DNA of 46,729 bases, taken from positions 1 through 46,729 of the IMG/VR virus record IMGVR_UViG_3300030520_000040, one strand, 5' to 3'. Both the position numbers and the translations under genes were made by a program. This stretch comes from a virus. The notes under the pieces were generated by a model that saw only the letters and a list, made by a program, of their open reading frames with translations, was not told the DNA's origin and did not search any database. Below are positions 1 to 46,729 of this stretch, one piece after another. How positions within the stretch are numbered: the first letter of the stretch is position 1; every line of letters starts with the position of its first letter.

Positions 1-225
1 GAGCGCCCCGGCGGCGGAGACCGCGCCCGCGCCGTCACGGCCGGCCGTGCCGGCCGCGGCCAGGCCGCCGGCCGCCCCGATCCTCGACGACCCCGACGCC
101 GCCTTGGCGCCGGCCGCGGTCAGCTTCCCCGCCGCCGACACGGCGCCCGTCCCCGCGTACGCGGGGCCCCCGTGGGGGGAGATGATGCGCGGCTCTACCG
201 GCCGGGCGCGCCCGAGTCGTGACAT
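1..225 (-). CDS. Minor tail or structural protein, N-terminal part (runs off the window)
   Basis: The frame opens with ATG at 225, preceded by a GGGAGG ribosome site about 8 bases upstream, and stays open to the window edge. The visible 75 residues begin MSRLGRARPVEPRI and then become an Ala/Gly/Thr-rich stretch with repeated AG and AA dipeptides. It follows the 263-883 gene by 37 bases, in line with the tail-gene array. Function cannot be assigned; by position it belongs to the minor tail or virion surface set. Only the N-terminal part is present. Confidence 0.6.
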   Translation of the reverse strand, partial: MSRLGRARPVEPRIISPHGGPAYAGTGAVSAAGKLTAAGAKAASGSSRIGAAGGLAAAGTAGRDGAGAVSAAGAL

Positions 226-262
226 GCGGAGGCCCTCCCGCGCAGACGGCGAAGCAGGAGGG

Positions 263-883
263 TCAGGCCAGGGTCAGCGTCTCCGAGCTCAGCGTGTAGG
301 TGCCCTGCGCGCCGAACGTCTCCAGCGTCAGCGACTGCACGATCCCCGAGCCCGTCGAGCTCGTGTTGATCGCCGACCCGCCCGACGTCGCCGACAGCTC
401 GAACGTCGCCCCGGACGCGGAGACCACGTAGTAGATCGTCCCCGCCGTGACGCCCGTCGGGAGCGTGCCCCCCGCTCCCGGGAACAGCACGACGGTGTTC
501 CCGTTGCTGTAAGAGGAGCCGGGCGCCGTGAACACGCCCGGGGACGCGCTCGTCGCCGTGAACGCGTACTGGGTGCCCGCGTCGTTGGGGCCCATGCCGG
601 CGAACGTGCCGGACGTGGAGGCGGACCACAGGCCGACGAACGCGACGGTGTCGCCGGCCGGGACGTTGAACGCGCCCGCGACCGACGCGTCGGCCTTCGA
701 CCCCGCGGAGGCGGCGGACCACGTGACCGACTGGCGGGCGTACGCCGGCGAGCCGCCCGTCAGCTCGTTCGCCCCGGACGACGAGTAGGCGGAGTGCAGA
801 GAGGCGTAGGCGATGATGCTGGACGGGGTGCCCCCGGCGAGGGCGTCGAGCATCTGGTCAAGCGCGGTTGTGGTGAACGGCAT
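263..883 (-). CDS. Tail fiber-like minor structural protein
   Basis: 206 residues. ATG at 883 (MPFTTTALDQMLDAL) is chosen because a GGGAGG site lies 8 bases upstream; a longer in-frame start at 955 would overlap the HNH remnant. The N-terminal third carries the pattern SLHSAYSSSGANELTGG followed by AYARQSVTW, recurrent in small actinophage and prophage tail fiber-like proteins. The C-terminal half is Ser/Thr/Gly-rich beta-type sequence. Located in the tail gene cluster. The role as a virion surface protein is inferred from family resemblance and position. Confidence 0.75.
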   Translation of the reverse strand: MPFTTTALDQMLDALAGGTPSSIIAYASLHSAYSSSGANELTGGSPAYARQSVTWSAASAGSKADASVAGAFNVPAGDTVAFVGLWSASTSGTFAGMGPNDAGTQYAFTATSASPGVFTAPGSSYSNGNTVVLFPGAGGTLPTGVTAGTIYYVVSASGATFELSATSGGSAINTSSTGSGIVQSLTLETFGAQGTYTLSSETLTLA

Positions 884-930
884 GGAGGCCTCCCTGGTGG
901 AAGTGGGGCATGCGGAGGCCGCCCGTATGT

Positions 931-1070
931 CTAGGCTGCCTTCTTGCTCCGCCATCGGCTGCGCCGGCTGGCGGCCTGCTGCTGGCGGCTCGCCCGGCGG
1001 ATATTGCCGGGCTCGTAATCGCCGTCGTTGCCGATACGACCGTGAGTCGTATCGCCGGGCGGATCGCCGC
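931..1070 (-). pseudogene. C-terminal remnant of an HNH homing endonuclease
   Basis: This gap between two tail genes translates in one minus frame to a segment with RIGNDGDYEPGNIRRAS and then QQQAASRRSRW, ending at a TAG at 931. The pattern NDGxYEPGNxRWA followed by QxxNRR is the C-terminal half of a common HNH homing endonuclease family. The N-terminal half is missing, because upstream sequence is the coding region of the 1071-1550 gene, and the usual Trp of RWA is Arg. It is best read as debris of a decayed homing endonuclease left between tail genes. Confidence 0.6.
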
Positions 1071-1550
1071 CTATTCGAGATACAGAAGGCTCACGTACGC
1101 CACCACGGCCTGCGGGGCGTTCAGGAACACGCCGACCCATGACGAGACGGACGGGAAGATCTCGTAGCCGAGCGGGAACCACTCGGGGTAGCCGCTCGTC
1201 GGCGGGATCTCGAGCTCCCACGAGATCGCGCCCTCGGCCGGGGCGGTCGTCCAGGCGCCGGGGGTCGCGGTCGACGCGGTCTTCGCGGCGGTCAGCAGCG
1301 ACGCGGGGGCGTCCCAGTCGATCGGGTTCGGCCCGTAGTTCGACGGGAGCGCCGTGCCGGACGGCGTGTTGGTGATCTTCGCGATCTGGCAGTTGACCGG
1401 CGTGTTCGTCGACGTCGTGCCGTTGAACGACACTTTGATCGCCGTCAGCTTGATCCGCGGCGCAGACGGGGTCTCCAGCGCGAGCGTGCACAGCTGCGCC
1501 GCGGCCCCCAGGTTGATGGGCCCTGAGCCCACCCAGTAAAGATCGGCCAT
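1071..1550 (-). CDS. Small virion structural protein
   Basis: 159 residues starting MADLYWVGSGPINLG at ATG 1550, ending YVSLLYLE. A longer in-frame start at 2501 would overlap a whole neighbouring gene and is rejected. Sequence is Thr/Ala/Pro-rich with alternating hydrophobics, typical of beta-sandwich tail or surface proteins; no enzyme motif is visible. It lies 14 bases downstream of the 443-residue tail protein and is probably co-transcribed. Function beyond virion structure is unknown. Confidence 0.75.
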   Translation of the reverse strand: MADLYWVGSGPINLGAAAQLCTLALETPSAPRIKLTAIKVSFNGTTSTNTPVNCQIAKITNTPSGTALPSNYGPNPIDWDAPASLLTAAKTASTATPGAWTTAPAEGAISWELEIPPTSGYPEWFPLGYEIFPSVSSWVGVFLNAPQAVVAYVSLLYLE

Positions 1551-1564
1551 GCGGGGGTGCCTTC

Positions 1565-2896
1565 CTAGTAGACGGCGGAGCGGACGAGGGCGGCGGGCGG
1601 CACCGCCGCGAGCAGCCGGGCGGGAGGGGGGGGGACCGCGAAGATCATGCCGAGGGCCCAGCCGTCGCCGGCGTTGGCCATGCCGAGCGACCAGCTGTAC
1701 GTCGACCCGGCCGAGGCGGGAGTCTGGTAGGAGGTGACGCAGTAGTCGCTCGCCCCGGCGACGTTCGTCCAGCCGCCCGAGCTCGGGCCGCCGGAGGTGA
1801 ACCCGAAGTACGAGGCGCACGCGGCGAGGACGATCGCGGGGACCGAGCCCAGCGCGCTCGACGGGCCCATGGAGGCGGTCGCGGCGTTCCCGTGGGCGCC
1901 GCCCGGCACCGCTGCGGAGAGGACCGGGCGCGCCCCGAGGCCGCCGACCTCGATCACGTGCAGCCCGTCGGTCGGCGCCGAGGCCCCGCCGGCCATGGTC
2001 GCGCCGACGGAGCTGCTGCTCGCGGATATGCTCGGGAGCGCCCAGATGGCGCAGAACATGTCGCCCGTCTCGGTGCCCTGCAGGCTGAAGACCTGCTGCG
2101 TGCCGCTGGCGTCGCCGTTGGTGTAGGTCACCCCGTTGTACTGGACCGAGGTGACGCTCGCCGACGCCGACCCGAACGAGTAGACGCAGTAGAAGAGCGT
2201 GTTCCCGATGGCCTTGGCGGCGGCGGTGGTGCCCGAGTAGCCGCTGATGACGTCGGAGGCGACCTCGTACACGCCCGTGGGGGCGGGCTTGAGCGCGACC
2301 ATCACGCCGGACCAGTAGGTGGCGGTGGACGCGGTGCCGGTCTTGGCGCCCGTCGCGCCCGACGACGCCGACTGGTTGTCGGCGACCATCATGGCCGGGT
2401 TGGACGTCTGCGCCCCGTTCGTCGCCCGCGACGTGTACCCGGACGGCGGGGTGATCGCGTAGCTGACGTTGGAGTAGCCGTCGTCGTTGCCGGCGAACCA
2501 CAGCACCCAGTCGCCGGCCGTCCCCACGGTGATCGACGCGACGGCGAGGCTCGTGGAGTTGGACGAGGAGGTCGGGGCGACGACCGTCGCGTCCAGCGCG
2601 CCCGCCCCGCCGGCGACCGTCGCGATGACGACGGCGACGGAGTTCCCGCCGAGCCCGGTGATCGACCAGGACGCGCCCTCGGTTCCGTCCGCGAGCCGGT
2701 ACAGGAACGCCCCGTAGTCGTTCGGGTCCTGGGTGACGGTGAACCCGGTGCAGGCGACCGACCCGCTGCCCGCCCCGAACAGGTGGATGAAGATCCAGTC
2801 GCCCGCCGCGGTGCCCGCCTGCTTGCTGACGCTGAACGACGAGACCCCGCCGGAGGACTGCGAGGTGGCCGGAGTCGCCCGGTAGGACAGGCCCAT
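1565..2896 (-). CDS. Minor tail protein with two repeated beta domains
   Basis: 443 residues, ATG at 2896. The protein seems to contain two copies of one domain: the first ends near residue 205 with YWSGVMVALKP, the second at the C-terminus with GWALGMIFAVP, and both contain a GDW/GDM-F-W element and Ser/Gly-rich strands. This duplicated layout occurs in minor tail proteins of actinophages. It sits 13 bases downstream of the GH16-like gene. It probably forms part of the tail tip or fiber; no catalytic motif is seen. Confidence 0.7.
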   Translation of the reverse strand: MGLSYRATPATSQSSGGVSSFSVSKQAGTAAGDWIFIHLFGAGSGSVACTGFTVTQDPNDYGAFLYRLADGTEGASWSITGLGGNSVAVVIATVAGGAGALDATVVAPTSSSNSTSLAVASITVGTAGDWVLWFAGNDDGYSNVSYAITPPSGYTSRATNGAQTSNPAMMVADNQSASSGATGAKTGTASTATYWSGVMVALKPAPTGVYEVASDVISGYSGTTAAAKAIGNTLFYCVYSFGSASASVTSVQYNGVTYTNGDASGTQQVFSLQGTETGDMFCAIWALPSISASSSSVGATMAGGASAPTDGLHVIEVGGLGARPVLSAAVPGGAHGNAATASMGPSSALGSVPAIVLAACASYFGFTSGGPSSGGWTNVAGASDYCVTSYQTPASAGSTYSWSLGMANAGDGWALGMIFAVPPPPARLLAAVPPAALVRSAVY

Positions 2897-2909
2897 CAGG
2901 CCCCCGCCC

Positions 2910-4286
2910 TCATATGATCCCCGCCATCAGCAGGCCGAACGCGGAGCCGGCCGCCCCGATGGCCAGCATCGCGCCGGACGGCACATTGCAAGAGGAGGAC
3001 CCCGACAGCTCCGTGCTGATGGTCCCGGCCGCGGCCGTCGCGTTGATCGCGCCGATCGTGTCGCCGATGTTCAGGATCGTGAAGCCGCCCGACGCGGCGG
3101 TGAACTCGGCGTCCACGGCGGAGCTGAGGGCGACGGCCAGCACGGCGCCCGGGGACGCCACGGTCACCGACGGGGGCGAGTACTCCGTGACGCCCGTCGC
3201 GATCGCGTCGGCCGACGCCCCCGCGAGGACGACCGACCCCAGGGGGAGGCCCGTGACCTCGGTGAGGTTCCCTTCGGCCCAGTTGACGTCGGTCGCGGTG
3301 AAGACGACGGTGACCGAGTCGATCGCGGCCGCGTCTATGCAGGAGGCGAGGGCGCAGAACCCGTAGAGGCCGTCGCCCGCGTCCCACGACCCGGCGGCCG
3401 GCGGGTTCTGGCTGTAAGCCGAGGTGCTGTAGGCCCAGTCGTTGCCCGCGCTGTCGGTGATGCCGGCGATGCCGAACGGGGAGTCTGCGGTGGACCAGCA
3501 CCCGACCTCGAGGATCAGCGTGTTCCCGGCCGTGGTGGTGAAGTCGTCCGCGGAGATGGTCGCCGACGACGCTCCGGGGAGCGCCACGTTCTGGACGACG
3601 CTGGGACCTGCCGCCGGCACCCAGCCGTAAACGTAATCGATCTGCGCCGCGTACCCGATGCCGTAGGCGCTCGTGTTCCCGGCGCCGTTGAGCGGCAGGA
3701 TCGACCACGCGCCGCCGGAGTCGTCCGTCGTCCACGTCTTGACGAGGGCCCCGTCCCACCAGAACTCGACGGTGCTGGCGGTGCGCACAAGGGTGGAGGT
3801 GTGCCAGGCGTTGGCCCAGTTGCCAGACGGGTTGAACGGGCCGGACTGCTGGTTCCCGCCCGAGTAGTAGTGGTAGTTGACGGACGGCCCGGACCCGTTG
3901 ATCTCCCAGAAGTCAGCCTCTCCGTTAGCCGGCCAGTCCTGGCCGGACGCGAAGATGACGCCCCAGTTCCACGGGTGGGCGCTGTCCGGGCCGGGCGAGT
4001 AGATCCTGGCCTCGACGCAGCCCCCGACGGGCATTGCCCAGCCGTTGACGCCGGCGCCGTCGAGGGGGTTGCTGCTGAGGTACGCGCCGGAGGTCGCCGA
4101 CGCCACCGTCAGGTACAGGATGCCGCCCGCCACCGTGGAGTTGCCGGCCGCGCCCAGGCAGCTGGTCCCGTTGATCGCATAGCCGTTGAGGCTGGCCCAC
4201 TTTGTCGGATCAGGCGCGCCGGTGTAGTCGAAGTCGTCGCCGAAAACCTGCGTCCAGGACCCGGACGGCCCGGTCGGGTTAGGCAC
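2910..4286 (-). CDS. Tail protein with GH16-like glycan hydrolase domain
   Basis: 458 residues, ATG at 4286. Residues 10-235 look like a GH16 (laminarinase/beta-glucanase) jelly roll: VFGDDFDYTGAPDPTKW at the start, a G-LYLTV strand, GGCVEARIYSPG, and GEADFWEING at 122-131, which supplies the family's E-x-D-x-x-E active-site signature (E123, D125, E128). Residues 240-458 resemble the repeated beta domain of the neighbouring 443-residue tail protein. Such proteins can degrade capsule or wall glycans during adsorption. The domain match rests on visible motifs; activity and substrate are inferred. Confidence 0.75.
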   Translation of the reverse strand: MPNPTGPSGSWTQVFGDDFDYTGAPDPTKWASLNGYAINGTSCLGAAGNSTVAGGILYLTVASATSGAYLSSNPLDGAGVNGWAMPVGGCVEARIYSPGPDSAHPWNWGVIFASGQDWPANGEADFWEINGSGPSVNYHYYSGGNQQSGPFNPSGNWANAWHTSTLVRTASTVEFWWDGALVKTWTTDDSGGAWSILPLNGAGNTSAYGIGYAAQIDYVYGWVPAAGPSVVQNVALPGASSATISADDFTTTAGNTLILEVGCWSTADSPFGIAGITDSAGNDWAYSTSAYSQNPPAAGSWDAGDGLYGFCALASCIDAAAIDSVTVVFTATDVNWAEGNLTEVTGLPLGSVVLAGASADAIATGVTEYSPPSVTVASPGAVLAVALSSAVDAEFTAASGGFTILNIGDTIGAINATAAAGTISTELSGSSSCNVPSGAMLAIGAAGSAFGLLMAGII

Positions 4287-4316
4287 TCCCGCTCAGCCCC
4301 CGCGGCCCGGGCGCCA

Positions 4317-4835
4317 TCAGGAGGCCAGCCCGAGCACTGCGCCCTGGTACGCCCACTCTCCCGCGCCGCCGTTGAGGGCGCTGTCAAAGCGAAAGCCCAC
4401 GTAATCGGTGCGGCCCGACGTCGCGGTCCAGGACGGCTGCCCGCCCGCCCCGAAGTCGAACACGCTGTTGAACAGGGGCGTGTAGCTGCCGCCGTACTTG
4501 ACGGCGATCGTGATCGGCTGCCCGTTCTTCGGGTTCGACGGGGCGGCCAGGGTGTGCGATGACCCGCCGAGCGTCCACCGGAAGTCGTTGCCGAGCGCCG
4601 CGTTCAGCGGCACCGACGAGCCGTCCGTCAGCGACGTGACGGCCGGGACGACGGCGCCGGTCGCAGGCGACGTCAGGTAGGCCGCCAGCTGGGCGAGCGT
4701 CATCTTCTTGTCCGACCCGCCCGGCCCGGCGGGCGGCGTCGACGTGTCGTTGGGGTCGACGACGAGCAGGAGGACCCCTGCGACGATCGCCCCCGTGGTG
4801 ATCGCGGACAGCTGCGAGACTTCGTAGTTCGTCAC
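4317..4835 (-). CDS. Small tail-associated protein with N-terminal hydrophobic helix
   Basis: 172 residues from GTG at 4835 (VTNYEVSQL), with a GGGAGGTGG ribosome site upstream; the longer upstream reading is low-complexity Arg/Pro and is rejected. Residues 10-27 (SAITTGAIVAGVLLLVVD) form a hydrophobic segment, followed by TSTPPAGPGG and KKMTLAQLAAYL. The C-terminal 100 residues are beta-rich and contain SGRTDYVGFRFDS. It is the first tail-array gene after the plus-strand island and lysis cassette. Probable virion or tail fiber-associated protein; specific role unknown. Confidence 0.65.
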   Translation of the reverse strand: MTNYEVSQLSAITTGAIVAGVLLLVVDPNDTSTPPAGPGGSDKKMTLAQLAAYLTSPATGAVVPAVTSLTDGSSVPLNAALGNDFRWTLGGSSHTLAAPSNPKNGQPITIAVKYGGSYTPLFNSVFDFGAGGQPSWTATSGRTDYVGFRFDSALNGGAGEWAYQGAVLGLAS

Positions 4836-4881
4836 GGCCGGCCACCTCCCGGGGGTGACCGCGCGGCGCGGCCGGTTGCTG

Positions 4882-4894
4882 GACGATGGCCGCC
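4882..4894 (+). promoter_or_regulatory. Putative leaderless promoter -10 (GACGAT, N7, ATG)
   Basis: GACGAT at 4882-4887 is followed by exactly seven bases and the ATG at 4895. No Shine-Dalgarno sequence precedes that ATG. The same A at position 2 and T at position 6, spaced 6-7 bases from the start codon, recur before all seven plus-strand islands. Confidence 0.45.
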
Positions 4895-4984
4895 ATGGGG
4901 CACCGGGGAAGAGCGGATCGCGCCGCGGCGGCGGCGGAGGCCGGGGTGATGGCGGCGCTGGCGAGAGCGCAGCAGGAGCCGTGA
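4895..4984 (+). CDS. 29-residue small protein, first gene of a plus-strand island
   Basis: ATG at 4895 to TGA at 4984 encodes MGHRGRADRAAAAAEAGVMA and ten further residues, an Ala/Arg-rich helix. It stands directly behind a leaderless-type -10 element and its stop overlaps the GTG of the next frame (GTGA), the same coupling seen in the other plus-strand islands. The composition gives no function. Support comes from context rather than similarity. Confidence 0.35.
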   Translation: MGHRGRADRAAAAAEAGVMAALARAQQEP

Positions 4985-5172
4985 CGCGCTGGCCGGCATG
5001 GCACCCCAGGGCCAGCCTGCACGTCTGCGGTGGCGACGACTGCCCGTACAGCAACGCCGACGATGGCGCCCATGCGCCGGAGTACGCCGAGAGCGGGCTC
5101 TGCTCGTGGGGCGGCGAGGGGTGTCAGACTTCGGGCTTGCGCTGGCGGCCTGGCCGCGTGGCGGGGTGGTGA
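4981..5172 (+). CDS. 63-residue Cys-containing small protein
   Basis: GTG at 4981 overlaps the previous stop by 4 bases. The product (VTRWPAWHPRASLHVCGGDD...) has cysteines in VCGGDDCPY and later LCSWGGEGCQTSG, which could form a small zinc-binding site. Cys-rich mini proteins of this kind occur in other plus-strand islands here. It ends just before the tRNA-like element. Function unknown; called on codon pattern, coupling and island context. Confidence 0.4.
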   Translation: MTRWPAWHPRASLHVCGGDDCPYSNADDGAHAPEYAESGLCSWGGEGCQTSGLRWRPGRVAGW

Positions 5173-5226
5173 CGCCCTTAAACGTCGCGTGCCCGCGTGG
5201 CTGCGTAGCCGCTGGCGCACCTAAGC

Positions 5227-5300
5227 GGCCGAGAGGCCAGGGTGGTTGCGGGTTCAAGTCCCGCCAGGGCCTAGGCCCTGTAGCTCAGTTGGCAGAGCAG
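5227..5300 (+). other. tRNA-like element: 3' half followed by 5' half
   Basis: 5248-5264 is a perfect T-arm (GCGGG stem, TTCAAGT loop, CCCGC), followed by CAGGGCC at 5265-5271, the 3' strand of an acceptor stem. Immediately downstream, 5274-5300 reads GGCCCTG, TA, then a D-arm (GCTC, AGTTGGCA, GAGC, A). GGCCCTG is exactly complementary to the upstream CAGGGCC. No matching 5' acceptor lies upstream of the T-arm and no T-arm lies downstream of the D-arm. I see no normal anticodon arm, so a working tRNA is not supported. It may be tandem tRNA remnants, a permuted tRNA or a recombination scar. 5173-5226 holds nothing else I can name. Confidence 0.5.
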
Positions 5301-5338
5301 CGGAAGGCGCGTTCGGGTTCGCCCGGGCGCGCTTTCCG
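5301..5338 (+). terminator. Strong hairpin at the end of the plus-strand island
   Basis: 5301-5311 pairs with 5328-5338 over 11 base pairs (one G-T), and the loop holds a second stem CGGG-TTCG-CCCG. It directly follows the D-arm-like sequence and lies between the plus-strand island and the convergent minus gene ending at 5370. No U-tract follows, so it is a terminator candidate of the actinobacterial hairpin-only kind, or an RNA-stabilising structure. Confidence 0.5.
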
Positions 5339-5369
5339 TATTCAGCCCTGCGCCACGTAGACGGCGTCC

Positions 5370-5786
5370 CTAACTGCCGCAGCAGACGCATCGGCTCTTC
5401 TCGCCGGCCGGCCAAGGCTCCAGCACGTAGGCGCGGTCAACCTTGACCAGCCCGGCGCGGCTCGGGTGCGGATCCCAGGCGATCTCCCCGCCGTCCCCGA
5501 CGACCGCATGGTCCCCGGAACCGCGCCTGGTGGACCCGACGACGATCGAGCGCCCCTGCGGGATGCCGTCCACCTGCCGCCAGTCGAGGCCCCGGCCTCG
5601 GAGCCACAGGCGGAGGGCGGGCTCCCACCATGTGAAGCTCCCGAAGTGGGCGACCGCGTCAAGGTCGAGGCCGAGCGCGGACGCGACGGACGCTTGGAGG
5701 CAGTTGCCGAGGACGCCCTTCGCCTCAAGCTCAGGGCTGTAGAGGATCGACTGGGTGACCTCGGCCGGGGCTTGCGGGAGGATCAC
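5370..5786 (-). CDS. Putative papain-like cysteine peptidase family protein
   Basis: 138 residues from GTG at 5786 (VILPQAPAEVTQ), which gives a 4-base GTGA overlap with the endolysin stop; an ATG at 5807 is possible. A conserved core is visible: GNCLQASVASALGLDL (Cys nucleophile context), W-EPALRLWLRGRGL, GDHAVVGDGG (His) and WDPHPSRAGL (Asp). Cys, His and Asp in this order fit a papain-like fold, and relatives of this short family occur in phages and bacteria. Coupling to the endolysin suggests a role in lysis or wall processing, but that is inference. Confidence 0.6.
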   Translation of the reverse strand: MILPQAPAEVTQSILYSPELEAKGVLGNCLQASVASALGLDLDAVAHFGSFTWWEPALRLWLRGRGLDWRQVDGIPQGRSIVVGSTRRGSGDHAVVGDGGEIAWDPHPSRAGLVKVDRAYVLEPWPAGEKSRCVCCGS

Positions 5787-6637
5787 GCGGCGAGGCCCGC
5801 GCCCCATGTCAGCGGGCCGACCTGGCCGTCCTGCTTGAGGCCCTTCGCCTTCTGGAACGACTCGGTGCGCGCCTTGGTGGTCTCGCCGAACGTCCCGTCC
5901 ACGCCGTCACTGCGAACCCCGGTCTTCCCGAGGTCGTACCCGTGGGCGACGAGGAGGGCCTGCCAGTTCAAGACGGCCTGCCTGTTCGTGCTACCGAGAC
6001 CGATAACGGGAATCGTTGCCATGAGTCGATCCTCCCAGGACTCGGCGGGCGGAGGCGAAGGCTTGGAGTAGGTCGCGATCCATGCGGCCATCTCGGCGGC
6101 GGTGCCGTTGTAGGCGTCCTGGTCGAGGCCGGTCTCGTCCCACTGCCACAGCCGCCAAGAGGACCAGGGGGCGACGCTCGCCGGGGCGGTCTGCGACGGC
6201 CATGCGATCCACAGCGGGTAGCCCGCACAGGACCCGAGCCCGGCCGCCACGGAGAGATCCGTGTAGCAGATGACCGGGTTCCGGCCCCCGGTGGCCGCCT
6301 TGACCGCGTCGAGGAACCCCTTCGCGTCCGCGTCGGTGACGCCCGAGTAGTCAGACACGCTGACGGCGAGCATGTCGCCCGGCTCCAGCCCTGCCGCCCG
6401 GACGACGGCGAGGAAGTGCGCGGCCTGCTCGGCCACGGCGTCCGCCCGCAGCTCGTGGTAGGCACCCCGGAACCTCCCGGCCGCCTTGATCACGTCCCAG
6501 TTCGCCGCGAAGTTCGGGTCGGAACCGTAGGCCCCGTCGGTCGCCTTCGCGAAGCAGAAGTCCAGCCCGGCCAGGTCCGCCGCGGCAAGCCGGGGCTGGT
6601 AGCTGGAGACGTCGATCCCCTGCGCGCTGTCGGTCAC
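5783..6637 (-). CDS. Endolysin, GH25 lysozyme-like with C-terminal peptidoglycan-binding domain
   Basis: 284 residues. Residues 6-190 follow the GH25 layout: GIDVSSYQ (Asp9), FCFAKATDG at 28-35, RGAYHE, a YTDLS strand near 125, and WRLWQWDETGLDQDAYNG near 161-178. Residues 208-284 form a PG_binding_1 domain (NWQALLVAHGYD to DGVDGTFGETTKA to GLKQDGQVGPLTW). It would cut the glycan backbone of host peptidoglycan. The usual catalytic D-x-E strand reads LAVSVSDYSG at 90-99, so both acidic residues seem replaced by Ser (S93, S95). It is ATGA-coupled to the membrane protein upstream. The family call is fairly secure; catalytic competence is uncertain. Confidence 0.85.
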   Translation of the reverse strand: MTDSAQGIDVSSYQPRLAAADLAGLDFCFAKATDGAYGSDPNFAANWDVIKAAGRFRGAYHELRADAVAEQAAHFLAVVRAAGLEPGDMLAVSVSDYSGVTDADAKGFLDAVKAATGGRNPVICYTDLSVAAGLGSCAGYPLWIAWPSQTAPASVAPWSSWRLWQWDETGLDQDAYNGTAAEMAAWIATYSKPSPPPAESWEDRLMATIPVIGLGSTNRQAVLNWQALLVAHGYDLGKTGVRSDGVDGTFGETTKARTESFQKAKGLKQDGQVGPLTWGAGLAA

Positions 6638-7173
6638 GGTGCCACGTCCTTCGCATCTAGCTTCGCCGAGAGGGCGCTCACTGCGGCGAGCACTTCGGCC
6701 AGGCCGCCCTCGGTGCGCGTGTCGAGCCGGTCAAGCGCGGTCGCCTGCGCGCCCTCGAGCGCGAGGATCTTGTCGTCCTGCGCGGCGAGGTGCGCGGCCT
6801 GCTCGGACTGGCCGTGCAGCAGCGCCTCAACGTCGTCGAACTGCCGCTTAGCCATCCGGTCGCTAGCCTCGGCGAGGACCGCCGACCCCACAAGGATGAT
6901 CGGAAGTAGTACCAACTGAATAAATTGGGAGCTGGCCCACTGGACGAACCCGGCCGGGCCGTTGTGCAGCGCGGCGGGAAGCCCGTAGAACGCGAGCGCG
7001 CAGAAGGCGTAAGCGCAGTACATGGTGGCCACCACGCGGGTCACCAGGACCGCCGCGCGGGTGTTGAACCGGGCGGCGGCGCTCTTGCCGGCCTGCCCGG
7101 AGGCGATCGTGGCAGGTCCCTGCTCGGCCCGGTGCTTCAGGTGCGGGTGGGGGGCATGCTCATGCAGGCTCAT
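6634..7173 (-). CDS. Holin-like membrane protein with two transmembrane segments
   Basis: 179 residues. After a His-rich N-terminus there are two hydrophobic segments, roughly residues 41-66 (VLVTRVVATMYCAYAFCALAF) and 83-101 (FIQLVLLPIILVGSAVL). A charged amphipathic tail follows (ASDRMAKRQFDDVEALLHGQ onward) that looks like coiled coil. Four-base overlap with the endolysin start and position in the lysis cassette suggest a holin or lysis regulator. This two-helix plus coiled-coil layout recurs next to actinophage endolysins. Not experimentally assignable from sequence alone. Confidence 0.6.
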   Translation of the reverse strand: MSLHEHAPHPHLKHRAEQGPATIASGQAGKSAAARFNTRAAVLVTRVVATMYCAYAFCALAFYGLPAALHNGPAGFVQWASSQFIQLVLLPIILVGSAVLAEASDRMAKRQFDDVEALLHGQSEQAAHLAAQDDKILALEGAQATALDRLDTRTEGGLAEVLAAVSALSAKLDAKDVAP

Positions 7174-7630
7174 CCGCGGTCCCCTGCCTTCCCCATTCGG
7201 GTGTCCCGTCGCCGCCTCCGGCGAAGACGCGCGCCGCCTGCCCGCTCATGCCGAGCGGGTTGCGCGGGCTGCTGAACCTCACGTTCGCGAGCTTGGCGGA
7301 TTGGATCTGGAAGTCGATCGGCAAGCCTGTGCGTGAGGCTAGGTAGGCGCCGATCGACAAGCAGAGCAGTTCCCAGCGTTCCCGCGTCGGGCAGACGGCC
7401 GCGAATTCCTCGTCGTCGAGCATGAGGCGCACATCGACATCGCGGTACGGGCGTCCGTCGTTGCCGATGTTGGCGAAGCCTGCCGTTCCGACGAGGTAGG
7501 GGTGCTCGCCGCCGAACGCCTTCGCGACCACCTGGCACGCCTGGTCGAGATGGAACATCTGGGTGGTGGTCAGCAGGTCGGTGCGGGTCTTGTTAGGCGG
7601 GCTCAAGGTAGCCGTCCCTGATCCAGCCAT
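7160..7630 (-). CDS. Minimal nucleotidyltransferase-like protein
   Basis: 156 residues as drawn; the start is uncertain (a TTG at about 7606 or the internal Met of QMFHLDQ are alternatives). It has features of the polymerase-beta nucleotidyltransferase superfamily: LVGTAGFANIGNDGRPYRDVDVRLML, where RDxDxR supplies paired acidic residues, and GLPIDFQIQ as the later acidic strand. It ends with RNPLG, shared by a small actinophage family. It overlaps the membrane protein by 14 bases. Substrate unknown; an RNA, nucleotide or antibiotic-type target cannot be chosen from sequence. Confidence 0.65.
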   Translation of the reverse strand: MAGSGTATLSPPNKTRTDLLTTTQMFHLDQACQVVAKAFGGEHPYLVGTAGFANIGNDGRPYRDVDVRLMLDDEEFAAVCPTRERWELLCLSIGAYLASRTGLPIDFQIQSAKLANVRFSSPRNPLGMSGQAARVFAGGGDGTPEWGRQGTADEPA

Positions 7631-7886
7631 GCCACGGGGCCCGCTCGTCGAGGTCGTTGATCGACGGGTGAACGGTCAGCCTCGGCGCTTCCCCGGTCAC
7701 GGTCCACAGCAGGCCGCTCCCGTGCGCCGGGATGCAGGTGTACCAGATGCCCCTGTTCGGCAGGACGATCGCGTAGCAGGCCCCGCCGTGGTTGGCGTCA
7801 TGGTCGTGGTCGTGCCACATGTCGCCGGGTTCGAGGCGGCGGCCGGGCTCGTCGGGGTCGACGATGCGGAGCGGGACGCCGGTCAC
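7593..7886 (-). CDS. Small DUF6527-like protein of the lysis region
   Basis: 97 residues with DPDEPGRRLEPGDMWHDHDHD near the N-terminus, then YAIVLPNRGIWYT, LWTVTGEAPRLTVHPSI and WHGWIRDGYLEPA. The LPN, WTVTGEAP-LTVHPS and WHGWIRDG blocks recall DUF6527-type phage proteins. The His/Asp cluster HDHDHD may bind metal. It is ATGA-coupled to the PLD-like gene upstream and overlaps the nucleotidyltransferase-like gene downstream. Function unknown. Confidence 0.65.
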   Translation of the reverse strand: MTGVPLRIVDPDEPGRRLEPGDMWHDHDHDANHGGACYAIVLPNRGIWYTCIPAHGSGLLWTVTGEAPRLTVHPSINDLDERAPWHGWIRDGYLEPA

Positions 7887-8431
7887 CGCGCCGCCGCCTT
7901 GGCCGCCGCAGCGGTGAGCATCGACTCGTGGATCAGGTCTATCTTCGCCCGCGCGTCCGCCGCCCTCACCGGGTCGCGGCGCACGGTCAGCTCGTTGTCC
8001 TGAAGCGACTCGCCCGCCGTTGACCAGTTCGTCGAGCCGGTTACCCGGTCGGTTCCGTCGATGACCGCGACCTTGAGGTGCATGATCCGGTGGCGTTCGC
8101 TTTGCCCGATCGCGACGGAGTTCGACGGGAACCCCGACTTGGCGAGGATCGCCCGCTCGTGCACCCCGCCGGCCTGCGATGAGTCGAGGGTCAGCGACAC
8201 GTAGCAGTTCTTGTCGTCGAGCCGGTCGTGGACCGCCGCCGCGAGATCGTCATCAGCGAACCCGTACATCGCGAGCACGAGACTGTGGGTAGCGGAGCGG
8301 ACCATCGTCACCAGCACGCCGTGCAGATCGTCGTCTGGAGCCCAGAACGTGTACTCGTCCGGGGACTGGCCTGGCGGCCACGGGCCGCGCTTGCGGAACC
8401 CGGCGATCGCGGACAGGTCAGCCAGCGCCAT
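7883..8431 (-). CDS. Phospholipase D-like phosphodiesterase (single HKD motif)
   Basis: 182 residues. The catalytic signature is visible as MHLKVAVIDGTDRVTGSTNWS: H-x-K-x4-D followed by G-S-T-N. Upstream blocks SATHSLVLAMYGFADDDL and GVHERAILAKSG are typical of small Nuc/BfiI-like PLD proteins that work as dimers with one HKD each. These enzymes cleave phosphodiester bonds of DNA or phospholipid. In a lysis cassette a membrane role is conceivable, but nuclease activity is equally likely. The family call is strong, the substrate open. Confidence 0.8.
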   Translation of the reverse strand: MALADLSAIAGFRKRGPWPPGQSPDEYTFWAPDDDLHGVLVTMVRSATHSLVLAMYGFADDDLAAAVHDRLDDKNCYVSLTLDSSQAGGVHERAILAKSGFPSNSVAIGQSERHRIMHLKVAVIDGTDRVTGSTNWSTAGESLQDNELTVRRDPVRAADARAKIDLIHESMLTAAAAKAAAR

Positions 8432-8440
8432 GCCGCCTCC

Positions 8441-8779
8441 TCACTTCAGGACGAGCTGGAGAACGCCGATGATCACGACGGCGAGGGCGATGAGGGTCGG
8501 CCAGATCCACCGCCGCCAGTCGATGCCGTCGCGGCGGTGCTTCTCCTCGACCCGCTCCCGCTCGGCCCGCTCCCGGTCCCGGTCCTCGACCGCCTTGACG
8601 CGGATGTCCAGGGCGAGAAGGTCGGACTTCTCGGCCTTCGTGTCGGCCTGCCGGGAGAGCTGCTGCTCGATGCGGTCGAGCTGCTGCTGCATCTGGTTGC
8701 GGAGGGCGACGATCTCCGCCCGGAGATCGGAGACCAAATCGCGAACCGTGTACGAGACCGAGGGGCCTTCGTCGGGCAC
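8441..8779 (-). CDS. Coiled-coil small membrane protein, holin/spanin-like
   Basis: 112 residues. Residues 10-85 are a charged coiled coil (VRDLVSDLRAEIVALRNQMQ and then DIRVKAVEDRDRERAERE). A single C-terminal transmembrane helix follows after WRRWIWP (TLIALAVVIIGVLQLVLK). The N-out/C-anchored layout resembles small phage membrane proteins next to holins. It is the first gene of the lysis cassette, 58 bases downstream of the propeller tail protein. A lysis role is inferred from position. Confidence 0.6.
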   Translation of the reverse strand: MPDEGPSVSYTVRDLVSDLRAEIVALRNQMQQQLDRIEQQLSRQADTKAEKSDLLALDIRVKAVEDRDRERAERERVEEKHRRDGIDWRRWIWPTLIALAVVIIGVLQLVLK

Positions 8780-8837
8780 AGGCTGCCTCCCCGGGAGGGT
8801 AGATTCCGGCCATGACCACGCCAGCCGGCTGCCGGCC

Positions 8838-10727
8838 CTAGGCCAGCTGGGCGAGCCCGGTCACCTGCCCGGCGGTGTTGTACCCGATCTGCGTGACAGC
8901 GGGGAGCATCGTCCCGTCGGCGAACACCGTGGCCTCGCAGAGCCCGAGGAGCTGCCCGTACGCGCCGCCGTAGACCATGCTCGTGATCCGCGCGCCGGCG
9001 TCCTCCCAGGTGTGGATGACCTGCCCGCCGGGGGTCTGGTCGAAAACCCCGGCGATCACCGCGTACCCGTCCGGCTGGCCGGTCCACGACCCGCCGCCGG
9101 CCGGCCGGGTCTGCGCCGCGGTGGGGAGCGCGGACGGGTCAAGGCCGGCGGAGGTGTAGTCGTTGAGGTCCCCGCCGTCCTGGTGGAGCAGGAGGTGATA
9201 CGTCCCGCCGGCGGTGAGGCCCGTCGCGGGAAGCGGGACGGAGACCATCGGCACCGGGACCAGGGGGATCGTGTCGTAGCTGGTGAGGTGGAGGTTGAAG
9301 ACCTCCCACGACCCGACGGAGGAGCCCTGGAAGCACGCCGTCTGCCACACGCCGCTGCCTGAGTAGTCGAGCATCGCCTGCCATGCGGGGGCGGGGCCGT
9401 CGGGGGTCACTGTCAGCGCCTGCGCGTAGGGGGTGCCGGCGCCGCCCGTCGTGGTCCCGCTGGTGATCGCCATCGCGTTCCCTGTGACGGCGAGGTTCCA
9501 GCCTGGCGAGAAGGCGTAGGCGGGGTACGGCAGGGCCGGCCCCGGCTGCCAGCCGGCGAGGGACCCGTCGGGCTTGATCAGCGAGTACCAGACCGCGGTC
9601 TGGGCGGTCCCGCTGGCGTTCACGCCGCCGGCGACGATCAGCCACCCGTTCAGGGCGGCGACGTAGGGGCTGCTGACCGCCGCAGGGAGCGGCGGGGCCG
9701 CCGTCCACGACTGGATCTGGCCGTTGACGGCGCTCGCGTACCAGACGGCGGCGGTGGACGTGGCGCTGGCGTCCGTGGTGTTGCCGCCCGCGACGTACGC
9801 GAAGCTCCCCGACGTCGCCATGCCGCCGGAGACGACCGCGGCGGGGAGCGCCGTCTGCGCGGTCCACGCCCCCACCGTCCCGGTCGACGGGTCCCAGGAC
9901 GCGGTCCACACGGCGGCGAAGCGGCTCGCGCCGGCGGCCCCGCCGGCGAAGACGACGGTGTCGGCGGTGGCGGCGGCCATCGCCAGGAAGGCGGCCTGCG
10001 GCACCGACGGCTGCGGGATGGGCCCGGACACGGCGCCCCCGCCGAGGTAGGAGATCGTCGCCACGGTCGCCACGGCCGCGGACGCCGTCGCGTCGAAGCC
10101 GCCGAGCAGGATCGTGTAGTTCCCGCTGGTGACGGGGGTGGCGTAGTTCCCGGAGCCGTTCAGGCTGACGGCCGGCTGCGTCCAGGGGGCGCTCGCCCCC
10201 GCGCCGAGCATCATCGTGTTGCCCTGCGCGGTCGCGAGAGGGCCGCCCGTCCCCAGGCCGGACGGGGCGGCGAGCTGGGCGAGCCATGAGCCGGGGACCC
10301 GGGCCGAGGCGATGACCGCCCCCGGGTAGCCGCCGGAGTCGGCGCACAACGACACGGTGACGTCGGCGCCGTTCCCCGCCGGCGACAGGGGCAGCGTCAC
10401 CCGGCCGATCGCCGTCTTCCCGCCCGGCATCGCGAACGGCTGGTCGACGTCGGAGACGCCGAGGTTCACCCAGTCGACCCCGTTGTAGTCGGCGGCCCCG
10501 GACGGGGTGACGATCTGCGCCCCGGCGTAGACCGGGGTGATCGCGTGGGAGGCGAGGAACTGGGCGATCTGCGAGGCGTAGTTCGGGGCGTCGGAGTCGC
10601 CCGGCAGCCCGGTGCGGGCGGCGAGCCAGACGGGGCCGATGGTGGACGGCAGCCCGGCCTCGTCGAGGACCTCGCCGCCGGCCTCGTCGAGGATCGCGAA
10701 GCCGGACTCGTCGGTGATGACGGCCAT
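8838..10727 (-). CDS. Tail fiber-like protein with inserted Kelch-type beta-propeller
   Basis: 629 residues. Residues 33-75 (WLAARTGLPGDS onward, QIAQFLASHAITPVYAGAQ) and the C-terminal 110 residues (YAVIAGVFDQTPGGQ, TWEDAGARITSMVYGG) match the ends of the adjacent 243-residue protein. Between them, about residues 215-430 hold repeating blades with VVFAGG, FAYVAGG and WLIVAGG strands alternating with AVW and GAW/SWTAxxxLP segments, as in Kelch propellers. Such propellers usually bind ligands, so this may be a receptor-facing tail protein. Function is inferred from architecture. Confidence 0.75.
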   Translation of the reverse strand: MAVITDESGFAILDEAGGEVLDEAGLPSTIGPVWLAARTGLPGDSDAPNYASQIAQFLASHAITPVYAGAQIVTPSGAADYNGVDWVNLGVSDVDQPFAMPGGKTAIGRVTLPLSPAGNGADVTVSLCADSGGYPGAVIASARVPGSWLAQLAAPSGLGTGGPLATAQGNTMMLGAGASAPWTQPAVSLNGSGNYATPVTSGNYTILLGGFDATASAAVATVATISYLGGGAVSGPIPQPSVPQAAFLAMAAATADTVVFAGGAAGASRFAAVWTASWDPSTGTVGAWTAQTALPAAVVSGGMATSGSFAYVAGGNTTDASATSTAAVWYASAVNGQIQSWTAAPPLPAAVSSPYVAALNGWLIVAGGVNASGTAQTAVWYSLIKPDGSLAGWQPGPALPYPAYAFSPGWNLAVTGNAMAITSGTTTGGAGTPYAQALTVTPDGPAPAWQAMLDYSGSGVWQTACFQGSSVGSWEVFNLHLTSYDTIPLVPVPMVSVPLPATGLTAGGTYHLLLHQDGGDLNDYTSAGLDPSALPTAAQTRPAGGGSWTGQPDGYAVIAGVFDQTPGGQVIHTWEDAGARITSMVYGGAYGQLLGLCEATVFADGTMLPAVTQIGYNTAGQVTGLAQLA

Positions 10728-10737
10728 CAGCGCCGCC

Positions 10738-11295
10738 TCAGGCCAGCCGCGTGAAGGTGCTACCGTACGTCGTCAGGCCTTGTCCTGCCGACGACGCGGC
10801 GAACTCGTGGCTGATCGCGATCGTGTCCGAGGCGGCGAACGCGATCCCGGTGGCGACGGTGCCGGTGATCGGGGCGCCTGTCGCGTCGATCACCCCGGAG
10901 TTAAGCGTGTTGTCGTTGATGGCCCCCGCGAGGTGCAGCCGGCAGGTGGTCGCCGACGCGACCCGGACCGTCAGCCGCAGCCACCCGTTGACGCTGTCGC
11001 CGGAGGAGGCGCCCGATGCGAACACCGCCCCGATCGTCGCGAGCAGCGTGCTGGTCCCTGCGATGTCGCCGTACAGCCTAAGCTGCTCCGCGCCCCAGGT
11101 GCCGTTGAACTCCGTCGCGAGCTCGTACGCCTGCGGCGATGTCGGCGTGCCCGGCAGCGCGGACCACTGCTTAGTGAGAGCCATCGCGGTGGTGACGTTG
11201 CCCGGGGCGATCGTCGAGGCGTCCGTCTGCGCGAAGGCGGGGATCCCGGGGCCGGACAGCTGGGCGAGGAGCAGCAGCTCGATGGTGGAGGCCAC
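10738..11295 (-). CDS. Minor tail or virion surface protein
   Basis: 185 residues from GTG at 11295 (VASTIELLLLAQL). The sequence is Thr/Ala/Gly-rich with alternating hydrophobic positions (WGAEQLRLYGDIAG, GWLRLTVRVASATTCRLHLAGAI), suggesting an all-beta sandwich. It lies between the two paralogous tail proteins with gaps of 10 and 3 bases, so it is part of the same transcription unit. No catalytic motif is seen. The call as a tail structural protein rests on position and composition. Confidence 0.65.
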   Translation of the reverse strand: MASTIELLLLAQLSGPGIPAFAQTDASTIAPGNVTTAMALTKQWSALPGTPTSPQAYELATEFNGTWGAEQLRLYGDIAGTSTLLATIGAVFASGASSGDSVNGWLRLTVRVASATTCRLHLAGAINDNTLNSGVIDATGAPITGTVATGIAFAASDTIAISHEFAASSAGQGLTTYGSTFTRLA

Positions 11296-11298
11296 GGG

Positions 11299-12030
11299 TC
11301 ACGCCACCCCTGTCAGCAGGCCGTCAGTCCAGGTCAGGGTCCGGTTCGAGGCGGTGTACCCGGCGGCGGACTGCCCGGTCGTGTAGTCGCCGATCGACGT
11401 CAGCTGCCCGCCGGAGTCGTAGCCGAGGCTCGTCCAGCGCGCCCCGGAGTCCTCCCAGGTGCCCGCCAGCGGCAGGACCGGGGACTGGTCGTAGACGGCG
11501 TACAGCAGCCCGTAGGCCTGCGCCGACCATGACGTCCCGTTCGTCGACGTCGACGCGCCGGAAGTCTGGTTGCTTTTGGACCAGGTGAAGTAGTCCGACG
11601 CGTCCCCGGCCGCGGCGGCGACGATCCAGTACGTGGTGCTGGCCGTGAGCGCCGTGACGGGCAGCATCACCTGCACGGCGGTCGCGGTGCCGGTCAGGAA
11701 CTCCTTCGGCAGCGATGTGGACGCCAGGGCCGTCCCGCTCGGCGCCCCGGCCGAGGTCGCCTGGACGCTGACGGACAGCGGCGCCGGGGTCCCCGTCACC
11801 TTCGCGGTCAGGACGACGTAGCCGACGGCGGTCTGGCCGGAGGTCGTGGCGAACGACTGGGCGATGTAAAGCCCGTCGCTGTTCACCCCGCCGCTCCCGG
11901 CGGTGCCCTGGACGGCCTGCTCTGCGGCCGTGTAAAGGTAGGTCACGGCGTGGGTCGCGAGGAACTGGTTGACCTGGCCGGCGTACGCGTCGTATCCGGT
12001 GGTCGCGCCTAGCCATGCCGGGGTGGGCAA
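11299..12030 (-). CDS. Tail fiber-like protein, short paralog of the propeller protein
   Basis: 243 residues from a TTG start at 12030 (TPAWLGATTGYDAYA). N-terminal AGQVNQFLATHAVTYLYTAAEQ and C-terminal AVYDQSPVLPLAGTWEDSGARWTS correspond to the two ends of the 629-residue gene downstream, but there is no propeller in between. The middle shows a carbohydrate-binding-like beta sandwich (GQTAVGYVVLTAKVTG, PLSVSVQATSAGAPSG). Probably a tail tip or fiber element. A decayed selfish gene lies immediately upstream. Confidence 0.7.
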   Translation of the reverse strand: MPTPAWLGATTGYDAYAGQVNQFLATHAVTYLYTAAEQAVQGTAGSGGVNSDGLYIAQSFATTSGQTAVGYVVLTAKVTGTPAPLSVSVQATSAGAPSGTALASTSLPKEFLTGTATAVQVMLPVTALTASTTYWIVAAAAGDASDYFTWSKSNQTSGASTSTNGTSWSAQAYGLLYAVYDQSPVLPLAGTWEDSGARWTSLGYDSGGQLTSIGDYTTGQSAAGYTASNRTLTWTDGLLTGVA

Positions 12031-12055
12031 AGCTCACCCCCAGGGCGGTAATGCG

Positions 12056-12419
12056 CTAGGCGGCCTGCTGACGATTCAGGTCGACGAGGAAGCGGTAATA
12101 GTCGGCGGCAACCTGCGGGCGCGGGAACTTCTGTCCGTGCTCCCAGCGTCATAGCGCCGACGCGGCAACGCCAAGTTCGCCTGCGACTGTAGGCCTTGAC
12201 ATGCCGGAGGCCTCGCGGAGGGCGAGCGCGCGGCCGGACTCTATCCAGTGCCGGAGTTCGTCCAGCTGCGCAGTCGCGAGCCGCGTCCCCGACGCGATCT
12301 CCCGCGCAGCGTCTTCCGCACGCTGCCGGGCGTGATGCCGCCGCGTTATCGCGCGCCGGCACTCCTTGCACTCGCGGGCCCCGTCCGGCGAGGTTCGGCC
12401 GCGCCCCCGGGCAGTTCAC
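12056..12419 (-). pseudogene. Broken zinc-ribbon/HTH DNA-binding gene
   Basis: One frame from GTG 12419 begins VNCPGARPNLAGRGP, then homologous-looking sequence continues in another frame with RECKECRRAITRRHHARQRAED, so a frameshift is implied. Further on, a helix-turn-helix is readable: SGMSRPTVAGELGVAASAL, an in-frame TGA, then RWEHGQKFPRPQVAADYYRF and LVDLNRQQAA ending at TAG 12056. The TGA replaces what is normally Arg just before RWE. One frameshift plus one nonsense codon mark this as an inactive transcription factor-like gene. It carries the same promoter leader as the HNH cassettes. Confidence 0.65.
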
Positions 12420-12424
12420 AGCTG

Positions 12425-12456
12425 TCGCGGGGGGTCCTTACGTCGAACATTCTATC
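12425..12456 (-). promoter_or_regulatory. Promoter and conserved leader of selfish cassette (copy B)
   Basis: On the minus strand TAGAAT (12449-12454) is followed by GTTCGACG and TAAGGACCC, then CCCGCGAC. The same order, TATACT-TTTCGATG-TAAGGTCCC and TATAAT-TAGC-TAAAGGTCCCCGCGAC, precedes the HNH genes starting at 46370 and 19768. The AT-rich block contrasts with the GC-rich surroundings. It now drives only a broken gene. Confidence 0.5.
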
Positions 12457-12480
12457 GTATCCGACTTGTGTGCGGTTAAC

Positions 12481-13023
12481 TTATGGTCCGAGTAGTAGCG
12501 CTATTTCCAGCAACAACGTGTCCGTGGTCGGGACCGTAATGACCGGACTGAAGGCCCAGTGGTCGAGCAGCGTCCCCGACCCTGCGGCGGAAGTCCCCCC
12601 GGCGAAAGCCCCCGCCTCGGTGACGGTCCACGTGACGAGCTGCTGCGGGAAGTAGAAAAGCCAGGTCGCCTCGGCGGCGATCGAGGGGGTCGCGGGGGAT
12701 GGCGCGCCGGCCCCGACGGTCTGCCGGCCGAGCTCGGCGAACAGGGCCGTGTCCGACTCCGCCGGGGTTCCGGCCCCGCTCCCCACTGCGCCCCAGAGCG
12801 GAGTCAGGTACGTCGGGGAGGTGACGCCGAGGTTCGCCGCCTGGTCCTGGATCCCGGACCACACCAGCGCGGCGGCGAGCGCCGTGTACCCGGCGGTGCA
12901 GACGACGTTAAAGCCCTCGCGCCGGTCCCTGACCGTGCCGTCGGGGCGGACCGACGACACGGCCAGCCGGCCGGCCAGCGGGATCCCGCCGCCGTGCCTA
13001 AGCTCCAGGCGACGCTTCCCCAT
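12481..13023 (-). CDS. Minor tail protein, probably joined to the upstream frame by frameshift
   Basis: 180 residues from ATG 13023 (MGKRRLELRHGGGIPLAGR); an ATG at 13038 is also in frame. It contains a conserved tail-like segment, RREGFNVVCTAGYTALAAALVWSGIQDQA, and a C-terminal beta region WLFYFPQQLVTWTVTEAGAF with GTLLDHWAFSP. The upstream reading frame from 13208 overlaps it, and the overlap starts at a run of seven G (13030-13036), which would allow a -1 shift producing one longer protein. It could instead be an independent gene. Tail-structural role by position. Confidence 0.65.
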   Translation of the reverse strand: MGKRRLELRHGGGIPLAGRLAVSSVRPDGTVRDRREGFNVVCTAGYTALAAALVWSGIQDQAANLGVTSPTYLTPLWGAVGSGAGTPAESDTALFAELGRQTVGAGAPSPATPSIAAEATWLFYFPQQLVTWTVTEAGAFAGGTSAAGSGTLLDHWAFSPVITVPTTDTLLLEIALLLGP

Positions 13024-13208
13024 TCGCCGCCCCCCCATGTCGGGTTGGCCCCCGCGGTGGCCGTCACGGAGTCGGCCATGGCCATCGCGTCGTCAGCCTC
13101 GCCGATGTAGCCGACCCCGGAGACGCTGGTGTCGGTGTCGCCGATGGCCTGCTGCTGGATCGTGTTGAGCACGTCGGCGAGGGTGCTCGGACGGAAGACT
13201 CCCGGCAC
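12804..13208 (-). CDS. N-terminal tail-protein frame overlapping the next gene
   Basis: GTG at 13208 starts VPGVFRPSTLADVLNTIQQQ, continuing to TATAGANPTWGGGEWG near residue 64, all of which looks like real protein sequence. Beyond that the frame becomes Arg/Pro/Ser-rich antisense-like sequence up to a stop at 12804, while the neighbouring frame reads sensibly. So the true product probably either shifts frame at the G7 tract (13030-13036) or is a short protein with a poor tail. Only the first 64 residues are well supported. Confidence 0.45.
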   Translation of the reverse strand: MPGVFRPSTLADVLNTIQQQAIGDTDTSVSGVGYIGEADDAMAMADSVTATAGANPTWGGGEWGSVAWSLGTAAGSRWPAGWPCRRSAPTARSGTGARALTSSAPPGTRRSPPRWCGPGSRTRRRTSASPPRRT

Positions 13209-13221
13209 GCGCGGCCTCCCG

Positions 13222-14604
13222 TCAGAGCCTGACGCCGGTCGGCTGCAGCTGCCGGTAGCCGCCCTCGCCGAACGTGATGGTGTTCGCGGTGCAGATGAAG
13301 GTGCCGTTCACCCCGAGGGCCCATGACCGCTGCGAGTCGGGGATGAACCGGTTCACGTAGGTGAACGTGTCGCCTGCGCGGACCCAGCCGAGGAAGTCCT
13401 CGCTGGTGTTGAAGGCGCACTTCTCGGCCGCGAACGCGTACTCCTGCCGCTCCTGCTGCGCTCTCGCCAGCGCCATCGGGGCGGTCGTCAGCGTCGTGTC
13501 GGAGATGAACTCGGCGAAGACGCCGCCGTTCGGCCCGGAGTAGGTGGCGACCGAGCTGTAGTCGGTGGCCTGCGCGACGACCGGCACCGAGTAGGAGTAC
13601 CAGCACTCGATGACGTTCCCGGCGCCGGGAGGGGCCGAGGACCACAGGAAGTACTGGCCGAACGCGTTCTGCTGGACGGACCACCCGGACGGGGACGCGG
13701 TCCCGGGCGTCACCGACGTCACGGTCTGGCTGGCGCCGCCGACCTTCAGCGTCGGCGTCCCGCTGACGGTGTAGCGGAGCGGCCATCCCTGCTGGGCCCC
13801 GTCGGCGAGCCACACGTCCGTCGCGGGCCCCGACGTGGGCTGCGCGATCGTCTGAGTGCTGCCCTGGACGAGGACCTTGTTGTGGACCGCCGTCCCGTCC
13901 CACTCGTAGTTGTTCGTGTTGTCGAGCAGCATGTGACCTTGGGTGGTCGATCCGCCGACGGTGGGGGTGGTGGTGAACGTGACCCCGGAGTCGACCGCCG
14001 TGGACGCGTCGAAAAAGTGGAGCCGCCGGTACTCGTCGACGTACCACCCGTACGGGGTCGACGCGCCGGCCAAGGTCGCCAGTTTCCGCCACGCGTCCGA
14101 CAGCGACCCGTAGTTCAGGATCAGGTTCGGCAGGACCGGGCCCGGGGCGACGAACCCGCCGTCGGCGACCTTCGCCGCGCTGATCCCGCAGTTCGCCTGG
14201 GCGGTCAGGTCGACGATCACCTGGTCGGCGGTCAGCCCGTTGAACACCCCGTGCACGATCGCGTTGTCCGCGTAGAACGTGAAATCCGTGCAGTTGAGCG
14301 TCCACTCGTTCCGCGTCGGGCCCGTCGGGCTCAGGTTCGGGTCGTTGACCACCCCGGCGAACAGCGTCTTACCGCAGTTCCCGTCGTACAGCGACACGAG
14401 GGTCATCGGCTCGACGTACGCGAGGTTGGGCGACCCTGAGTACTCGTCGACCAGCGGGAACGAGGCCGTGTCGCCCTGGCGGCCGAAGTTCTGCGTGATC
14501 GTGAAATCGTTGCTGTGACCCTCGTAGGCGAGCAGGGACTGGTACTGGGCCGGCGACCCGCCCGGCGGCGTGAGGGTGAGGGTCAGGTCCGGGCTGGCGA
14601 CCAC
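13222..14604 (-). CDS. Tail hub / baseplate protein following the tape measure
   Basis: 460 residues from GTG 14604 (VASPDLTLTLTPPGG). It has the character of gp27/Tal-type hub proteins: beta-barrel sections (FTITQNFGRQGDTASFPLVDEY, EWTLNCTDFTFYADNAIVHG), a helical segment with ISAAKVADGGFVAPG and SDAWRKLATLAGASTPYGWYVD, and a C-terminal beta domain ending GGYRQLQPTGVRL. It comes directly after the tape measure gene (22-base gap), where distal tail or hub proteins normally sit. No peptidase motif is evident. Exact hub versus distal-tail role is not resolved. Confidence 0.7.
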   Translation of the reverse strand: MVASPDLTLTLTPPGGSPAQYQSLLAYEGHSNDFTITQNFGRQGDTASFPLVDEYSGSPNLAYVEPMTLVSLYDGNCGKTLFAGVVNDPNLSPTGPTRNEWTLNCTDFTFYADNAIVHGVFNGLTADQVIVDLTAQANCGISAAKVADGGFVAPGPVLPNLILNYGSLSDAWRKLATLAGASTPYGWYVDEYRRLHFFDASTAVDSGVTFTTTPTVGGSTTQGHMLLDNTNNYEWDGTAVHNKVLVQGSTQTIAQPTSGPATDVWLADGAQQGWPLRYTVSGTPTLKVGGASQTVTSVTPGTASPSGWSVQQNAFGQYFLWSSAPPGAGNVIECWYSYSVPVVAQATDYSSVATYSGPNGGVFAEFISDTTLTTAPMALARAQQERQEYAFAAEKCAFNTSEDFLGWVRAGDTFTYVNRFIPDSQRSWALGVNGTFICTANTITFGEGGYRQLQPTGVRL

Positions 14605-14626
14605 GCGGACCCCCTCGCCCGGCGCG

Positions 14627-17600
14627 TCACGGCATCCTCACCTTCACGCCGGCCTGCGCGAGCGACTTGGTCACGGCGGGCCCTAGCTTCCGCACGAGGT
14701 TGTTGATGTCGCTGTCGCTCATGACGGTGTTGTCGTGGACGTCGATGACGATCGTCGCCGAGCCGGAGGATGCCCCGGAGGACGCGGTGAGCCCCAGGCC
14801 GAGGGCGCCGGCGCCTGAGCCGCCCGCGTGGGCGAGAGACGCCGACGAGGCGAGCAGGTGAGACGCCGCGGTGACGTCCCCACGCCCGGCGACGATGCCC
14901 TTCGCGAGGCTCCGGGCGATCGACCGCCCGGAGTACGACGGGTCGCCGCTGCCGCTCAGCGGGCCGCGTTTGGCCGGGCTGAAGGGCAGGAAGGAGGTGA
15001 TGGTCGAGGCGACCGAGCTCATGGTGGAGCCGAGGCTGCCGAGCATGTTCTCGACGCCGCGGATCAGCCCTTGGATGACCTTCTCGCCGGCCCCGAACAG
15101 CAGGGATCCCAGGTCGCCCAGGGCGGACAGGATCCGCCCTGGTAGGCCAGCGACGAAGCCGATCATCCGGTCCTCCGCGGAGTGGACGGCGTCGGTGGCG
15201 TCGTCCCACCAGCCGCGGAAGAGCGAGGCCAGCCGGCCGAACCAGGACAGGACCGACTTCACGTCGTCGATGTCAGTCCTGATCAGCGATTTCACGTACG
15301 ACCAGGCGGCGCCGACGATCTTCATGATGAGGGCGTGGGCGGCCCGGATGTCGCCGGTTATGTCGGACCAGACCGCCCGGACGAACCCGGTGATCCCGGA
15401 CCAGGCGGCCTTCGCCCCGGAGACGATCGCGCCCCACACGGCGACCGCGGCCTTCTCGATGTCCCGCCAGTACTTGACGATCAGCAGCACGGCGGCGATG
15501 ACGGCGAGGACGATCAGGCCGATGCCGAGGAGCATGGCGGCGTTCGCGGCGATCCACGCCGCCATGGTGACCGCGGCCCCGGCGACGTTGGACGCGACGA
15601 TCACCGCGACCTTGGCCACCGTCTGCGCCACCCAGACCGCGGCGCCGGCGGCCTGCTGCGCGCCGGCCGCGACCCACGCGCCCGCGGTCGCCGCGGCCCC
15701 GGCGACGTTGCTCGCGACGACAGAGGCGACCTTGACCGCCTGCTGGGCGACCCAGCTGGCAGCCGAGGCGACCCCGGACGCGGCGGCGGTCGCCCACGCG
15801 CCGATCGTCGTCGCGGCCGACGCGACCCAGGACCCGGACGACTCGACGGCCGCCTCGTCGTTCGCCGCGGCGACCTCGGCCGCGTCCTCCTCGGCCGCCG
15901 CAGCCCCCTCGGCGGAGGACGCCTCCTGCTTCGCGGCCATCCACGCGTACTTGTCGGCGGACTCCTCGGCCGCGTCCTCGTTCGCGGCGGCGACCTCCGC
16001 GGCGTCGCCCTCCATCGCCGCCGACGCCTCCGCCGACGACGACTCCTGCGCGTCCGCGGCCGACTTCGCCGAGGCGGCCTGCGTGCCCGCGGTCTCCTTC
16101 GACATCAGCCCGAGGGCCTTCAGGGTCGCCTTGACGGTGTTCACGGCCCCGGAGACGGCGTCGAACGCCTTCTTCGCGACCGCGATGATCGCGATCACGG
16201 CGGCGATCGCGGTCACCGACACGAAGATGACCTCGGTGAGGGTCTTGTGCTTCGCGGTCCACTCGGCGATCGGGATGACGACCTTCGTGATGGCCGACAG
16301 GACGGAGGTGACGGCGGGCAGCAGGGCGGTGCCGATCGCGATCCCGGTGTTCTCGATCCCGGTCTTCGCCTGCGCGACCTTGAAGTTGAAAGTCCCCTGG
16401 ATCGTCGACCAGCCCTGGACGTTGCCGCTGGCGTCCTTCGCCTTCGCCGCGATCGCCGCGGTGTTCTTCGTCAGGTCGCCCATGTGCTTGCCGGACAGCA
16501 TCAGGGCCACGTTCAGGCCGGTCGCGCCGCCCACCATCTTCGACATGGCCTGCGTGTAGGTCTGCTTCAGGCCGGTCGCGCTCGTCGCCGACGACTTGAA
16601 CATGGTGATCAGGTGGGCCTGCTCGGGGTTGAGCCCCTTCACCGCCGTCGTCAGCGCCCCGGTGGTGATGGACCCGGAGAGGATCTGGTTCGCGAGCGAC
16701 TGCGCGGCCGGGGACATCTCCTTCAGGTAGCCGAGCATCACCGAGCCGCCGGAGGTGTTCCGCAGGATCGCGTTCCGCATCTCGTCGATCGTCCCGGCCA
16801 GCCCGGTCTTGCCGAGATTCGCCGACAGGGCGTTCGCGTTCAGGCCGAGCGCCTTCATCTCGTTCGAGCTGACGAGGGTGGGGGCCTGCATCGAGCGGAT
16901 GAAGTGCGCGAGGTCCTGCGTTGTCTGCTGGGCGCTCATGCCCTGCGCGGTCATCGTCGCGATCGCGCCGCCGACCTGGGCGAACGAGACGTGCGCGGCG
17001 GCGGCGACCGGGGTGACGGCGGACAGCGAGGACGCGAGGTCTTGCATCCGCATGTCACCGCTGCCGACCGTCTCCACCAGCTGGTTCATCAGGCTGGTCG
17101 AGTCCTTCGTCGCCTGCGAGGCGGTCAGCGACGTCCCGTAGTAGGCGGTCATGGTGCCGACGAGGGCCTTGGACGTGGTGTCGAGGTCGGCGCCGCCGAC
17201 CCGCGCGCCCTCAGCGGCCGTCTTCAGGATCGCCAGGCCCGTGGCGGCGTGGAACCCCGACGACTCGATGTGGTACATCGCGTTCGTGATGTCGGAGGCG
17301 CTCTGCCCGGTCGCCGTCGACACGCTCAGGATCCCGGCCTGCACCATGGCTAGGTTCTTCGCGGACTCCCCCGCGTCCGTCACCAGGTGAGTCGTGCTGT
17401 CCTGGAAGTTCCCCGCCGCCTTGACCATGACGGCGGCGGCCACGCCGAGGCCGAGGGCGGTGATCCCGGCGGCCCTGCCCGCAGTGGACAGGAGCTTCGA
17501 GGACGCCGCCGCCTTGTCGGCCGCGTCCTTCTGGGCGGCGGCCTCCTCGGCGGCGGCGGCGGCGGCCTCGGTGTCCGACGCGGCGACGGCCTTCTGCACG

Positions 17601-18241
17601 TCCGCCTGCCGGGCCTGGGACGCTGTCAGGTCGTCGGACGCCTTCTTCGCGTCCTTCTCCGCCGCCGTCAGGCTCTGCGCCGCCGCGGCGACGTTGTCCG
17701 ACGTGTTGAGCGACGCCTGCCGGGCCTGGGCGGCGGCGAGGTCGCTCGCGGCCCCGGCGGCCTCCCGGTCGGCGACCGCGACCCGCTCCGTCGCGACCGC
17801 GAGCGCGTCCTCGTCTCCCGCGGCCGTGGCGGCCAGCAGAGACGACCGCGCCTCTTTCAGCTGCGCCGCCGACGCCGCGGCCTTCTCCTGCGCCGCCGCG
17901 ACCTCGTTCGCGGCGGCGGCGACCTGATCCTCGGTTGCGGCGTCCTGCTGGGTGATGGCCAGCAGGTTCCGCTCTGCGTCCGCGAGGGCGCTCGCCGTCT
18001 GCGCCTGCTTCGACTGCGCGGCCTCGACCCGCGCGCTGGCGAGCTCGAGGGCGTCAGCGCCGGAGGCGGTCTGGGCCAGCGACTCGTCGATCGCCTCGCC
18101 GGCGCCCCTGGCGGTGTCGGCCGCCGACTTCGCGGTGTCGGAGAACTTGTCGAGGCTCTCGTCGACCTTCGCGAAGATCTCCGACGCGGCGTCCCTGGCT
18201 TCCAGGATCGCGAGAACCGTAAAACTCTCGGCGCCTGCCAC
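14627..18241 (-). CDS. Tail tape measure protein
   Basis: 1204 residues from GTG 18241. The N-terminal 240 residues are Ala/Glu/Lys-rich coiled coil. Residues ~265-490 match the conserved tape measure core (GNFQDSTTHLVTDAG, QSASDITNAMYHIESSGFHA, SALVGT-like and AAHVSFAQVGGAIATMTAQG). Hydrophobic stretches lie near residues 665-690 (FVSVTAIAAVIAIIAVA) and 890-935 (AMLLGIGLIVLAVIAAVLLIV). Near residues 740-880 there are internal repeats: DAAEVAAAN-x-x-AA occurs twice and VASVVASNVAGAA / VAVIVASNVAGAA twice. It sets tail length and spans the tail lumen. Longest tail gene, directly after the chaperones, as in siphoviruses. Confidence 0.93.
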   Translation of the reverse strand: MAGAESFTVLAILEARDAASEIFAKVDESLDKFSDTAKSAADTARGAGEAIDESLAQTASGADALELASARVEAAQSKQAQTASALADAERNLLAITQQDAATEDQVAAAANEVAAAQEKAAASAAQLKEARSSLLAATAAGDEDALAVATERVAVADREAAGAASDLAAAQARQASLNTSDNVAAAAQSLTAAEKDAKKASDDLTASQARQADVQKAVAASDTEAAAAAAEEAAAQKDAADKAAASSKLLSTAGRAAGITALGLGVAAAVMVKAAGNFQDSTTHLVTDAGESAKNLAMVQAGILSVSTATGQSASDITNAMYHIESSGFHAATGLAILKTAAEGARVGGADLDTTSKALVGTMTAYYGTSLTASQATKDSTSLMNQLVETVGSGDMRMQDLASSLSAVTPVAAAAHVSFAQVGGAIATMTAQGMSAQQTTQDLAHFIRSMQAPTLVSSNEMKALGLNANALSANLGKTGLAGTIDEMRNAILRNTSGGSVMLGYLKEMSPAAQSLANQILSGSITTGALTTAVKGLNPEQAHLITMFKSSATSATGLKQTYTQAMSKMVGGATGLNVALMLSGKHMGDLTKNTAAIAAKAKDASGNVQGWSTIQGTFNFKVAQAKTGIENTGIAIGTALLPAVTSVLSAITKVVIPIAEWTAKHKTLTEVIFVSVTAIAAVIAIIAVAKKAFDAVSGAVNTVKATLKALGLMSKETAGTQAASAKSAADAQESSSAEASAAMEGDAAEVAAANEDAAEESADKYAWMAAKQEASSAEGAAAAEEDAAEVAAANDEAAVESSGSWVASAATTIGAWATAAASGVASAASWVAQQAVKVASVVASNVAGAAATAGAWVAAGAQQAAGAAVWVAQTVAKVAVIVASNVAGAAVTMAAWIAANAAMLLGIGLIVLAVIAAVLLIVKYWRDIEKAAVAVWGAIVSGAKAAWSGITGFVRAVWSDITGDIRAAHALIMKIVGAAWSYVKSLIRTDIDDVKSVLSWFGRLASLFRGWWDDATDAVHSAEDRMIGFVAGLPGRILSALGDLGSLLFGAGEKVIQGLIRGVENMLGSLGSTMSSVASTITSFLPFSPAKRGPLSGSGDPSYSGRSIARSLAKGIVAGRGDVTAASHLLASSASLAHAGGSGAGALGLGLTASSGASSGSATIVIDVHDNTVMSDSDINNLVRKLGPAVTKSLAQAGVKVRMP

Positions 18242-18277
18242 CGTTCACCGCCAGACAGGGGTAAGGGGAAGCGGGAC

Positions 18278-18497
18278 TCACCTGCGGCGGTTCGCCTGAG
18301 CCGCCCGCGCGTTCTCCTCGCGGCGGATCAGCTGGATGATCAGGGCGTAGTGCTGGACCTCACGCCAGGGGCGGTTCCGGAGATCCTCCCTCGTCAGCCC
18401 CAGCTGCTGCCAGAACTCCCTCTCGATCAGGAAGTCCTGCAGCACCTCCGGCCCCGCCGTCCCCATCCGGACCGCCCCGGACAGCTTCGTCAGGAAA
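18278..18497 (-). CDS. Tail assembly chaperone, frameshift extension (GT-type C-terminal part)
   Basis: The frame reads LTKLSGAVRMGTAGPEVLQD and continues LIEREFWQQLGLTREDL and ALIIQLIRREENARAAQANRRR to the stop at 18278. This W-E-x-x-HYALIIQLI ending is the usual C-terminal domain of frameshifted tail chaperones. It lacks its own convincing ribosome site and is one base forward relative to the upstream chaperone frame. A +1 slip at TTT-C (18494-18497) would join it after residue 129 and give a product of about 200 residues. The fused form would bridge the tape measure and tube subunits. Confidence 0.75.
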
Positions 18498-18881
18498 CGT
18501 GGCCTGTTCGGCCGGCTCCGGCGGCCCGTTCAGCTCGTCGCACTTGCTGTAGATCTGCATGCGCATCCACACGGGCATCCGCTCGATGTTCGCCCGCTTC
18601 GCCTTCTCCGGCGCCAGCGCCCAGATCGTCTCGCCGTCAGCCTCGTCGAGGTTCCAGTCGACGATCGACGCGATCAGCATCCGGATCTGCGCCTCCCGCT
18701 GGTCGATGTCGGAGAACTGCACCTTGCCGTTGCTCGTCGCGCTGATGTGGTGCCTCGACCCGAGCGCGAGCTCGACCGGGGCGTACTCGGCGGACGACAG
18801 GCAGGGCTTGACGTCAACCCAGTACCCGCGGTCGAAGGTGATCCGCACGGGGGTCTCGTACGCGGAGAGAAAGCCGGGCAT
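18360..18881 (-). CDS. Tail assembly chaperone (G-type, zero frame)
   Basis: 173 residues from ATG 18881 (MPGFLSAYETPVRITFDRGY) with AGGAG upstream; an in-frame ATG at 19031 overlaps the HNH gene and is rejected. The body contains VDVKPCLSSAEYAPVELALG, REAQIRMLIASIVDWNLDE and MPVWMRMQIYSKCDELNG, matching phage tail chaperones just upstream of the tape measure. The last ~44 residues (after QATF) are Gly/Pro-rich, typical of the non-shifted product. Together with the shifted form it recruits tail tube protein onto the tape measure. Confidence 0.8.
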   Translation of the reverse strand: MPGFLSAYETPVRITFDRGYWVDVKPCLSSAEYAPVELALGSRHHISATSNGKVQFSDIDQREAQIRMLIASIVDWNLDEADGETIWALAPEKAKRANIERMPVWMRMQIYSKCDELNGPPEPAEQATFPDEAVRGGPDGDGGAGGAAGLPDREGVLAAAGADEGGSPEPPLA

Positions 18882-18918
18882 TGCCTGTTGCGCTCCTAAA
18901 GGACGGCGGGAACGGGAA

Positions 18919-18944
18919 AGCCCCCGGGCTGTTGCCCGAGGGCT
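18919..18944 (-). terminator. GC-rich hairpin between tail chaperone and HNH cassette
   Basis: AGCCC pairs with GGGCT around an inner CGGGC-TGTT-GCCCG stem. It lies between the stop of the HNH endonuclease (18962) and the ATG of the chaperone (18881). It may end or attenuate HNH transcripts so the inserted gene does not upset chaperone expression. Very similar AAGCCC...GGGCTT hairpins flank the capsid gene. Confidence 0.5.
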
Positions 18945-18961
18945 GGGTGGTACGGGGAAGC

Positions 18962-19768
18962 TCAGGCGGCTTTGCGGGCCTTCCATCGACCGCGCGCGGC
19001 ATCCGAGCACGTGATGCAGACCCGGACCCACCGCGTGTTGGCCTTGGTGAACTCATGACCATTGCCGCAGTGCGTGCCGCGCTCGGTGGAGGCGCCGCGC
19101 CGAACGTTGACTTCGTGGAGCACGGGCTCGAGGTGTTCGGGACGAACGCAGGCGCGATTCCGGCAGAGATGATCGATGACCATTCCGTGAGGGATCGGCC
19201 CGACGAACACTTCGTATGAGGCGCGGTGCGCCATATGGTTTTTCTTACGCCCGTTTTCGGTGATGCCGATCACGCCATAGCCGTCGCGATTCGGGCGGCC
19301 GGTCCAGAACCAGCAGTGGTCCGTCTTGACGACCTTGGCCTCGATGCGCTCGCGGAGAGTTGCGCCGCGCCGGGTGTGCTTGTCCGGCGTCAGCGGGTCG
19401 CCCGTGAGGTAGTACTTCTGGTAGTGGCGCTTGCACCAGCCGAGACCGCCATTGGCGACGGCATCGCAGGGCTTCGCCTTGCAGGGCCGACTTGAGAGCG
19501 ATCCCTTCATCGCCCGGCCGGCCTCCGGGTCGCCGTATTGCTTCCAGCGCTGGTAGTGGGCGCAGCACCAGCCGCGCCGCAGGGCCGGCTTGTCACACCA
19601 CCCGATTGCGCAGATGCCCTCGTCGACCCGCGTCTTTCGCAATGCGCGGAGAGGCCGGTCGGCCTGCGCGTCACCGTACTTCAGCACTCGCTGGTAGTGG
19701 GCGTTGCACCAGCCCCGGGCCAGCGGCGCCCTGTCGCAGTCCTCTACCTTGCATGTAACGTTGCCCAT
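18962..19768 (-). CDS. HNH homing endonuclease with zinc-finger repeats
   Basis: 268 residues from ATG 19768 (GGGAG five bases upstream). The N-terminal 130 residues hold three zinc-binding repeats of the type C-x4-C...GWC-x2-HYQ (TCKVEDC...GWCNAHYQ; ICAIGWC...GWCCAHYQ; PCKAKPC...GWCKRHYQ). The HNH nuclease follows: HCWFWTGRPNRDGYGVIG, AHRASYEVFVGPIPHGMVID, HLCRNRACVRPEHLEPV. A C-terminal zinc ribbon (THCGNGHEFT...RVCITCSD) ends it. It stands between tail tube and chaperone genes with its own promoter, as expected of a free-standing homing endonuclease. No signs of decay. Confidence 0.88.
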   Translation of the reverse strand: MGNVTCKVEDCDRAPLARGWCNAHYQRVLKYGDAQADRPLRALRKTRVDEGICAIGWCDKPALRRGWCCAHYQRWKQYGDPEAGRAMKGSLSSRPCKAKPCDAVANGGLGWCKRHYQKYYLTGDPLTPDKHTRRGATLRERIEAKVVKTDHCWFWTGRPNRDGYGVIGITENGRKKNHMAHRASYEVFVGPIPHGMVIDHLCRNRACVRPEHLEPVLHEVNVRRGASTERGTHCGNGHEFTKANTRWVRVCITCSDAARGRWKARKAA

Positions 19769-19827
19769 GTCGACTCCCATAAGTCGGCCAAGCCCCGGGC
19801 CGGATGCGAGTGATGGCGTCACTCCCG

Positions 19828-19855
19828 GTCGCGGGGACCTTTAGCTAATTATAGC
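19828..19855 (-). promoter_or_regulatory. Promoter and conserved leader of HNH cassette (copy C)
   Basis: A consensus TATAAT (minus strand, 19848-19853) is followed by TAGC, TAAAGGTCCCC and GCGAC. It lies right behind the tail tube stop codon and about 80 bases before the HNH ATG. The leader matches copies A (46441-46466) and B (12425-12456). It gives the endonuclease transcription independent of the structural operon. Confidence 0.55.
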
Positions 19856-19870
19856 GAAAAGGGCGGGCGC

Positions 19871-20854
19871 TTATCCTGTATATGCGGTGCTGACCCCATT
19901 TACCACGACCGCCTGAATGGTGTACTGGCTACCGCCAGTTAGCGGCCTGCTGGCTTCAAATGAAAAACTCGACATTATAATATCGTCGAATTTGACGTCG
20001 TTCGCGTACTTGGTCAGGACGACCTGCGGGCAGGTGAACGTCACGGAGTAGCCGGACCCGCCGGGGTGGGTGAACGCGACTGACAGCGCCCCGAGGGTCA
20101 GGTTCTCGTATGTGGTGAAGTCGCCGTAGGTGGAGTCGTTCAGCGACGACCACACGACGTCGATGGTGCCGGAGACGTGCAGGCTGACGGGGGTGATGAA
20201 CGACGGCCCGTGGTTGGAGCTGTAGGTCCAGGTTTCCTTGAGGCCGTTGTCGATGTCGAGCGTCACATTGGTGACGTCCGCGCGGGCGTGCGTGTCGAGC
20301 GTCAGCGACGCCTCGCTGAACACCCACGGGAGCTCGTTCGTGACGGTGATCGCCGTGGGGCTGGTGAGGATCGCGACGGACTGGCCGGACATGTCCGCCG
20401 AGATCATCACCGGCTCGTTGCCGACAGGGGCCTTGACGCTGAACTTGCCGACCCGGCAGCCCGCGAACTGCAGGCTCTGGTAGTTGCCGAGGTTCTTCTC
20501 GACGGTCAGGCTGGCGAGGGTGTTGGCCTGGGAGATCGTGTGCGTGTAGGGAAGGCCGGAGCCCGTCACCGCGTCCGTGCCGATCGCGGCCACCAGCAGC
20601 GGGATCGCGTTCGACGGGAACAGCGGGCCCTCGATCGTGCCGACGTTCTTCGCCTCGCCCTGCAGGTTGAAAACCTGCTTGTCCCGGTCGCCCATCATCA
20701 GGGTCGGGGAGAACCAGCCGGAGTCGTACTCCATCCCGTTCGTGGTCATCGGGAGGAACGTGGTCGCGGCCACGGGCGTGCCGAAGGCCGACTCCACCGC
20801 GAGTCCGGTGGCGCTCTCACTGCCGGGCCGCTCTGTGATCGTTGGGTACGCCAC
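19871..20854 (-). CDS. Major tail tube protein
   Basis: 327 residues from ATG 20854 (MAYPTITERPGSESATGLAV). N-terminal AVESAFGTPVAATTFLPM is a classic start of siphovirus tail tube proteins. Later segments HTISQANTLASLTVEKNL, CRVGKFSVKAP, EPVMISADMSG and LSVAFTHPGGSGYSVTF build the beta-barrel. It is placed between head-tail joining genes and the tail chaperones. Hexamers of this protein would form the tail tube. The gene lies directly downstream of a plus-strand island, so it may need its own promoter. Confidence 0.9.
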   Translation of the reverse strand: MAYPTITERPGSESATGLAVESAFGTPVAATTFLPMTTNGMEYDSGWFSPTLMMGDRDKQVFNLQGEAKNVGTIEGPLFPSNAIPLLVAAIGTDAVTGSGLPYTHTISQANTLASLTVEKNLGNYQSLQFAGCRVGKFSVKAPVGNEPVMISADMSGQSVAILTSPTAITVTNELPWVFSEASLTLDTHARADVTNVTLDIDNGLKETWTYSSNHGPSFITPVSLHVSGTIDVVWSSLNDSTYGDFTTYENLTLGALSVAFTHPGGSGYSVTFTCPQVVLTKYANDVKFDDIIMSSFSFEASRPLTGGSQYTIQAVVVNGVSTAYTG

Positions 20855-20905
20855 GGCGCTCCCTCCTTTGCTCTGGTGCTTGCAGGGGCGGGGCGCGCCA
20901 GGCGG

Positions 20906-20911
20906 GATACT
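20906..20911 (+). promoter_or_regulatory. Putative leaderless promoter -10 (GATACT, N6, GTG)
   Basis: GATACT is followed by six bases and GTG at 20918. TTGCAG at 20880-20885 could act as a -35 element, though the 20-base spacer is long. No Shine-Dalgarno sequence precedes the start. Confidence 0.5.
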
Positions 20912-20917
20912 GGCGGG

Positions 20918-21361
20918 GTGAATGCGGCATACGAGGACGAGACAGGCGAGATCGCCGACTTCATGGCGGCGCGACTCGACGAGTTGGAGGCGGCGGCAGA
21001 AGCCGCGACGCCCGGCCCGTGGACGGATACCGGGCAGCGGGATGTGTTCGTGGAGCAGCTCGCCACGTCAGCGGGAACCCCCGCCGAAGACCTGCACCTC
21101 ATCGCCGAGATGGAGGCTTGCGGCGATCACCCGGACCGTCGCAGGGCCGACGCGGAGCACATCATCCTGCACGACCCGGTGCGCGTCCTTGCGAGCGCCG
21201 CCGCCGACCGGGCGATGCTGCACGAGCACGCGGCGTTCGCGGGCATCGCGCTCAATGACCTGTCGGTGCGGGAATGGGCCAACGCTCTGGGGCGGATGGT
21301 CAGGATCAGGGCGTCGGCGTGGGCCTGGCATCCGGAGTACAAGGCGGGGTGGAAGCCGTGA
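20918..21361 (+). CDS. DUF6221-like protein
   Basis: 147 residues from GTG 20918 (VNAAYEDETGEIADFMAARLDE). N-terminal IADFMAARLDELEAAAEAA, central HIILHDPVRVLASAAADRAMLHEH and the C-terminal HPEYKAGWKP follow the pattern of DUF6221 proteins, common in Streptomyces phages and genomes and of unknown function. It is the first gene of a five-gene plus-strand island; its stop overlaps the next start (GTGA). A helical cytoplasmic protein is likely. Confidence 0.75.
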   Translation: MNAAYEDETGEIADFMAARLDELEAAAEAATPGPWTDTGQRDVFVEQLATSAGTPAEDLHLIAEMEACGDHPDRRRADAEHIILHDPVRVLASAAADRAMLHEHAAFAGIALNDLSVREWANALGRMVRIRASAWAWHPEYKAGWKP

Positions 21362-21777
21362 GCGAGACAGGCGAGATGAGCACGACGGACGAGATCGCGG
21401 CGTTCTACGCGGCGAGGCTCGGCGAGGAAGAGGCGGCGGCGAAGGGCATGGTCGCCGCGTTCGACGGCGTCGCCGAGTGGGTGATCCAGGAGAACGGCGG
21501 CGAGTTCGACTTCACGGTCACCGCCGGCCAGTTGGCGACGGAGGGCGTGGCGGACGCGTGGCGGGAAGACGCGGCGTCGTGGATCGCCCGCCATGACCCG
21601 GCGCGGGCGCTGCGGAAGGTCAGGGCGGGGCGGAAGCTGATCCTGCGGTACCAGGTCGCGATGGGGGTCCGCGAGGAGGACCACGACCCGACCGTCACGG
21701 CGCTCGTCGGGCAGATGCGCGACGAGGCGACCATCTGGGAGGACCACCCGGAGTACAAGGAGCTGTGGAGGCCGTGA
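21358..21777 (+). CDS. DUF6221-like protein, tandem paralog
   Basis: 139 residues from GTG 21358, giving a 4-base overlap with the preceding stop. VSETGEMSTTDEIAAFYAAR resembles the upstream paralog's N-terminus, the core WIARHDPARALRKVRAGRKLI is the DUF6221 signature, and the end is HPEYKELWRP. Tandem copies of the family suggest local duplication or selection for variants. Function unknown. Confidence 0.78.
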   Translation: MSETGEMSTTDEIAAFYAARLGEEEAAAKGMVAAFDGVAEWVIQENGGEFDFTVTAGQLATEGVADAWREDAASWIARHDPARALRKVRAGRKLILRYQVAMGVREEDHDPTVTALVGQMRDEATIWEDHPEYKELWRP

Positions 21778-22217
21778 CCTGTCCCGGCGTCGCGCCGCCG
21801 CTTGATGACGCCTTCCCGAAGGTCTCCCGCGCGCGGATGATCATCGAGTTCACGGACCGCTCGGCCCGCCACTTCGAGGCAAGCGCCCCGGCCGAGGCGG
21901 AGATCAAACTGCTCACCGTTGACGACCTGGCGGAGGAGCGGTACGGCTACCGGCCCGAGCCGCCGTTCTTCCCGGCCGGCTACCTCACCCACCTGCTGCC
22001 GTCCTATGGTGACCGGTTCGGCGGCGTGATACTGCGCTTGGCCTGCTACCCCAACGGCCTAGAGCCGGCTGCTCACCTGAGGATTGAGCAGGAGTCCGGG
22101 GAGATCCCGCCCGAGGTGGCCGAACGGGCGGTCGGCGTGATCGACACGTTGCCGGCACCGGAGGGCGCGCTGCTGGCGCTCCGCCCGTACCTAGCCAGGA
22201 TCGCGGGGATGCAGTGA
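21774..22217 (+). CDS. Unknown plus-strand island protein, 147 residues
   Basis: GTG 21774 overlaps the previous stop by 4 bases (a GTG at 21765 is also in frame). The sequence starts VTCPGVAPPLDDAFPKVSRA and contains IIEFTDRSARHFEASAPAEA, EERYGYRPEPPFFPAGYLTH and a C-terminal acidic helix IPPEVAERAVGVIDTLPAPEG. I do not recognise the family. It is soluble and mixed alpha/beta by composition. Coupling to the DUF6221 genes suggests co-expression early or independently of the structural operon. Confidence 0.65.
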   Translation: MTCPGVAPPLDDAFPKVSRARMIIEFTDRSARHFEASAPAEAEIKLLTVDDLAEERYGYRPEPPFFPAGYLTHLLPSYGDRFGGVILRLACYPNGLEPAAHLRIEQESGEIPPEVAERAVGVIDTLPAPEGALLALRPYLARIAGMQ

Positions 22218-22423
22218 GCGGGCGAGAGCACCCGCGAACGCAGAAAGTGGCCGAGGCCCAGTCCGACGTGCAGCGGCGGGTCTGCAAACTGCAGCGCGAG
22301 CACGGCCTGACCGACGTCGAGATGCTTCAGGCGCTGGCCGGCTGGCAGTCCGGCTGCCTCAAGTCGATGCTGCGAGCCGAGCGGCACCCGGACGACCCCG
22401 GCGCGCCCGCCGATTGGGAGTGA
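22214..22423 (+). CDS. Unknown 69-residue island protein, possibly DNA-binding
   Basis: GTG 22214 overlaps the previous stop (GTGA). The product is a short helical protein: AEAQSDVQRRVCKLQREHGL then TDVEMLQALAGWQSGCLKSM and a tail DDPGAPADWE. The TDVEMLQALAGWQSGCLKSML segment has the spacing of a helix-turn-helix, but the call is weak. Confidence 0.6.
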   Translation: MSGREHPRTQKVAEAQSDVQRRVCKLQREHGLTDVEMLQALAGWQSGCLKSMLRAERHPDDPGAPADWE

Positions 22424-22427
22424 GACC

Positions 22428-22883
22428 GTGAGCGCGAGACGCAAGCCGACACCGCGAGGGCTTTTCCTGCGGGAGTTCCCGGCGGACACGCTGCCCGGCA
22501 TCCTGGAGCCGTTCCTGTGGCTAGTGACAGCCGAGGTCCGGGACGTCCACGGACTGCGGTCCTCGTTCCGGCTGTCCCGCGTGCAGGGCATCGTGAGAGG
22601 CCCCGAAACGGTCGGCGACACGGGCGCGGACGTTGACGAGCTCGTCGGTCGCGACCATCAGGGTTTCATCGACGGCCTCGGCCGGGCGTCACGCGAGGCC
22701 GACTACAGGGCCGCCGAGGAGGTGGTCGCCGCTGCTCTCGCGGCCGGGTGCCGGCTGGCCGGCCCTTCGGAGATCAGCATGCGCGTGCGGGTCGACACCG
22801 ATCGTGAGACGGGGATCGAGGTCCATCGCGGCGAATGCCACGTCGACCTGAGTTTCCTGGTCCCGTACGGCAGGGAGGCGTGA
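22428..22883 (+). CDS. Unknown 151-residue island protein
   Basis: GTG 22428, 4 bases after the preceding stop. Contains PRGLFLREFPADTLPGILEP near the N-terminus, VGRDHQGFIDGLGRASREAD centrally and a beta C-terminus MRVRVDTDRETGIEVHRGE then HVDLSFLVPYGREA. I do not recognise it. It closes the island and converges on the minus gene ending at 22906. A following GTGA-coupled frame to 23047 is mostly antisense to that gene and is not called. Confidence 0.6.
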   Translation: MSARRKPTPRGLFLREFPADTLPGILEPFLWLVTAEVRDVHGLRSSFRLSRVQGIVRGPETVGDTGADVDELVGRDHQGFIDGLGRASREADYRAAEEVVAAALAAGCRLAGPSEISMRVRVDTDRETGIEVHRGECHVDLSFLVPYGREA

Positions 22884-22905
22884 GCGTCGGCTGCCTGTTC
22901 GGGAC

Positions 22906-23247
22906 CTACTGCTCTCCGGTGCCGCTCTTCCCGTCCGGCGAGCCTGAGCCTGAGCGCGAGCGCCCGCCAGACCGCCTGCCGCCGCTGGTCTCGCCGTCCT
23001 GGCTGTCGCTGGCGGCCTCGCTCGCCTCGGGCGCTTCCGGCTCCTGAGGCTCGGGCTCCTCACCGCACCTGCACGGCGGCGCGTGGCACTTCCCGACGTG
23101 CTCGATGTCGCCCCGGCGCATGAACGACAGCAGCAGGGACAGGGGGATCTCGAAATCCCCGCCCGGCTCGACGTGCCCCACGCCCGGGGTCTGGAATGTG
23201 GTCGCCTGCACTCCGGTGTAGCGGAGGGGGATCCGGTCGCTACTCAA
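22906..23247 (-). CDS. Small head-tail joining region protein
   Basis: 113 residues from ATG 23247 (MSSDRIPLRYTGVQATTFQT). Residues 1-50 form a compact beta unit (GVGHVEPGGDFEIPLSLLLSFMRRGDIEHV), like small actinophage head-tail proteins; a CHAPPCRC motif and an acidic/Ser/Gly-rich disordered tail follow (EPEPQEPEAPEASEAASDS...). It overlaps the HK97-gp10-like gene by 8 bases. Probably a connector accessory protein; the assignment is positional. Confidence 0.65.
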   Translation of the reverse strand: MSSDRIPLRYTGVQATTFQTPGVGHVEPGGDFEIPLSLLLSFMRRGDIEHVGKCHAPPCRCGEEPEPQEPEAPEASEAASDSQDGETSGGRRSGGRSRSGSGSPDGKSGTGEQ

Positions 23248-23686
23248 TGAAGGTGGCCTCCCTCACGGCGTCCACGAAGGACTGCAGGATCATCGTCTTC
23301 AGGGGCGCGATCGCCTTCTCGGGGAAGTCGTTCGCCTTCGTCCCCGGGTGGTTGACGCTCTTCGCGAACATGATGGGCCCGTGACCTGCGTTGGCGAACC
23401 AGCGGAGCGCCTTCGCGTTCCTCGCCGCGATGACGTGGGGGCCGGTCCCGGCGAGGACGTACGGGGCGTAGGAGGCGGTGGAGTACAGCACGACCCACAT
23501 CCGCGACGGGCCCGGCTCGAGCCGGGAGCCTATGCCCTGCCGCATCGCCCCGGTTCGGAACGGGGCGCGCATCTTCATGCTCCTGGACGCGGCCGGCTCG
23601 ACGTCCGCCGCCCACGCCCCGGAGGCGGCCTTCCAGTCGAACTTCAGGCTCCGGTCCGCGCCGGACACCGTCATCGTCATGCTCAC
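23240..23686 (-). CDS. HK97 gp10-like head-tail / tail completion protein
   Basis: 148 residues from ATG 23686, with an ATGA overlap with the upstream gene. The motif ASYAPYVLAGTGPHVIAARN and KSVNHPGTKANDFPEKAI is diagnostic for the HK97 gp10-like family (Y-x-x-YVxxGT-PHxI...HPGTKAxxF). These proteins form a ring at the head-tail interface or tail top. N-terminal RAPFRTGAMRQGIGSRLEPG fits the same family. Confidence 0.85.
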   Translation of the reverse strand: MSMTMTVSGADRSLKFDWKAASGAWAADVEPAASRSMKMRAPFRTGAMRQGIGSRLEPGPSRMWVVLYSTASYAPYVLAGTGPHVIAARNAKALRWFANAGHGPIMFAKSVNHPGTKANDFPEKAIAPLKTMILQSFVDAVREATFIE

Positions 23687-24186
23687 GACTGGACCACCTC
23701 CAGGACGTCGAGGCCGAGGCGGGCCGAGTACCAGATCATCTTCATCGAGGCGGGTGTCCGCTCGGGCGGGTAGTCGAGGTCGAACGTCTCGCCGATGGAC
23801 TGGATCTGGGTGTCCGTCTCGTTGACCGCGTTAGGCCCCATCGGCACGCCCTCGGCGGAGATGAACAGCGGCATTGTCGTGTCCATGAACGCCGACATCA
23901 CCGTGTCGATGATCAGCGGGAACGGCTCGTTCTGCCGAGCGTTGTCGGGGGTGTCGAGGTAGACGAGCCAGACGCTCACGGTCCACGGGAACTTCTTGAA
24001 GCCCGCACCGCGGGGCGCCGTCTGCCTGGCCGCCCGGAGGGAGCCGCCCCACACGTAGGCGCGGGGGCCGTCGGCCTTCTCCAGCGTCGGCGGGGTGATC
24101 CACGCGGTGATCGGGTCGACGCCGTCGATGGGGACGGCCAGGCCGTTGACGATGCCGAGGACGTACTTGCTCACCGAGTACAGCAA
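23683..24186 (-). CDS. Tail terminator-like protein
   Basis: 167 residues from a TTG start at 24186 (LLYSVSKYVLGIVNGL). Contains KFPWTVSVWLVYLDTPDNAR, PFPLIIDTVMSAFMDTTMPL and a C-terminal SMKMIWYSARLGLDVLEVV. Position between the connector and the gp10-like gene matches tail terminator proteins, which cap the tail tube and dock it to the head. The fold assignment is inferred from synteny. Confidence 0.65.
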   Translation of the reverse strand: MLYSVSKYVLGIVNGLAVPIDGVDPITAWITPPTLEKADGPRAYVWGGSLRAARQTAPRGAGFKKFPWTVSVWLVYLDTPDNARQNEPFPLIIDTVMSAFMDTTMPLFISAEGVPMGPNAVNETDTQIQSIGETFDLDYPPERTPASMKMIWYSARLGLDVLEVVQS

Positions 24187-24196
24187 GCCCGGCCCC

Positions 24197-25186
24197 CTAC
24201 ATCACCCTGCGGTAGTCGCCGAGCTTCTCCGCGAACATCTTCGCCATCGCGTCGGTGTCCATGCCGGTCGAGGAGTGCCCGCCGGAGACGTCCTGGATGG
24301 TGATCGCGTCGATGCCGCCCTCGAGCGCCTGCATCGAGCAGGCGAGGATCGCGGCCTGCATCACGTCCGCGGGGAGCGCGGAGATGAGGACGCCGTCCTG
24401 GTGGGGGAAGTTGAGCGGCGAGGACAGGGTGATCGTTCCCGGGCCGGCCTGGACGGTTCCGGCGTTGTTCGGGAGCGTGATCGGGTTGGTCGCCGACACG
24501 GACTCGACGAAAAGGGGCTCGGTCGCCGCGCCGTCGTAGGCGAACCCGGACGCCCCGGTCCACCCGGTCACGTCGTCGACGCTGAGGACGGTCTCGTCGT
24601 CGCTCACGGCTTCGGTCAGGCTCGTGTGAGGCCAGCCGTTGAAGTAGGCGAGCTGCACCCGCAGCCCGCCGCGGCCGCCGCCCCCGCGCCACCAGCCGTT
24701 CGGGGTGGGGATGCCCCGCCCGCATCCGCCCCAGGTGATCCACCCGGGGGCGATGTCGATCGTCCACCCGCCGTCGGGAGCGGTGGCGGACGCGCTGTCG
24801 CCGATCGAGATCAGGGGGTGCCGGATGTCCCACTGGCCCGAGGTGACAGGCGTCCAGACGCGGGGGAAGGCGCGGCTGGACGAAAGCTGGATCGCGAGGA
24901 CCTCGGTCACCGGCCACCGCCGCGCCTGCAGGACGCCGTTCCCGGTGTTCCCGTCGACATTGCAGCGGGGCATGCCCGGCCCGTTGAGGTACTCGACAGC
25001 GAGGGTGGAGCGGAGCACCTGCCTGCAGAAGCGGTCAACCTGCGAGGTGGCGCGCCAGCAGATGTTCGTCAGCTCGGCATTGACGGAAGCGCCGACCGCG
25101 CCCGGGGAAGGAATTATGTCCCATGAAACGCCCGTTGGTGCATTCTGGATGATTTGTGGCGTTACGTACGGTGTGCCCGTCGCCAT
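24197..25186 (-). CDS. Head-tail connector (adaptor) protein
   Basis: 329 residues from ATG 25186 (MATGTPYVTPQIIQNAPTGV). Helical ICWRATSQVDRFCRQVLRST resembles the first helices of head-tail adaptors that bind the portal; a beta-rich, Gly/Trp-rich insertion follows (GWITWGGCGRGIPTPNGWWR), and a C-terminal helix LPADVMQAAILACSMQALEG ends with DAMAKMFAEKLGDYRRVM. It would sit beneath the portal ring. Longer than typical adaptors of about 100-200 residues because of the central insertion. Confidence 0.7.
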   Translation of the reverse strand: MATGTPYVTPQIIQNAPTGVSWDIIPSPGAVGASVNAELTNICWRATSQVDRFCRQVLRSTLAVEYLNGPGMPRCNVDGNTGNGVLQARRWPVTEVLAIQLSSSRAFPRVWTPVTSGQWDIRHPLISIGDSASATAPDGGWTIDIAPGWITWGGCGRGIPTPNGWWRGGGGRGGLRVQLAYFNGWPHTSLTEAVSDDETVLSVDDVTGWTGASGFAYDGAATEPLFVESVSATNPITLPNNAGTVQAGPGTITLSSPLNFPHQDGVLISALPADVMQAAILACSMQALEGGIDAITIQDVSGGHSSTGMDTDAMAKMFAEKLGDYRRVM

Positions 25187-25214
25187 CAGCCGCCACCCCG
25201 CTTACGCCCCGGAC

Positions 25215-25220
25215 TAGCAT
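25215..25220 (+). promoter_or_regulatory. Putative leaderless promoter -10 (TAGCAT, N7, ATG)
   Basis: TAGCAT, close to the actinobacterial -10 consensus, is followed by seven bases and ATG 25228. No ribosome binding site is present. Confidence 0.5.
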
Positions 25221-25227
25221 TGACGCC

Positions 25228-25623
25228 ATGAGCGAACCCGGAGTCGTCGCCTTCGACCTGCAGCCGCCCCTGATGCCCGGCGACCCCGGGCACCCGGTCA
25301 CACCGCGCTTCTCGCCCCTGCTGGACCGCGGGGAGCGCTCGCCGATGCCCCGCTACGTCCCTGGCCCGCAGCCGGAGGGCACGGTGCGCGTGGTCCTCGA
25401 CTCCGCCGGGTGCAACGGGGAGCCCGCCAGCTTCCAGCCGTACGAGGCGTACCCGACGCTCGCCAGGCCGCACGAGGTGTTCGACGTCCCCCGCGAGCGG
25501 TACGAGCGATGGGAGGCGGCCCTGACGGCGTTCCTGGCGGTAGAGGAGGAGATCGAGGCGCTGATCGACGTCCGCGCCCGCGATCCCCTCCCGCGTCCCT
25601 CGCCGGGCCTGCCGCCTACCTGA
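25228..25623 (+). CDS. Unknown 131-residue plus-strand island protein
   Basis: ATG 25228 (MSEPGVVAFDLQPPLMPGDP) chosen because of the leaderless -10 seven bases upstream; an in-frame start at 25156 lies inside the divergent connector gene. It contains RVVLDSAGCNGEPASFQPYE and the helix RERYERWEAALTAFLAVEEE, then a Pro-rich end. I do not recognise it. It is a one-gene island and overlaps the convergent minus gene by 8 bases at its end. Confidence 0.65.
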   Translation: MSEPGVVAFDLQPPLMPGDPGHPVTPRFSPLLDRGERSPMPRYVPGPQPEGTVRVVLDSAGCNGEPASFQPYEAYPTLARPHEVFDVPRERYERWEAALTAFLAVEEEIEALIDVRARDPLPRPSPGLPPT

Positions 25624-26293
25624 TCCCGTACCAGAGCTTCGTCGCGGCGAGCGCCCACGACGTGCCCCACGTCAGCTGGGTCGACGCGCCGATCGTCGTC
25701 GGCGCCCCGGAGGACAGCGACGCCGAGTTCAGCGTGGGGACGGTCGCCGACAGGCTGCAGTTCGGGTTCATGACGGTCGCGCCGACGGAGCCGGTGGACG
25801 TTGCGGTGACGCCCGGCATGCTCGGGGTGGTACCGGTGTAGCACTGGTACACGTAGTAGGTGCCCGCGGCGAGCTGGACCGGCGTCACCCACGGGATCGA
25901 CGTCAGCCCGTTGCCCGTGACGCTCGTGTGGGACTCCGCCGTCCAGGCGACCGGGTTGACGCCGGAACCGGTGTAGAGGCCCCAGATCGCGCCGGACGGC
26001 GACCCGTACGCGGTGAGGATCACGTCCAGGTACGTGGTCAGGCCCGACACCGGGACGTTGACCCGCGTCAGGTACCCGTAGGCGGTCGTCAGGACCACCG
26101 CGGTCGCCGACAGCAGGTCCGAGGGGAGCGACTGGCCGAGGTAGCCGGCGGCCAGCGCCTGGGTGCTGACGCCCGCGACGTCGGTGATGAGGCCGTTCGC
26201 GGTCAGGGGGGCGTTGAACGTCGCCGGGTTCGCGGCGGACTCGGCGGCCAGGGGGCCGTTGCTGGTGCCGGTGACGAGCACTGAGTTCGGCAT
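25616..26293 (-). CDS. Capsid decoration or head fiber-like protein
   Basis: 225 residues from ATG 26293 (MPNSVLVTGTSNGPLAAES) behind a GGAGGT site; longer upstream in-frame starts run through a hairpin and Pro/Arg-rich sequence. The N-terminus (AAESAANPATFNAPLTANGLI) is followed by a beta-sandwich domain with AYGYLTRVNVPVSGLTTYLD and QLAAGTYYVYQCYTG, like carbohydrate-binding appendages. Placed in the head module, two genes after the capsid gene. Decoration or head-fiber role is inferred. Confidence 0.6.
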   Translation of the reverse strand: MPNSVLVTGTSNGPLAAESAANPATFNAPLTANGLITDVAGVSTQALAAGYLGQSLPSDLLSATAVVLTTAYGYLTRVNVPVSGLTTYLDVILTAYGSPSGAIWGLYTGSGVNPVAWTAESHTSVTGNGLTSIPWVTPVQLAAGTYYVYQCYTGTTPSMPGVTATSTGSVGATVMNPNCSLSATVPTLNSASLSSGAPTTIGASTQLTWGTSWALAATKLWYGIR

Positions 26294-26386
26294 GGGTTTA
26301 CCTCCGGGTGGGCGTGCGCGGGAATGCCGCGCGGGGGTCGGTCGGGCTGGGGCGGCTGCCCGGCCGCGGAGGCGGGGCATGGCGAA

Positions 26387-26414
26387 GCCCCCGGAGCGCG
26401 GCGCTCGCGGGGGC
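26387..26414 (-). terminator. GC-rich hairpin in the head operon
   Basis: GCCCCC at 26387-26392 pairs with GGGGGC at 26409-26414, with GAGCGC/GCGCTC extending the stem inward. It lies between the 162-residue head gene (ends 26433) and the decoration-like gene (ATG 26293). A terminator or attenuator that lowers downstream expression is plausible. Confidence 0.5.
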
Positions 26415-26432
26415 GGGACGGGAGGATGCGGG

Positions 26433-26921
26433 CTAGGCGGGCTTCGCCGTAGCGGGCTTCGGCGCTCGCGCGGGCTTGGGCGGGGCGGCCTGCGCGGCGC
26501 CCTCGGGCTCACCGCCGCCTGGGGGCGCAGGGCGCGCGGCCATCTCGCCGAGCTGGGCGGTCAGCGCCTCGACCTGCGCGGTCAGCCTGGCGACCGCAGG
26601 GTCGGCGGCGGACGGGGTCCCGCCGGGCTGCCCCGCCGCGAGATGCGCTGTGAGCTCGGCGAGCTGCCGGACCAGCGCCTGGTTGTCCTCCATCGCGGTG
26701 AGCATGGAAGCCGGGTCGCGGCGGCGGGCCATCTCCATCCCGTGCAGCCGGTCAGCGCGGGCTTCCTCGGTCTCCCACAGTCGCCTGCCCTTGACGGCGA
26801 AGCCGCCGAGCGCGTCGGAGACCTCGTCGGGGAAGTCGAAGCCCCCGGCCTCGTCGGGGGTGAACCGGCCGTATTCGGGGTCGACGTGCTGGTCGGCGCC
26901 CATTAGTGAGTACAGGCGCAT
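26433..26921 (-). CDS. Unknown head-module protein with coiled coil
   Basis: 162 residues from ATG 26921 (MRLYSLMGADQHVDPEYGRF). The N-terminal motif HVDPEYGRFTPDEAGGFDFP recurs in small actinophage proteins behind the capsid gene. Middle residues 85-130 are a coiled coil (MEDNQALVRQLAELTAHLAA, VARLTAQVEALTAQLGEMA), and the tail is Ala/Pro/Lys-rich. It could tether to capsid or neck, but no function is known to me. Confidence 0.65.
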   Translation of the reverse strand: MRLYSLMGADQHVDPEYGRFTPDEAGGFDFPDEVSDALGGFAVKGRRLWETEEARADRLHGMEMARRRDPASMLTAMEDNQALVRQLAELTAHLAAGQPGGTPSAADPAVARLTAQVEALTAQLGEMAARPAPPGGGEPEGAAQAAPPKPARAPKPATAKPA

Positions 26922-26950
26922 GGCACCTTCGCTTTCATTCCGGTTGGGGG

Positions 26951-26998
26951 CCGCACGGGGTCCGGGAACGGAGCAGAAAGCTCCCGGCCCCCGTGCGG
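26951..26998 (-). terminator. Large hairpin downstream of the capsid gene
   Basis: CCGCACGGGG (26951-26960) pairs perfectly with CCCCGTGCGG (26989-26998); inside, CCGG/CCGG and GAGC-AGAAA-GCTC give further stems. It lies 130 bases after the major capsid stop. Likely to attenuate transcription so that capsid mRNA is in excess, a common arrangement in phages. Confidence 0.6.
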
Positions 26999-27127
26999 CG
27001 GGTACCTTTTATCGCTTGCTTGCCGATGAATTGGCGGCCATCTGAAAAGTTTCCCGAATGTGGCTTACCGGTAATGGCCGGCACGCATTACGATTGACTG
27101 CCCAGAAATGGCGTTTAAGCAGGTGAG
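26999..27127. other. AT-richer intergenic region between capsid gene and hairpin
   Basis: About 130 bases with clearly lower GC than the rest of the window and no credible reading frame. It contains the palindrome TTACCGGTAA near 27062-27071 and, at the capsid stop codon, the 14-base palindrome GTGAGCTAGCTCAC (27123-27136). On the minus strand GATAAAAGGTACCC faintly recalls the leader TAAAGGTCCC of the HNH cassettes. It may be a control region or the scar of a lost insertion. Confidence 0.45.
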
Positions 27128-28618
27128 CTAGCTCACATTCGCCAAAACTGCCATGGCGACCGGGGCGCGGTTCGCCAGGGCGCTGACCGAGCGAATTTCG
27201 AACTCACGGCGCGGACCGCCGCCCTTCGTCCCTGCGACCCGGGCAATTCCGTAGTCGAACTGCGCGGTGTCCCGAAGGCATCGCATGGCGAGGACATTCG
27301 AGATGTTGGCCTGCGGGAACGGGACCCGGTCGGTCCTGCCGATGATGGTGCCCGGCGGGAGCGACACGTGGACCTCGATCGGGACGGTCACGCCGCCGGC
27401 GGGGGCGTTGACGATCTCCCCGACCCGGCCGCCGGCGGTGACCGAGATACGGCCCGAGGCGTCAGTGTTGAGGAAGGTCGTCGCGCTGCCGCTGCCGAGG
27501 ATCAGGTTGGCGATCTCCTGCGCCTGCGCGGCGTTGACCATGATCGCGGACGGGCTGCACTTCACCTGGTTCCACAGCGGGACGAAGATGTCCGCCTCGA
27601 TCTCGGTGATCGTGCCGCCCGTGAGGGTCAGCGCCGCGCCGTTGAGCGAGTTCCACACCGACGGGTTGGCGGTGCCGGTCCCCGGCTTGACCCACTGGCC
27701 GGTGGACGAGTAGTCGCCCGAGAGGCTCGCGAGGAACCCGTCGTAGTCGTTGGCGTTCGCCGAGCCGTTGTCGGCGGAGGCGTTGTAGGTGGGGACGCCG
27801 GGGGCGCCGTTCCAGTTCTGCGCCAGGTCCGCGATGTTCGGCAGCGCCTGGTTGGTGGTGATGACCTTCGTCATCGTGACCGCGTTGACCGTGGTCGTGG
27901 TGTAGTACCACCAGGTGACGCCGTTGCTGGACTGGAACCAGTCGTAGCAGACGGCGCCGCGGATCGCGGCCACGGTGCCGGTGACCGTGTTCGTGGAGGT
28001 GCCGGAGCCGGTCTCGATGCTGGCGCTGTTGCCCTGGCTGTTCCCGGTGCCGTAGTAGTAGCCGCTGCCGGTGCGGGCCGCGACGCCGATGTAGACGGTG
28101 GTGTTCAGGGCGATGGTGCCGCCGGTGGTCGCCGTGGTCATCGAGGGGGCCGCGGCGGCGGCGAGGGCGAACGACTGCGCGCCGAGCTGCTTGCGGTCGT
28201 CGCCGATCAGCACCTGGTTCAGGGTCTGGAAGGTCGCCACCGCGTACGGGTCGCTGAATCCCGTCGCGAAGTCGAAGGCGTCCTGCGTCACCAGGCCGGC
28301 GTAGCCGGTCGGCGCGTACTTCGCCTGGAAGTCCTGCTCGCTGAACGTCGCCTCGTTCGCCGCGAAGTCGATCCCCATGCTGGGGTCGAGCTGCGAGGAG
28401 TTGACGTTCATGAGGCTGCGCCACACTGCGAACGGGTTGCCGTCCGTGGCCTTCTCGCGGGCGACGAGGTCACGGAACGGGGTGACGACGGGGACGAGGG
28501 ACACGAGGCCGGACAGGTCGTACGACCAGATGCCCGTGGACTCGTAGATGCCCGCGGTCTGGGCCTTGGAGATCTCCGCGAGGGTCTCCTCGCTGATGTT
28601 CTGCGCTGGTGCGGTCAT
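27128..28618 (-). CDS. Major capsid protein (HK97-like)
   Basis: 496 residues from ATG 28618 with AGGAGG upstream. The N-terminal part reads YDLSGLVSLVPVVTPFRDLV then FAVWRSLMNVNSSQLDPSMG and GLVTQDAFDFATGFSDPYAV, and the C-terminal part IIGRTDRVPFPQANISNVLA then LRDTAQFDYGIARVAGTKGG, as in large actinophage capsid proteins. Residues ~165-300 hold a Thr/Ser/Gly-rich beta insertion (TTVYIGVAARTGSGYYYGTG) that probably protrudes from the capsid surface. It follows the scaffold gene and is set off by hairpins on both sides. Confidence 0.87.
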   Translation of the reverse strand: MTAPAQNISEETLAEISKAQTAGIYESTGIWSYDLSGLVSLVPVVTPFRDLVAREKATDGNPFAVWRSLMNVNSSQLDPSMGIDFAANEATFSEQDFQAKYAPTGYAGLVTQDAFDFATGFSDPYAVATFQTLNQVLIGDDRKQLGAQSFALAAAAAPSMTTATTGGTIALNTTVYIGVAARTGSGYYYGTGNSQGNSASIETGSGTSTNTVTGTVAAIRGAVCYDWFQSSNGVTWWYYTTTTVNAVTMTKVITTNQALPNIADLAQNWNGAPGVPTYNASADNGSANANDYDGFLASLSGDYSSTGQWVKPGTGTANPSVWNSLNGAALTLTGGTITEIEADIFVPLWNQVKCSPSAIMVNAAQAQEIANLILGSGSATTFLNTDASGRISVTAGGRVGEIVNAPAGGVTVPIEVHVSLPPGTIIGRTDRVPFPQANISNVLAMRCLRDTAQFDYGIARVAGTKGGGPRREFEIRSVSALANRAPVAMAVLANVS

Positions 28619-28648
28619 GCGGGATGCCTCCTTTCGGGGGGCATGCGA

Positions 28649-28680
28649 AAGCCCCCGCGGGCGGGTGCCTGCGAGGGCTT
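28649..28680 (-). terminator. Hairpin between scaffold and capsid genes
   Basis: AAGCCC (28649-28654) pairs with GGGCTT (28675-28680) with an inner CGC/GCG stem. It sits 30 bases upstream of the capsid ATG and 38 bases past the scaffold stop. It could process or end the scaffold mRNA and shield the 5' end of capsid mRNA. Confidence 0.5.
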
Positions 28681-28717
28681 CGGGGACTGCTGCTATCGGG
28701 GGGCGGTCCGCTTGCGG

Positions 28718-30937
28718 TTACGCGCGGAGCGGGGCCGGAGTCGGGCGGGCCGCGTGGATGGCGGTCAGCGCGGCGATCGCGTCGCCCTGAAGGCCCTTGG
28801 CGATCTCGTTCTGCGCGCCGGCGTCGGGGGCGGCGTACATCTCCCGCTTGCGCTCGAGCGCCTTGGCGACGTCGACCTGCCCGTTCGCCCTTCCCTGGTC
28901 CTGGCCGCGCATCTGCTCGGCCGGGGGGACCGCCCCGTTGGTGAACACCTTCGGCGCCGCAGGCGTGTTCTCCACCGTCTCCAGGCGCGACTTCAGCACG
29001 TCGATCTCCTCCGCCAGCCCAGCCTTGTCAGCCGCCATCTTGGCGATGACCTCCTGGTGGGCGGCGCCCTGAGTCTCGAGCGCTTCCGCTGCCGCGTCCC
29101 GGGCGATGCTCTTGAGCACGTCCTGCGTCACTGTGATCACGTTCTCGTCCGCCGCCTTGCCGACCGCGTCGGCGGGGGTGCCGGCGTCGGCGGAGGGCTG
29201 CGGGGTCATGTCGCCGGCTGCGGGGGCCGCAGCAGCGGCGGGGCCGGGCTGCATGTCGCCGTCGCCGTCGTCACTGGAGCCGCCGCCCGCCCCGGCTACC
29301 GGGGTGATGTCGGCGGGGTCGACGATGCCGACGAGGTTGCCGTTCTCGTCGAAGACGGCCTGCATGGTGACCTTGCCGTCCCCGTCGCCGTCGGCCTTGG
29401 CGACCTGCTGGACGATCGCCTCGGGACGGGCGAGGCCGAGGAGCCTGCCAGGAGGCTGGCCGTAGACGGCGACCTGGAGCGAGGCCTTGACGACGGCGCG
29501 GCCGGGGGCGTCGCCGGGGCGGGCGTCCTGCGGTCCGTCGCCGGGCAGCGCGGAGTCCGGGCCGGTCGTGCGCGGCTGCCCCATGCCGGTCGTGCCGCCC
29601 GCGTTCACGGGGCCGGTGTTCCGGGCCTGGTCCTCGGGGGACATCGCGGTCTTGGCGACCGGGCCGGGGCGGGCGAGCGTGTCAGCCGCGGAGCCCTGGG
29701 CCAGCTGCTTGCCCCGCAGGTCGATTGTGTGGTTGGGCATAGCGCCCTCCGTTTCCTTGGCGACCGGCTGGTCAGGTGCGGCGGGCGCCGCAGGCAGGCT
29801 GGCGAGCACGTCCCCGAGCGCCCCGTAGGCGTCCCGGATGCGGCTCTCGTTCACCGACGACAGGACCCGGCCTGACTTCGCGACCGCGGTCAGACCCTCG
29901 ATCACGCCGAGAGGGGCCGGGTCGAAGACGGCGAGGGCCTTGCACATCTCGGCCATCTCCGCGCCGAGCTCGGCCTCGGCCATCTCCCCTGCGGCGAACA
30001 CGGCGAGGGTGCTGATGACGTAGTCGACGGCGCACGCGGCGTCCTCGAGGTCGAACGCGTTCTCCGCGTCGGACGGGTCGGCGCTGGCGGCCTCGAGCAT
30101 CTCCCGCTCGGCGAGGATCCCGAGGGCGTTCTTGAGGCGGGCCGCGATGCTCAGCCACTTGGCCGCGGTGGCGGCGTCGATCGCCTCCCACGCCGGGGAG
30201 CCGGGGTCCGTCGGGTCGCCGGGGACCTCCATCTCCATGTCAGGCATCGCCATCGGCGTCGGCGGGTCCATGCCGTCCATGCCGTCATCGAGGGGCATAG
30301 CGTCCCCGGCGGCGTCCATCAGGTCCTTGGCGACAGCTTCAGCGGGCACGGCGGCCTCCTTGGCGACGTCGCCCTTCAGGGAGCCGTCAGAGTTCCAGTT
30401 GTCGGGGATTTCCGAGGAAGCGCCGAGAGACTTCGCGCGGGTGATGATGTGCTTCCGGATCGCGTTGTGGCTCGCGCCGCCCCGGCCCACCGCGTGAATG
30501 GCCTTGCCGAGGTCCGCCTTGTCGGCGATGGGGTAGCTGCCGTCGGGCATCGCGGCGCCGGAGGCGGCCTTCTTGTCCCGGTCGGCGGTGTCGTTCTTGG
30601 CCTTCTCGACGTCGCCGGGCGCGTTCTCGTCCGGGGCCTCCGCCTTGCGGACCGACGAGGCGTGGATGAACGCGGCCATCGCAGCCGGGGAGCCGGACAG
30701 GTGGATGCCGTTCGGGAGGGCGACGCGGCCGTTCTCGGTTTCTGGCACGGTGGCCTCCTCGGTCGAGGTCTTCGCGATCAGGTCGCGCACGTAGTCGGCG
30801 TCCAGCAGCCCGGCGCCGGCCTGCTTGGCGATCAGGAACCTCGTCCCGTTGGCCGCGTTCTTCACGAGGTCGACGCGGTCGGGGTGGAAGTCGACGAGCT
30901 GGGTGAACTCGTCCTCGTCGCCTGCCGGCATCGTCAC
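28718..30937 (-). CDS. Large scaffold-like head morphogenesis protein with DUF6582-like segment
   Basis: 739 residues from GTG 30937 (GGGAGG upstream). Residues 125-180 (MPDGSYPIADKADLGKAIHA, GGASHNAIRKHIITRAKSLG) match a DUF6582-like motif recurrent in actinophage head proteins. A middle part is acidic and Met/Pro-rich; the C-terminal third has a coiled coil (AADKAGLAEEIDVLKSRLET) just before the capsid gene, as in scaffolds. The tripeptide VAK (or IAK) recurs about ten times, often between domains. Preceded by a protease gene, it is probably processed during maturation. The scaffold role is inferred. Confidence 0.65.
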   Translation of the reverse strand: MTMPAGDEDEFTQLVDFHPDRVDLVKNAANGTRFLIAKQAGAGLLDADYVRDLIAKTSTEEATVPETENGRVALPNGIHLSGSPAAMAAFIHASSVRKAEAPDENAPGDVEKAKNDTADRDKKAASGAAMPDGSYPIADKADLGKAIHAVGRGGASHNAIRKHIITRAKSLGASSEIPDNWNSDGSLKGDVAKEAAVPAEAVAKDLMDAAGDAMPLDDGMDGMDPPTPMAMPDMEMEVPGDPTDPGSPAWEAIDAATAAKWLSIAARLKNALGILAEREMLEAASADPSDAENAFDLEDAACAVDYVISTLAVFAAGEMAEAELGAEMAEMCKALAVFDPAPLGVIEGLTAVAKSGRVLSSVNESRIRDAYGALGDVLASLPAAPAAPDQPVAKETEGAMPNHTIDLRGKQLAQGSAADTLARPGPVAKTAMSPEDQARNTGPVNAGGTTGMGQPRTTGPDSALPGDGPQDARPGDAPGRAVVKASLQVAVYGQPPGRLLGLARPEAIVQQVAKADGDGDGKVTMQAVFDENGNLVGIVDPADITPVAGAGGGSSDDGDGDMQPGPAAAAAPAAGDMTPQPSADAGTPADAVGKAADENVITVTQDVLKSIARDAAAEALETQGAAHQEVIAKMAADKAGLAEEIDVLKSRLETVENTPAAPKVFTNGAVPPAEQMRGQDQGRANGQVDVAKALERKREMYAAPDAGAQNEIAKGLQGDAIAALTAIHAARPTPAPLRA

Positions 30938-30956
30938 GGGGCCTCCCTCGCGGGGC

Positions 30957-30962
30957 TACAGT
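30957..30962 (+). promoter_or_regulatory. Putative leaderless promoter -10 (TACAGT, N6, ATG)
   Basis: TACAGT is followed by six bases and ATG 30969. No ribosome site separates them. It lies in the 31-base divergent gap to the scaffold GTG. Confidence 0.5.
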
Positions 30963-30968
30963 GCGGGC

Positions 30969-31178
30969 ATGAGCGGCAACGGACTTGACGACCTCAAGCG
31001 GGTAATCGGCAGGCTGCGATGGGCGCTGGCCGGGCTGAACCTTGCGGTCGTCTTCCTCGGCGGGGCGGTGACCTATGCCGGCGTGAGGACCGGCCATCCT
31101 GTGCTCGCGGGGGCGTGCGCCTTGCTGAGCGCGGCGACCTTGGCGGCGCTTCCGATCGCCTGGAGGAAGACGCGATGA
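30969..31178 (+). CDS. Small two-helix membrane protein
   Basis: 69 residues from ATG 30969 (MSGNGLDDLKRVIGRLRWAL). Two hydrophobic segments are visible, LAGLNLAVVFLGGAVTYAG and VLAGACALLSAATLAALPI, with a basic end WRKTR. Leaderless-type start and ATGA coupling to the next gene. A membrane-acting moron product (for example superinfection exclusion) is conceivable but unproven. Confidence 0.65.
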   Translation: MSGNGLDDLKRVIGRLRWALAGLNLAVVFLGGAVTYAGVRTGHPVLAGACALLSAATLAALPIAWRKTR

Positions 31179-31510
31179 GTGATGCGCTGGTCGGCGACGA
31201 GGAGTTCCGAAAGCGATTCGAGTTGGCCAAGGCGCGGTGCCTCGTCGGCCACGGGGCGGGGTGCTTCTACGGCGGACTGGCCCCGAGCGCCGGCCGCTGG
31301 CTCTCCGTCGCCGGGTGCCTGTGGGATCACGGCGATGCGTGCGCCGCCTGCGGATGCGACGGCGCCGCAGTGTTCCAGGGTTGGCACGCCGGGGTCTCCC
31401 CGATGGAGAGAGGCACAGTTAGCGGGCTGATCTGGGGCGTGACGCTGTGCGCCGCGTGCAGGGACCGCGAGATGGCGCGGAACCCGGAGTGGCGTGTATC
31501 TGCGACCTGA
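31175..31510 (+). CDS. Cys-rich unknown protein, putative zinc binder
   Basis: ATG 31175 overlaps the previous stop (ATGA). 111 residues: an N-terminal helix EEFRKRFELAKARCLVGHGA, then GCLWDHGDACAACGCDGAAV and a C-terminal TLCAACRDREMARNPEW. The CxxC pairs (CAAC, CAAC) with further Cys/His could bind one or two zinc ions. I do not recognise the family. 31511-31600 downstream holds nothing further that I can identify. Confidence 0.65.
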   Translation: MSDALVGDEEFRKRFELAKARCLVGHGAGCFYGGLAPSAGRWLSVAGCLWDHGDACAACGCDGAAVFQGWHAGVSPMERGTVSGLIWGVTLCAACRDREMARNPEWRVSAT

Positions 31511-31600
31511 CCCCGCCCGAGCGGTAGGCTTCTCGCTGCGTCCGGCCGAGGGTGAGGGCCCAGCAGCGGGAATGAGCGGGCGTGTAGGCCGGGCGTGCTT

Positions 31601-32173
31601 TCAGACGGCGCGCGACGGGCGTCTGCGGGCTATCCCCTGCGGCGACCAGCCGGTGATGAGCCCGCGCTGGTACAGATCCCAGGCCCTCGGCGAGAGGACG
31701 GCGCCCAGCAGCCAGTCGCCCTTGTTGACGACGATGCCGTTCCCGAGGTCCCACGGCTGGTCCGGGCGGTAGATATACGACTCGACCACCGTCGCCGTCG
31801 CTTCGCCGTCGCCGTCCGTCTCGGTGCCGTCAAGGTGGAACATCCCGACGCGCGGCCCGTTGGCGAGGAACTCCCAGGCCGATTTTTCAAGATCGGCCGC
31901 GTCCAGGAAATCCCTGCCGCCGTCCTGGCCCCTGGCGATGCTCGGCGCCGGCCCGGCCTGGTAGGCGATGCCGAGGCAGTACCTCTGCGGCTCCGCGCCC
32001 TTCAGGATCTCCGCCTCATCATCCCCGGGCTCCCAGGTGACGTCCGCGAGGATGTTCCCGGCGGGCTCCTCGCTCTCGGCGGGGGGCGGTGCCTGCTCGG
32101 CGAGGATCTCGGCGACGATCTTGCGGAGCTCGTCTCGCAGCGAGTCCGGGTCGATGTTCAACAGCACGGCCAC
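31601..32173 (-). CDS. Prohead serine protease, XkdF-like
   Basis: 190 residues from GTG 32173 with a full GGAGGTGAT site 4 bases upstream; the longer frame to 32497 is antisense to an island. The C-terminal 120 residues follow the XkdF (S78-like) layout: DLEKSAWEFLANGPRVGMFH (candidate His), TATVVESYIYRPDQPWD, NKGDWLLGAVLSPRAWDLYQ and GLITGWSPQG, where the family has GxxTGFS-x-x-G with the Ser nucleophile. It would cleave scaffold and perhaps portal/capsid tails. It lies upstream of the scaffold gene, separated by a plus-strand island. Confidence 0.78.
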   Translation of the reverse strand: MAVLLNIDPDSLRDELRKIVAEILAEQAPPPAESEEPAGNILADVTWEPGDDEAEILKGAEPQRYCLGIAYQAGPAPSIARGQDGGRDFLDAADLEKSAWEFLANGPRVGMFHLDGTETDGDGEATATVVESYIYRPDQPWDLGNGIVVNKGDWLLGAVLSPRAWDLYQRGLITGWSPQGIARRRPSRAV

Positions 32174-32187
32174 CGCATCACCTCCGC

Positions 32188-32193
32188 GAGAAT
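32188..32193 (+). promoter_or_regulatory. Putative leaderless promoter -10 (GAGAAT, N6, GTG)
   Basis: GAGAAT is followed by six bases and GTG 32200. The 26-base gap to the divergent protease GTG also contains that gene's ribosome site, so the two signals overlap on opposite strands. Confidence 0.45.
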
Positions 32194-32199
32194 GGGCGG

Positions 32200-32442
32200 G
32201 TGAGCGAAGAAAACATCGAGTGGACCGTGACCATCGACGGCGGCGACATCGAGGTCCGCCGACCGTCCCCGTACTGCGCCGAGCACCCGTGGGGCTTCCG
32301 GGGCGAGATCCGCGCCGACGTGATCGCGATGGTGACGCCGGGAAAGCTGGCGGAGCTGCAGGCGAACATGGTGGCCGAGTTGAAAGGGCAGCTAGTGGAC
32401 GCTGAGGCGAAGCTCGACCATTGCACGCAGTGCAAGCCGTGA
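32200..32442 (+). CDS. Unknown 80-residue island protein
   Basis: GTG 32200 (VSEENIEWTVTIDGGDIEVR) to TGA 32442. A short beta N-terminus, then PSPYCAEHPWGFRGEIRADV and a C-terminal helix LAELQANMVAELKGQLVDAE ending CTQCKP. Possible zinc site with CAEH and CTQC. First of a five-gene island in which every stop overlaps the next start. Confidence 0.65.
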   Translation: MSEENIEWTVTIDGGDIEVRRPSPYCAEHPWGFRGEIRADVIAMVTPGKLAELQANMVAELKGQLVDAEAKLDHCTQCKP

Positions 32443-32744
32443 GCGGAGACGAGCTAGTCCCGTTCGACGTCGGCCCGGACTGCCAGCCGTCCGGCAATCC
32501 GTTCCGGGATCTGATCCCGCGCGGCCCCGTGCGGGAGGCGAACCCGCACCGGGTGGGCGCCTGCCCTGACTGCGGCAGCTACCGGACGGACGGCAGGCCG
32601 CCGTACATCCACAAGGACGACTGCCCGCGCGAGGGAGACCTGCAACTCGACCGCTGGCTAGCCGAGCAGGAGACGGGCGACCACGGCGGCGCGGTGCTGT
32701 ACTGCGCGGAGCATGATCACGTCATCGAGGGGCTCGGAAGATGA
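32439..32744 (+). CDS. Unknown zinc-finger-like island protein, 101 residues
   Basis: GTG 32439 overlaps the previous stop. It reads VSGDELVPFDVGPDCQPSGN, then VGACPDCGSYRTDG, YIHKDDCPREGD and a C-terminal AVLYCAEHDHVIEGL. CPDC with downstream His/Cys resembles a small zinc ribbon. No known family recognised. Confidence 0.65.
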   Translation: MSGDELVPFDVGPDCQPSGNPFRDLIPRGPVREANPHRVGACPDCGSYRTDGRPPYIHKDDCPREGDLQLDRWLAEQETGDHGGAVLYCAEHDHVIEGLGR

Positions 32745-33196
32745 GCGGCGCGGATGAACTTGCGACCTGGCTGCGCAAGGCGGTCGAGGAGCGCCGGGCG
32801 CTCGCCTGGAACGCGATAATCGTCGAAAGCGACCTGCACGTCGGGGACGTCACCATTCCGGCGGCGGAGCCGCCCGCGTGCTCGCCGGGCTGGCGGGAGC
32901 AGTCCAGCGGGGTCCTCGTCACCGGAGAGGGCACCGAAGACGACGCGTGGTACGGCACCTGGGCGACGGGAGACTCAAGGCTCACCCGGCTCATCGCGGC
33001 GAACGACCCGAGAGACACGATCGCCCGGTGCGAGGCGGAGCTTGCGATCCTGGACGATCACGGCAGTGACGGCGAGCGGAAGTACCCGGAGTGCCGCTGC
33101 TGCGGAGTGGGGGCGTTCCCGTGCCGTACCGTCCGCCTGATCGGGCGCGGCTACAGGCACCGACCCGGTTATCGGGAAGCGGAGTGGAAGCCGTGA
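32741..33196 (+). CDS. DUF6221-like protein
   Basis: 151 residues from ATG 32741 (ATGA overlap). N-terminal ADELATWLRKAVEERRALAW, core LIAANDPRDTIARCEAELAI and C-terminal YRHRPGYREAEWKP follow the DUF6221 pattern. Extra CRCCGVGAFPC near residue 120 adds a Cys cluster. Third copy of this family in the window. Confidence 0.75.
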   Translation: MSGADELATWLRKAVEERRALAWNAIIVESDLHVGDVTIPAAEPPACSPGWREQSSGVLVTGEGTEDDAWYGTWATGDSRLTRLIAANDPRDTIARCEAELAILDDHGSDGERKYPECRCCGVGAFPCRTVRLIGRGYRHRPGYREAEWKP

Positions 33197-33519
33197 GCGA
33201 CGAGCTGACGGCGTGGCTGCGCGCCGAGATCGAGGCGGACGGGAAGTCGGCCGCCGTGCGCCTCCGTCGCCAGATGTCCGACGACTACAGGCGCGTGCAG
33301 ATGGAGAAGCTGGCCCGCGCGAAGGCGGAACTCGCGATCCTGGACCTGTGCGAACGGCAGGCCGCGAAGTCCGGCGAGAACGCCATGGAGGAAGACCGGG
33401 CGTGGGCGCTCGACCCGGTTGTGCGCCTGCTCGCCTTCGGCTACCGGCGGCGCGAGGGCTGCCCGGAGTCCGAAGACGACCTGCGGAACTTCTACTTCCT
33501 CCAGACGGAGGGGCAGTGA
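33193..33519 (+). CDS. DUF6221-related protein, diverged
   Basis: 108 residues from GTG 33193 (VSDELTAWLRAEIEADGKSA). The N-terminal ELTAWLRAEIEAD and RAKAELAILDLCERQ echo the neighbouring paralog, and the C-terminal VVRLLAFGYRRREGCPESED occupies the place of the usual HPxYxxxW tail, which is missing. GTGA coupling on both sides. Function unknown. Confidence 0.65.
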   Translation: MSDELTAWLRAEIEADGKSAAVRLRRQMSDDYRRVQMEKLARAKAELAILDLCERQAAKSGENAMEEDRAWALDPVVRLLAFGYRRREGCPESEDDLRNFYFLQTEGQ

Positions 33520-33884
33520 GCGACGATCCCGCGGACTGGGTGCGCCAGCTCCGCGACAGCATCCGAGTCGACCCCGATGTGCCGCCAGGGCTTCTGATCG
33601 TGGAGTCCGGCCCTGAACGGCTAGCGCGCTGGGGCGGCCATCCCGGCGGCCTGGTGACCGACGCGCTCTGGGAAGACCTGCAATCGTGGATGGAGTCGTT
33701 TCCGTACACCATCCGGCTGGGCGAGCGCGGCCAGCCGATCGTCTGCGAGGTCTGCGGAACGCTCGTCGCGCTCACCCCGGAGGCAAGCGGGGCGCGCGCT
33801 CCGTGGAAGCCGGGCATCTGGGAGTACGAGACGTACCGCAGGCACACCCAGCGGAGGTGCGAGTGGAAGAGGGCGAACCCTTGA
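33516..33884 (+). CDS. Unknown 122-residue island protein
   Basis: GTG 33516 overlaps the previous stop. N-terminal DDPADWVRQLRDSIRVDPDV may be a distant relative of the DUF6221 N-terminus; later parts include VCEVCGTLVALTPEASGARA and YETYRRHTQRRCEWKRA. CEVC and the terminal H...C could form a zinc knuckle. Last gene of the island, converging on the minus gene ending at 33889. Confidence 0.6.
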   Translation: MSDDPADWVRQLRDSIRVDPDVPPGLLIVESGPERLARWGGHPGGLVTDALWEDLQSWMESFPYTIRLGERGQPIVCEVCGTLVALTPEASGARAPWKPGIWEYETYRRHTQRRCEWKRANP

Positions 33885-33888
33885 GCGT

Positions 33889-34269
33889 CTAGGGCACCCC
33901 GAGGTCGCGCAGGTACTCCTCTGGCAGCCCAGCGATCCCGAGCTTCTCCGCCGCCTCGGCGTGAGAGCGGCGGCTGATCGGGATCAGCCGCGAGACATGC
34001 CCGTCCTCGTAGACCTTCACCGCCCCCGTGTAGCCGCCCGCAGCGTCGATGACCGCGCGGGCCAGCTCGCAGTCGTCGGGTATCTCCGAGGTCAGCTCAG
34101 CCGAGTGCCCGCCTCGGCAGACGAACGCGCCGACGAGGACACCCGAGGTCACAGGGATCTCCGGCATGCACGGCGCGCTGAACGTGGTCTCGCGGCCGAC
34201 CTGCGAGGCGAAGCAGTCCGGGGCGAACCGCTCGCCGTCAGGGGCGGGAACGTCGAAGGTGACCAGCAT
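33889..34269 (-). CDS. Unknown small protein of the minus-strand accessory block
   Basis: 126 residues from ATG 34269 (MLVTFDVPAPDGERFAPDCF); the upstream in-frame extension is Arg-rich and rejected. Contains SQVGRETTFSAPCMPEIPVT, GAFVCRGGHSAELTSEIPDD and a C-terminal HAEAAEKLGIAGLPEEYLRD. Mixed alpha/beta, unknown. The unusually acidic/regular composition suggests a soluble protein. Last of six small genes transcribed leftwards. Confidence 0.65.
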   Translation of the reverse strand: MLVTFDVPAPDGERFAPDCFASQVGRETTFSAPCMPEIPVTSGVLVGAFVCRGGHSAELTSEIPDDCELARAVIDAAGGYTGAVKVYEDGHVSRLIPISRRSHAEAAEKLGIAGLPEEYLRDLGVP

Positions 34270-34279
34270 GAGGGCGAGC

Positions 34280-34648
34280 CTAGCCGTCCTCCGTCGGCTG
34301 CCACGTGACCGCGAAGCCCGGTATCCCCAGCCCGGAATCAGGGTCGGACGACGCAGGCCGGATCGGCGCGTGAAGCTCCGTCTCGTCAACCGACACCATC
34401 GGCCGGTCCGGTTTCAGCCCGGCCTGGACGCCGATCCACCGGAACGGCTCGCCGCACTGCGCGCACCGGATGCGGATGTCAGCCGAGTAGGCGGTTACCG
34501 GGCCGCCGTCCTCGCTAGTGAGCCGGTTGACCTCGACGGTGGCGTCGAAGTCCTCATGCGGGCAGGGCTTGTCCAGGTCGACGAGCGGGCCGCCCTCGTC
34601 ATCAAGGCACTCCGGCCCGCCCTCGCAGTCACCGGGGCAGGAGCACAT
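34280..34648 (-). CDS. Unknown Cys-rich protein, 122 residues
   Basis: ATG 34648 overlaps the previous stop by one base (TGATG). N-terminal MCSCPGDCEGGPECLDDEGG is Cys-rich; CPHEDFDATVEV and IRIRCAQCGEPFRWIGVQAG add a likely zinc ribbon (C-x-H, CAQC). No family recognised. Part of the accessory block between portal and protease. Confidence 0.65.
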   Translation of the reverse strand: MCSCPGDCEGGPECLDDEGGPLVDLDKPCPHEDFDATVEVNRLTSEDGGPVTAYSADIRIRCAQCGEPFRWIGVQAGLKPDRPMVSVDETELHAPIRPASSDPDSGLGIPGFAVTWQPTEDG

Positions 34649-34977
34649 CAGGCGGCGATGAGCGCGATCACGCGAGTCTGCCCGTCCGCGTCCCGCACGG
34701 TGATGGTGTCAGTGTCCGCGAGAGGGGTGAAGTCGACTTCCTTGCGACCGGCGGCGACGTTGTACATCTGCCCGATCCGGGCTCCGCAGGCCGCGACATC
34801 GGGGCCTGGCCTCGGGTTGCCGTCCTGGTCGGTGAAGTGGATCTCCCCGAGGCTCGCCGAGCGCAAGACGTCGCTGGCCAGTTCCTGCACGCTGGCCCTG
34901 GTGAGGGTCACGGCGATCACCTCGCCGCCCAGCTCCGCCTCGCGCTCGCACAGCCCGGTCCACTCGGCCATCTTCAC
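34648..34977 (-). CDS. Unknown 109-residue protein
   Basis: GTG 34977 or ATG 34971 (MAEWTGLCEREAELGGEV). An N-terminal helix, then VIAVTLTRASVQELASDVLR and a beta C-terminus EVDFTPLADTDTITVRDADG. No motif recognised. It follows the 146-residue gene by 9 bases and shares a TGATG junction with the next gene. Confidence 0.6.
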   Translation of the reverse strand: MKMAEWTGLCEREAELGGEVIAVTLTRASVQELASDVLRSASLGEIHFTDQDGNPRPGPDVAACGARIGQMYNVAAGRKEVDFTPLADTDTITVRDADGQTRVIALIAA

Positions 34978-34986
34978 GGGGGTTGC

Positions 34987-35427
34987 TCAGCCTTCCGTTG
35001 TCAGGTTGTCCAGGGAGTTGTCCGGATCGGGGCGGCCGACGCCGAACTCCTCGCCGGGGATGAACGCGACCTTGATCCCGCTCTCCTCCTCGACCTGGAG
35101 CGCGTACTCGCGGGCGCGGATCATGTCGATGTGGCTCATGTCCAGCGGGAGCCTCACGGCCAGTACCTCGCCGGGCTTGACGATCGTGACGCACTCACGG
35201 AGAAGCTCCCGGGCGGTCTCCGGGGTGAGCAGCGGGCAGGGCGGGATGAGCTTCGGCGGGGCGTCGAACTTGCCAGCCGCGAAGGCGCGCTCCCACTCGG
35301 CCTTGAACTTCTCGACCTGCTCGGGCGTCCACCCCGGAGGCGGGGCGACCAGCATCTCGCGGCACACAGGGCAGTCCCTGCTGAAATAGGCGCCATGCTG
35401 GGAGCACACGCCGCCGGTTACCGTCAC
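34987..35427 (-). CDS. Unknown protein with VKPGE core, 146 residues
   Basis: GTG 35427 (VTVTGGVCSQHGAYFSRDCP). N-terminal C-x2-H and CPVC suggest a zinc knuckle; then PPGWTPEQVEKFKAEWERAF and a core VTIVKPGEVLAVRLPLDMSH similar to AVVKPGETLIIRMRDWS of the 121-residue gene at 36921-37286, so the two may be paralogs. The C-terminal PDPDNSLDNLTTEG is encoded by a DNA repeat shared with the upstream gene. Confidence 0.62.
   Translation of the reverse strand: MTVTGGVCSQHGAYFSRDCPVCREMLVAPPPGWTPEQVEKFKAEWERAFAAGKFDAPPKLIPPCPLLTPETARELLRECVTIVKPGEVLAVRLPLDMSHIDMIRAREYALQVEEESGIKVAFIPGEEFGVGRPDPDNSLDNLTTEG
34988..35025. repeat. Imperfect direct repeat, copy 1
   Basis: On the minus strand this segment contains GGACAAC twice and TGACAAC once, spaced 9-10 bases, and then GGAAGGCTGA including a stop codon. 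It matches the segment at 35437-35482 at nearly every aligned position apart from an inserted GACAAC-like unit. Both copies fall at 3' ends of adjacent genes. Confidence 0.6.
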
Positions 35428-35435
35428 GGGGTCGG

Positions 35436-36017
35436 TCAGCCTTCCGTCGTCTGGTTGTCAGGTTGTCCGGGGAGTTGTCCGGCCTTGCTCGGGACGGCGC
35501 GCTCCCGGACCCGCATCTCTGCGACGAAGAACGGGAAGACGCCCGTCCGGATCTCCTTGCCGTCAAGGACCGGCTCGCCTTCGAGCAGCGGGCCGCCGTC
35601 CTCTCCGGCGAGCATGGTCAGCTCGGCGGTCACGAGACTTTGCGGGTCCGCTCGGACGGTGACGCCCAGGCAGGTATTGATGGGCTTTCCGGTCAGCGCG
35701 TCGGCGACCGTGACCTTATGGCCGCCGATCGACGAGTAGGGGCTCCCGGCGTTCGAGGGGAGCGGCCATTCGATCACGATGACGCCCCGGTAGTCCGCGT
35801 CCGGCCCGTCACGGGTCGGGACGGGCGCCCCGACTGCCTCGCACGCCGCCCGCAGTTCCATGACGGCGAGCCGGGCGGCCTCGGGAAGCTCGTCGTCGTC
35901 CACGCCGGAGAAGAGCCCGAGGGCGGAGGAGACGCCGTCGATGAACGAGCGGATGGGCTCCTCGTCGGCGAACCGGAGCTCGACTACGGCGGGCGGCTTG
36001 GCCGCGTCCCCACTCAA
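35436..36017 (-). CDS. Unknown 193-residue protein
   Basis: TTG 36017 gives a TTGA overlap with the previous stop. N-terminal VVELRFADEEPIRSFIDGVS and ELPEAARLAVMELRAACEAV are helical; the middle VIVIEWPLPSNAGSPYSSIG and HKVTVADALTGKPINTCLGV are beta-like. The end VPSKAGQLPGQPDNQTTEG comes from the repeat. No family recognised. Confidence 0.6.
   Translation of the reverse strand: MSGDAAKPPAVVELRFADEEPIRSFIDGVSSALGLFSGVDDDELPEAARLAVMELRAACEAVGAPVPTRDGPDADYRGVIVIEWPLPSNAGSPYSSIGGHKVTVADALTGKPINTCLGVTVRADPQSLVTAELTMLAGEDGGPLLEGEPVLDGKEIRTGVFPFFVAEMRVRERAVPSKAGQLPGQPDNQTTEG
35437..35482. repeat. Imperfect direct repeat, copy 2
   Basis: The minus strand reads GGACAAC, GGACAAC, TGACAAC, AGACGAC, then GGAAGGCTGA. 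It is one unit longer than copy 1 at 34988-35025. Confidence 0.6.
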
Positions 36018-36361
36018 CTGCCGTCGCCCCTCAGCCGGTCAGGCGTGAACGCTTCGGTGATCGACCGCGTCCCGTCAGCGGGGACCGGCGAGCAGCAGGC
36101 GGTGCAGGGCATTCCGGCTCCGCCGCAGTGACAGGCCCCGTGCTCGCATAGCTTCTCGCCGTCGGCGCCGGGCTTGGCAGGGCCGTCGCAGCAGAAGCCG
36201 CCCCACGGCCGCGCGGGGTGGCTCTCGCAGACGTGGCCCGTGTCCTGGCAGGTTCGGCAGTCGTAGGGCGGGACGTCCCAGGTTCGCGGAGGCTCGGAGG
36301 TGTCGCAGATGCACTCCGCCTTGGGTATCAGGCAGAACTCGCAAATGCGCGCCAGCGCCAC
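36014..36361 (-). CDS. Very Cys-rich zinc-binding-like protein, 115 residues
   Basis: The GTG at 36361 (VALARICEFCLIPKAECICD) is preferred, with GGGAG just upstream, because a start at 36445 would overlap the divergent island. Sixteen or more cysteines are arranged as CEFC, CIC, CRTCQDTGHVCESHP, FCCDG, CEHGACHCGGAG and CTACC, recalling DnaJ-type and other treble-clef zinc modules. The end is TRSITEAFTPDRL. Similar proteins occur widely in actinophages, without known function. Confidence 0.65.
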   Translation of the reverse strand: MALARICEFCLIPKAECICDTSEPPRTWDVPPYDCRTCQDTGHVCESHPARPWGGFCCDGPAKPGADGEKLCEHGACHCGGAGMPCTACCSPVPADGTRSITEAFTPDRLRGDGS

Positions 36362-36386
36362 GTCACTCCCATTCGCCTCTGTTCGC

Positions 36387-36392
36387 GATAAT
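36387..36392 (+). promoter_or_regulatory. Putative leaderless promoter -10 (GATAAT, N7, ATG)
   Basis: GATAAT is followed by seven bases and the ATG at 36400. The nearer in-frame ATG at 36391 overlaps the -10 itself, so the hexamer argues for 36400 as the true start. Confidence 0.55.
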
Positions 36393-36399
36393 GAAACCC

Positions 36400-36924
36400 A
36401 TGACCGACAGCCCCGCCGAACTTCCCCCGGCCGCTCCCGCCGCATTCAACGGCTCCGCGCACGGCTCCCCGACTCCCGCGCAGCAGACCGCCCAGGCAGC
36501 CGCCGCGATAGCCGGGATGCTGCCGCAGCTCCCGCAGGCCATCGCCGGGGTTCTGCAGCAGGTTCTCCAGCAGGTGCCTATCCAGACCCGCCAGCACCTG
36601 TGCGCCCAGTGCGTCGTCGCCCGGATGGGCTGGCAGATGCTCCACGAGCGGGACATCAAGATCGCGCTCGCGAAGGCGGCGCAGGCGCACGGCCTCGAGC
36701 TCGCGGACGGCGACCCGCGCCTCGCCCAGCTCGACCCCGCGCCGTTCCTGCCCGAGCGGCTGCAACTCGGCGGGGCGGAGGGAATGCCGCCCCTGACCGT
36801 CGCCGTCACCATGGTCGGCGGCACCGAAGTGTGCTCCGAGCACATCCCTAACCGGCCCGGCGGGCAGAAGCTCCTGATCGCAAGCACGGCGCTCACGCCG
36901 TCCATGCTGGCCGGGATCGGTTAG
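36400..36924 (+). CDS. Unknown 174-residue plus-strand island protein
   Basis: Starts MTDSPAELPPAAPAAFNGSA at ATG 36400 (leaderless-type). After a low-complexity N-terminus there is a helix AAAIAGMLPQLPQAIAGVLQ, then QHLCAQCVVARMGWQMLHER with a CxxC, and a C-terminal beta part MPPLTVAVTMVGGTEVCSEH. CAQC and CSEH may form one zinc site. It converges on the next minus gene with a 4-base overlap of stop codons. No family recognised. Confidence 0.65.
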   Translation: MTDSPAELPPAAPAAFNGSAHGSPTPAQQTAQAAAAIAGMLPQLPQAIAGVLQQVLQQVPIQTRQHLCAQCVVARMGWQMLHERDIKIALAKAAQAHGLELADGDPRLAQLDPAPFLPERLQLGGAEGMPPLTVAVTMVGGTEVCSEHIPNRPGGQKLLIASTALTPSMLAGIG

Positions 36925-37286
36925 GCGAGCAGCTGGCGGACGGTCGTCCCTCGATCGGCAGCCTGCCGGCGGAGCGAAAGCCCGGCGCGCTCGGCTGCCT
37001 CCGCAGGGTCGCCGGTCACGTTCACGCCGAGCCTGACGCGCGGCTCCTGCTCGGCGACCGCGAGCTCGTCCCCGACGACCACCAGCACGCCGAACGGGAG
37101 GCCGTGCGCGTCAAGGTACTCCTGGTAATACTCGACCTGATCGGCGCTCCAGTCCCGCATGCGGATGATCAGTGTCTCGCCAGGCTTCACCACGGCGTGC
37201 CCGGAGATGACCGCCAGCACCGCCCCGAGCAGAGCTTCCTCGTCGATCTCCGGGACCGCTTTGACGCTGAGCGTGGAGTCGGCCAT
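36921..37286 (-). CDS. Unknown protein with VKPGE core, 121 residues
   Basis: ATG 37286 with a strong AAGGAGGTAA site. EEALLGAVLAVISGHAVVKP then GETLIIRMRDWSADQVEYYQ forms a compact alpha/beta unit, followed by VLVVVGDELAVAEQEPRVRL and an Ala/Arg-rich tail. The KPGExLxxR core is shared with the 146-residue gene at 34987. First gene downstream of the portal. Function unknown. Confidence 0.65.
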   Translation of the reverse strand: MADSTLSVKAVPEIDEEALLGAVLAVISGHAVVKPGETLIIRMRDWSADQVEYYQEYLDAHGLPFGVLVVVGDELAVAEQEPRVRLGVNVTGDPAEAAERAGLSLRRQAADRGTTVRQLLA

Positions 37287-37323
37287 CAGGGTTACCTCCT
37301 TGGCTGGCGCCGGCTGTTGTCGG

Positions 37324-40300
37324 CTAGGCGCCGAGCGGGGACGAGGGGATCACTGCGCAGCGCCCGATGCACCCGCCGGGATGGGCGGGTGGCATGACGT
37401 CGCCGGACTGATAGGGCTCGCCCATCAGCACCGGGCCCTGCGCGGCGTTGGCGAGGCAGACCGGGCAGACTTTTTGATCTTCCGCTGTGGTCCAGATTCC
37501 CCAGGCCACGCTGTTCTGCATGTAGTAGTCGTGCGCGGAGAGCCCGGTGTAGATGTTGATCTGCGTCCCGACGAGCGTCACGGCGGTGTCCTCGTCGGCG
37601 AGGGCGTCCGACAGCAGGTCCCCGAGCTCGTCGAGGGTGTCCTGCGAGTCCGCCCAGTTCGCGTCGGCCCCGGCCAGGATGATCGCGAGCGCCCTGGCGT
37701 AGCCTGCGGCGATCCGCTCCGCGACCGCCTCGGCCGCGGCCTCGCTCTCCCCTTCGCCGCGCAGCAGCGCGTACAGGACCGCGAGGAGACCGGCCTCCCC
37801 GACCATGCTCAGCGCGCCGTCGGTGTCGCCGGGCGACTGCTTCGGCGGGGCCTGCCCGGTGACCGCGTTCGCGGCGGAGATAGCCCCGATCGCGTAGCCG
37901 TCGACCGCGATCGCCTCGGCGGACGACGCAGCGACGAGGGTGATGCCCTGCCGTGCGAGCCATGCCGCTATCCACGCCTCGGCAGCCTTGTTCCGGTCCC
38001 GCTTGCCCGGGGCCTTCCCGTCCTGCTCCGGATGGTCGGCGAGGTAGTCCCGGCCCATGTCGCGGGCTTTCGCCTTCGGGATGGCGGCCTTAACGGAGTC
38101 GCGGACCTTCGGGGCCCAGTGCGCGGCCGTCTTCTGGTCTAGCTTCCATCCGTGCCACGCTGGCGCTTTTGGGCCCGAGCCACCTGCCTTGGCGATGCCG
38201 GCGTGCCGGTGAATGGGAGCGTCCTCGTCGAGCCCGCAGGCGGCGCACGCGACGTGACACCCCTCGGCCGCGAACGGGTGCGGGACGTCCTGCGCGTCTC
38301 CGGACGTGCCGTCGATGCCGGCCCGCTGCCGCGCCCTCTCGCCGCGCTCGAGCCAGTCCATGCAGGCGCCGTTGTCGTCCAGGTCGCCGCCGCAGTCCGG
38401 GCAGAACGCGCACTTGGCGACGCTCTCCGGCTCGGCGATCGCGTCGTCCGTCGCGTCGTAGCCGAGCGCGGCCATGACGTCGTCGATCGAGGCGAGCAGT
38501 TCGGGGCGCACCGCCGGGTTGCCGGGAATCGTCTCCGGATCCCACCATGCGATCGCTTCCGCCTGGTCCCCGTCGGGGTCGTCCGGGTTGGCGATCATGC
38601 TGTCCGAGCGCACGGGCACCATCGCCTCGCGCTCGACCGTCCACACGATGCCCTGGTAGATCCCGGATGCCCACGACCCGGTCTGCACGCCGGGGGCGCA
38701 CGGGGATCCTGTTTCCTCCTGCCATTCCCGCCAAGCGGCCGCGAGAGGAGACTCGTCGCCCTCGAGGTGACCGCCGGGAAACTCCCACATGCCCGCTGCC
38801 GGGTCGCTGTCGTCGAGCGCCCGCTGCAGCATGAGCACGCGCCCGGTGTCTGCGGCGAGGACCGCGAGGCCTGCGACCGCGACTCCCCCGGCGTCCTTGC
38901 GGACGGCGAGCCGGCCGGAGTCGTTGAGGTTGTGGCCCGCGACCTTGGCGACTGCGCGGAACTCGAAGTCCCGCCACTCGCCCGACCGCCTGCGCGCCCT
39001 GCTGTAGCGGCGGAACGCCTGCATCTCCTTGGCGACCGTCGCCTGGTCGACCGGGCCGTCATCATCGTCCTCGCCGCCACCCCTGCCGTCGAGATCGTAG
39101 GAGTACAGGCCCGTGGCCGCGGTGATGCCCGCAGTGACGTTTCCGGCTGGGGCCGCGCCCTCGCCTTCCTTGGCGACCGGTGCAGCCGCAGGGGCTGGCG
39201 CGGAAGCCGGGGGCGGCGGCGGACTCGGCGTGACGGGCGCCGATGCCGCTGCGGCCGCCGCGGCAGCCGCAGCCGGGTCAGCTTCCGGCCCGTACTGCTG
39301 CACCGCGAGGCCCGGGACCTTGACCGGCGGGTTCGGCAGAACGCCCTCGACCGCGGCGAACGCCTTGTGGGGCAGCTGCGCGTTCTCGGCCGGTGCGGCG
39401 GTAGCCGGGTCGATCGGGCCGGCGACGGCGAGCATCGCCGACAGGGGGATCGGGCCGGACCGCTCGGTCCACAGAAACCGGGGGACCGGTTCGGGGTCGG
39501 TGATCCCGAACCGCCATTCGCGGACCTCGCTCGAGCTGACGGTGCCGTTCTTGACGTAGATGTCGTCGGACTGCGCCTGGTTGAGGCGGTCGTCCTGCTC
39601 CTCGCCGAGGTCGAACGAGAACTTCAGCGGAAGCTGCAGGTCTTCCTGCAGGAAGTCGGTCAGGATCTCCTGGATGTGCATGGCCATCGGGAGGTCGCCG
39701 ACGCGGTGCTGGACGTCGGCCTGCGACTCGCCGCTGGACTTGTTCACGCTCTCGGTGAATCCCAGGTCAGATGGCACAATCGAATACGCCGAGCAGTTTC
39801 CGACCCACGCCGGGCGCCCATTTCGGCGCACGTAGATCACGCCGTTCGGCACCGAGACGCAGTAGACCATGCCCTCGTAGGGCGTCACTTGGCCGTGGGC
39901 GGTGCGCAGCGGACTGGTCCGCTCGCGGACGATCCACGTCGGCTTGCAGTTGGTGACCAGCTTGCCCCGGATCACGCCGCCGTCGGACGGCTTGCGCGGG
40001 GAGACCGAGGCGTCGCGACCGCACTTCTGGAGGATCTCCTGCCAGTCGTCGGCGAGGCGCTGGCTGGCGGTGAGCATGTGCCACGACTTGCCGAGGTAGT
40101 GGTGGCCGTCGCCCTTGCATGCCCACGCCCAGAGAATCTCCAGCATCTCAGGGCTGAGATCCTTTATGTCCTCGGGGATGTACTTGCCGAACGAGTTCCC
40201 GAGCGGCACGAGGTATGCGTGGAGACGCATGTCCTGGCAGACCCAGTCTGCGGTGTTCCGGCACCAGTTGAAGGGCAGCGAGTCGAGGAGTTCCTGCATC

Positions 40301-41877
40301 TCGCCGAAGTACGGCGAGTCGGCGGCCTGACTGATGCCGACCTTGTAGGTCCGGGTCGGAGCGTACTTGCCATTGCCCGGCTGGAGGCGAGCGCCACCTT
40401 TACTGCCGCCAACGTGACCCTCGGCCAGCCACAGCCCGAGGAAGGCGACCCAGGTCTTCATCGGGATGACGAGTTCCGGACGCGTGACCGTGGTGAACGT
40501 GCCCTTCGGGCCCCTGTCCCGCTGCGTGTACGAGACGGCGGGAAGCACGAAGTTCTCCGGCGACCGGCCTTCCCAACTCGACCGCATGGGGATCATGTAG
40601 CCGCCCTTGCCGACGATCTCCCCGGCGGTCTTGATGAACTCCTTCGGGCGGGGGTGCTTCTTCGTCGGGAAGTAGGTCAGCAGCATCCGGTGATCCGGCG
40701 TGACGAGCAGGTCAAGGCTGTTCGACTTGAACGCCACCATGTCGCCGTTGTACGGCTCGGCGATGTGGTCGGTGGGCTTCTGCCACTCGAAACGGCCGTC
40801 CGCGCTGCGCGTTGCGACCTCGTCGCCGTCGGCGAGCTTCGGGAAACCCACCCACCCGCGGCGGGTCAGGATCTCGGTCTGCTCGTCGAGGCATGTCTTC
40901 CGCATAAGGAAGAGACTAAAGGCGTCGGTGAAGTCCTTCTCGTTCGTCCACGCCAGCTTCGACCCGCTCGGGATCCAGCGGATCTGGTGCTTCCTGGTCT
41001 GGTCGCCGAGCATGAACGCGTCCCAGTACTCCTGGAACTGCTCGATCTGGTCCGGGGACCAGGTGTCCGGCGAGCTCGCGAACCCTGCCGGCAGGTTTCC
41101 CGAGGTAAAACGTTCCAAAAAGTACAGTTGGAACCTTATGTCCGTATTTGCGTTAAGAAGGATGTCCTCGAGCGGGGCCGTCCCATAGAGACTGTCGTCC
41201 TGCGGGTCGTACGGCTCGTAGATCAGGTCCGAGCGAGTCAGCCAGTTCCACGGCAGCCCCTGCACGTACTGCACGTAGGCGGGCGCCGGGTCGTCGGGCG
41301 GGTTGCCCCAGTAGTCCTGCAGCGGGGCGATCATCGTGCCGTCGACCACCGACAGGCCGACGGCGCGGCCGGCCCGGTTCCGCATCCGGTACAGGGTCCC
41401 GGCGTCGTAGGACAGCACGCCACGCAGGTACTTCGACAGCCACGGCTTGAACAGCGTCTTGGTGTCGGGCCGCTTCAGGACGCGTTTGCCCTCCGCCACC
41501 TCGGCGGAGATGTCACCCTCCCAGCCGTCGGCCGCGACCAGCTTCCAGTCGAGGCTCCGCAGGCTGGCGATCCTGTGACGGATGCAGATGCGCGCTACGT
41601 CATAGGAGCCGATCAGGCCCTTGAGCGTCGAGAACGCGACGGCCTCGTGCGTCCTGGGCCGCGCCGAGATGTTGTAGCCGGCGACGAAGTCATGCGACCG
41701 CGGGGTCCGGCTGAACCCGTCGTACGGGCCGATCGGCTCACCGGGCGAGAACGGGCTCGTCGGCGTCATCTGCGCGCGCGCCTCGGCCGCCTCGATCTGC
41801 AGCGGGACGCCCGTGCCGAACCCCTTGGAGACCGGGGCGGGACGCTCGGCGAGGGCGGCGCGGGATCGGAGCGTCAT
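37324..41877 (-). CDS. Portal protein fused to Nudix and MuF domains, containing an intein
   Basis: 1517 residues from ATG 41877. Residues 1-328 plus 695-860 are the portal (YNISARPRTHEAVAFSTLKG, NTDIRFQLYFLERFTSGNLP, then CSAYSIVPSDLGFTESVNKS), forming the dodecameric DNA gate. Residues 329-694 are an intein. After an Ala/Pro linker, residues ~995-1135 form a Nudix domain with GGHLEGDESPLAAAWREWQEETG, a complete G-x5-E-x7-R-E-x2-E-E-x-G box. Residues 1156-1225 hold Cys clusters (CAFCPDCGG; CHVACAACG). The C-terminus is MuF/SPP1 gp7-like, ending TTAEDQKVCPVCLANAAQ and PPAHPGGCIGRCAVI. Portal-MuF fusions are known in actinophages; the Nudix insertion is unusual. The extein is about 1151 residues. 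Confidence 0.88.
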   Translation of the reverse strand: MTLRSRAALAERPAPVSKGFGTGVPLQIEAAEARAQMTPTSPFSPGEPIGPYDGFSRTPRSHDFVAGYNISARPRTHEAVAFSTLKGLIGSYDVARICIRHRIASLRSLDWKLVAADGWEGDISAEVAEGKRVLKRPDTKTLFKPWLSKYLRGVLSYDAGTLYRMRNRAGRAVGLSVVDGTMIAPLQDYWGNPPDDPAPAYVQYVQGLPWNWLTRSDLIYEPYDPQDDSLYGTAPLEDILLNANTDIRFQLYFLERFTSGNLPAGFASSPDTWSPDQIEQFQEYWDAFMLGDQTRKHQIRWIPSGSKLAWTNEKDFTDAFSLFLMRKTCLDEQTEILTRRGWVGFPKLADGDEVATRSADGRFEWQKPTDHIAEPYNGDMVAFKSNSLDLLVTPDHRMLLTYFPTKKHPRPKEFIKTAGEIVGKGGYMIPMRSSWEGRSPENFVLPAVSYTQRDRGPKGTFTTVTRPELVIPMKTWVAFLGLWLAEGHVGGSKGGARLQPGNGKYAPTRTYKVGISQAADSPYFGEMQELLDSLPFNWCRNTADWVCQDMRLHAYLVPLGNSFGKYIPEDIKDLSPEMLEILWAWACKGDGHHYLGKSWHMLTASQRLADDWQEILQKCGRDASVSPRKPSDGGVIRGKLVTNCKPTWIVRERTSPLRTAHGQVTPYEGMVYCVSVPNGVIYVRRNGRPAWVGNCSAYSIVPSDLGFTESVNKSSGESQADVQHRVGDLPMAMHIQEILTDFLQEDLQLPLKFSFDLGEEQDDRLNQAQSDDIYVKNGTVSSSEVREWRFGITDPEPVPRFLWTERSGPIPLSAMLAVAGPIDPATAAPAENAQLPHKAFAAVEGVLPNPPVKVPGLAVQQYGPEADPAAAAAAAAAASAPVTPSPPPPPASAPAPAAAPVAKEGEGAAPAGNVTAGITAATGLYSYDLDGRGGGEDDDDGPVDQATVAKEMQAFRRYSRARRRSGEWRDFEFRAVAKVAGHNLNDSGRLAVRKDAGGVAVAGLAVLAADTGRVLMLQRALDDSDPAAGMWEFPGGHLEGDESPLAAAWREWQEETGSPCAPGVQTGSWASGIYQGIVWTVEREAMVPVRSDSMIANPDDPDGDQAEAIAWWDPETIPGNPAVRPELLASIDDVMAALGYDATDDAIAEPESVAKCAFCPDCGGDLDDNGACMDWLERGERARQRAGIDGTSGDAQDVPHPFAAEGCHVACAACGLDEDAPIHRHAGIAKAGGSGPKAPAWHGWKLDQKTAAHWAPKVRDSVKAAIPKAKARDMGRDYLADHPEQDGKAPGKRDRNKAAEAWIAAWLARQGITLVAASSAEAIAVDGYAIGAISAANAVTGQAPPKQSPGDTDGALSMVGEAGLLAVLYALLRGEGESEAAAEAVAERIAAGYARALAIILAGADANWADSQDTLDELGDLLSDALADEDTAVTLVGTQINIYTGLSAHDYYMQNSVAWGIWTTAEDQKVCPVCLANAAQGPVLMGEPYQSGDVMPPAHPGGCIGRCAVIPSSPLGA
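39796..40893 (-). mobile_element. Intein with LAGLIDADG homing endonuclease inside the portal gene
   Basis: 366 residues, Cys329 to Asn694, followed by Cys+1 (695). Block A is CLDEQTEILTRRGWVGFPKL and block B SLDLLVTPDHRMLL. The two LAGLIDADG-type helices are FLGLWLAEGHV (479-489) and LWAWACKGDGHHY (582-594). Block F is GMVYCVSVPNGVIYVRRNGR and block G WVGNC. The residue before the terminal Asn is Gly rather than the common His. Removing it joins LFLMRKT to CSAYSIVPS, a continuous portal motif. Confidence 0.9.
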
Positions 41878-41893
41878 GCCGGGCGCCTCCCGC

Positions 41894-42172
41894 TCAGGTC
41901 GCCGGCGGCTTCCAGCCGAGCGCTATCAGCGCCTCGCGGGTCTCGTCCGGGATCTTCACGTCCGCCGCCCCCTGGGCGAGCAGCAGCCGCAGGGCGCCCG
42001 CGCCCATCAGGGTCAGCGTCACCACGGGGATGCCGTCAGCCGGCGCGTGGACGTCGAAGCCGGTGACAGCCCCGGCCGGGTGGCCGCCGATCCTCAGCTC
42101 GCCGTCGAACGGCCACGTGCCCGAGTACTCGAACGTCGGCGGGACGCTGTCCGGGGCCTCGGCGTCTGCCAC
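41894..42172 (-). CDS. Small conserved actinophage-type protein, 92 residues
   Basis: GTG 42172 (VADAEAPDSVPPTFEYSGTW) with GGGGAG just upstream. Contains TWPFDGELRIGGHPAGAVTG and FDVHAPADGIPVVTLTLMGA, a short beta unit, then ADVKIPDETREALIALGWKP, an ending often found in small proteins next to terminase and portal. It precedes the portal by 16 bases. Function unknown. Confidence 0.65.
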   Translation of the reverse strand: MADAEAPDSVPPTFEYSGTWPFDGELRIGGHPAGAVTGFDVHAPADGIPVVTLTLMGAGALRLLLAQGAADVKIPDETREALIALGWKPPAT

Positions 42173-42193
42173 GGCTCCCCTCTCGGCTTGCGG

Positions 42194-42199
42194 GATGAT
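42194..42199 (+). promoter_or_regulatory. Putative leaderless promoter -10 (GATGAT, N7, ATG)
   Basis: GATGAT is followed by seven bases and ATG 42207. Same geometry as the other six islands. Confidence 0.45.
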
Positions 42200-42206
42200 G
42201 GGGCGC

Positions 42207-42656
42207 ATGGGAATCGTGCAGTCGCTCGAATGCGACGGGTGCGGGACGCGGGCAGGCACGCCCGGTGACCCGGTGACCATCCTGGCCGGGTGGCGGATCT
42301 TCGACTTCAGGCCGGTCCCGAGCGAGCCGCAGCGCAAGGCCGGGCCGCTCGCCGCGTGCCCTGCATGCTGGGCGGGGAAGACGTGCGCGGAACTGCTGGG
42401 GGAAACGTGGGCGTTCCTCGCAAGATCCGGGGCGTTACCGCGACTGGCGGAACATCGCGGTCCGGGCCTGCCTGAGAGCGGCGGCCGGGTCGAGAGGAAC
42501 CGCAGGGGCTTCCGGCTCCGGCTCGGGGTCGGCTTCGGCGAGCTCGCGCACACGACGGCGGGCCAAGGCGAGGCTTTCCGTCTCGGCCGCCACGGCGAGC
42601 GCTTTACGGCGGGCCCAGTCGATCCAACTCTGCGCGCCGCCGCCGAGGTTAATTAG
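42207..42656 (+). CDS. Zinc-finger-like island protein overlapping the terminase 3' end
   Basis: ATG 42207 (MGIVQSLECDGCGTRAGTPG). Residues 1-75 look real: CDGC and later CPACWAGKTCAELLGETW form a zinc ribbon. After residue ~78 the frame runs antisense to the large terminase for about 220 bases and becomes Arg/Gly-rich, so either the gene really overlaps or its native stop was lost by an indel. Convergent orientation. Function unknown. Confidence 0.5.
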   Translation: MGIVQSLECDGCGTRAGTPGDPVTILAGWRIFDFRPVPSEPQRKAGPLAACPACWAGKTCAELLGETWAFLARSGALPRLAEHRGPGLPESGGRVERNRRGFRLRLGVGFGELAHTTAGQGEAFRLGRHGERFTAGPVDPTLRAAAEVN

Positions 42657-44042
42657 CAGGTAGCGGGCTGCGTCGGGCAGGTGATCGTCGCCGTGGGTGT
42701 CGGCGTCTTCCGGGTCGCCGCTCTCGGCGTGCGGGAGGTCGGCGAGCGACCGGTAGAAGTTCCCGAGCGTCGAGAACATGTGGAGTCCCGGGCAGGTTTC
42801 CCAGCCCATCGCCCGGTGGTGCGGGCAGGCGGGCTTCTCCGCTAGGTAGGACCGGACGCGCTGCCAGCCGACGACCCGGGAGCCCTTCGCGGCCCTGGTG
42901 AGGTGGACGCCGTTCTCCGAGTAGACGTCGCTGATCGCCTTGGCGTCGCCGCGGGTGGCCCACATGGCGTCGTCTGCGTAGCGGGCGGAGATCTTCTCGT
43001 CTTCCGCCTCGGCGGCGAGGATGCGGCGCGCCTGCTCGGCCTCGCCTACGCCGGCGGCGTACGCCTCGCGGTAGAACCAGACACGCTGGTCCTCGTCGAC
43101 CGCCGCCCACAGGACGGCCCAGGGGTTGGCGAAGCCCCAGTCGATGCCGTTGTACCTGGTCCACGTGGCGGGCAGGTGCACGGGGTCGATGACGTGCCGG
43201 TCGCGGGACAGCTCGGGGAACATCTGGCCTGAGAACACGTCCCAGTTCCCGTCGAGGAAGGCGGCGCGGAGCTTCTCCGGCAGCGCCAGGAGGTCCGCCG
43301 CGTACTCGGGGTTAACGTGCGGGTTATCGGCGAGTCGGCTCGGGATGAACCGCACGGTCCGGCCGCGCTCGTCGGTGACGACGGCAGCGCCGAAGTTCGT
43401 CGCGGTGATGTACCGGGCCTTGACCGAGCCGTGGCCGGAGCCGCCCGGGTTGGCGCTCGAGCGGATGCCGAGGACGGGGATCTCCGCGCGGCCTGACCGC
43501 AGGCGGGACTCGAGGAAGGCGATCACGTCCGGCGGGGTGAGGGTCCGCTCGTCGAAGATGAGGAGCTGGAACTGGCCGCCCTGCCTGCGGGTGGCGTCCT
43601 TCAGGGTCTCCGCGTACCGGAACATGACGACGGAGCCGTTGGGGAACCGGAGCTCGTACTCGTTGCCGTTCCACTTCGCGCCGAGCGCGCCGGCGAACCG
43701 GAACGTCGTCGAGAGCTCGGCGAGCAGCGACTCTTTCAGCTCCGGGTAGGTGCGGCGGAACGCCCCGACGCGGATGCCGGGGTAGCGGACACAGGCCCGG
43801 ATCGCCTCGGCCACTAGGGCGACACTTTTACCGCCGCCCGAACTTCCACCAAAAAGTACGTCGAATTCTGTCGCATCGTGGAAGATCTGCTGTTTCGGCG
43901 TCGGCTCGTAGCCCAGCAGCCCGAACACGTCCACATGGCGGAGCTGCTCCGCCTCCTGCTCGCGGAGACGCTCGCGCATCGCGGCGAGCTGCGCGATCTT
44001 ATCGGGCGGCGCCAGTATCTGCGGGGCGGGCTTGGCGGGCAT
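42435..44042 (-). CDS. Terminase large subunit
   Basis: 535 residues from ATG 44042, overlapping the small subunit by 44 bases. The ATPase motor shows Walker A GGSSGGGKS (65-73) and Walker B LLIFDE (160-165), with SSANPGG as the coupling motif. The nuclease part begins YNGIDWGFANPWAVLW (Asp) and includes ARYADDAMW and DTHGDDHLPDAARYLL. The C-terminal 60 residues are Glu/Pro/Ala-rich. It cuts and pumps genome DNA into the prohead through the portal. Length is normal for the family. Confidence 0.95.
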   Translation of the reverse strand: MPAKPAPQILAPPDKIAQLAAMRERLREQEAEQLRHVDVFGLLGYEPTPKQQIFHDATEFDVLFGGSSGGGKSVALVAEAIRACVRYPGIRVGAFRRTYPELKESLLAELSTTFRFAGALGAKWNGNEYELRFPNGSVVMFRYAETLKDATRRQGGQFQLLIFDERTLTPPDVIAFLESRLRSGRAEIPVLGIRSSANPGGSGHGSVKARYITATNFGAAVVTDERGRTVRFIPSRLADNPHVNPEYAADLLALPEKLRAAFLDGNWDVFSGQMFPELSRDRHVIDPVHLPATWTRYNGIDWGFANPWAVLWAAVDEDQRVWFYREAYAAGVGEAEQARRILAAEAEDEKISARYADDAMWATRGDAKAISDVYSENGVHLTRAAKGSRVVGWQRVRSYLAEKPACPHHRAMGWETCPGLHMFSTLGNFYRSLADLPHAESGDPEDADTHGDDHLPDAARYLLINLGGGAQSWIDWARRKALAVAAETESLALARRRVRELAEADPEPEPEAPAVPLDPAAALRQARTAMFRQSR

Positions 44043-44520
44043 CGTTCAGCGCGATCTTCCTGGCGATCTCGGCCATCTCCGCGTCCAGCGCGTCCTCGGT
44101 GATCACCTCGACGCGGGACTTCGCCGCCGGGTACAGGTCCCGCAGCCGCAACTCCATGTCGTCGATCTTGGCCAGCCGGTCGAGCGCGCGCAGGACCGGG
44201 TCGTCGTCGAGGAGCGGCAGGCCGTCCGTGCCGAGGACGATCTTGCCGCCCTGACTGACGTGGAAATGCCTGGCCGTCAGGACCCGCTGGGCGGCCCGCC
44301 GGTAGTCCTGCAGCCGGTCGTAGAACGCCTGCCGGGCCTCCGCCTGCTCGAGTGGGTCGGCGGCGTTGTCGCGGGCGGCGCGGCGGACTGCGTCGAACGC
44401 CGAACTGGGGCTCGCGAACGTCATCTCGGCCGCGATCTGCCGGTAGCTCAGGCCCCTGCGGAACAGGTCGTAGGCCTTCTGGTCGCGTTCCATGGTCTTC
44501 GCGGTGCGGCGGGCGGGCAA
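43999..44520 (-). CDS. Terminase small subunit
   Basis: 173 residues from a TTG start at 44520 with a strong GGAGGTGA site. The N-terminal helix-turn-helix AYDLFRRGLSYRQIAAEMTF is followed by SPSSAFDAVRRAARDNAADP and a helical oligomerisation region (EQAEARQAFYDRLQDYRRAA, RALDRLAKIDDMELRLRDLY). It recognises packaging sites and hands DNA to the large subunit. Gene order small-large-portal is classical. Confidence 0.82.
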   Translation of the reverse strand: MPARRTAKTMERDQKAYDLFRRGLSYRQIAAEMTFASPSSAFDAVRRAARDNAADPLEQAEARQAFYDRLQDYRRAAQRVLTARHFHVSQGGKIVLGTDGLPLLDDDPVLRALDRLAKIDDMELRLRDLYPAAKSRVEVITEDALDAEMAEIARKIALNDARQARPADTGAAR

Positions 44521-44571
44521 CTGCTCACCTCCGCGCGGGGTGTTCGGGCTTCCATGTGTTCGGCGAACGGG

Positions 44572-45398
44572 TCAGGTGAAGGAGACGGGGACGGTGCCGC
44601 CGTCAGGGAGGACCCGGAGCGGGATGTCCTGCGTCGCCTCTTCGTAGCGGCGGGCGATGACATCGATGTACGCGGGCTCCATCTCGAGGATGGCCGCCGT
44701 TCGCTTCGTGCGGTGCGCGGCCATCAGGGTTGAGCCTGAGCCGCCGAAAACGTCGAGCACCGTCTTGCGCTCGCCCTTCGGGTCCGTCACGCCGAAAGCC
44801 CACTCGGCTAGGGCCACGGGCTTCTGCGTCGGGTGCACGCGCTTGCCGCGCTCAGAGGCTCGGACCATGCCGTTCCACATGTGACGCAGCAGGCGGACTG
44901 CGCCGGGGTGGTTCGTCCAGGCAAGCTCGGCGTCGGCGAAGTTGCCGGTGTTCTCTTTATCCCAGATCAGCCAGCAGGAGGCGTCCGGCAGTCCGGCCGA
45001 TGCTGCGTAATGGTTGCCGCCCCACCAGACCTGCACCGCGGCCGGATACTCGGCCAACAAGAGCCGGAAGGTATCGGCGGCAGTCTCGGTGGTCTCGTCG
45101 CCCGTCACGGGCAGGTAGTGCGACGACTCGATGACCTTGCCGCGGGGGTTGGCCTTCATCCCGCCGAACGGCCCGCCGCCACCGACCTTGCCGATGCCGC
45201 TCACGATGGCTACGCCGTACGGCGGGTCGGTGTAGACGATCCCGATCTCGCCGAGGTCTTCGGTGACTCGCTTCAGGTCATCGGGGTTCGTCGCGTCGCC
45301 GCATAGGAGGCGGTGCGGGCCAAGGCGGTACAGGTCCCCAGGAGCGGACGCCGGTTCCGCGGGCGGTTCCGGCGAGTCGTCCGGGTCACCCCCCCCCC
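44572..45398 (-). CDS. DNA methyltransferase domain (beta-class), out of frame with ParB part
   Basis: About 271 residues beginning right after the G tract (DPDDSPEPPAEPASAPGD). Motifs: YRLGPHRLLCGDATNPDDL, catalytic DPPY in VYTDPPYGVAIVSG, the segment VQVWWGGNHYAASAGLPD, and AdoMet-binding DVFGGSGSTLMAAHRT near the C-terminus. DPPY before FxGxG indicates a beta-class N6-adenine or N4-cytosine methyltransferase. It has no start codon of its own in good context; it is read only if the 10-G tract at 45389-45398 loses one G or the ribosome shifts. Likely protects phage DNA from host restriction. Confidence 0.82.
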
Positions 45399-45832
45399 GT
45401 GGGGTCAGGCTCGTCTTCGGCCAGGAGGTCGGCGAGGTCTTCCTCGGTCCACCCGGTGCCGTCGAAGTCGCCGTCGAGGCTGGAGAGCAGTTCGGCGAGG
45501 GCGTCGCCGTCGTACCGCTCGCCCGTATCCGGATCTGGCAACTCGCCGATCTTGTTGTCCGCGAGCGTAATGCGCCGTGCCTCGGCATCGTCGCACTCGA
45601 TCAGCTCGCACCGGGCGGTGTCGAAGCCCTCGGCCTCGAGCGCGTCGCGGGTGTGGTTGCCCGCGAGGATGACGTACTTGCCGTCATGGGAGCGGACGAC
45701 GAGGGAGCGGTACTGGCCGTGGCGGCGGATGCTCTTGCGGATCTCCTCGACGTTGCCGCGGCGGGCGTTGCCGGGGTAGCGGGTCAATTCACTCAGCCTG
45801 ACGTCGCGCGTCTCCAGCCACTTCGCTGCCAC
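45386..45832 (-). CDS. ParB-like N-terminal domain of a split ParB-methyltransferase
   Basis: 148 residues from GTG 45832 (VAAKWLETRDVRLSELTRYP). ParB/sulfiredoxin motifs are visible: YPGNARRGNVEEIRKSIRRH, YRSLVVRSHDGKYVILAGNHTRDALEAEG and ARRITLADNKIGELPD. The frame ends in GGG-TGA right at a ten-G run. Elsewhere in phages this domain is commonly fused to a DNA methyltransferase, whose sequence follows immediately in another frame. The two frames together would give a protein of about 418 residues. Confidence 0.8.
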   Translation of the reverse strand: MAAKWLETRDVRLSELTRYPGNARRGNVEEIRKSIRRHGQYRSLVVRSHDGKYVILAGNHTRDALEAEGFDTARCELIECDDAEARRITLADNKIGELPDPDTGERYDGDALAELLSSLDGDFDGTGWTEEDLADLLAEDEPDPTGGG

Positions 45833-45842
45833 GTCACCCCGC

Positions 45843-46370
45843 TTAACAGGCCCGTGAGCGCCATTCGTCGAACAGGTCGTCTTGCCGCCAAGCCGGAACG
45901 GTCGACCGACTCACCGGTCGGCGTGCCGGCCGACGTGGCGTCTTGGCTGGGCGAAGGTACGCAATCGCGTCTTTCAGGCGCTCGGGACTGTCGCCGAGCA
46001 GGCCGATGCCACGATTGCAGGCGCGGCAGAGAAGCCCGCGCACCCTGCCCGTCAAGTGGCAGTGATCGATGCTGCAGCTTTTATTGCCGGTTCGCACGAG
46101 ATCGCGCGCGCAGATTGCGCAACGGCCCGACTGCCGCTCCCACATAAGTTCGTAATCTGCCTCGGTCAGACCGTAGCTGGCGAGCCGGGACTTGCGCTGC
46201 CATGCCTTTTGCTGCGCCCTCAGCTTGATTCCCTGCTCGGTCGTCAACGCCCGGGCCTTGACTGCCGGGTGACCGAGTTTGCTGAACTTGGCGTAGTGCT
46301 TGCTGCACAGGCCGCTGGCGTTGATCGCCGGCTCATCGCAAGTCATGGTGATGCACGTACCATTGGCCAT
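45843..46370 (-). CDS. HNH endonuclease, recombination endonuclease VII-like
   Basis: 175 residues from ATG 46370, with GAGAGG six bases upstream. The N-terminal zinc-type segment TMTCDEPAINASGLCSKHYA resembles the finger repeats of the HNH gene at 18962. The nuclease core follows: YGLTEADYELMWERQSGRCA, ICARDLVRTG, CSIDHCHLTGRVRGLLCRAC, NRGIGLLGDSPERLKDAIAYL, matching endonuclease VII-type enzymes (two CxxC pairs around DHCHxTGxVRGLLC). A basic tail ends DDLFDEWRSRAC. It has its own promoter leader and lies upstream of the ParB/methylase gene. Confidence 0.88.
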   Translation of the reverse strand: MANGTCITMTCDEPAINASGLCSKHYAKFSKLGHPAVKARALTTEQGIKLRAQQKAWQRKSRLASYGLTEADYELMWERQSGRCAICARDLVRTGNKSCSIDHCHLTGRVRGLLCRACNRGIGLLGDSPERLKDAIAYLRPAKTPRRPARRPVSRSTVPAWRQDDLFDEWRSRAC

Positions 46371-46703
46371 GTCGGGCCTCTCACACAGGTTCGACCATGC
46401 CCGGGGGCGGAAAAACGATGCTCTAACATCGCCGCTCGCCGGGACCTTACATCGAAAAGTATACCGTAATCGATCACGCCTTGTGTTCGCCTCGGAACGC
46501 GCGGCGACACTCAACGGCTGGCTGGCCACGGTGAGGGATGGTGACTTTCCGCAGGTCAGCGTCTCGCGCCTTGCGAGCGCCCGCGTCAGCCTCCACGCGT
46601 GCCGGGCGGCCTCGGGCGCATCCGCGTGCCCCGCTTCGCAGCAGGGCTTGCCGTCCGTGACCGCCCAGTGCCGCAGGTCCGTCGCGGTGACGAGGACTCT
46701 CAC
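46371..46703 (-). CDS. Small protein whose frame reads into the HNH gene
   Basis: GTG 46703 overlaps the stop of an upstream gene (GTGA). VRVLVTATDLRHWAVTDGKP, CCEAGHADAPEAARHAWRLT and SLTVASQPLSVAARSEANTR look like genuine protein for about 77 residues. Then the frame enters the AT-rich promoter leader of the HNH cassette and continues, without a stop, into the HNH protein. The native C-terminus was probably replaced by the insertion. Function unknown. Confidence 0.5.
46441..46466 (-). promoter_or_regulatory. Promoter and conserved leader of HNH cassette (copy A)
   Basis: On the minus strand TATACT (46459-46464) is followed by TTTCGATG and TAAGGTCCC. The same arrangement precedes the HNH gene starting at 19768 and the broken HTH gene at 12419. 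The surrounding 100 bases are AT-richer than the window average. Confidence 0.5.
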
Positions 46704-46729
46704 GCGGCCTCGGCTTGCAGGCTGCCCTT
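46700..46729 (-). CDS. C-terminal end of an upstream gene (runs off the window)
   Basis: The last ten codons, ending SLQAEAA and TGA at 46700-46702, are coupled by GTGA to the next gene. Too little is visible for identification. Confidence 0.4.
   Translation of the reverse strand, partial: KGSLQAEAA

Follow-up and report, generated by a model that had tools for sequence, protein, structure and literature searches.

Predicted leaderless promoters at the heads of antisense gene islands in the virion operon of a probable actinophage family

The window analysed here, a virus record of 46.7 kb taken at its full length, has a GC content of approximately 71%. Its late operon lies on the minus strand and includes genes for the terminase (terL, 42435-44042), the portal protein (37324-41877), an XkdF-type protease (31601-32173), the tape measure protein (14627-18241) and an endolysin (5783-6637). 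A conserved phage protein encoded on the same strand (27128-28618) has a homologue annotated as the major capsid protein in Arthrobacter phages. Both an intein-like Hint segment and a NUDIX domain lie within the portal protein. No phage matched the window in a Megablast search. The nearest isolated phages by major capsid protein are the Arthrobacter phages Mufasa8 and Sonali (38-40% identity), whose divergence from the window precludes comparison at the DNA level. Relatives of the capsid protein are found on contigs of Streptomyces and Kitasatospora and in a Catenulispora MAG, and the host of this phage is therefore very probably a member of a Streptomycetaceae-like group. An integrase is encoded in 9/16 related records and in none of the genes of the window itself. 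The tetranucleotide CTAG is depleted across the window (29 observed, 126 expected by base composition).

Plus-strand genes interrupt the late operon. The sequence-only reading described seven such islands, each opened by a hexamer with A at position 2 and T at position 6, placed 6 or 7 bases before an ATG or GTG. All seven hexamers are present with these spacings; as gene heads, four of the sites are well supported (20918, 25228, 32200 and 36400), one is plausible (30969) and two are doubtful (4895 and 42207). The four supported starts were each called exactly by our own gene caller, which is based on codon usage and is blind to upstream sequence.

Island 2 (20918-22883) follows the hexamer GATACT (20906-20911, N6 before GTG 20918) and occupies the junction upstream of late gene 19871-20854. 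It contains five genes: 20918-21361 and 21349-21777, both encoding DUF6221 proteins, 21765-22217, 22247-22423 and 22428-22883. Island 3 (25228-25623), a single gene upstream of late gene 24197-25186, is preceded by TAGCAT (25215-25220, N7 before ATG 25228), and its gene family is found at the same junction in loci L071, L073, L094, L100, L124 and L147. Island 4 (30969-31510) lies upstream of late gene 28718-30937 and behind TACAGT (30957-30962, N6 before ATG 30969). It consists of an ORF of 69 amino acids coupled through ATGA to one of 111 amino acids (31175-31510); its coding score is weak, and 30969 is a plausible gene head. Island 5 (32200-33884) lies upstream of the late protease gene and is opened by GAGAAT (32188-32193, N6 before GTG 32200), 15 bp from the divergent protease start codon. 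Its five genes are 32200-32442, 32439-32744, 32741-33196 (DUF6221), 33184-33519 (DUF6221-like) and 33516-33884. Island 6 (36400-36924) is a single gene of 174 amino acids behind GATAAT (36387-36392, N7 before ATG 36400); the protein is 99% identical in L073, where the promoter is identical, and the island stop codon overlaps that of the convergent late gene (TTAG). As had been proposed, following genes are coupled: most overlap the preceding gene by 4 or 13 bases.

Behind GATGAT (42194-42199, N7 before ATG 42207), the ORF at 42207-42656 has a coding score near background and a 3' half antisense to terL, and is doubtful as a protein gene. Similar promoter geometry occurs at the terminase junction of L002-L004, with an ORF behind it that is unrelated to that of the window. 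The hexamer GACGAT (4882-4887, N7 before ATG 4895) is probably no island head. Its frame spans only 29 codons with a coding score below zero and is non-coding, and a Y-RNA-like RNA, the likely real content of the adjoining stretch, replaces the protein reading of island 1.

This candidate RNA gene (YrlA-type, permuted tRNA-like) lies on the plus strand at 5190-5340, ends approximate, and comprises a T-arm, an acceptor-like hairpin, a D-arm and a GC-rich hairpin. The stretch has a fold z of -3.7, and within 5243-5299 the acceptor-like strands pair with each other. Positions 5243-5299 match Rfam RF02553 (YrlA) with 46.1 bits, below the gathering threshold of 69; since this model also rings in control genomes, the assignment as a Y RNA is a lead. 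A tandem-tRNA reading is unlikely, as ARAGORN finds no tRNA there. The same layout occurs in L171 (about 4440-4560) and in L081 (minus strand, 465-644), where it lies 3' of a DUF6221 island. In relative G001 a TROVE (Ro60) gene flanks two such RNAs, and relative G010 also encodes a Ro60/TROVE protein near such RNAs. A different structured RNA of 95-116 nt, which has a tRNA T-arm and is closed by a variable 11-bp terminal stem, immediately precedes the first gene of the island adjoining the 24197-type late gene in L073, L094, L100 and L147, and is itself preceded by TANNNT at N5-6; the L147 copy gives a weak tRNA-Sec match (27.4 bits, below gathering).

Among the called genes of the window, an A-N3-T separated from the start by 6 or 7 nt is found at 4/4 island heads versus 1/42 minus-strand genes (Fisher p=3e-5). 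The latter is the background count that the sequence-only reading had proposed, and the geometry is thus not general among minus-strand genes. Its claim that Shine-Dalgarno (SD) sequences are missing also held: none of the four called heads has one, versus 71% of closely spaced internal island genes.

To place these heads in a wider setting, 150 viral loci were gathered by terminase and capsid, and approximately 30 more, some of them identical contigs, were added later by other late genes; the records may be fragments. Counts for the capsid clade refer to 101 related loci with duplicates removed. A-N3-T at 6 or 7 nt before the start occurs at 35/63 distinct island heads versus 2/64 divergent late heads and, among internal genes, at 36/1014 late and 4/63 island ones (p=3e-29 for the excess of island heads over late genes). 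The peak in the capsid clade is sharp, at 11 and 12 nt only, and is confined to island heads. Grouped by head protein cluster, the geometry is found at the predicted start in 16/31 clusters (24 if alternative starts are allowed) versus 8/210 control clusters; many heads and loci are homologous and some clusters are remote DUF6221 homologues, so that these counts are only partly independent. The later-added contigs show the geometry at the predicted start of 9/16 heads (duplicates still included). SD sequences precede 21% of island heads versus 57% of late internal genes, and are found at 53% of late heads. When alternative in-frame starts are allowed, 76% of island heads have the geometry and about one quarter still do not: the leaderless head rule is not universal across islands.

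Among host and early phage genes a leaderless start is nothing unusual; islands have it more often, and late genes hardly ever. In four relatives that were read whole, the geometry was present at 14/20 island heads and 14/38 non-late divergent phage genes, and in 400 kb sampled from a Streptomyces chromosome it was present at 28/126 (22%) divergent genes. Chromosomal DUF6221 genes of Streptomyces and its relatives have it in only 1/41 cases, which excludes a trait of the DUF6221 family; the promoter type therefore belongs to the island and not to the gene family. Upstream of the same late gene families, antisense promoter-like sites were found in 11% of cases without an island versus 37% with one. 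The early region of G003 (14125-15034 and 63181-63662) contains repeated TAGGCT-N6-start heads, a T-first leaderless class distinct from that of the islands.

The footprint of the promoter is clearest at the junction upstream of late gene 19871-20854: across ten heads, G-14, G-13, A-11, T-7 and G-6 (counted from the start codon) are invariant while positions -10, -9 and -8 vary. The invariant positions are the standard sigma-70-type positions. Given this pattern and the position-specific enrichment, the island heads are very likely leaderless promoters of a host-sigma type. The sequence-only reading had invoked the actinobacterial TANNNT leaderless signal. Its leaderless part is borne out by the 11/12-nt peak, the conserved A-11, T-7 and G-14, the general lack of SD sequences and the host group, but the motif is nearer to ANNNT with an extended -10. 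TANNNT alone was rejected because most heads start with G or C, and the island motif reads G-14...[G/C]-A-N3-T-G. T at hexamer position 1 is found in 5/35 islands, versus 19/34 non-late phage genes and 16/28 host genes (p=0.0004 and 0.0005); G-14 is found in 30/35, 13/34 and 15/28, respectively (p=6e-5 and 0.01). Six distinct heads added later agree (G-14 in 6/6, G-6 in 6/6, T at position 1 in 0/6). Upstream of island heads, no excess of a -35 element over shuffled sequence was detected. We read the island promoter as a putative extended -10, -35-less housekeeping promoter.

These features resemble known actinobacterial leaderless promoters of the TANNNT/ANNNT type (PMC3160421, PMC8914203, PMC8079986) in the A-11 and T-7 positions, the N6-7 spacing to ATG or GTG and the lack of an SD sequence. 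In Streptomyces griseus, the -10 element is ANNNT at 87.7% of transcription start sites (PMC8914203). In S. lividans, the hexamer lies on average 6.3 nt from the start site, and leaderless transcripts make up 17% of the total (PMC8079986). The islands differ from the leaderless promoters of S. lividans, which have T at position 1 in 63.8% of cases and a TTGAC-type -35 (PMC8079986), and the rarity of T at this position is odd for a standard HrdB promoter.

Islands sit tightly within the operon. The distance from the island start to the divergent late start codon is at least 26 bp (median 87 bp) and often 26-45 bp. At the convergent end, the gap is 10 bp or less in 47/67 cases, too tight to accommodate an island terminator easily, and a 4-bp stop overlap (mostly CTAG or TTAG) is found at 18/56 distinct island ends versus 6/63 host convergent pairs. 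Comparison of relatives, another check proposed with the original description, shows that the presence of whole islands varies: what a fixed junction holds differs between relatives, many of which have nothing there. An island is found in 7/60 loci at the junction upstream of 28718-30937, between it and the 31601-32173 gene, and in 5/11 at that between late genes 22906 and 19871. The view of islands as separate cargo modules antisense to the late genes is upheld by this swapping of contents, and because of it the islands appear to be exchangeable, moron-like accessory modules. Their expression would be independent of the late operon. L072 contains a very large antisense island of 11 genes (1943-6829), headed by a DUF559/Vsr-like endonuclease gene with an SD-type start.

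Taken together, we consider it likely that the islands are exchangeable antisense accessory modules within the virion operon, each with a compact leaderless promoter. The -10 element, G-14 N [G/C] A-11 N3 T-7 G-6, is apparent in the sequence 6 or 7 bp before the first ATG or GTG, usually with no SD and no detectable -35. By analogy with known promoters of the host, a HrdB-type housekeeping sigma factor would read this extended -10 and the RNA would start on the start codon. Ribosomes would then initiate at the 5'-terminal AUG or GUG, as established biology would predict; in mycobacteria, an ATG or GTG at the 5' end is necessary and sufficient (PMC4633059). Downstream island genes would be translated by re-initiation at overlapping, often SD-led starts. 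Because the late operon runs the opposite way through the island, late and island transcription would interfere, and islands would be expressed mainly while late genes are silent, in lysogeny or early infection. The link to lysogeny is indirect, since islands are nearly lacking, over the stretch read, from the known prophage relatives in Streptomyces and Kitasatospora. With no 5' UTR, and a stop codon often common to the next late gene, the cargo would fit with almost no spare DNA and would leave the SD of the late gene undisturbed.

The departure of the island -10 from other leaderless promoters invites a further reading, which we regard as tentative and rather unlikely: that the island promoters are a class of their own, leaderless, with an extended -10 but neither a T at -12 nor a -35, and mark a coordinated accessory regulon in which cargo is swapped behind a standard minimal promoter inside the leader of the neighbouring virion gene. 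If so, the virion operon would be lined with interchangeable sockets. A little less probable still is a dedicated regulon in which recognition or control of this -10 class (G-14, non-T at -12, G-6) would lie with an alternative host sigma factor, a phage activator or a repressor common to all island heads. The frequencies of T at position 1 and of G-14, which differ from those of early-phage and host leaderless -10 elements, would fit such control, but the conserved positions are all ordinary sigma-70-type contacts (extended -10, A-11, T-7 and discriminator), and no operator or -35 common to the window junctions was seen by eye. Sigma70_r4 exceeds the cut-off in only 2/16 records and is absent from the window, and a phage-encoded sigma factor was rejected on this ground as the general reader.

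The close spacing of divergent starts bears on the improbable alternative of bidirectional promoters, in which the symmetric A-N3-T core would drive the divergent late gene as well, so that late transcription would resume beyond each island. A-N3-T is identical on either strand, the distance between island and late start codons is often only 26-45 bp, and late heads have a broad excess of A-N3-T at 20-25 nt, the same sites viewed from the other strand. However, symmetry is a property of the pattern and is no evidence in itself, and at short gaps the core is too near the late start to leave space for a functional SD leader (about 9 nt at 32173), while SDs are retained at late heads (53%).

With respect to cargo, DUF6221 is recurrent: the window contains four copies, one of them just below the Pfam cut-off. 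This functionally uncharacterised family is common on Streptomyces chromosomes, and a search with the DUF6221 protein against phages gave no matches. Pfam assigns island proteins to DUF6221, HNH and other uninformative families, and PADLOC gave no matches among 64 island protein families. AlphaFold models of DUF6221 and of the 25228 family are of low confidence (mean pLDDT 66 and 73, pTM 0.58 and 0.49). Prophage-expressed accessory genes in other systems often have an anti-phage or anti-host role, and the sequence-only reading had suggested action on the host or on rival phages. As PADLOC and Pfam yield no defence genes, a defence or weapon role is unsupported; with a chromosomal family as the recurrent cargo and two low-confidence models, we give the weapon reading a low probability.

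It is very improbable that the islands are instead expressed as leadered transcripts from promoters further upstream, with an incidental A-N3-T. The structured RNA that directly precedes island 3 on the same strand in some relatives would suit such a leader, but most heads lack an SD, the enrichment is position-specific with conserved positions, and at the many heads located 26-45 bp from a divergent late start codon a leader could hardly fit without entering the late gene. The counts refute chance, and likewise a choice of start codons by the earlier reader: two of the seven noted sites are indeed weak gene heads, but with the upstream-blind caller the geometry is found at 4/4 heads in the window and at 35/63 in relatives (p=3e-29), and later contigs agree.

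Antisense leaderless genes in a virion operon have already been described. In the Cluster O mycobacteriophages (Corndog and others), as many as four groups of small genes on the opposite strand interrupt this operon, and promoter PL2 is predicted to be SigA-like and leaderless, with +1 on the start codon (PMC4351075). The islands share the antisense small genes and the predicted leaderless start. The SigA-like calls in Cluster O came from a -35/-10 search, whereas the islands have no detected -35, an extended -10 and mostly no T at position 1. Unlike in Cluster O, DUF6221 cargo recurs and the geometry is found at many junctions across the family; this family-wide grammar is the new part. The islands also resemble the morons of temperate phages, variable extras between conserved genes that are often self-expressed in the lysogen (PMC7067206), in being variable between conserved phage genes and, as predicted, having their own promoter. 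They differ in being multi-gene, antisense and leaderless, often with a stop codon common to the convergent late gene.

The geometry provides a simple sequence rule to find and correctly start accessory genes of actinophages, which may escape SD-reliant gene callers, and indicates sites at which prophages may hold genes that serve outside lytic growth. A coupling is also predicted: island transcription would oppose late transcription, and leaderless starts, requiring no leader, would allow cargo to fit between virion genes.

Follow-up and report, generated by a model that had tools for sequence, protein, structure and literature searches.

We found that a ParB-DNA methyltransferase (MTase) gene in the window, a viral record of 46,729 bases with 70% G+C from a soil-type phage, was split at a homopolymer run of ten G residues. 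From its sequence, the locus is a candidate for a phage-borne phase switch driven by slippage, and we consider this reading probable. In the proposed mechanism, replication slippage would change the number of G residues in the linker run. At 9 G (or at 12 or 6), a single protein would contain both the ParB-like domain and the N6/N4 MTase (ON), while at 10 or 11 G the frame would break past the ParB domain and no complete MTase would be produced (OFF). The phage population would then hold methylating and non-methylating members, for which the most plausible purpose would be a hedge against host restriction or methyl-sensing defences. Among the three options raised in the earlier note, phase switching was favoured by the run lengths of 9, 10 and 11 found in relatives, by a single-G difference between two contigs (L118 and L119), and by the exclusive association of at least 10 G with a split frame. 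We infer slippage as the cause, reversibility of the switching, methylation of the phage DNA and a benefit from it.

The locus lies on the minus strand, flanked by an endonuclease VII-type gene and terminase genes (Table 1); the isolate phage Elener likewise has annotated small and large terminase genes adjoining its ParB-MTase. In profile searches, the ParB ORF matched PF02195 with an E-value of 1.7e-5, which narrowly misses the curated cut-off, and the ParB-like family phrog_723 with an E-value of 5.8e-39. The MTase profile phrog_498 spanned both reading frames, with positions 33-169 on the ParB ORF and positions 176-434 on the MTase half, which indicated that the two are pieces of one protein family. 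The order of a phrog_498-type fusion, a ParB-like domain followed by the MTase, was present in the window, and its single open reading frame was split at G10. The DPPY and FGGSG (FxGxG) motifs, which were conserved in the alignments, were intact in the window MTase half. By inspection, the arginine of the ParB P motif (GxxR) was found to be replaced in the window and its close relatives (GNHT or GNHQ), while L010 reads GGNMR; the P-motif arginine of a ParB CTP-binding switch was thus absent from the window. Elsewhere in the window, a 1,517-residue ORF (37324-41877) begins with a portal domain and carries a NUDIX domain at about residues 1004-1117, which makes it a portal fusion of unusual size.

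Table 1. Features at and around the ParB/MTase locus of the window (positions in the window).
Feature	Position	Strand	Remark
Terminase large subunit	42435..44042	-	PF03237
Gene in terminase small subunit position	43999..44520	-	Function inferred from position; best PHROG match weak and differently named
N6/N4 DNA MTase half	44572..45387	-	PF01555, E 2.4e-12; out of frame with ParB
ParB-like N-terminal domain ORF, 148 aa	45386..45832	-	TGA directly after the G run
TGA stop closing the ParB frame at G = 10	45386..45388	-	
G10 homopolymer (C10 on the plus strand), proposed switch, Gly linker codons	45389..45398	-	
Out-of-frame ATG within the ParB gene, sole upstream start of the MTase frame	45586..45588	-	No evident ribosome site
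Upstream gene with endonuclease VII (HNH) domain	45843..46703	-	PF02945, E 4e-23

The arrangement of frames at the run agreed with the earlier note. The C10 tract was at exactly the position given there, the ParB frame ended in DPT-GGG-stop (ACG GGG GGG GGG TGA), and the MTase continued in another frame that can be joined to ParB only by a number of G divisible by three. In all nine sequences considered, including that of the window, the joined frame (ON) corresponded to a multiple of 3 G. Within the run the linkers differed by single bases; outside it, their length varied by whole codons only, so that ON is always a multiple of three. The stop directly after the run was not conserved, as L118 translates about 100 codons further out of frame. 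The earlier note had also stated that the MTase lacks a start of its own. This needs qualification for the window, where an upstream ATG is present, although this ATG is not conserved and lies inside the ParB gene, out of its frame. In L118, L121 and L123, the MTase frame has no ATG, GTG or TTG ahead of the catalytic DPPY, so independent translation of the MTase half was rejected there, whereas for the window, with its one chance ATG, the rejection was only partial. An intact MTase therefore requires fusion in these three split relatives.

To place the run among relatives, the fused query was searched against 2.9 million viral contigs. Most relatives had the gene in one frame, in line with the claim that families elsewhere are fused; however, several close relatives were split at the same run, among them a contig with 76% identity and G10 (L036) and one with 75% identity and G11 (L037). 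Most of the run-bearing contigs came from a pattern scan that required at least 7 G ahead of the linker; it recovered eight contigs: L118, L121, L122 and L123 with G10, L119 with G11, and L120, L124 and L125 with G9. L118 and L119 are the same contigs as L036 and L037, respectively. The three G9 contigs were fused (L120, L125 and the contig-truncated L124), and the four G10 contigs, the window and the G11 contig were split, which gives three genes in frame and six out of frame in different phages; these run lengths come from assembled contigs, in which homopolymer counts of 10-11 can be miscalled, possibly off by one. Over 3,452 shared bases, L118 (G10) and L119 (G11) were identical except for one G in the run, and over their 6,257-base overlap they differed by one mismatch and this single-G indel; this comparison involves two contigs only. 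No near-identical pair of ON and OFF contigs was found, and the sole direct change in length, from G10 to G11, joins two OFF alleles. The contig ends clustered upstream of the run in L119, L121, L122 and L124 were set aside as evidence, since shared ParB sequence could explain them.

Three further scans set no requirement for a G run. In the ParB-only scan, all six contigs with a ParB 73-83% identical to that of the window carried the run, and none did so at 59% identity or below. The terminase-based scan revealed four close phages that carry the module, each of them with the run; a fifth close phage (L148) lacked the module. The linker motif DPDDxPEPPAEP was found in 72 contigs; at least 9 G were present in eight of these, five of which were split, and none of the other 64 was split (Fisher p = 4e-6, a guide only, as the contigs are partly related). 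L261, which is close to L120, has the same linker peptide (PMGGGGDPDD) encoded with only G6 and is fused, which shows that the protein does not require the run. DNA nearly identical to the searched window region was absent from the phage collection, and the exact flanks of the window's run had no match in IMG/VR. The ParB-MTases of isolate phages were less than 60% identical, and the two that were examined, Elener and Danyall, were fused without a run; the species genomes yielded only distant relatives of the window gene. Among the more distant relatives, L006 has a G9 run at a different place in the ParB-MTase linker (1034-1042) and is fused, which could be convergence or chance. In L112, a related MTase gene contains a 33-base direct repeat with three G8 runs (3128-3201), in frame. 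L014 encodes a ParB domain 55% identical to that of the window with no MTase (3890-5709), and the gene overlapping it encodes a P-loop (GPSGSGKST) and may end in an acetyltransferase.

The long run at the linker site occurred more often than expected by chance. In 115.7 kb from eight of these contigs, G/C runs of 5, 6, 7, 8, 9 and 10 bases numbered 212, 23, 4, 0, 4 and 5, respectively, and eight of the nine runs of 9-10 bases were at the linker site. In the window, 28% of glycines were encoded by GGG, and in these relatives GGG was retained at only 20-50% of aligned GGG codons. The bases that flank the run varied (ACG, GCG, ATG or GTG before it; TGAC, CGGAGAT or CGGTGAT after it), while the run itself stayed pure. 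A contingency locus is expected to have a pure mononucleotide run of at least 8 in coding sequence that is conserved at the locus, a difference in length between otherwise identical genomes, and both in-frame and out-of-frame alleles. We found all three here, the second in the comparison of L118 with L119. Two other long runs were observed. A coding-strand C9 (1626-1634; AVPPPPAR) lies near the C-terminus of an unnamed gene of the window (1565-2896, minus strand); it was set aside as a second switch, its gene being unbroken and the next gene starting about 14 bases past the stop. A G10 (L146 4013-4022; IMGVR_UViG_3300040759_000032, 44512-44521) lies in a C5-cytosine DNA MTase gene (PF00145) of the contig from which L125 comes; the frame changes at this run, but with an apparent second frame change downstream the gene may be damaged.

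All MTase halves were found to be unbroken from the run to their ends. Between the window and L118, which are both split, the MTase showed a dN of 0.175, a dS of 0.717 and a dN/dS of about 0.24, with 23% of residues differing; the fused pair L125 and L034 gave the same dN/dS (0.25). Judging from these rates, purifying selection acts on the MTase half, also where both copies compared are split. Non-triplet gaps were also counted on nucleotide alignments, but the swapped MTase cores made this count too noisy for use. In the structural model of the fused L125 protein, residues 4-138 form a ParB-like fold, and the MTase domain follows after a stretch modelled with low confidence (residues 140-149), which is the site of the run; whole-codon changes in this linker should therefore be tolerated.

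The domain behind the linker was variable. L118 and L121 had ParB, the run and its flanks in common and differed in the middle of the MTase, the N6/N4 MTase of L120 was a different one, and a third kind occurred in L122 and L124, all behind the DPDDxPEPPAEP linker. MTase cores have thus been exchanged among L118, L121, L120, L122, L124 and L125, while ParB, the G run, the linker and the C-terminal end (PVSFT or PVTFT, from which the end of L120 differs) were mostly kept. This exchange suggests recombination of specificity modules, and the different MTases behind a constant front indicate that the proposed switch is carried as a front module. In a wider reading, which we regard as evenly poised between right and wrong, a constant ParB-plus-poly-G front would be recombined with different DNA MTases, so that phages would randomly toggle methylation of their own genomes and could change its sequence specificity; such a cassette would be a viral counterpart of bacterial phase-variable restriction-modification.

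The pattern of split and fused genes was also weighed against other explanations. In a small ParB tree, the split window gene, L118 and L123 grouped together (support 0.87), and L125, L120 and L261 were all fused; a few events could therefore explain the pattern, which counts against a phase switch. The clustering, as if the alleles were stably split, is also what would be expected if polymerase or ribosome slipped on the run in a programmed manner, so that a G10 or G11 phage always made some full-length fusion beside the short ParB. Such programmed slippage would further account for the intact MTase kept under selection in split copies, and in the window a TGA followed by C comes immediately after the run. 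However, all three lengths occur, although G10 and G11 would have to slip in opposite directions and G9 not at all, and the stop after the run is not conserved, as noted for L118. A programmed ribosomal frameshift would have a fixed direction and site in all members, which was not found here, and transcript slippage is best documented on A/T runs and less on G runs. We therefore consider programmed slippage unlikely, though deserving of some weight.

A miscounted homopolymer, in which the true number is G9, the gene is normally fused and the tenth G arose by mistake in sequencing or assembly, would fit the mostly fused relatives, and several platforms are prone to errors at runs of 10 G. Against it, G10 or G11 also occurred in independent contigs from different metagenomes, L118 and L119 agreed at every other base of the shared 3,452, and a long pure run that is kept while the flanks and the MTase change cannot be an error. 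Plain error is thus unlikely to account for the whole locus; for the window contig the exact count rests on assembly, and we consider a miscount rather improbable as the cause of its split. The window copy, taken on its own, is frame-broken and could be read as a dead gene, with an MTase inactivated by frameshift and now decaying. This is very improbable given the intact catalytic motifs, the reading frame without a further break up to the conserved C-terminal PVSFT end and the low dN/dS between the split window and L118 copies; further stops or lost motifs were likewise not seen in the MTase of the split relatives. Phase switching remains our preferred reading, and the locus has the look of a real on/off switch, not of an isolated sequencing error.

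Bacteria are known to use phase-variable MTases against phages. If the phase-switch reading is true, phages would hedge as well; this could be why plating on restricting hosts varies, and a two-sided game between phage and host would become testable. In practice, such genes will be labelled "ParB" plus "truncated MTase" by virus gene callers, and true variation may be lost when homopolymers are polished.

Fusions of a ParB-CTPase fold with an N6_N4 MTase (PF02195 and PF01555) have been reported to be common in phages, and a survey of ParB-fold fusions suggested anti-defence roles for the phage MTase fusions (PMC12704722). The window gene has the same domain order as these fusions (phrog_498), but in its group the fusion hinges on a G9-G11 run and the P-motif arginine is replaced (GNHT). 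Programmed frameshifting in phage genes, such as those of tail chaperones and in Listeria phage PSA, similarly joins two overlapping frames at a particular site; its site and direction are fixed, whereas in the window group the length varies and the G9 copies need no shift. In the literature searched, no phage-encoded MTase was described as being switched by a homopolymer run. By analogy, the strongest outside support for slippage-driven phase variation comes from pglX of Streptomyces coelicolor, together with a Helicobacter poly-G MTase. In pglX, a change between G8 and G7 switches the Pgl phage-defence MTase at 1e-2 to 1e-4 (PMC4365076). Like the window gene, this actinobacterial DNA MTase gene has a similarly long G run within its coding sequence; however, pglX serves in host defence, whereas the window gene is phage-borne and has its run in an interdomain linker. 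In the Helicobacter MTase, one added base in the poly-G tract yields a functional fusion protein (PMC12003011). The phase-variable Mod/Hpy MTases of Helicobacter, Campylobacter and Neisseria (PMC12003011, PMC4889913) likewise give a truncated product or a functional fusion depending on poly-G length. These are bacterial restriction-modification genes, in contrast to the window gene, which has no recognised adjacent restriction partner, lies beside terminase genes and begins with a ParB domain.
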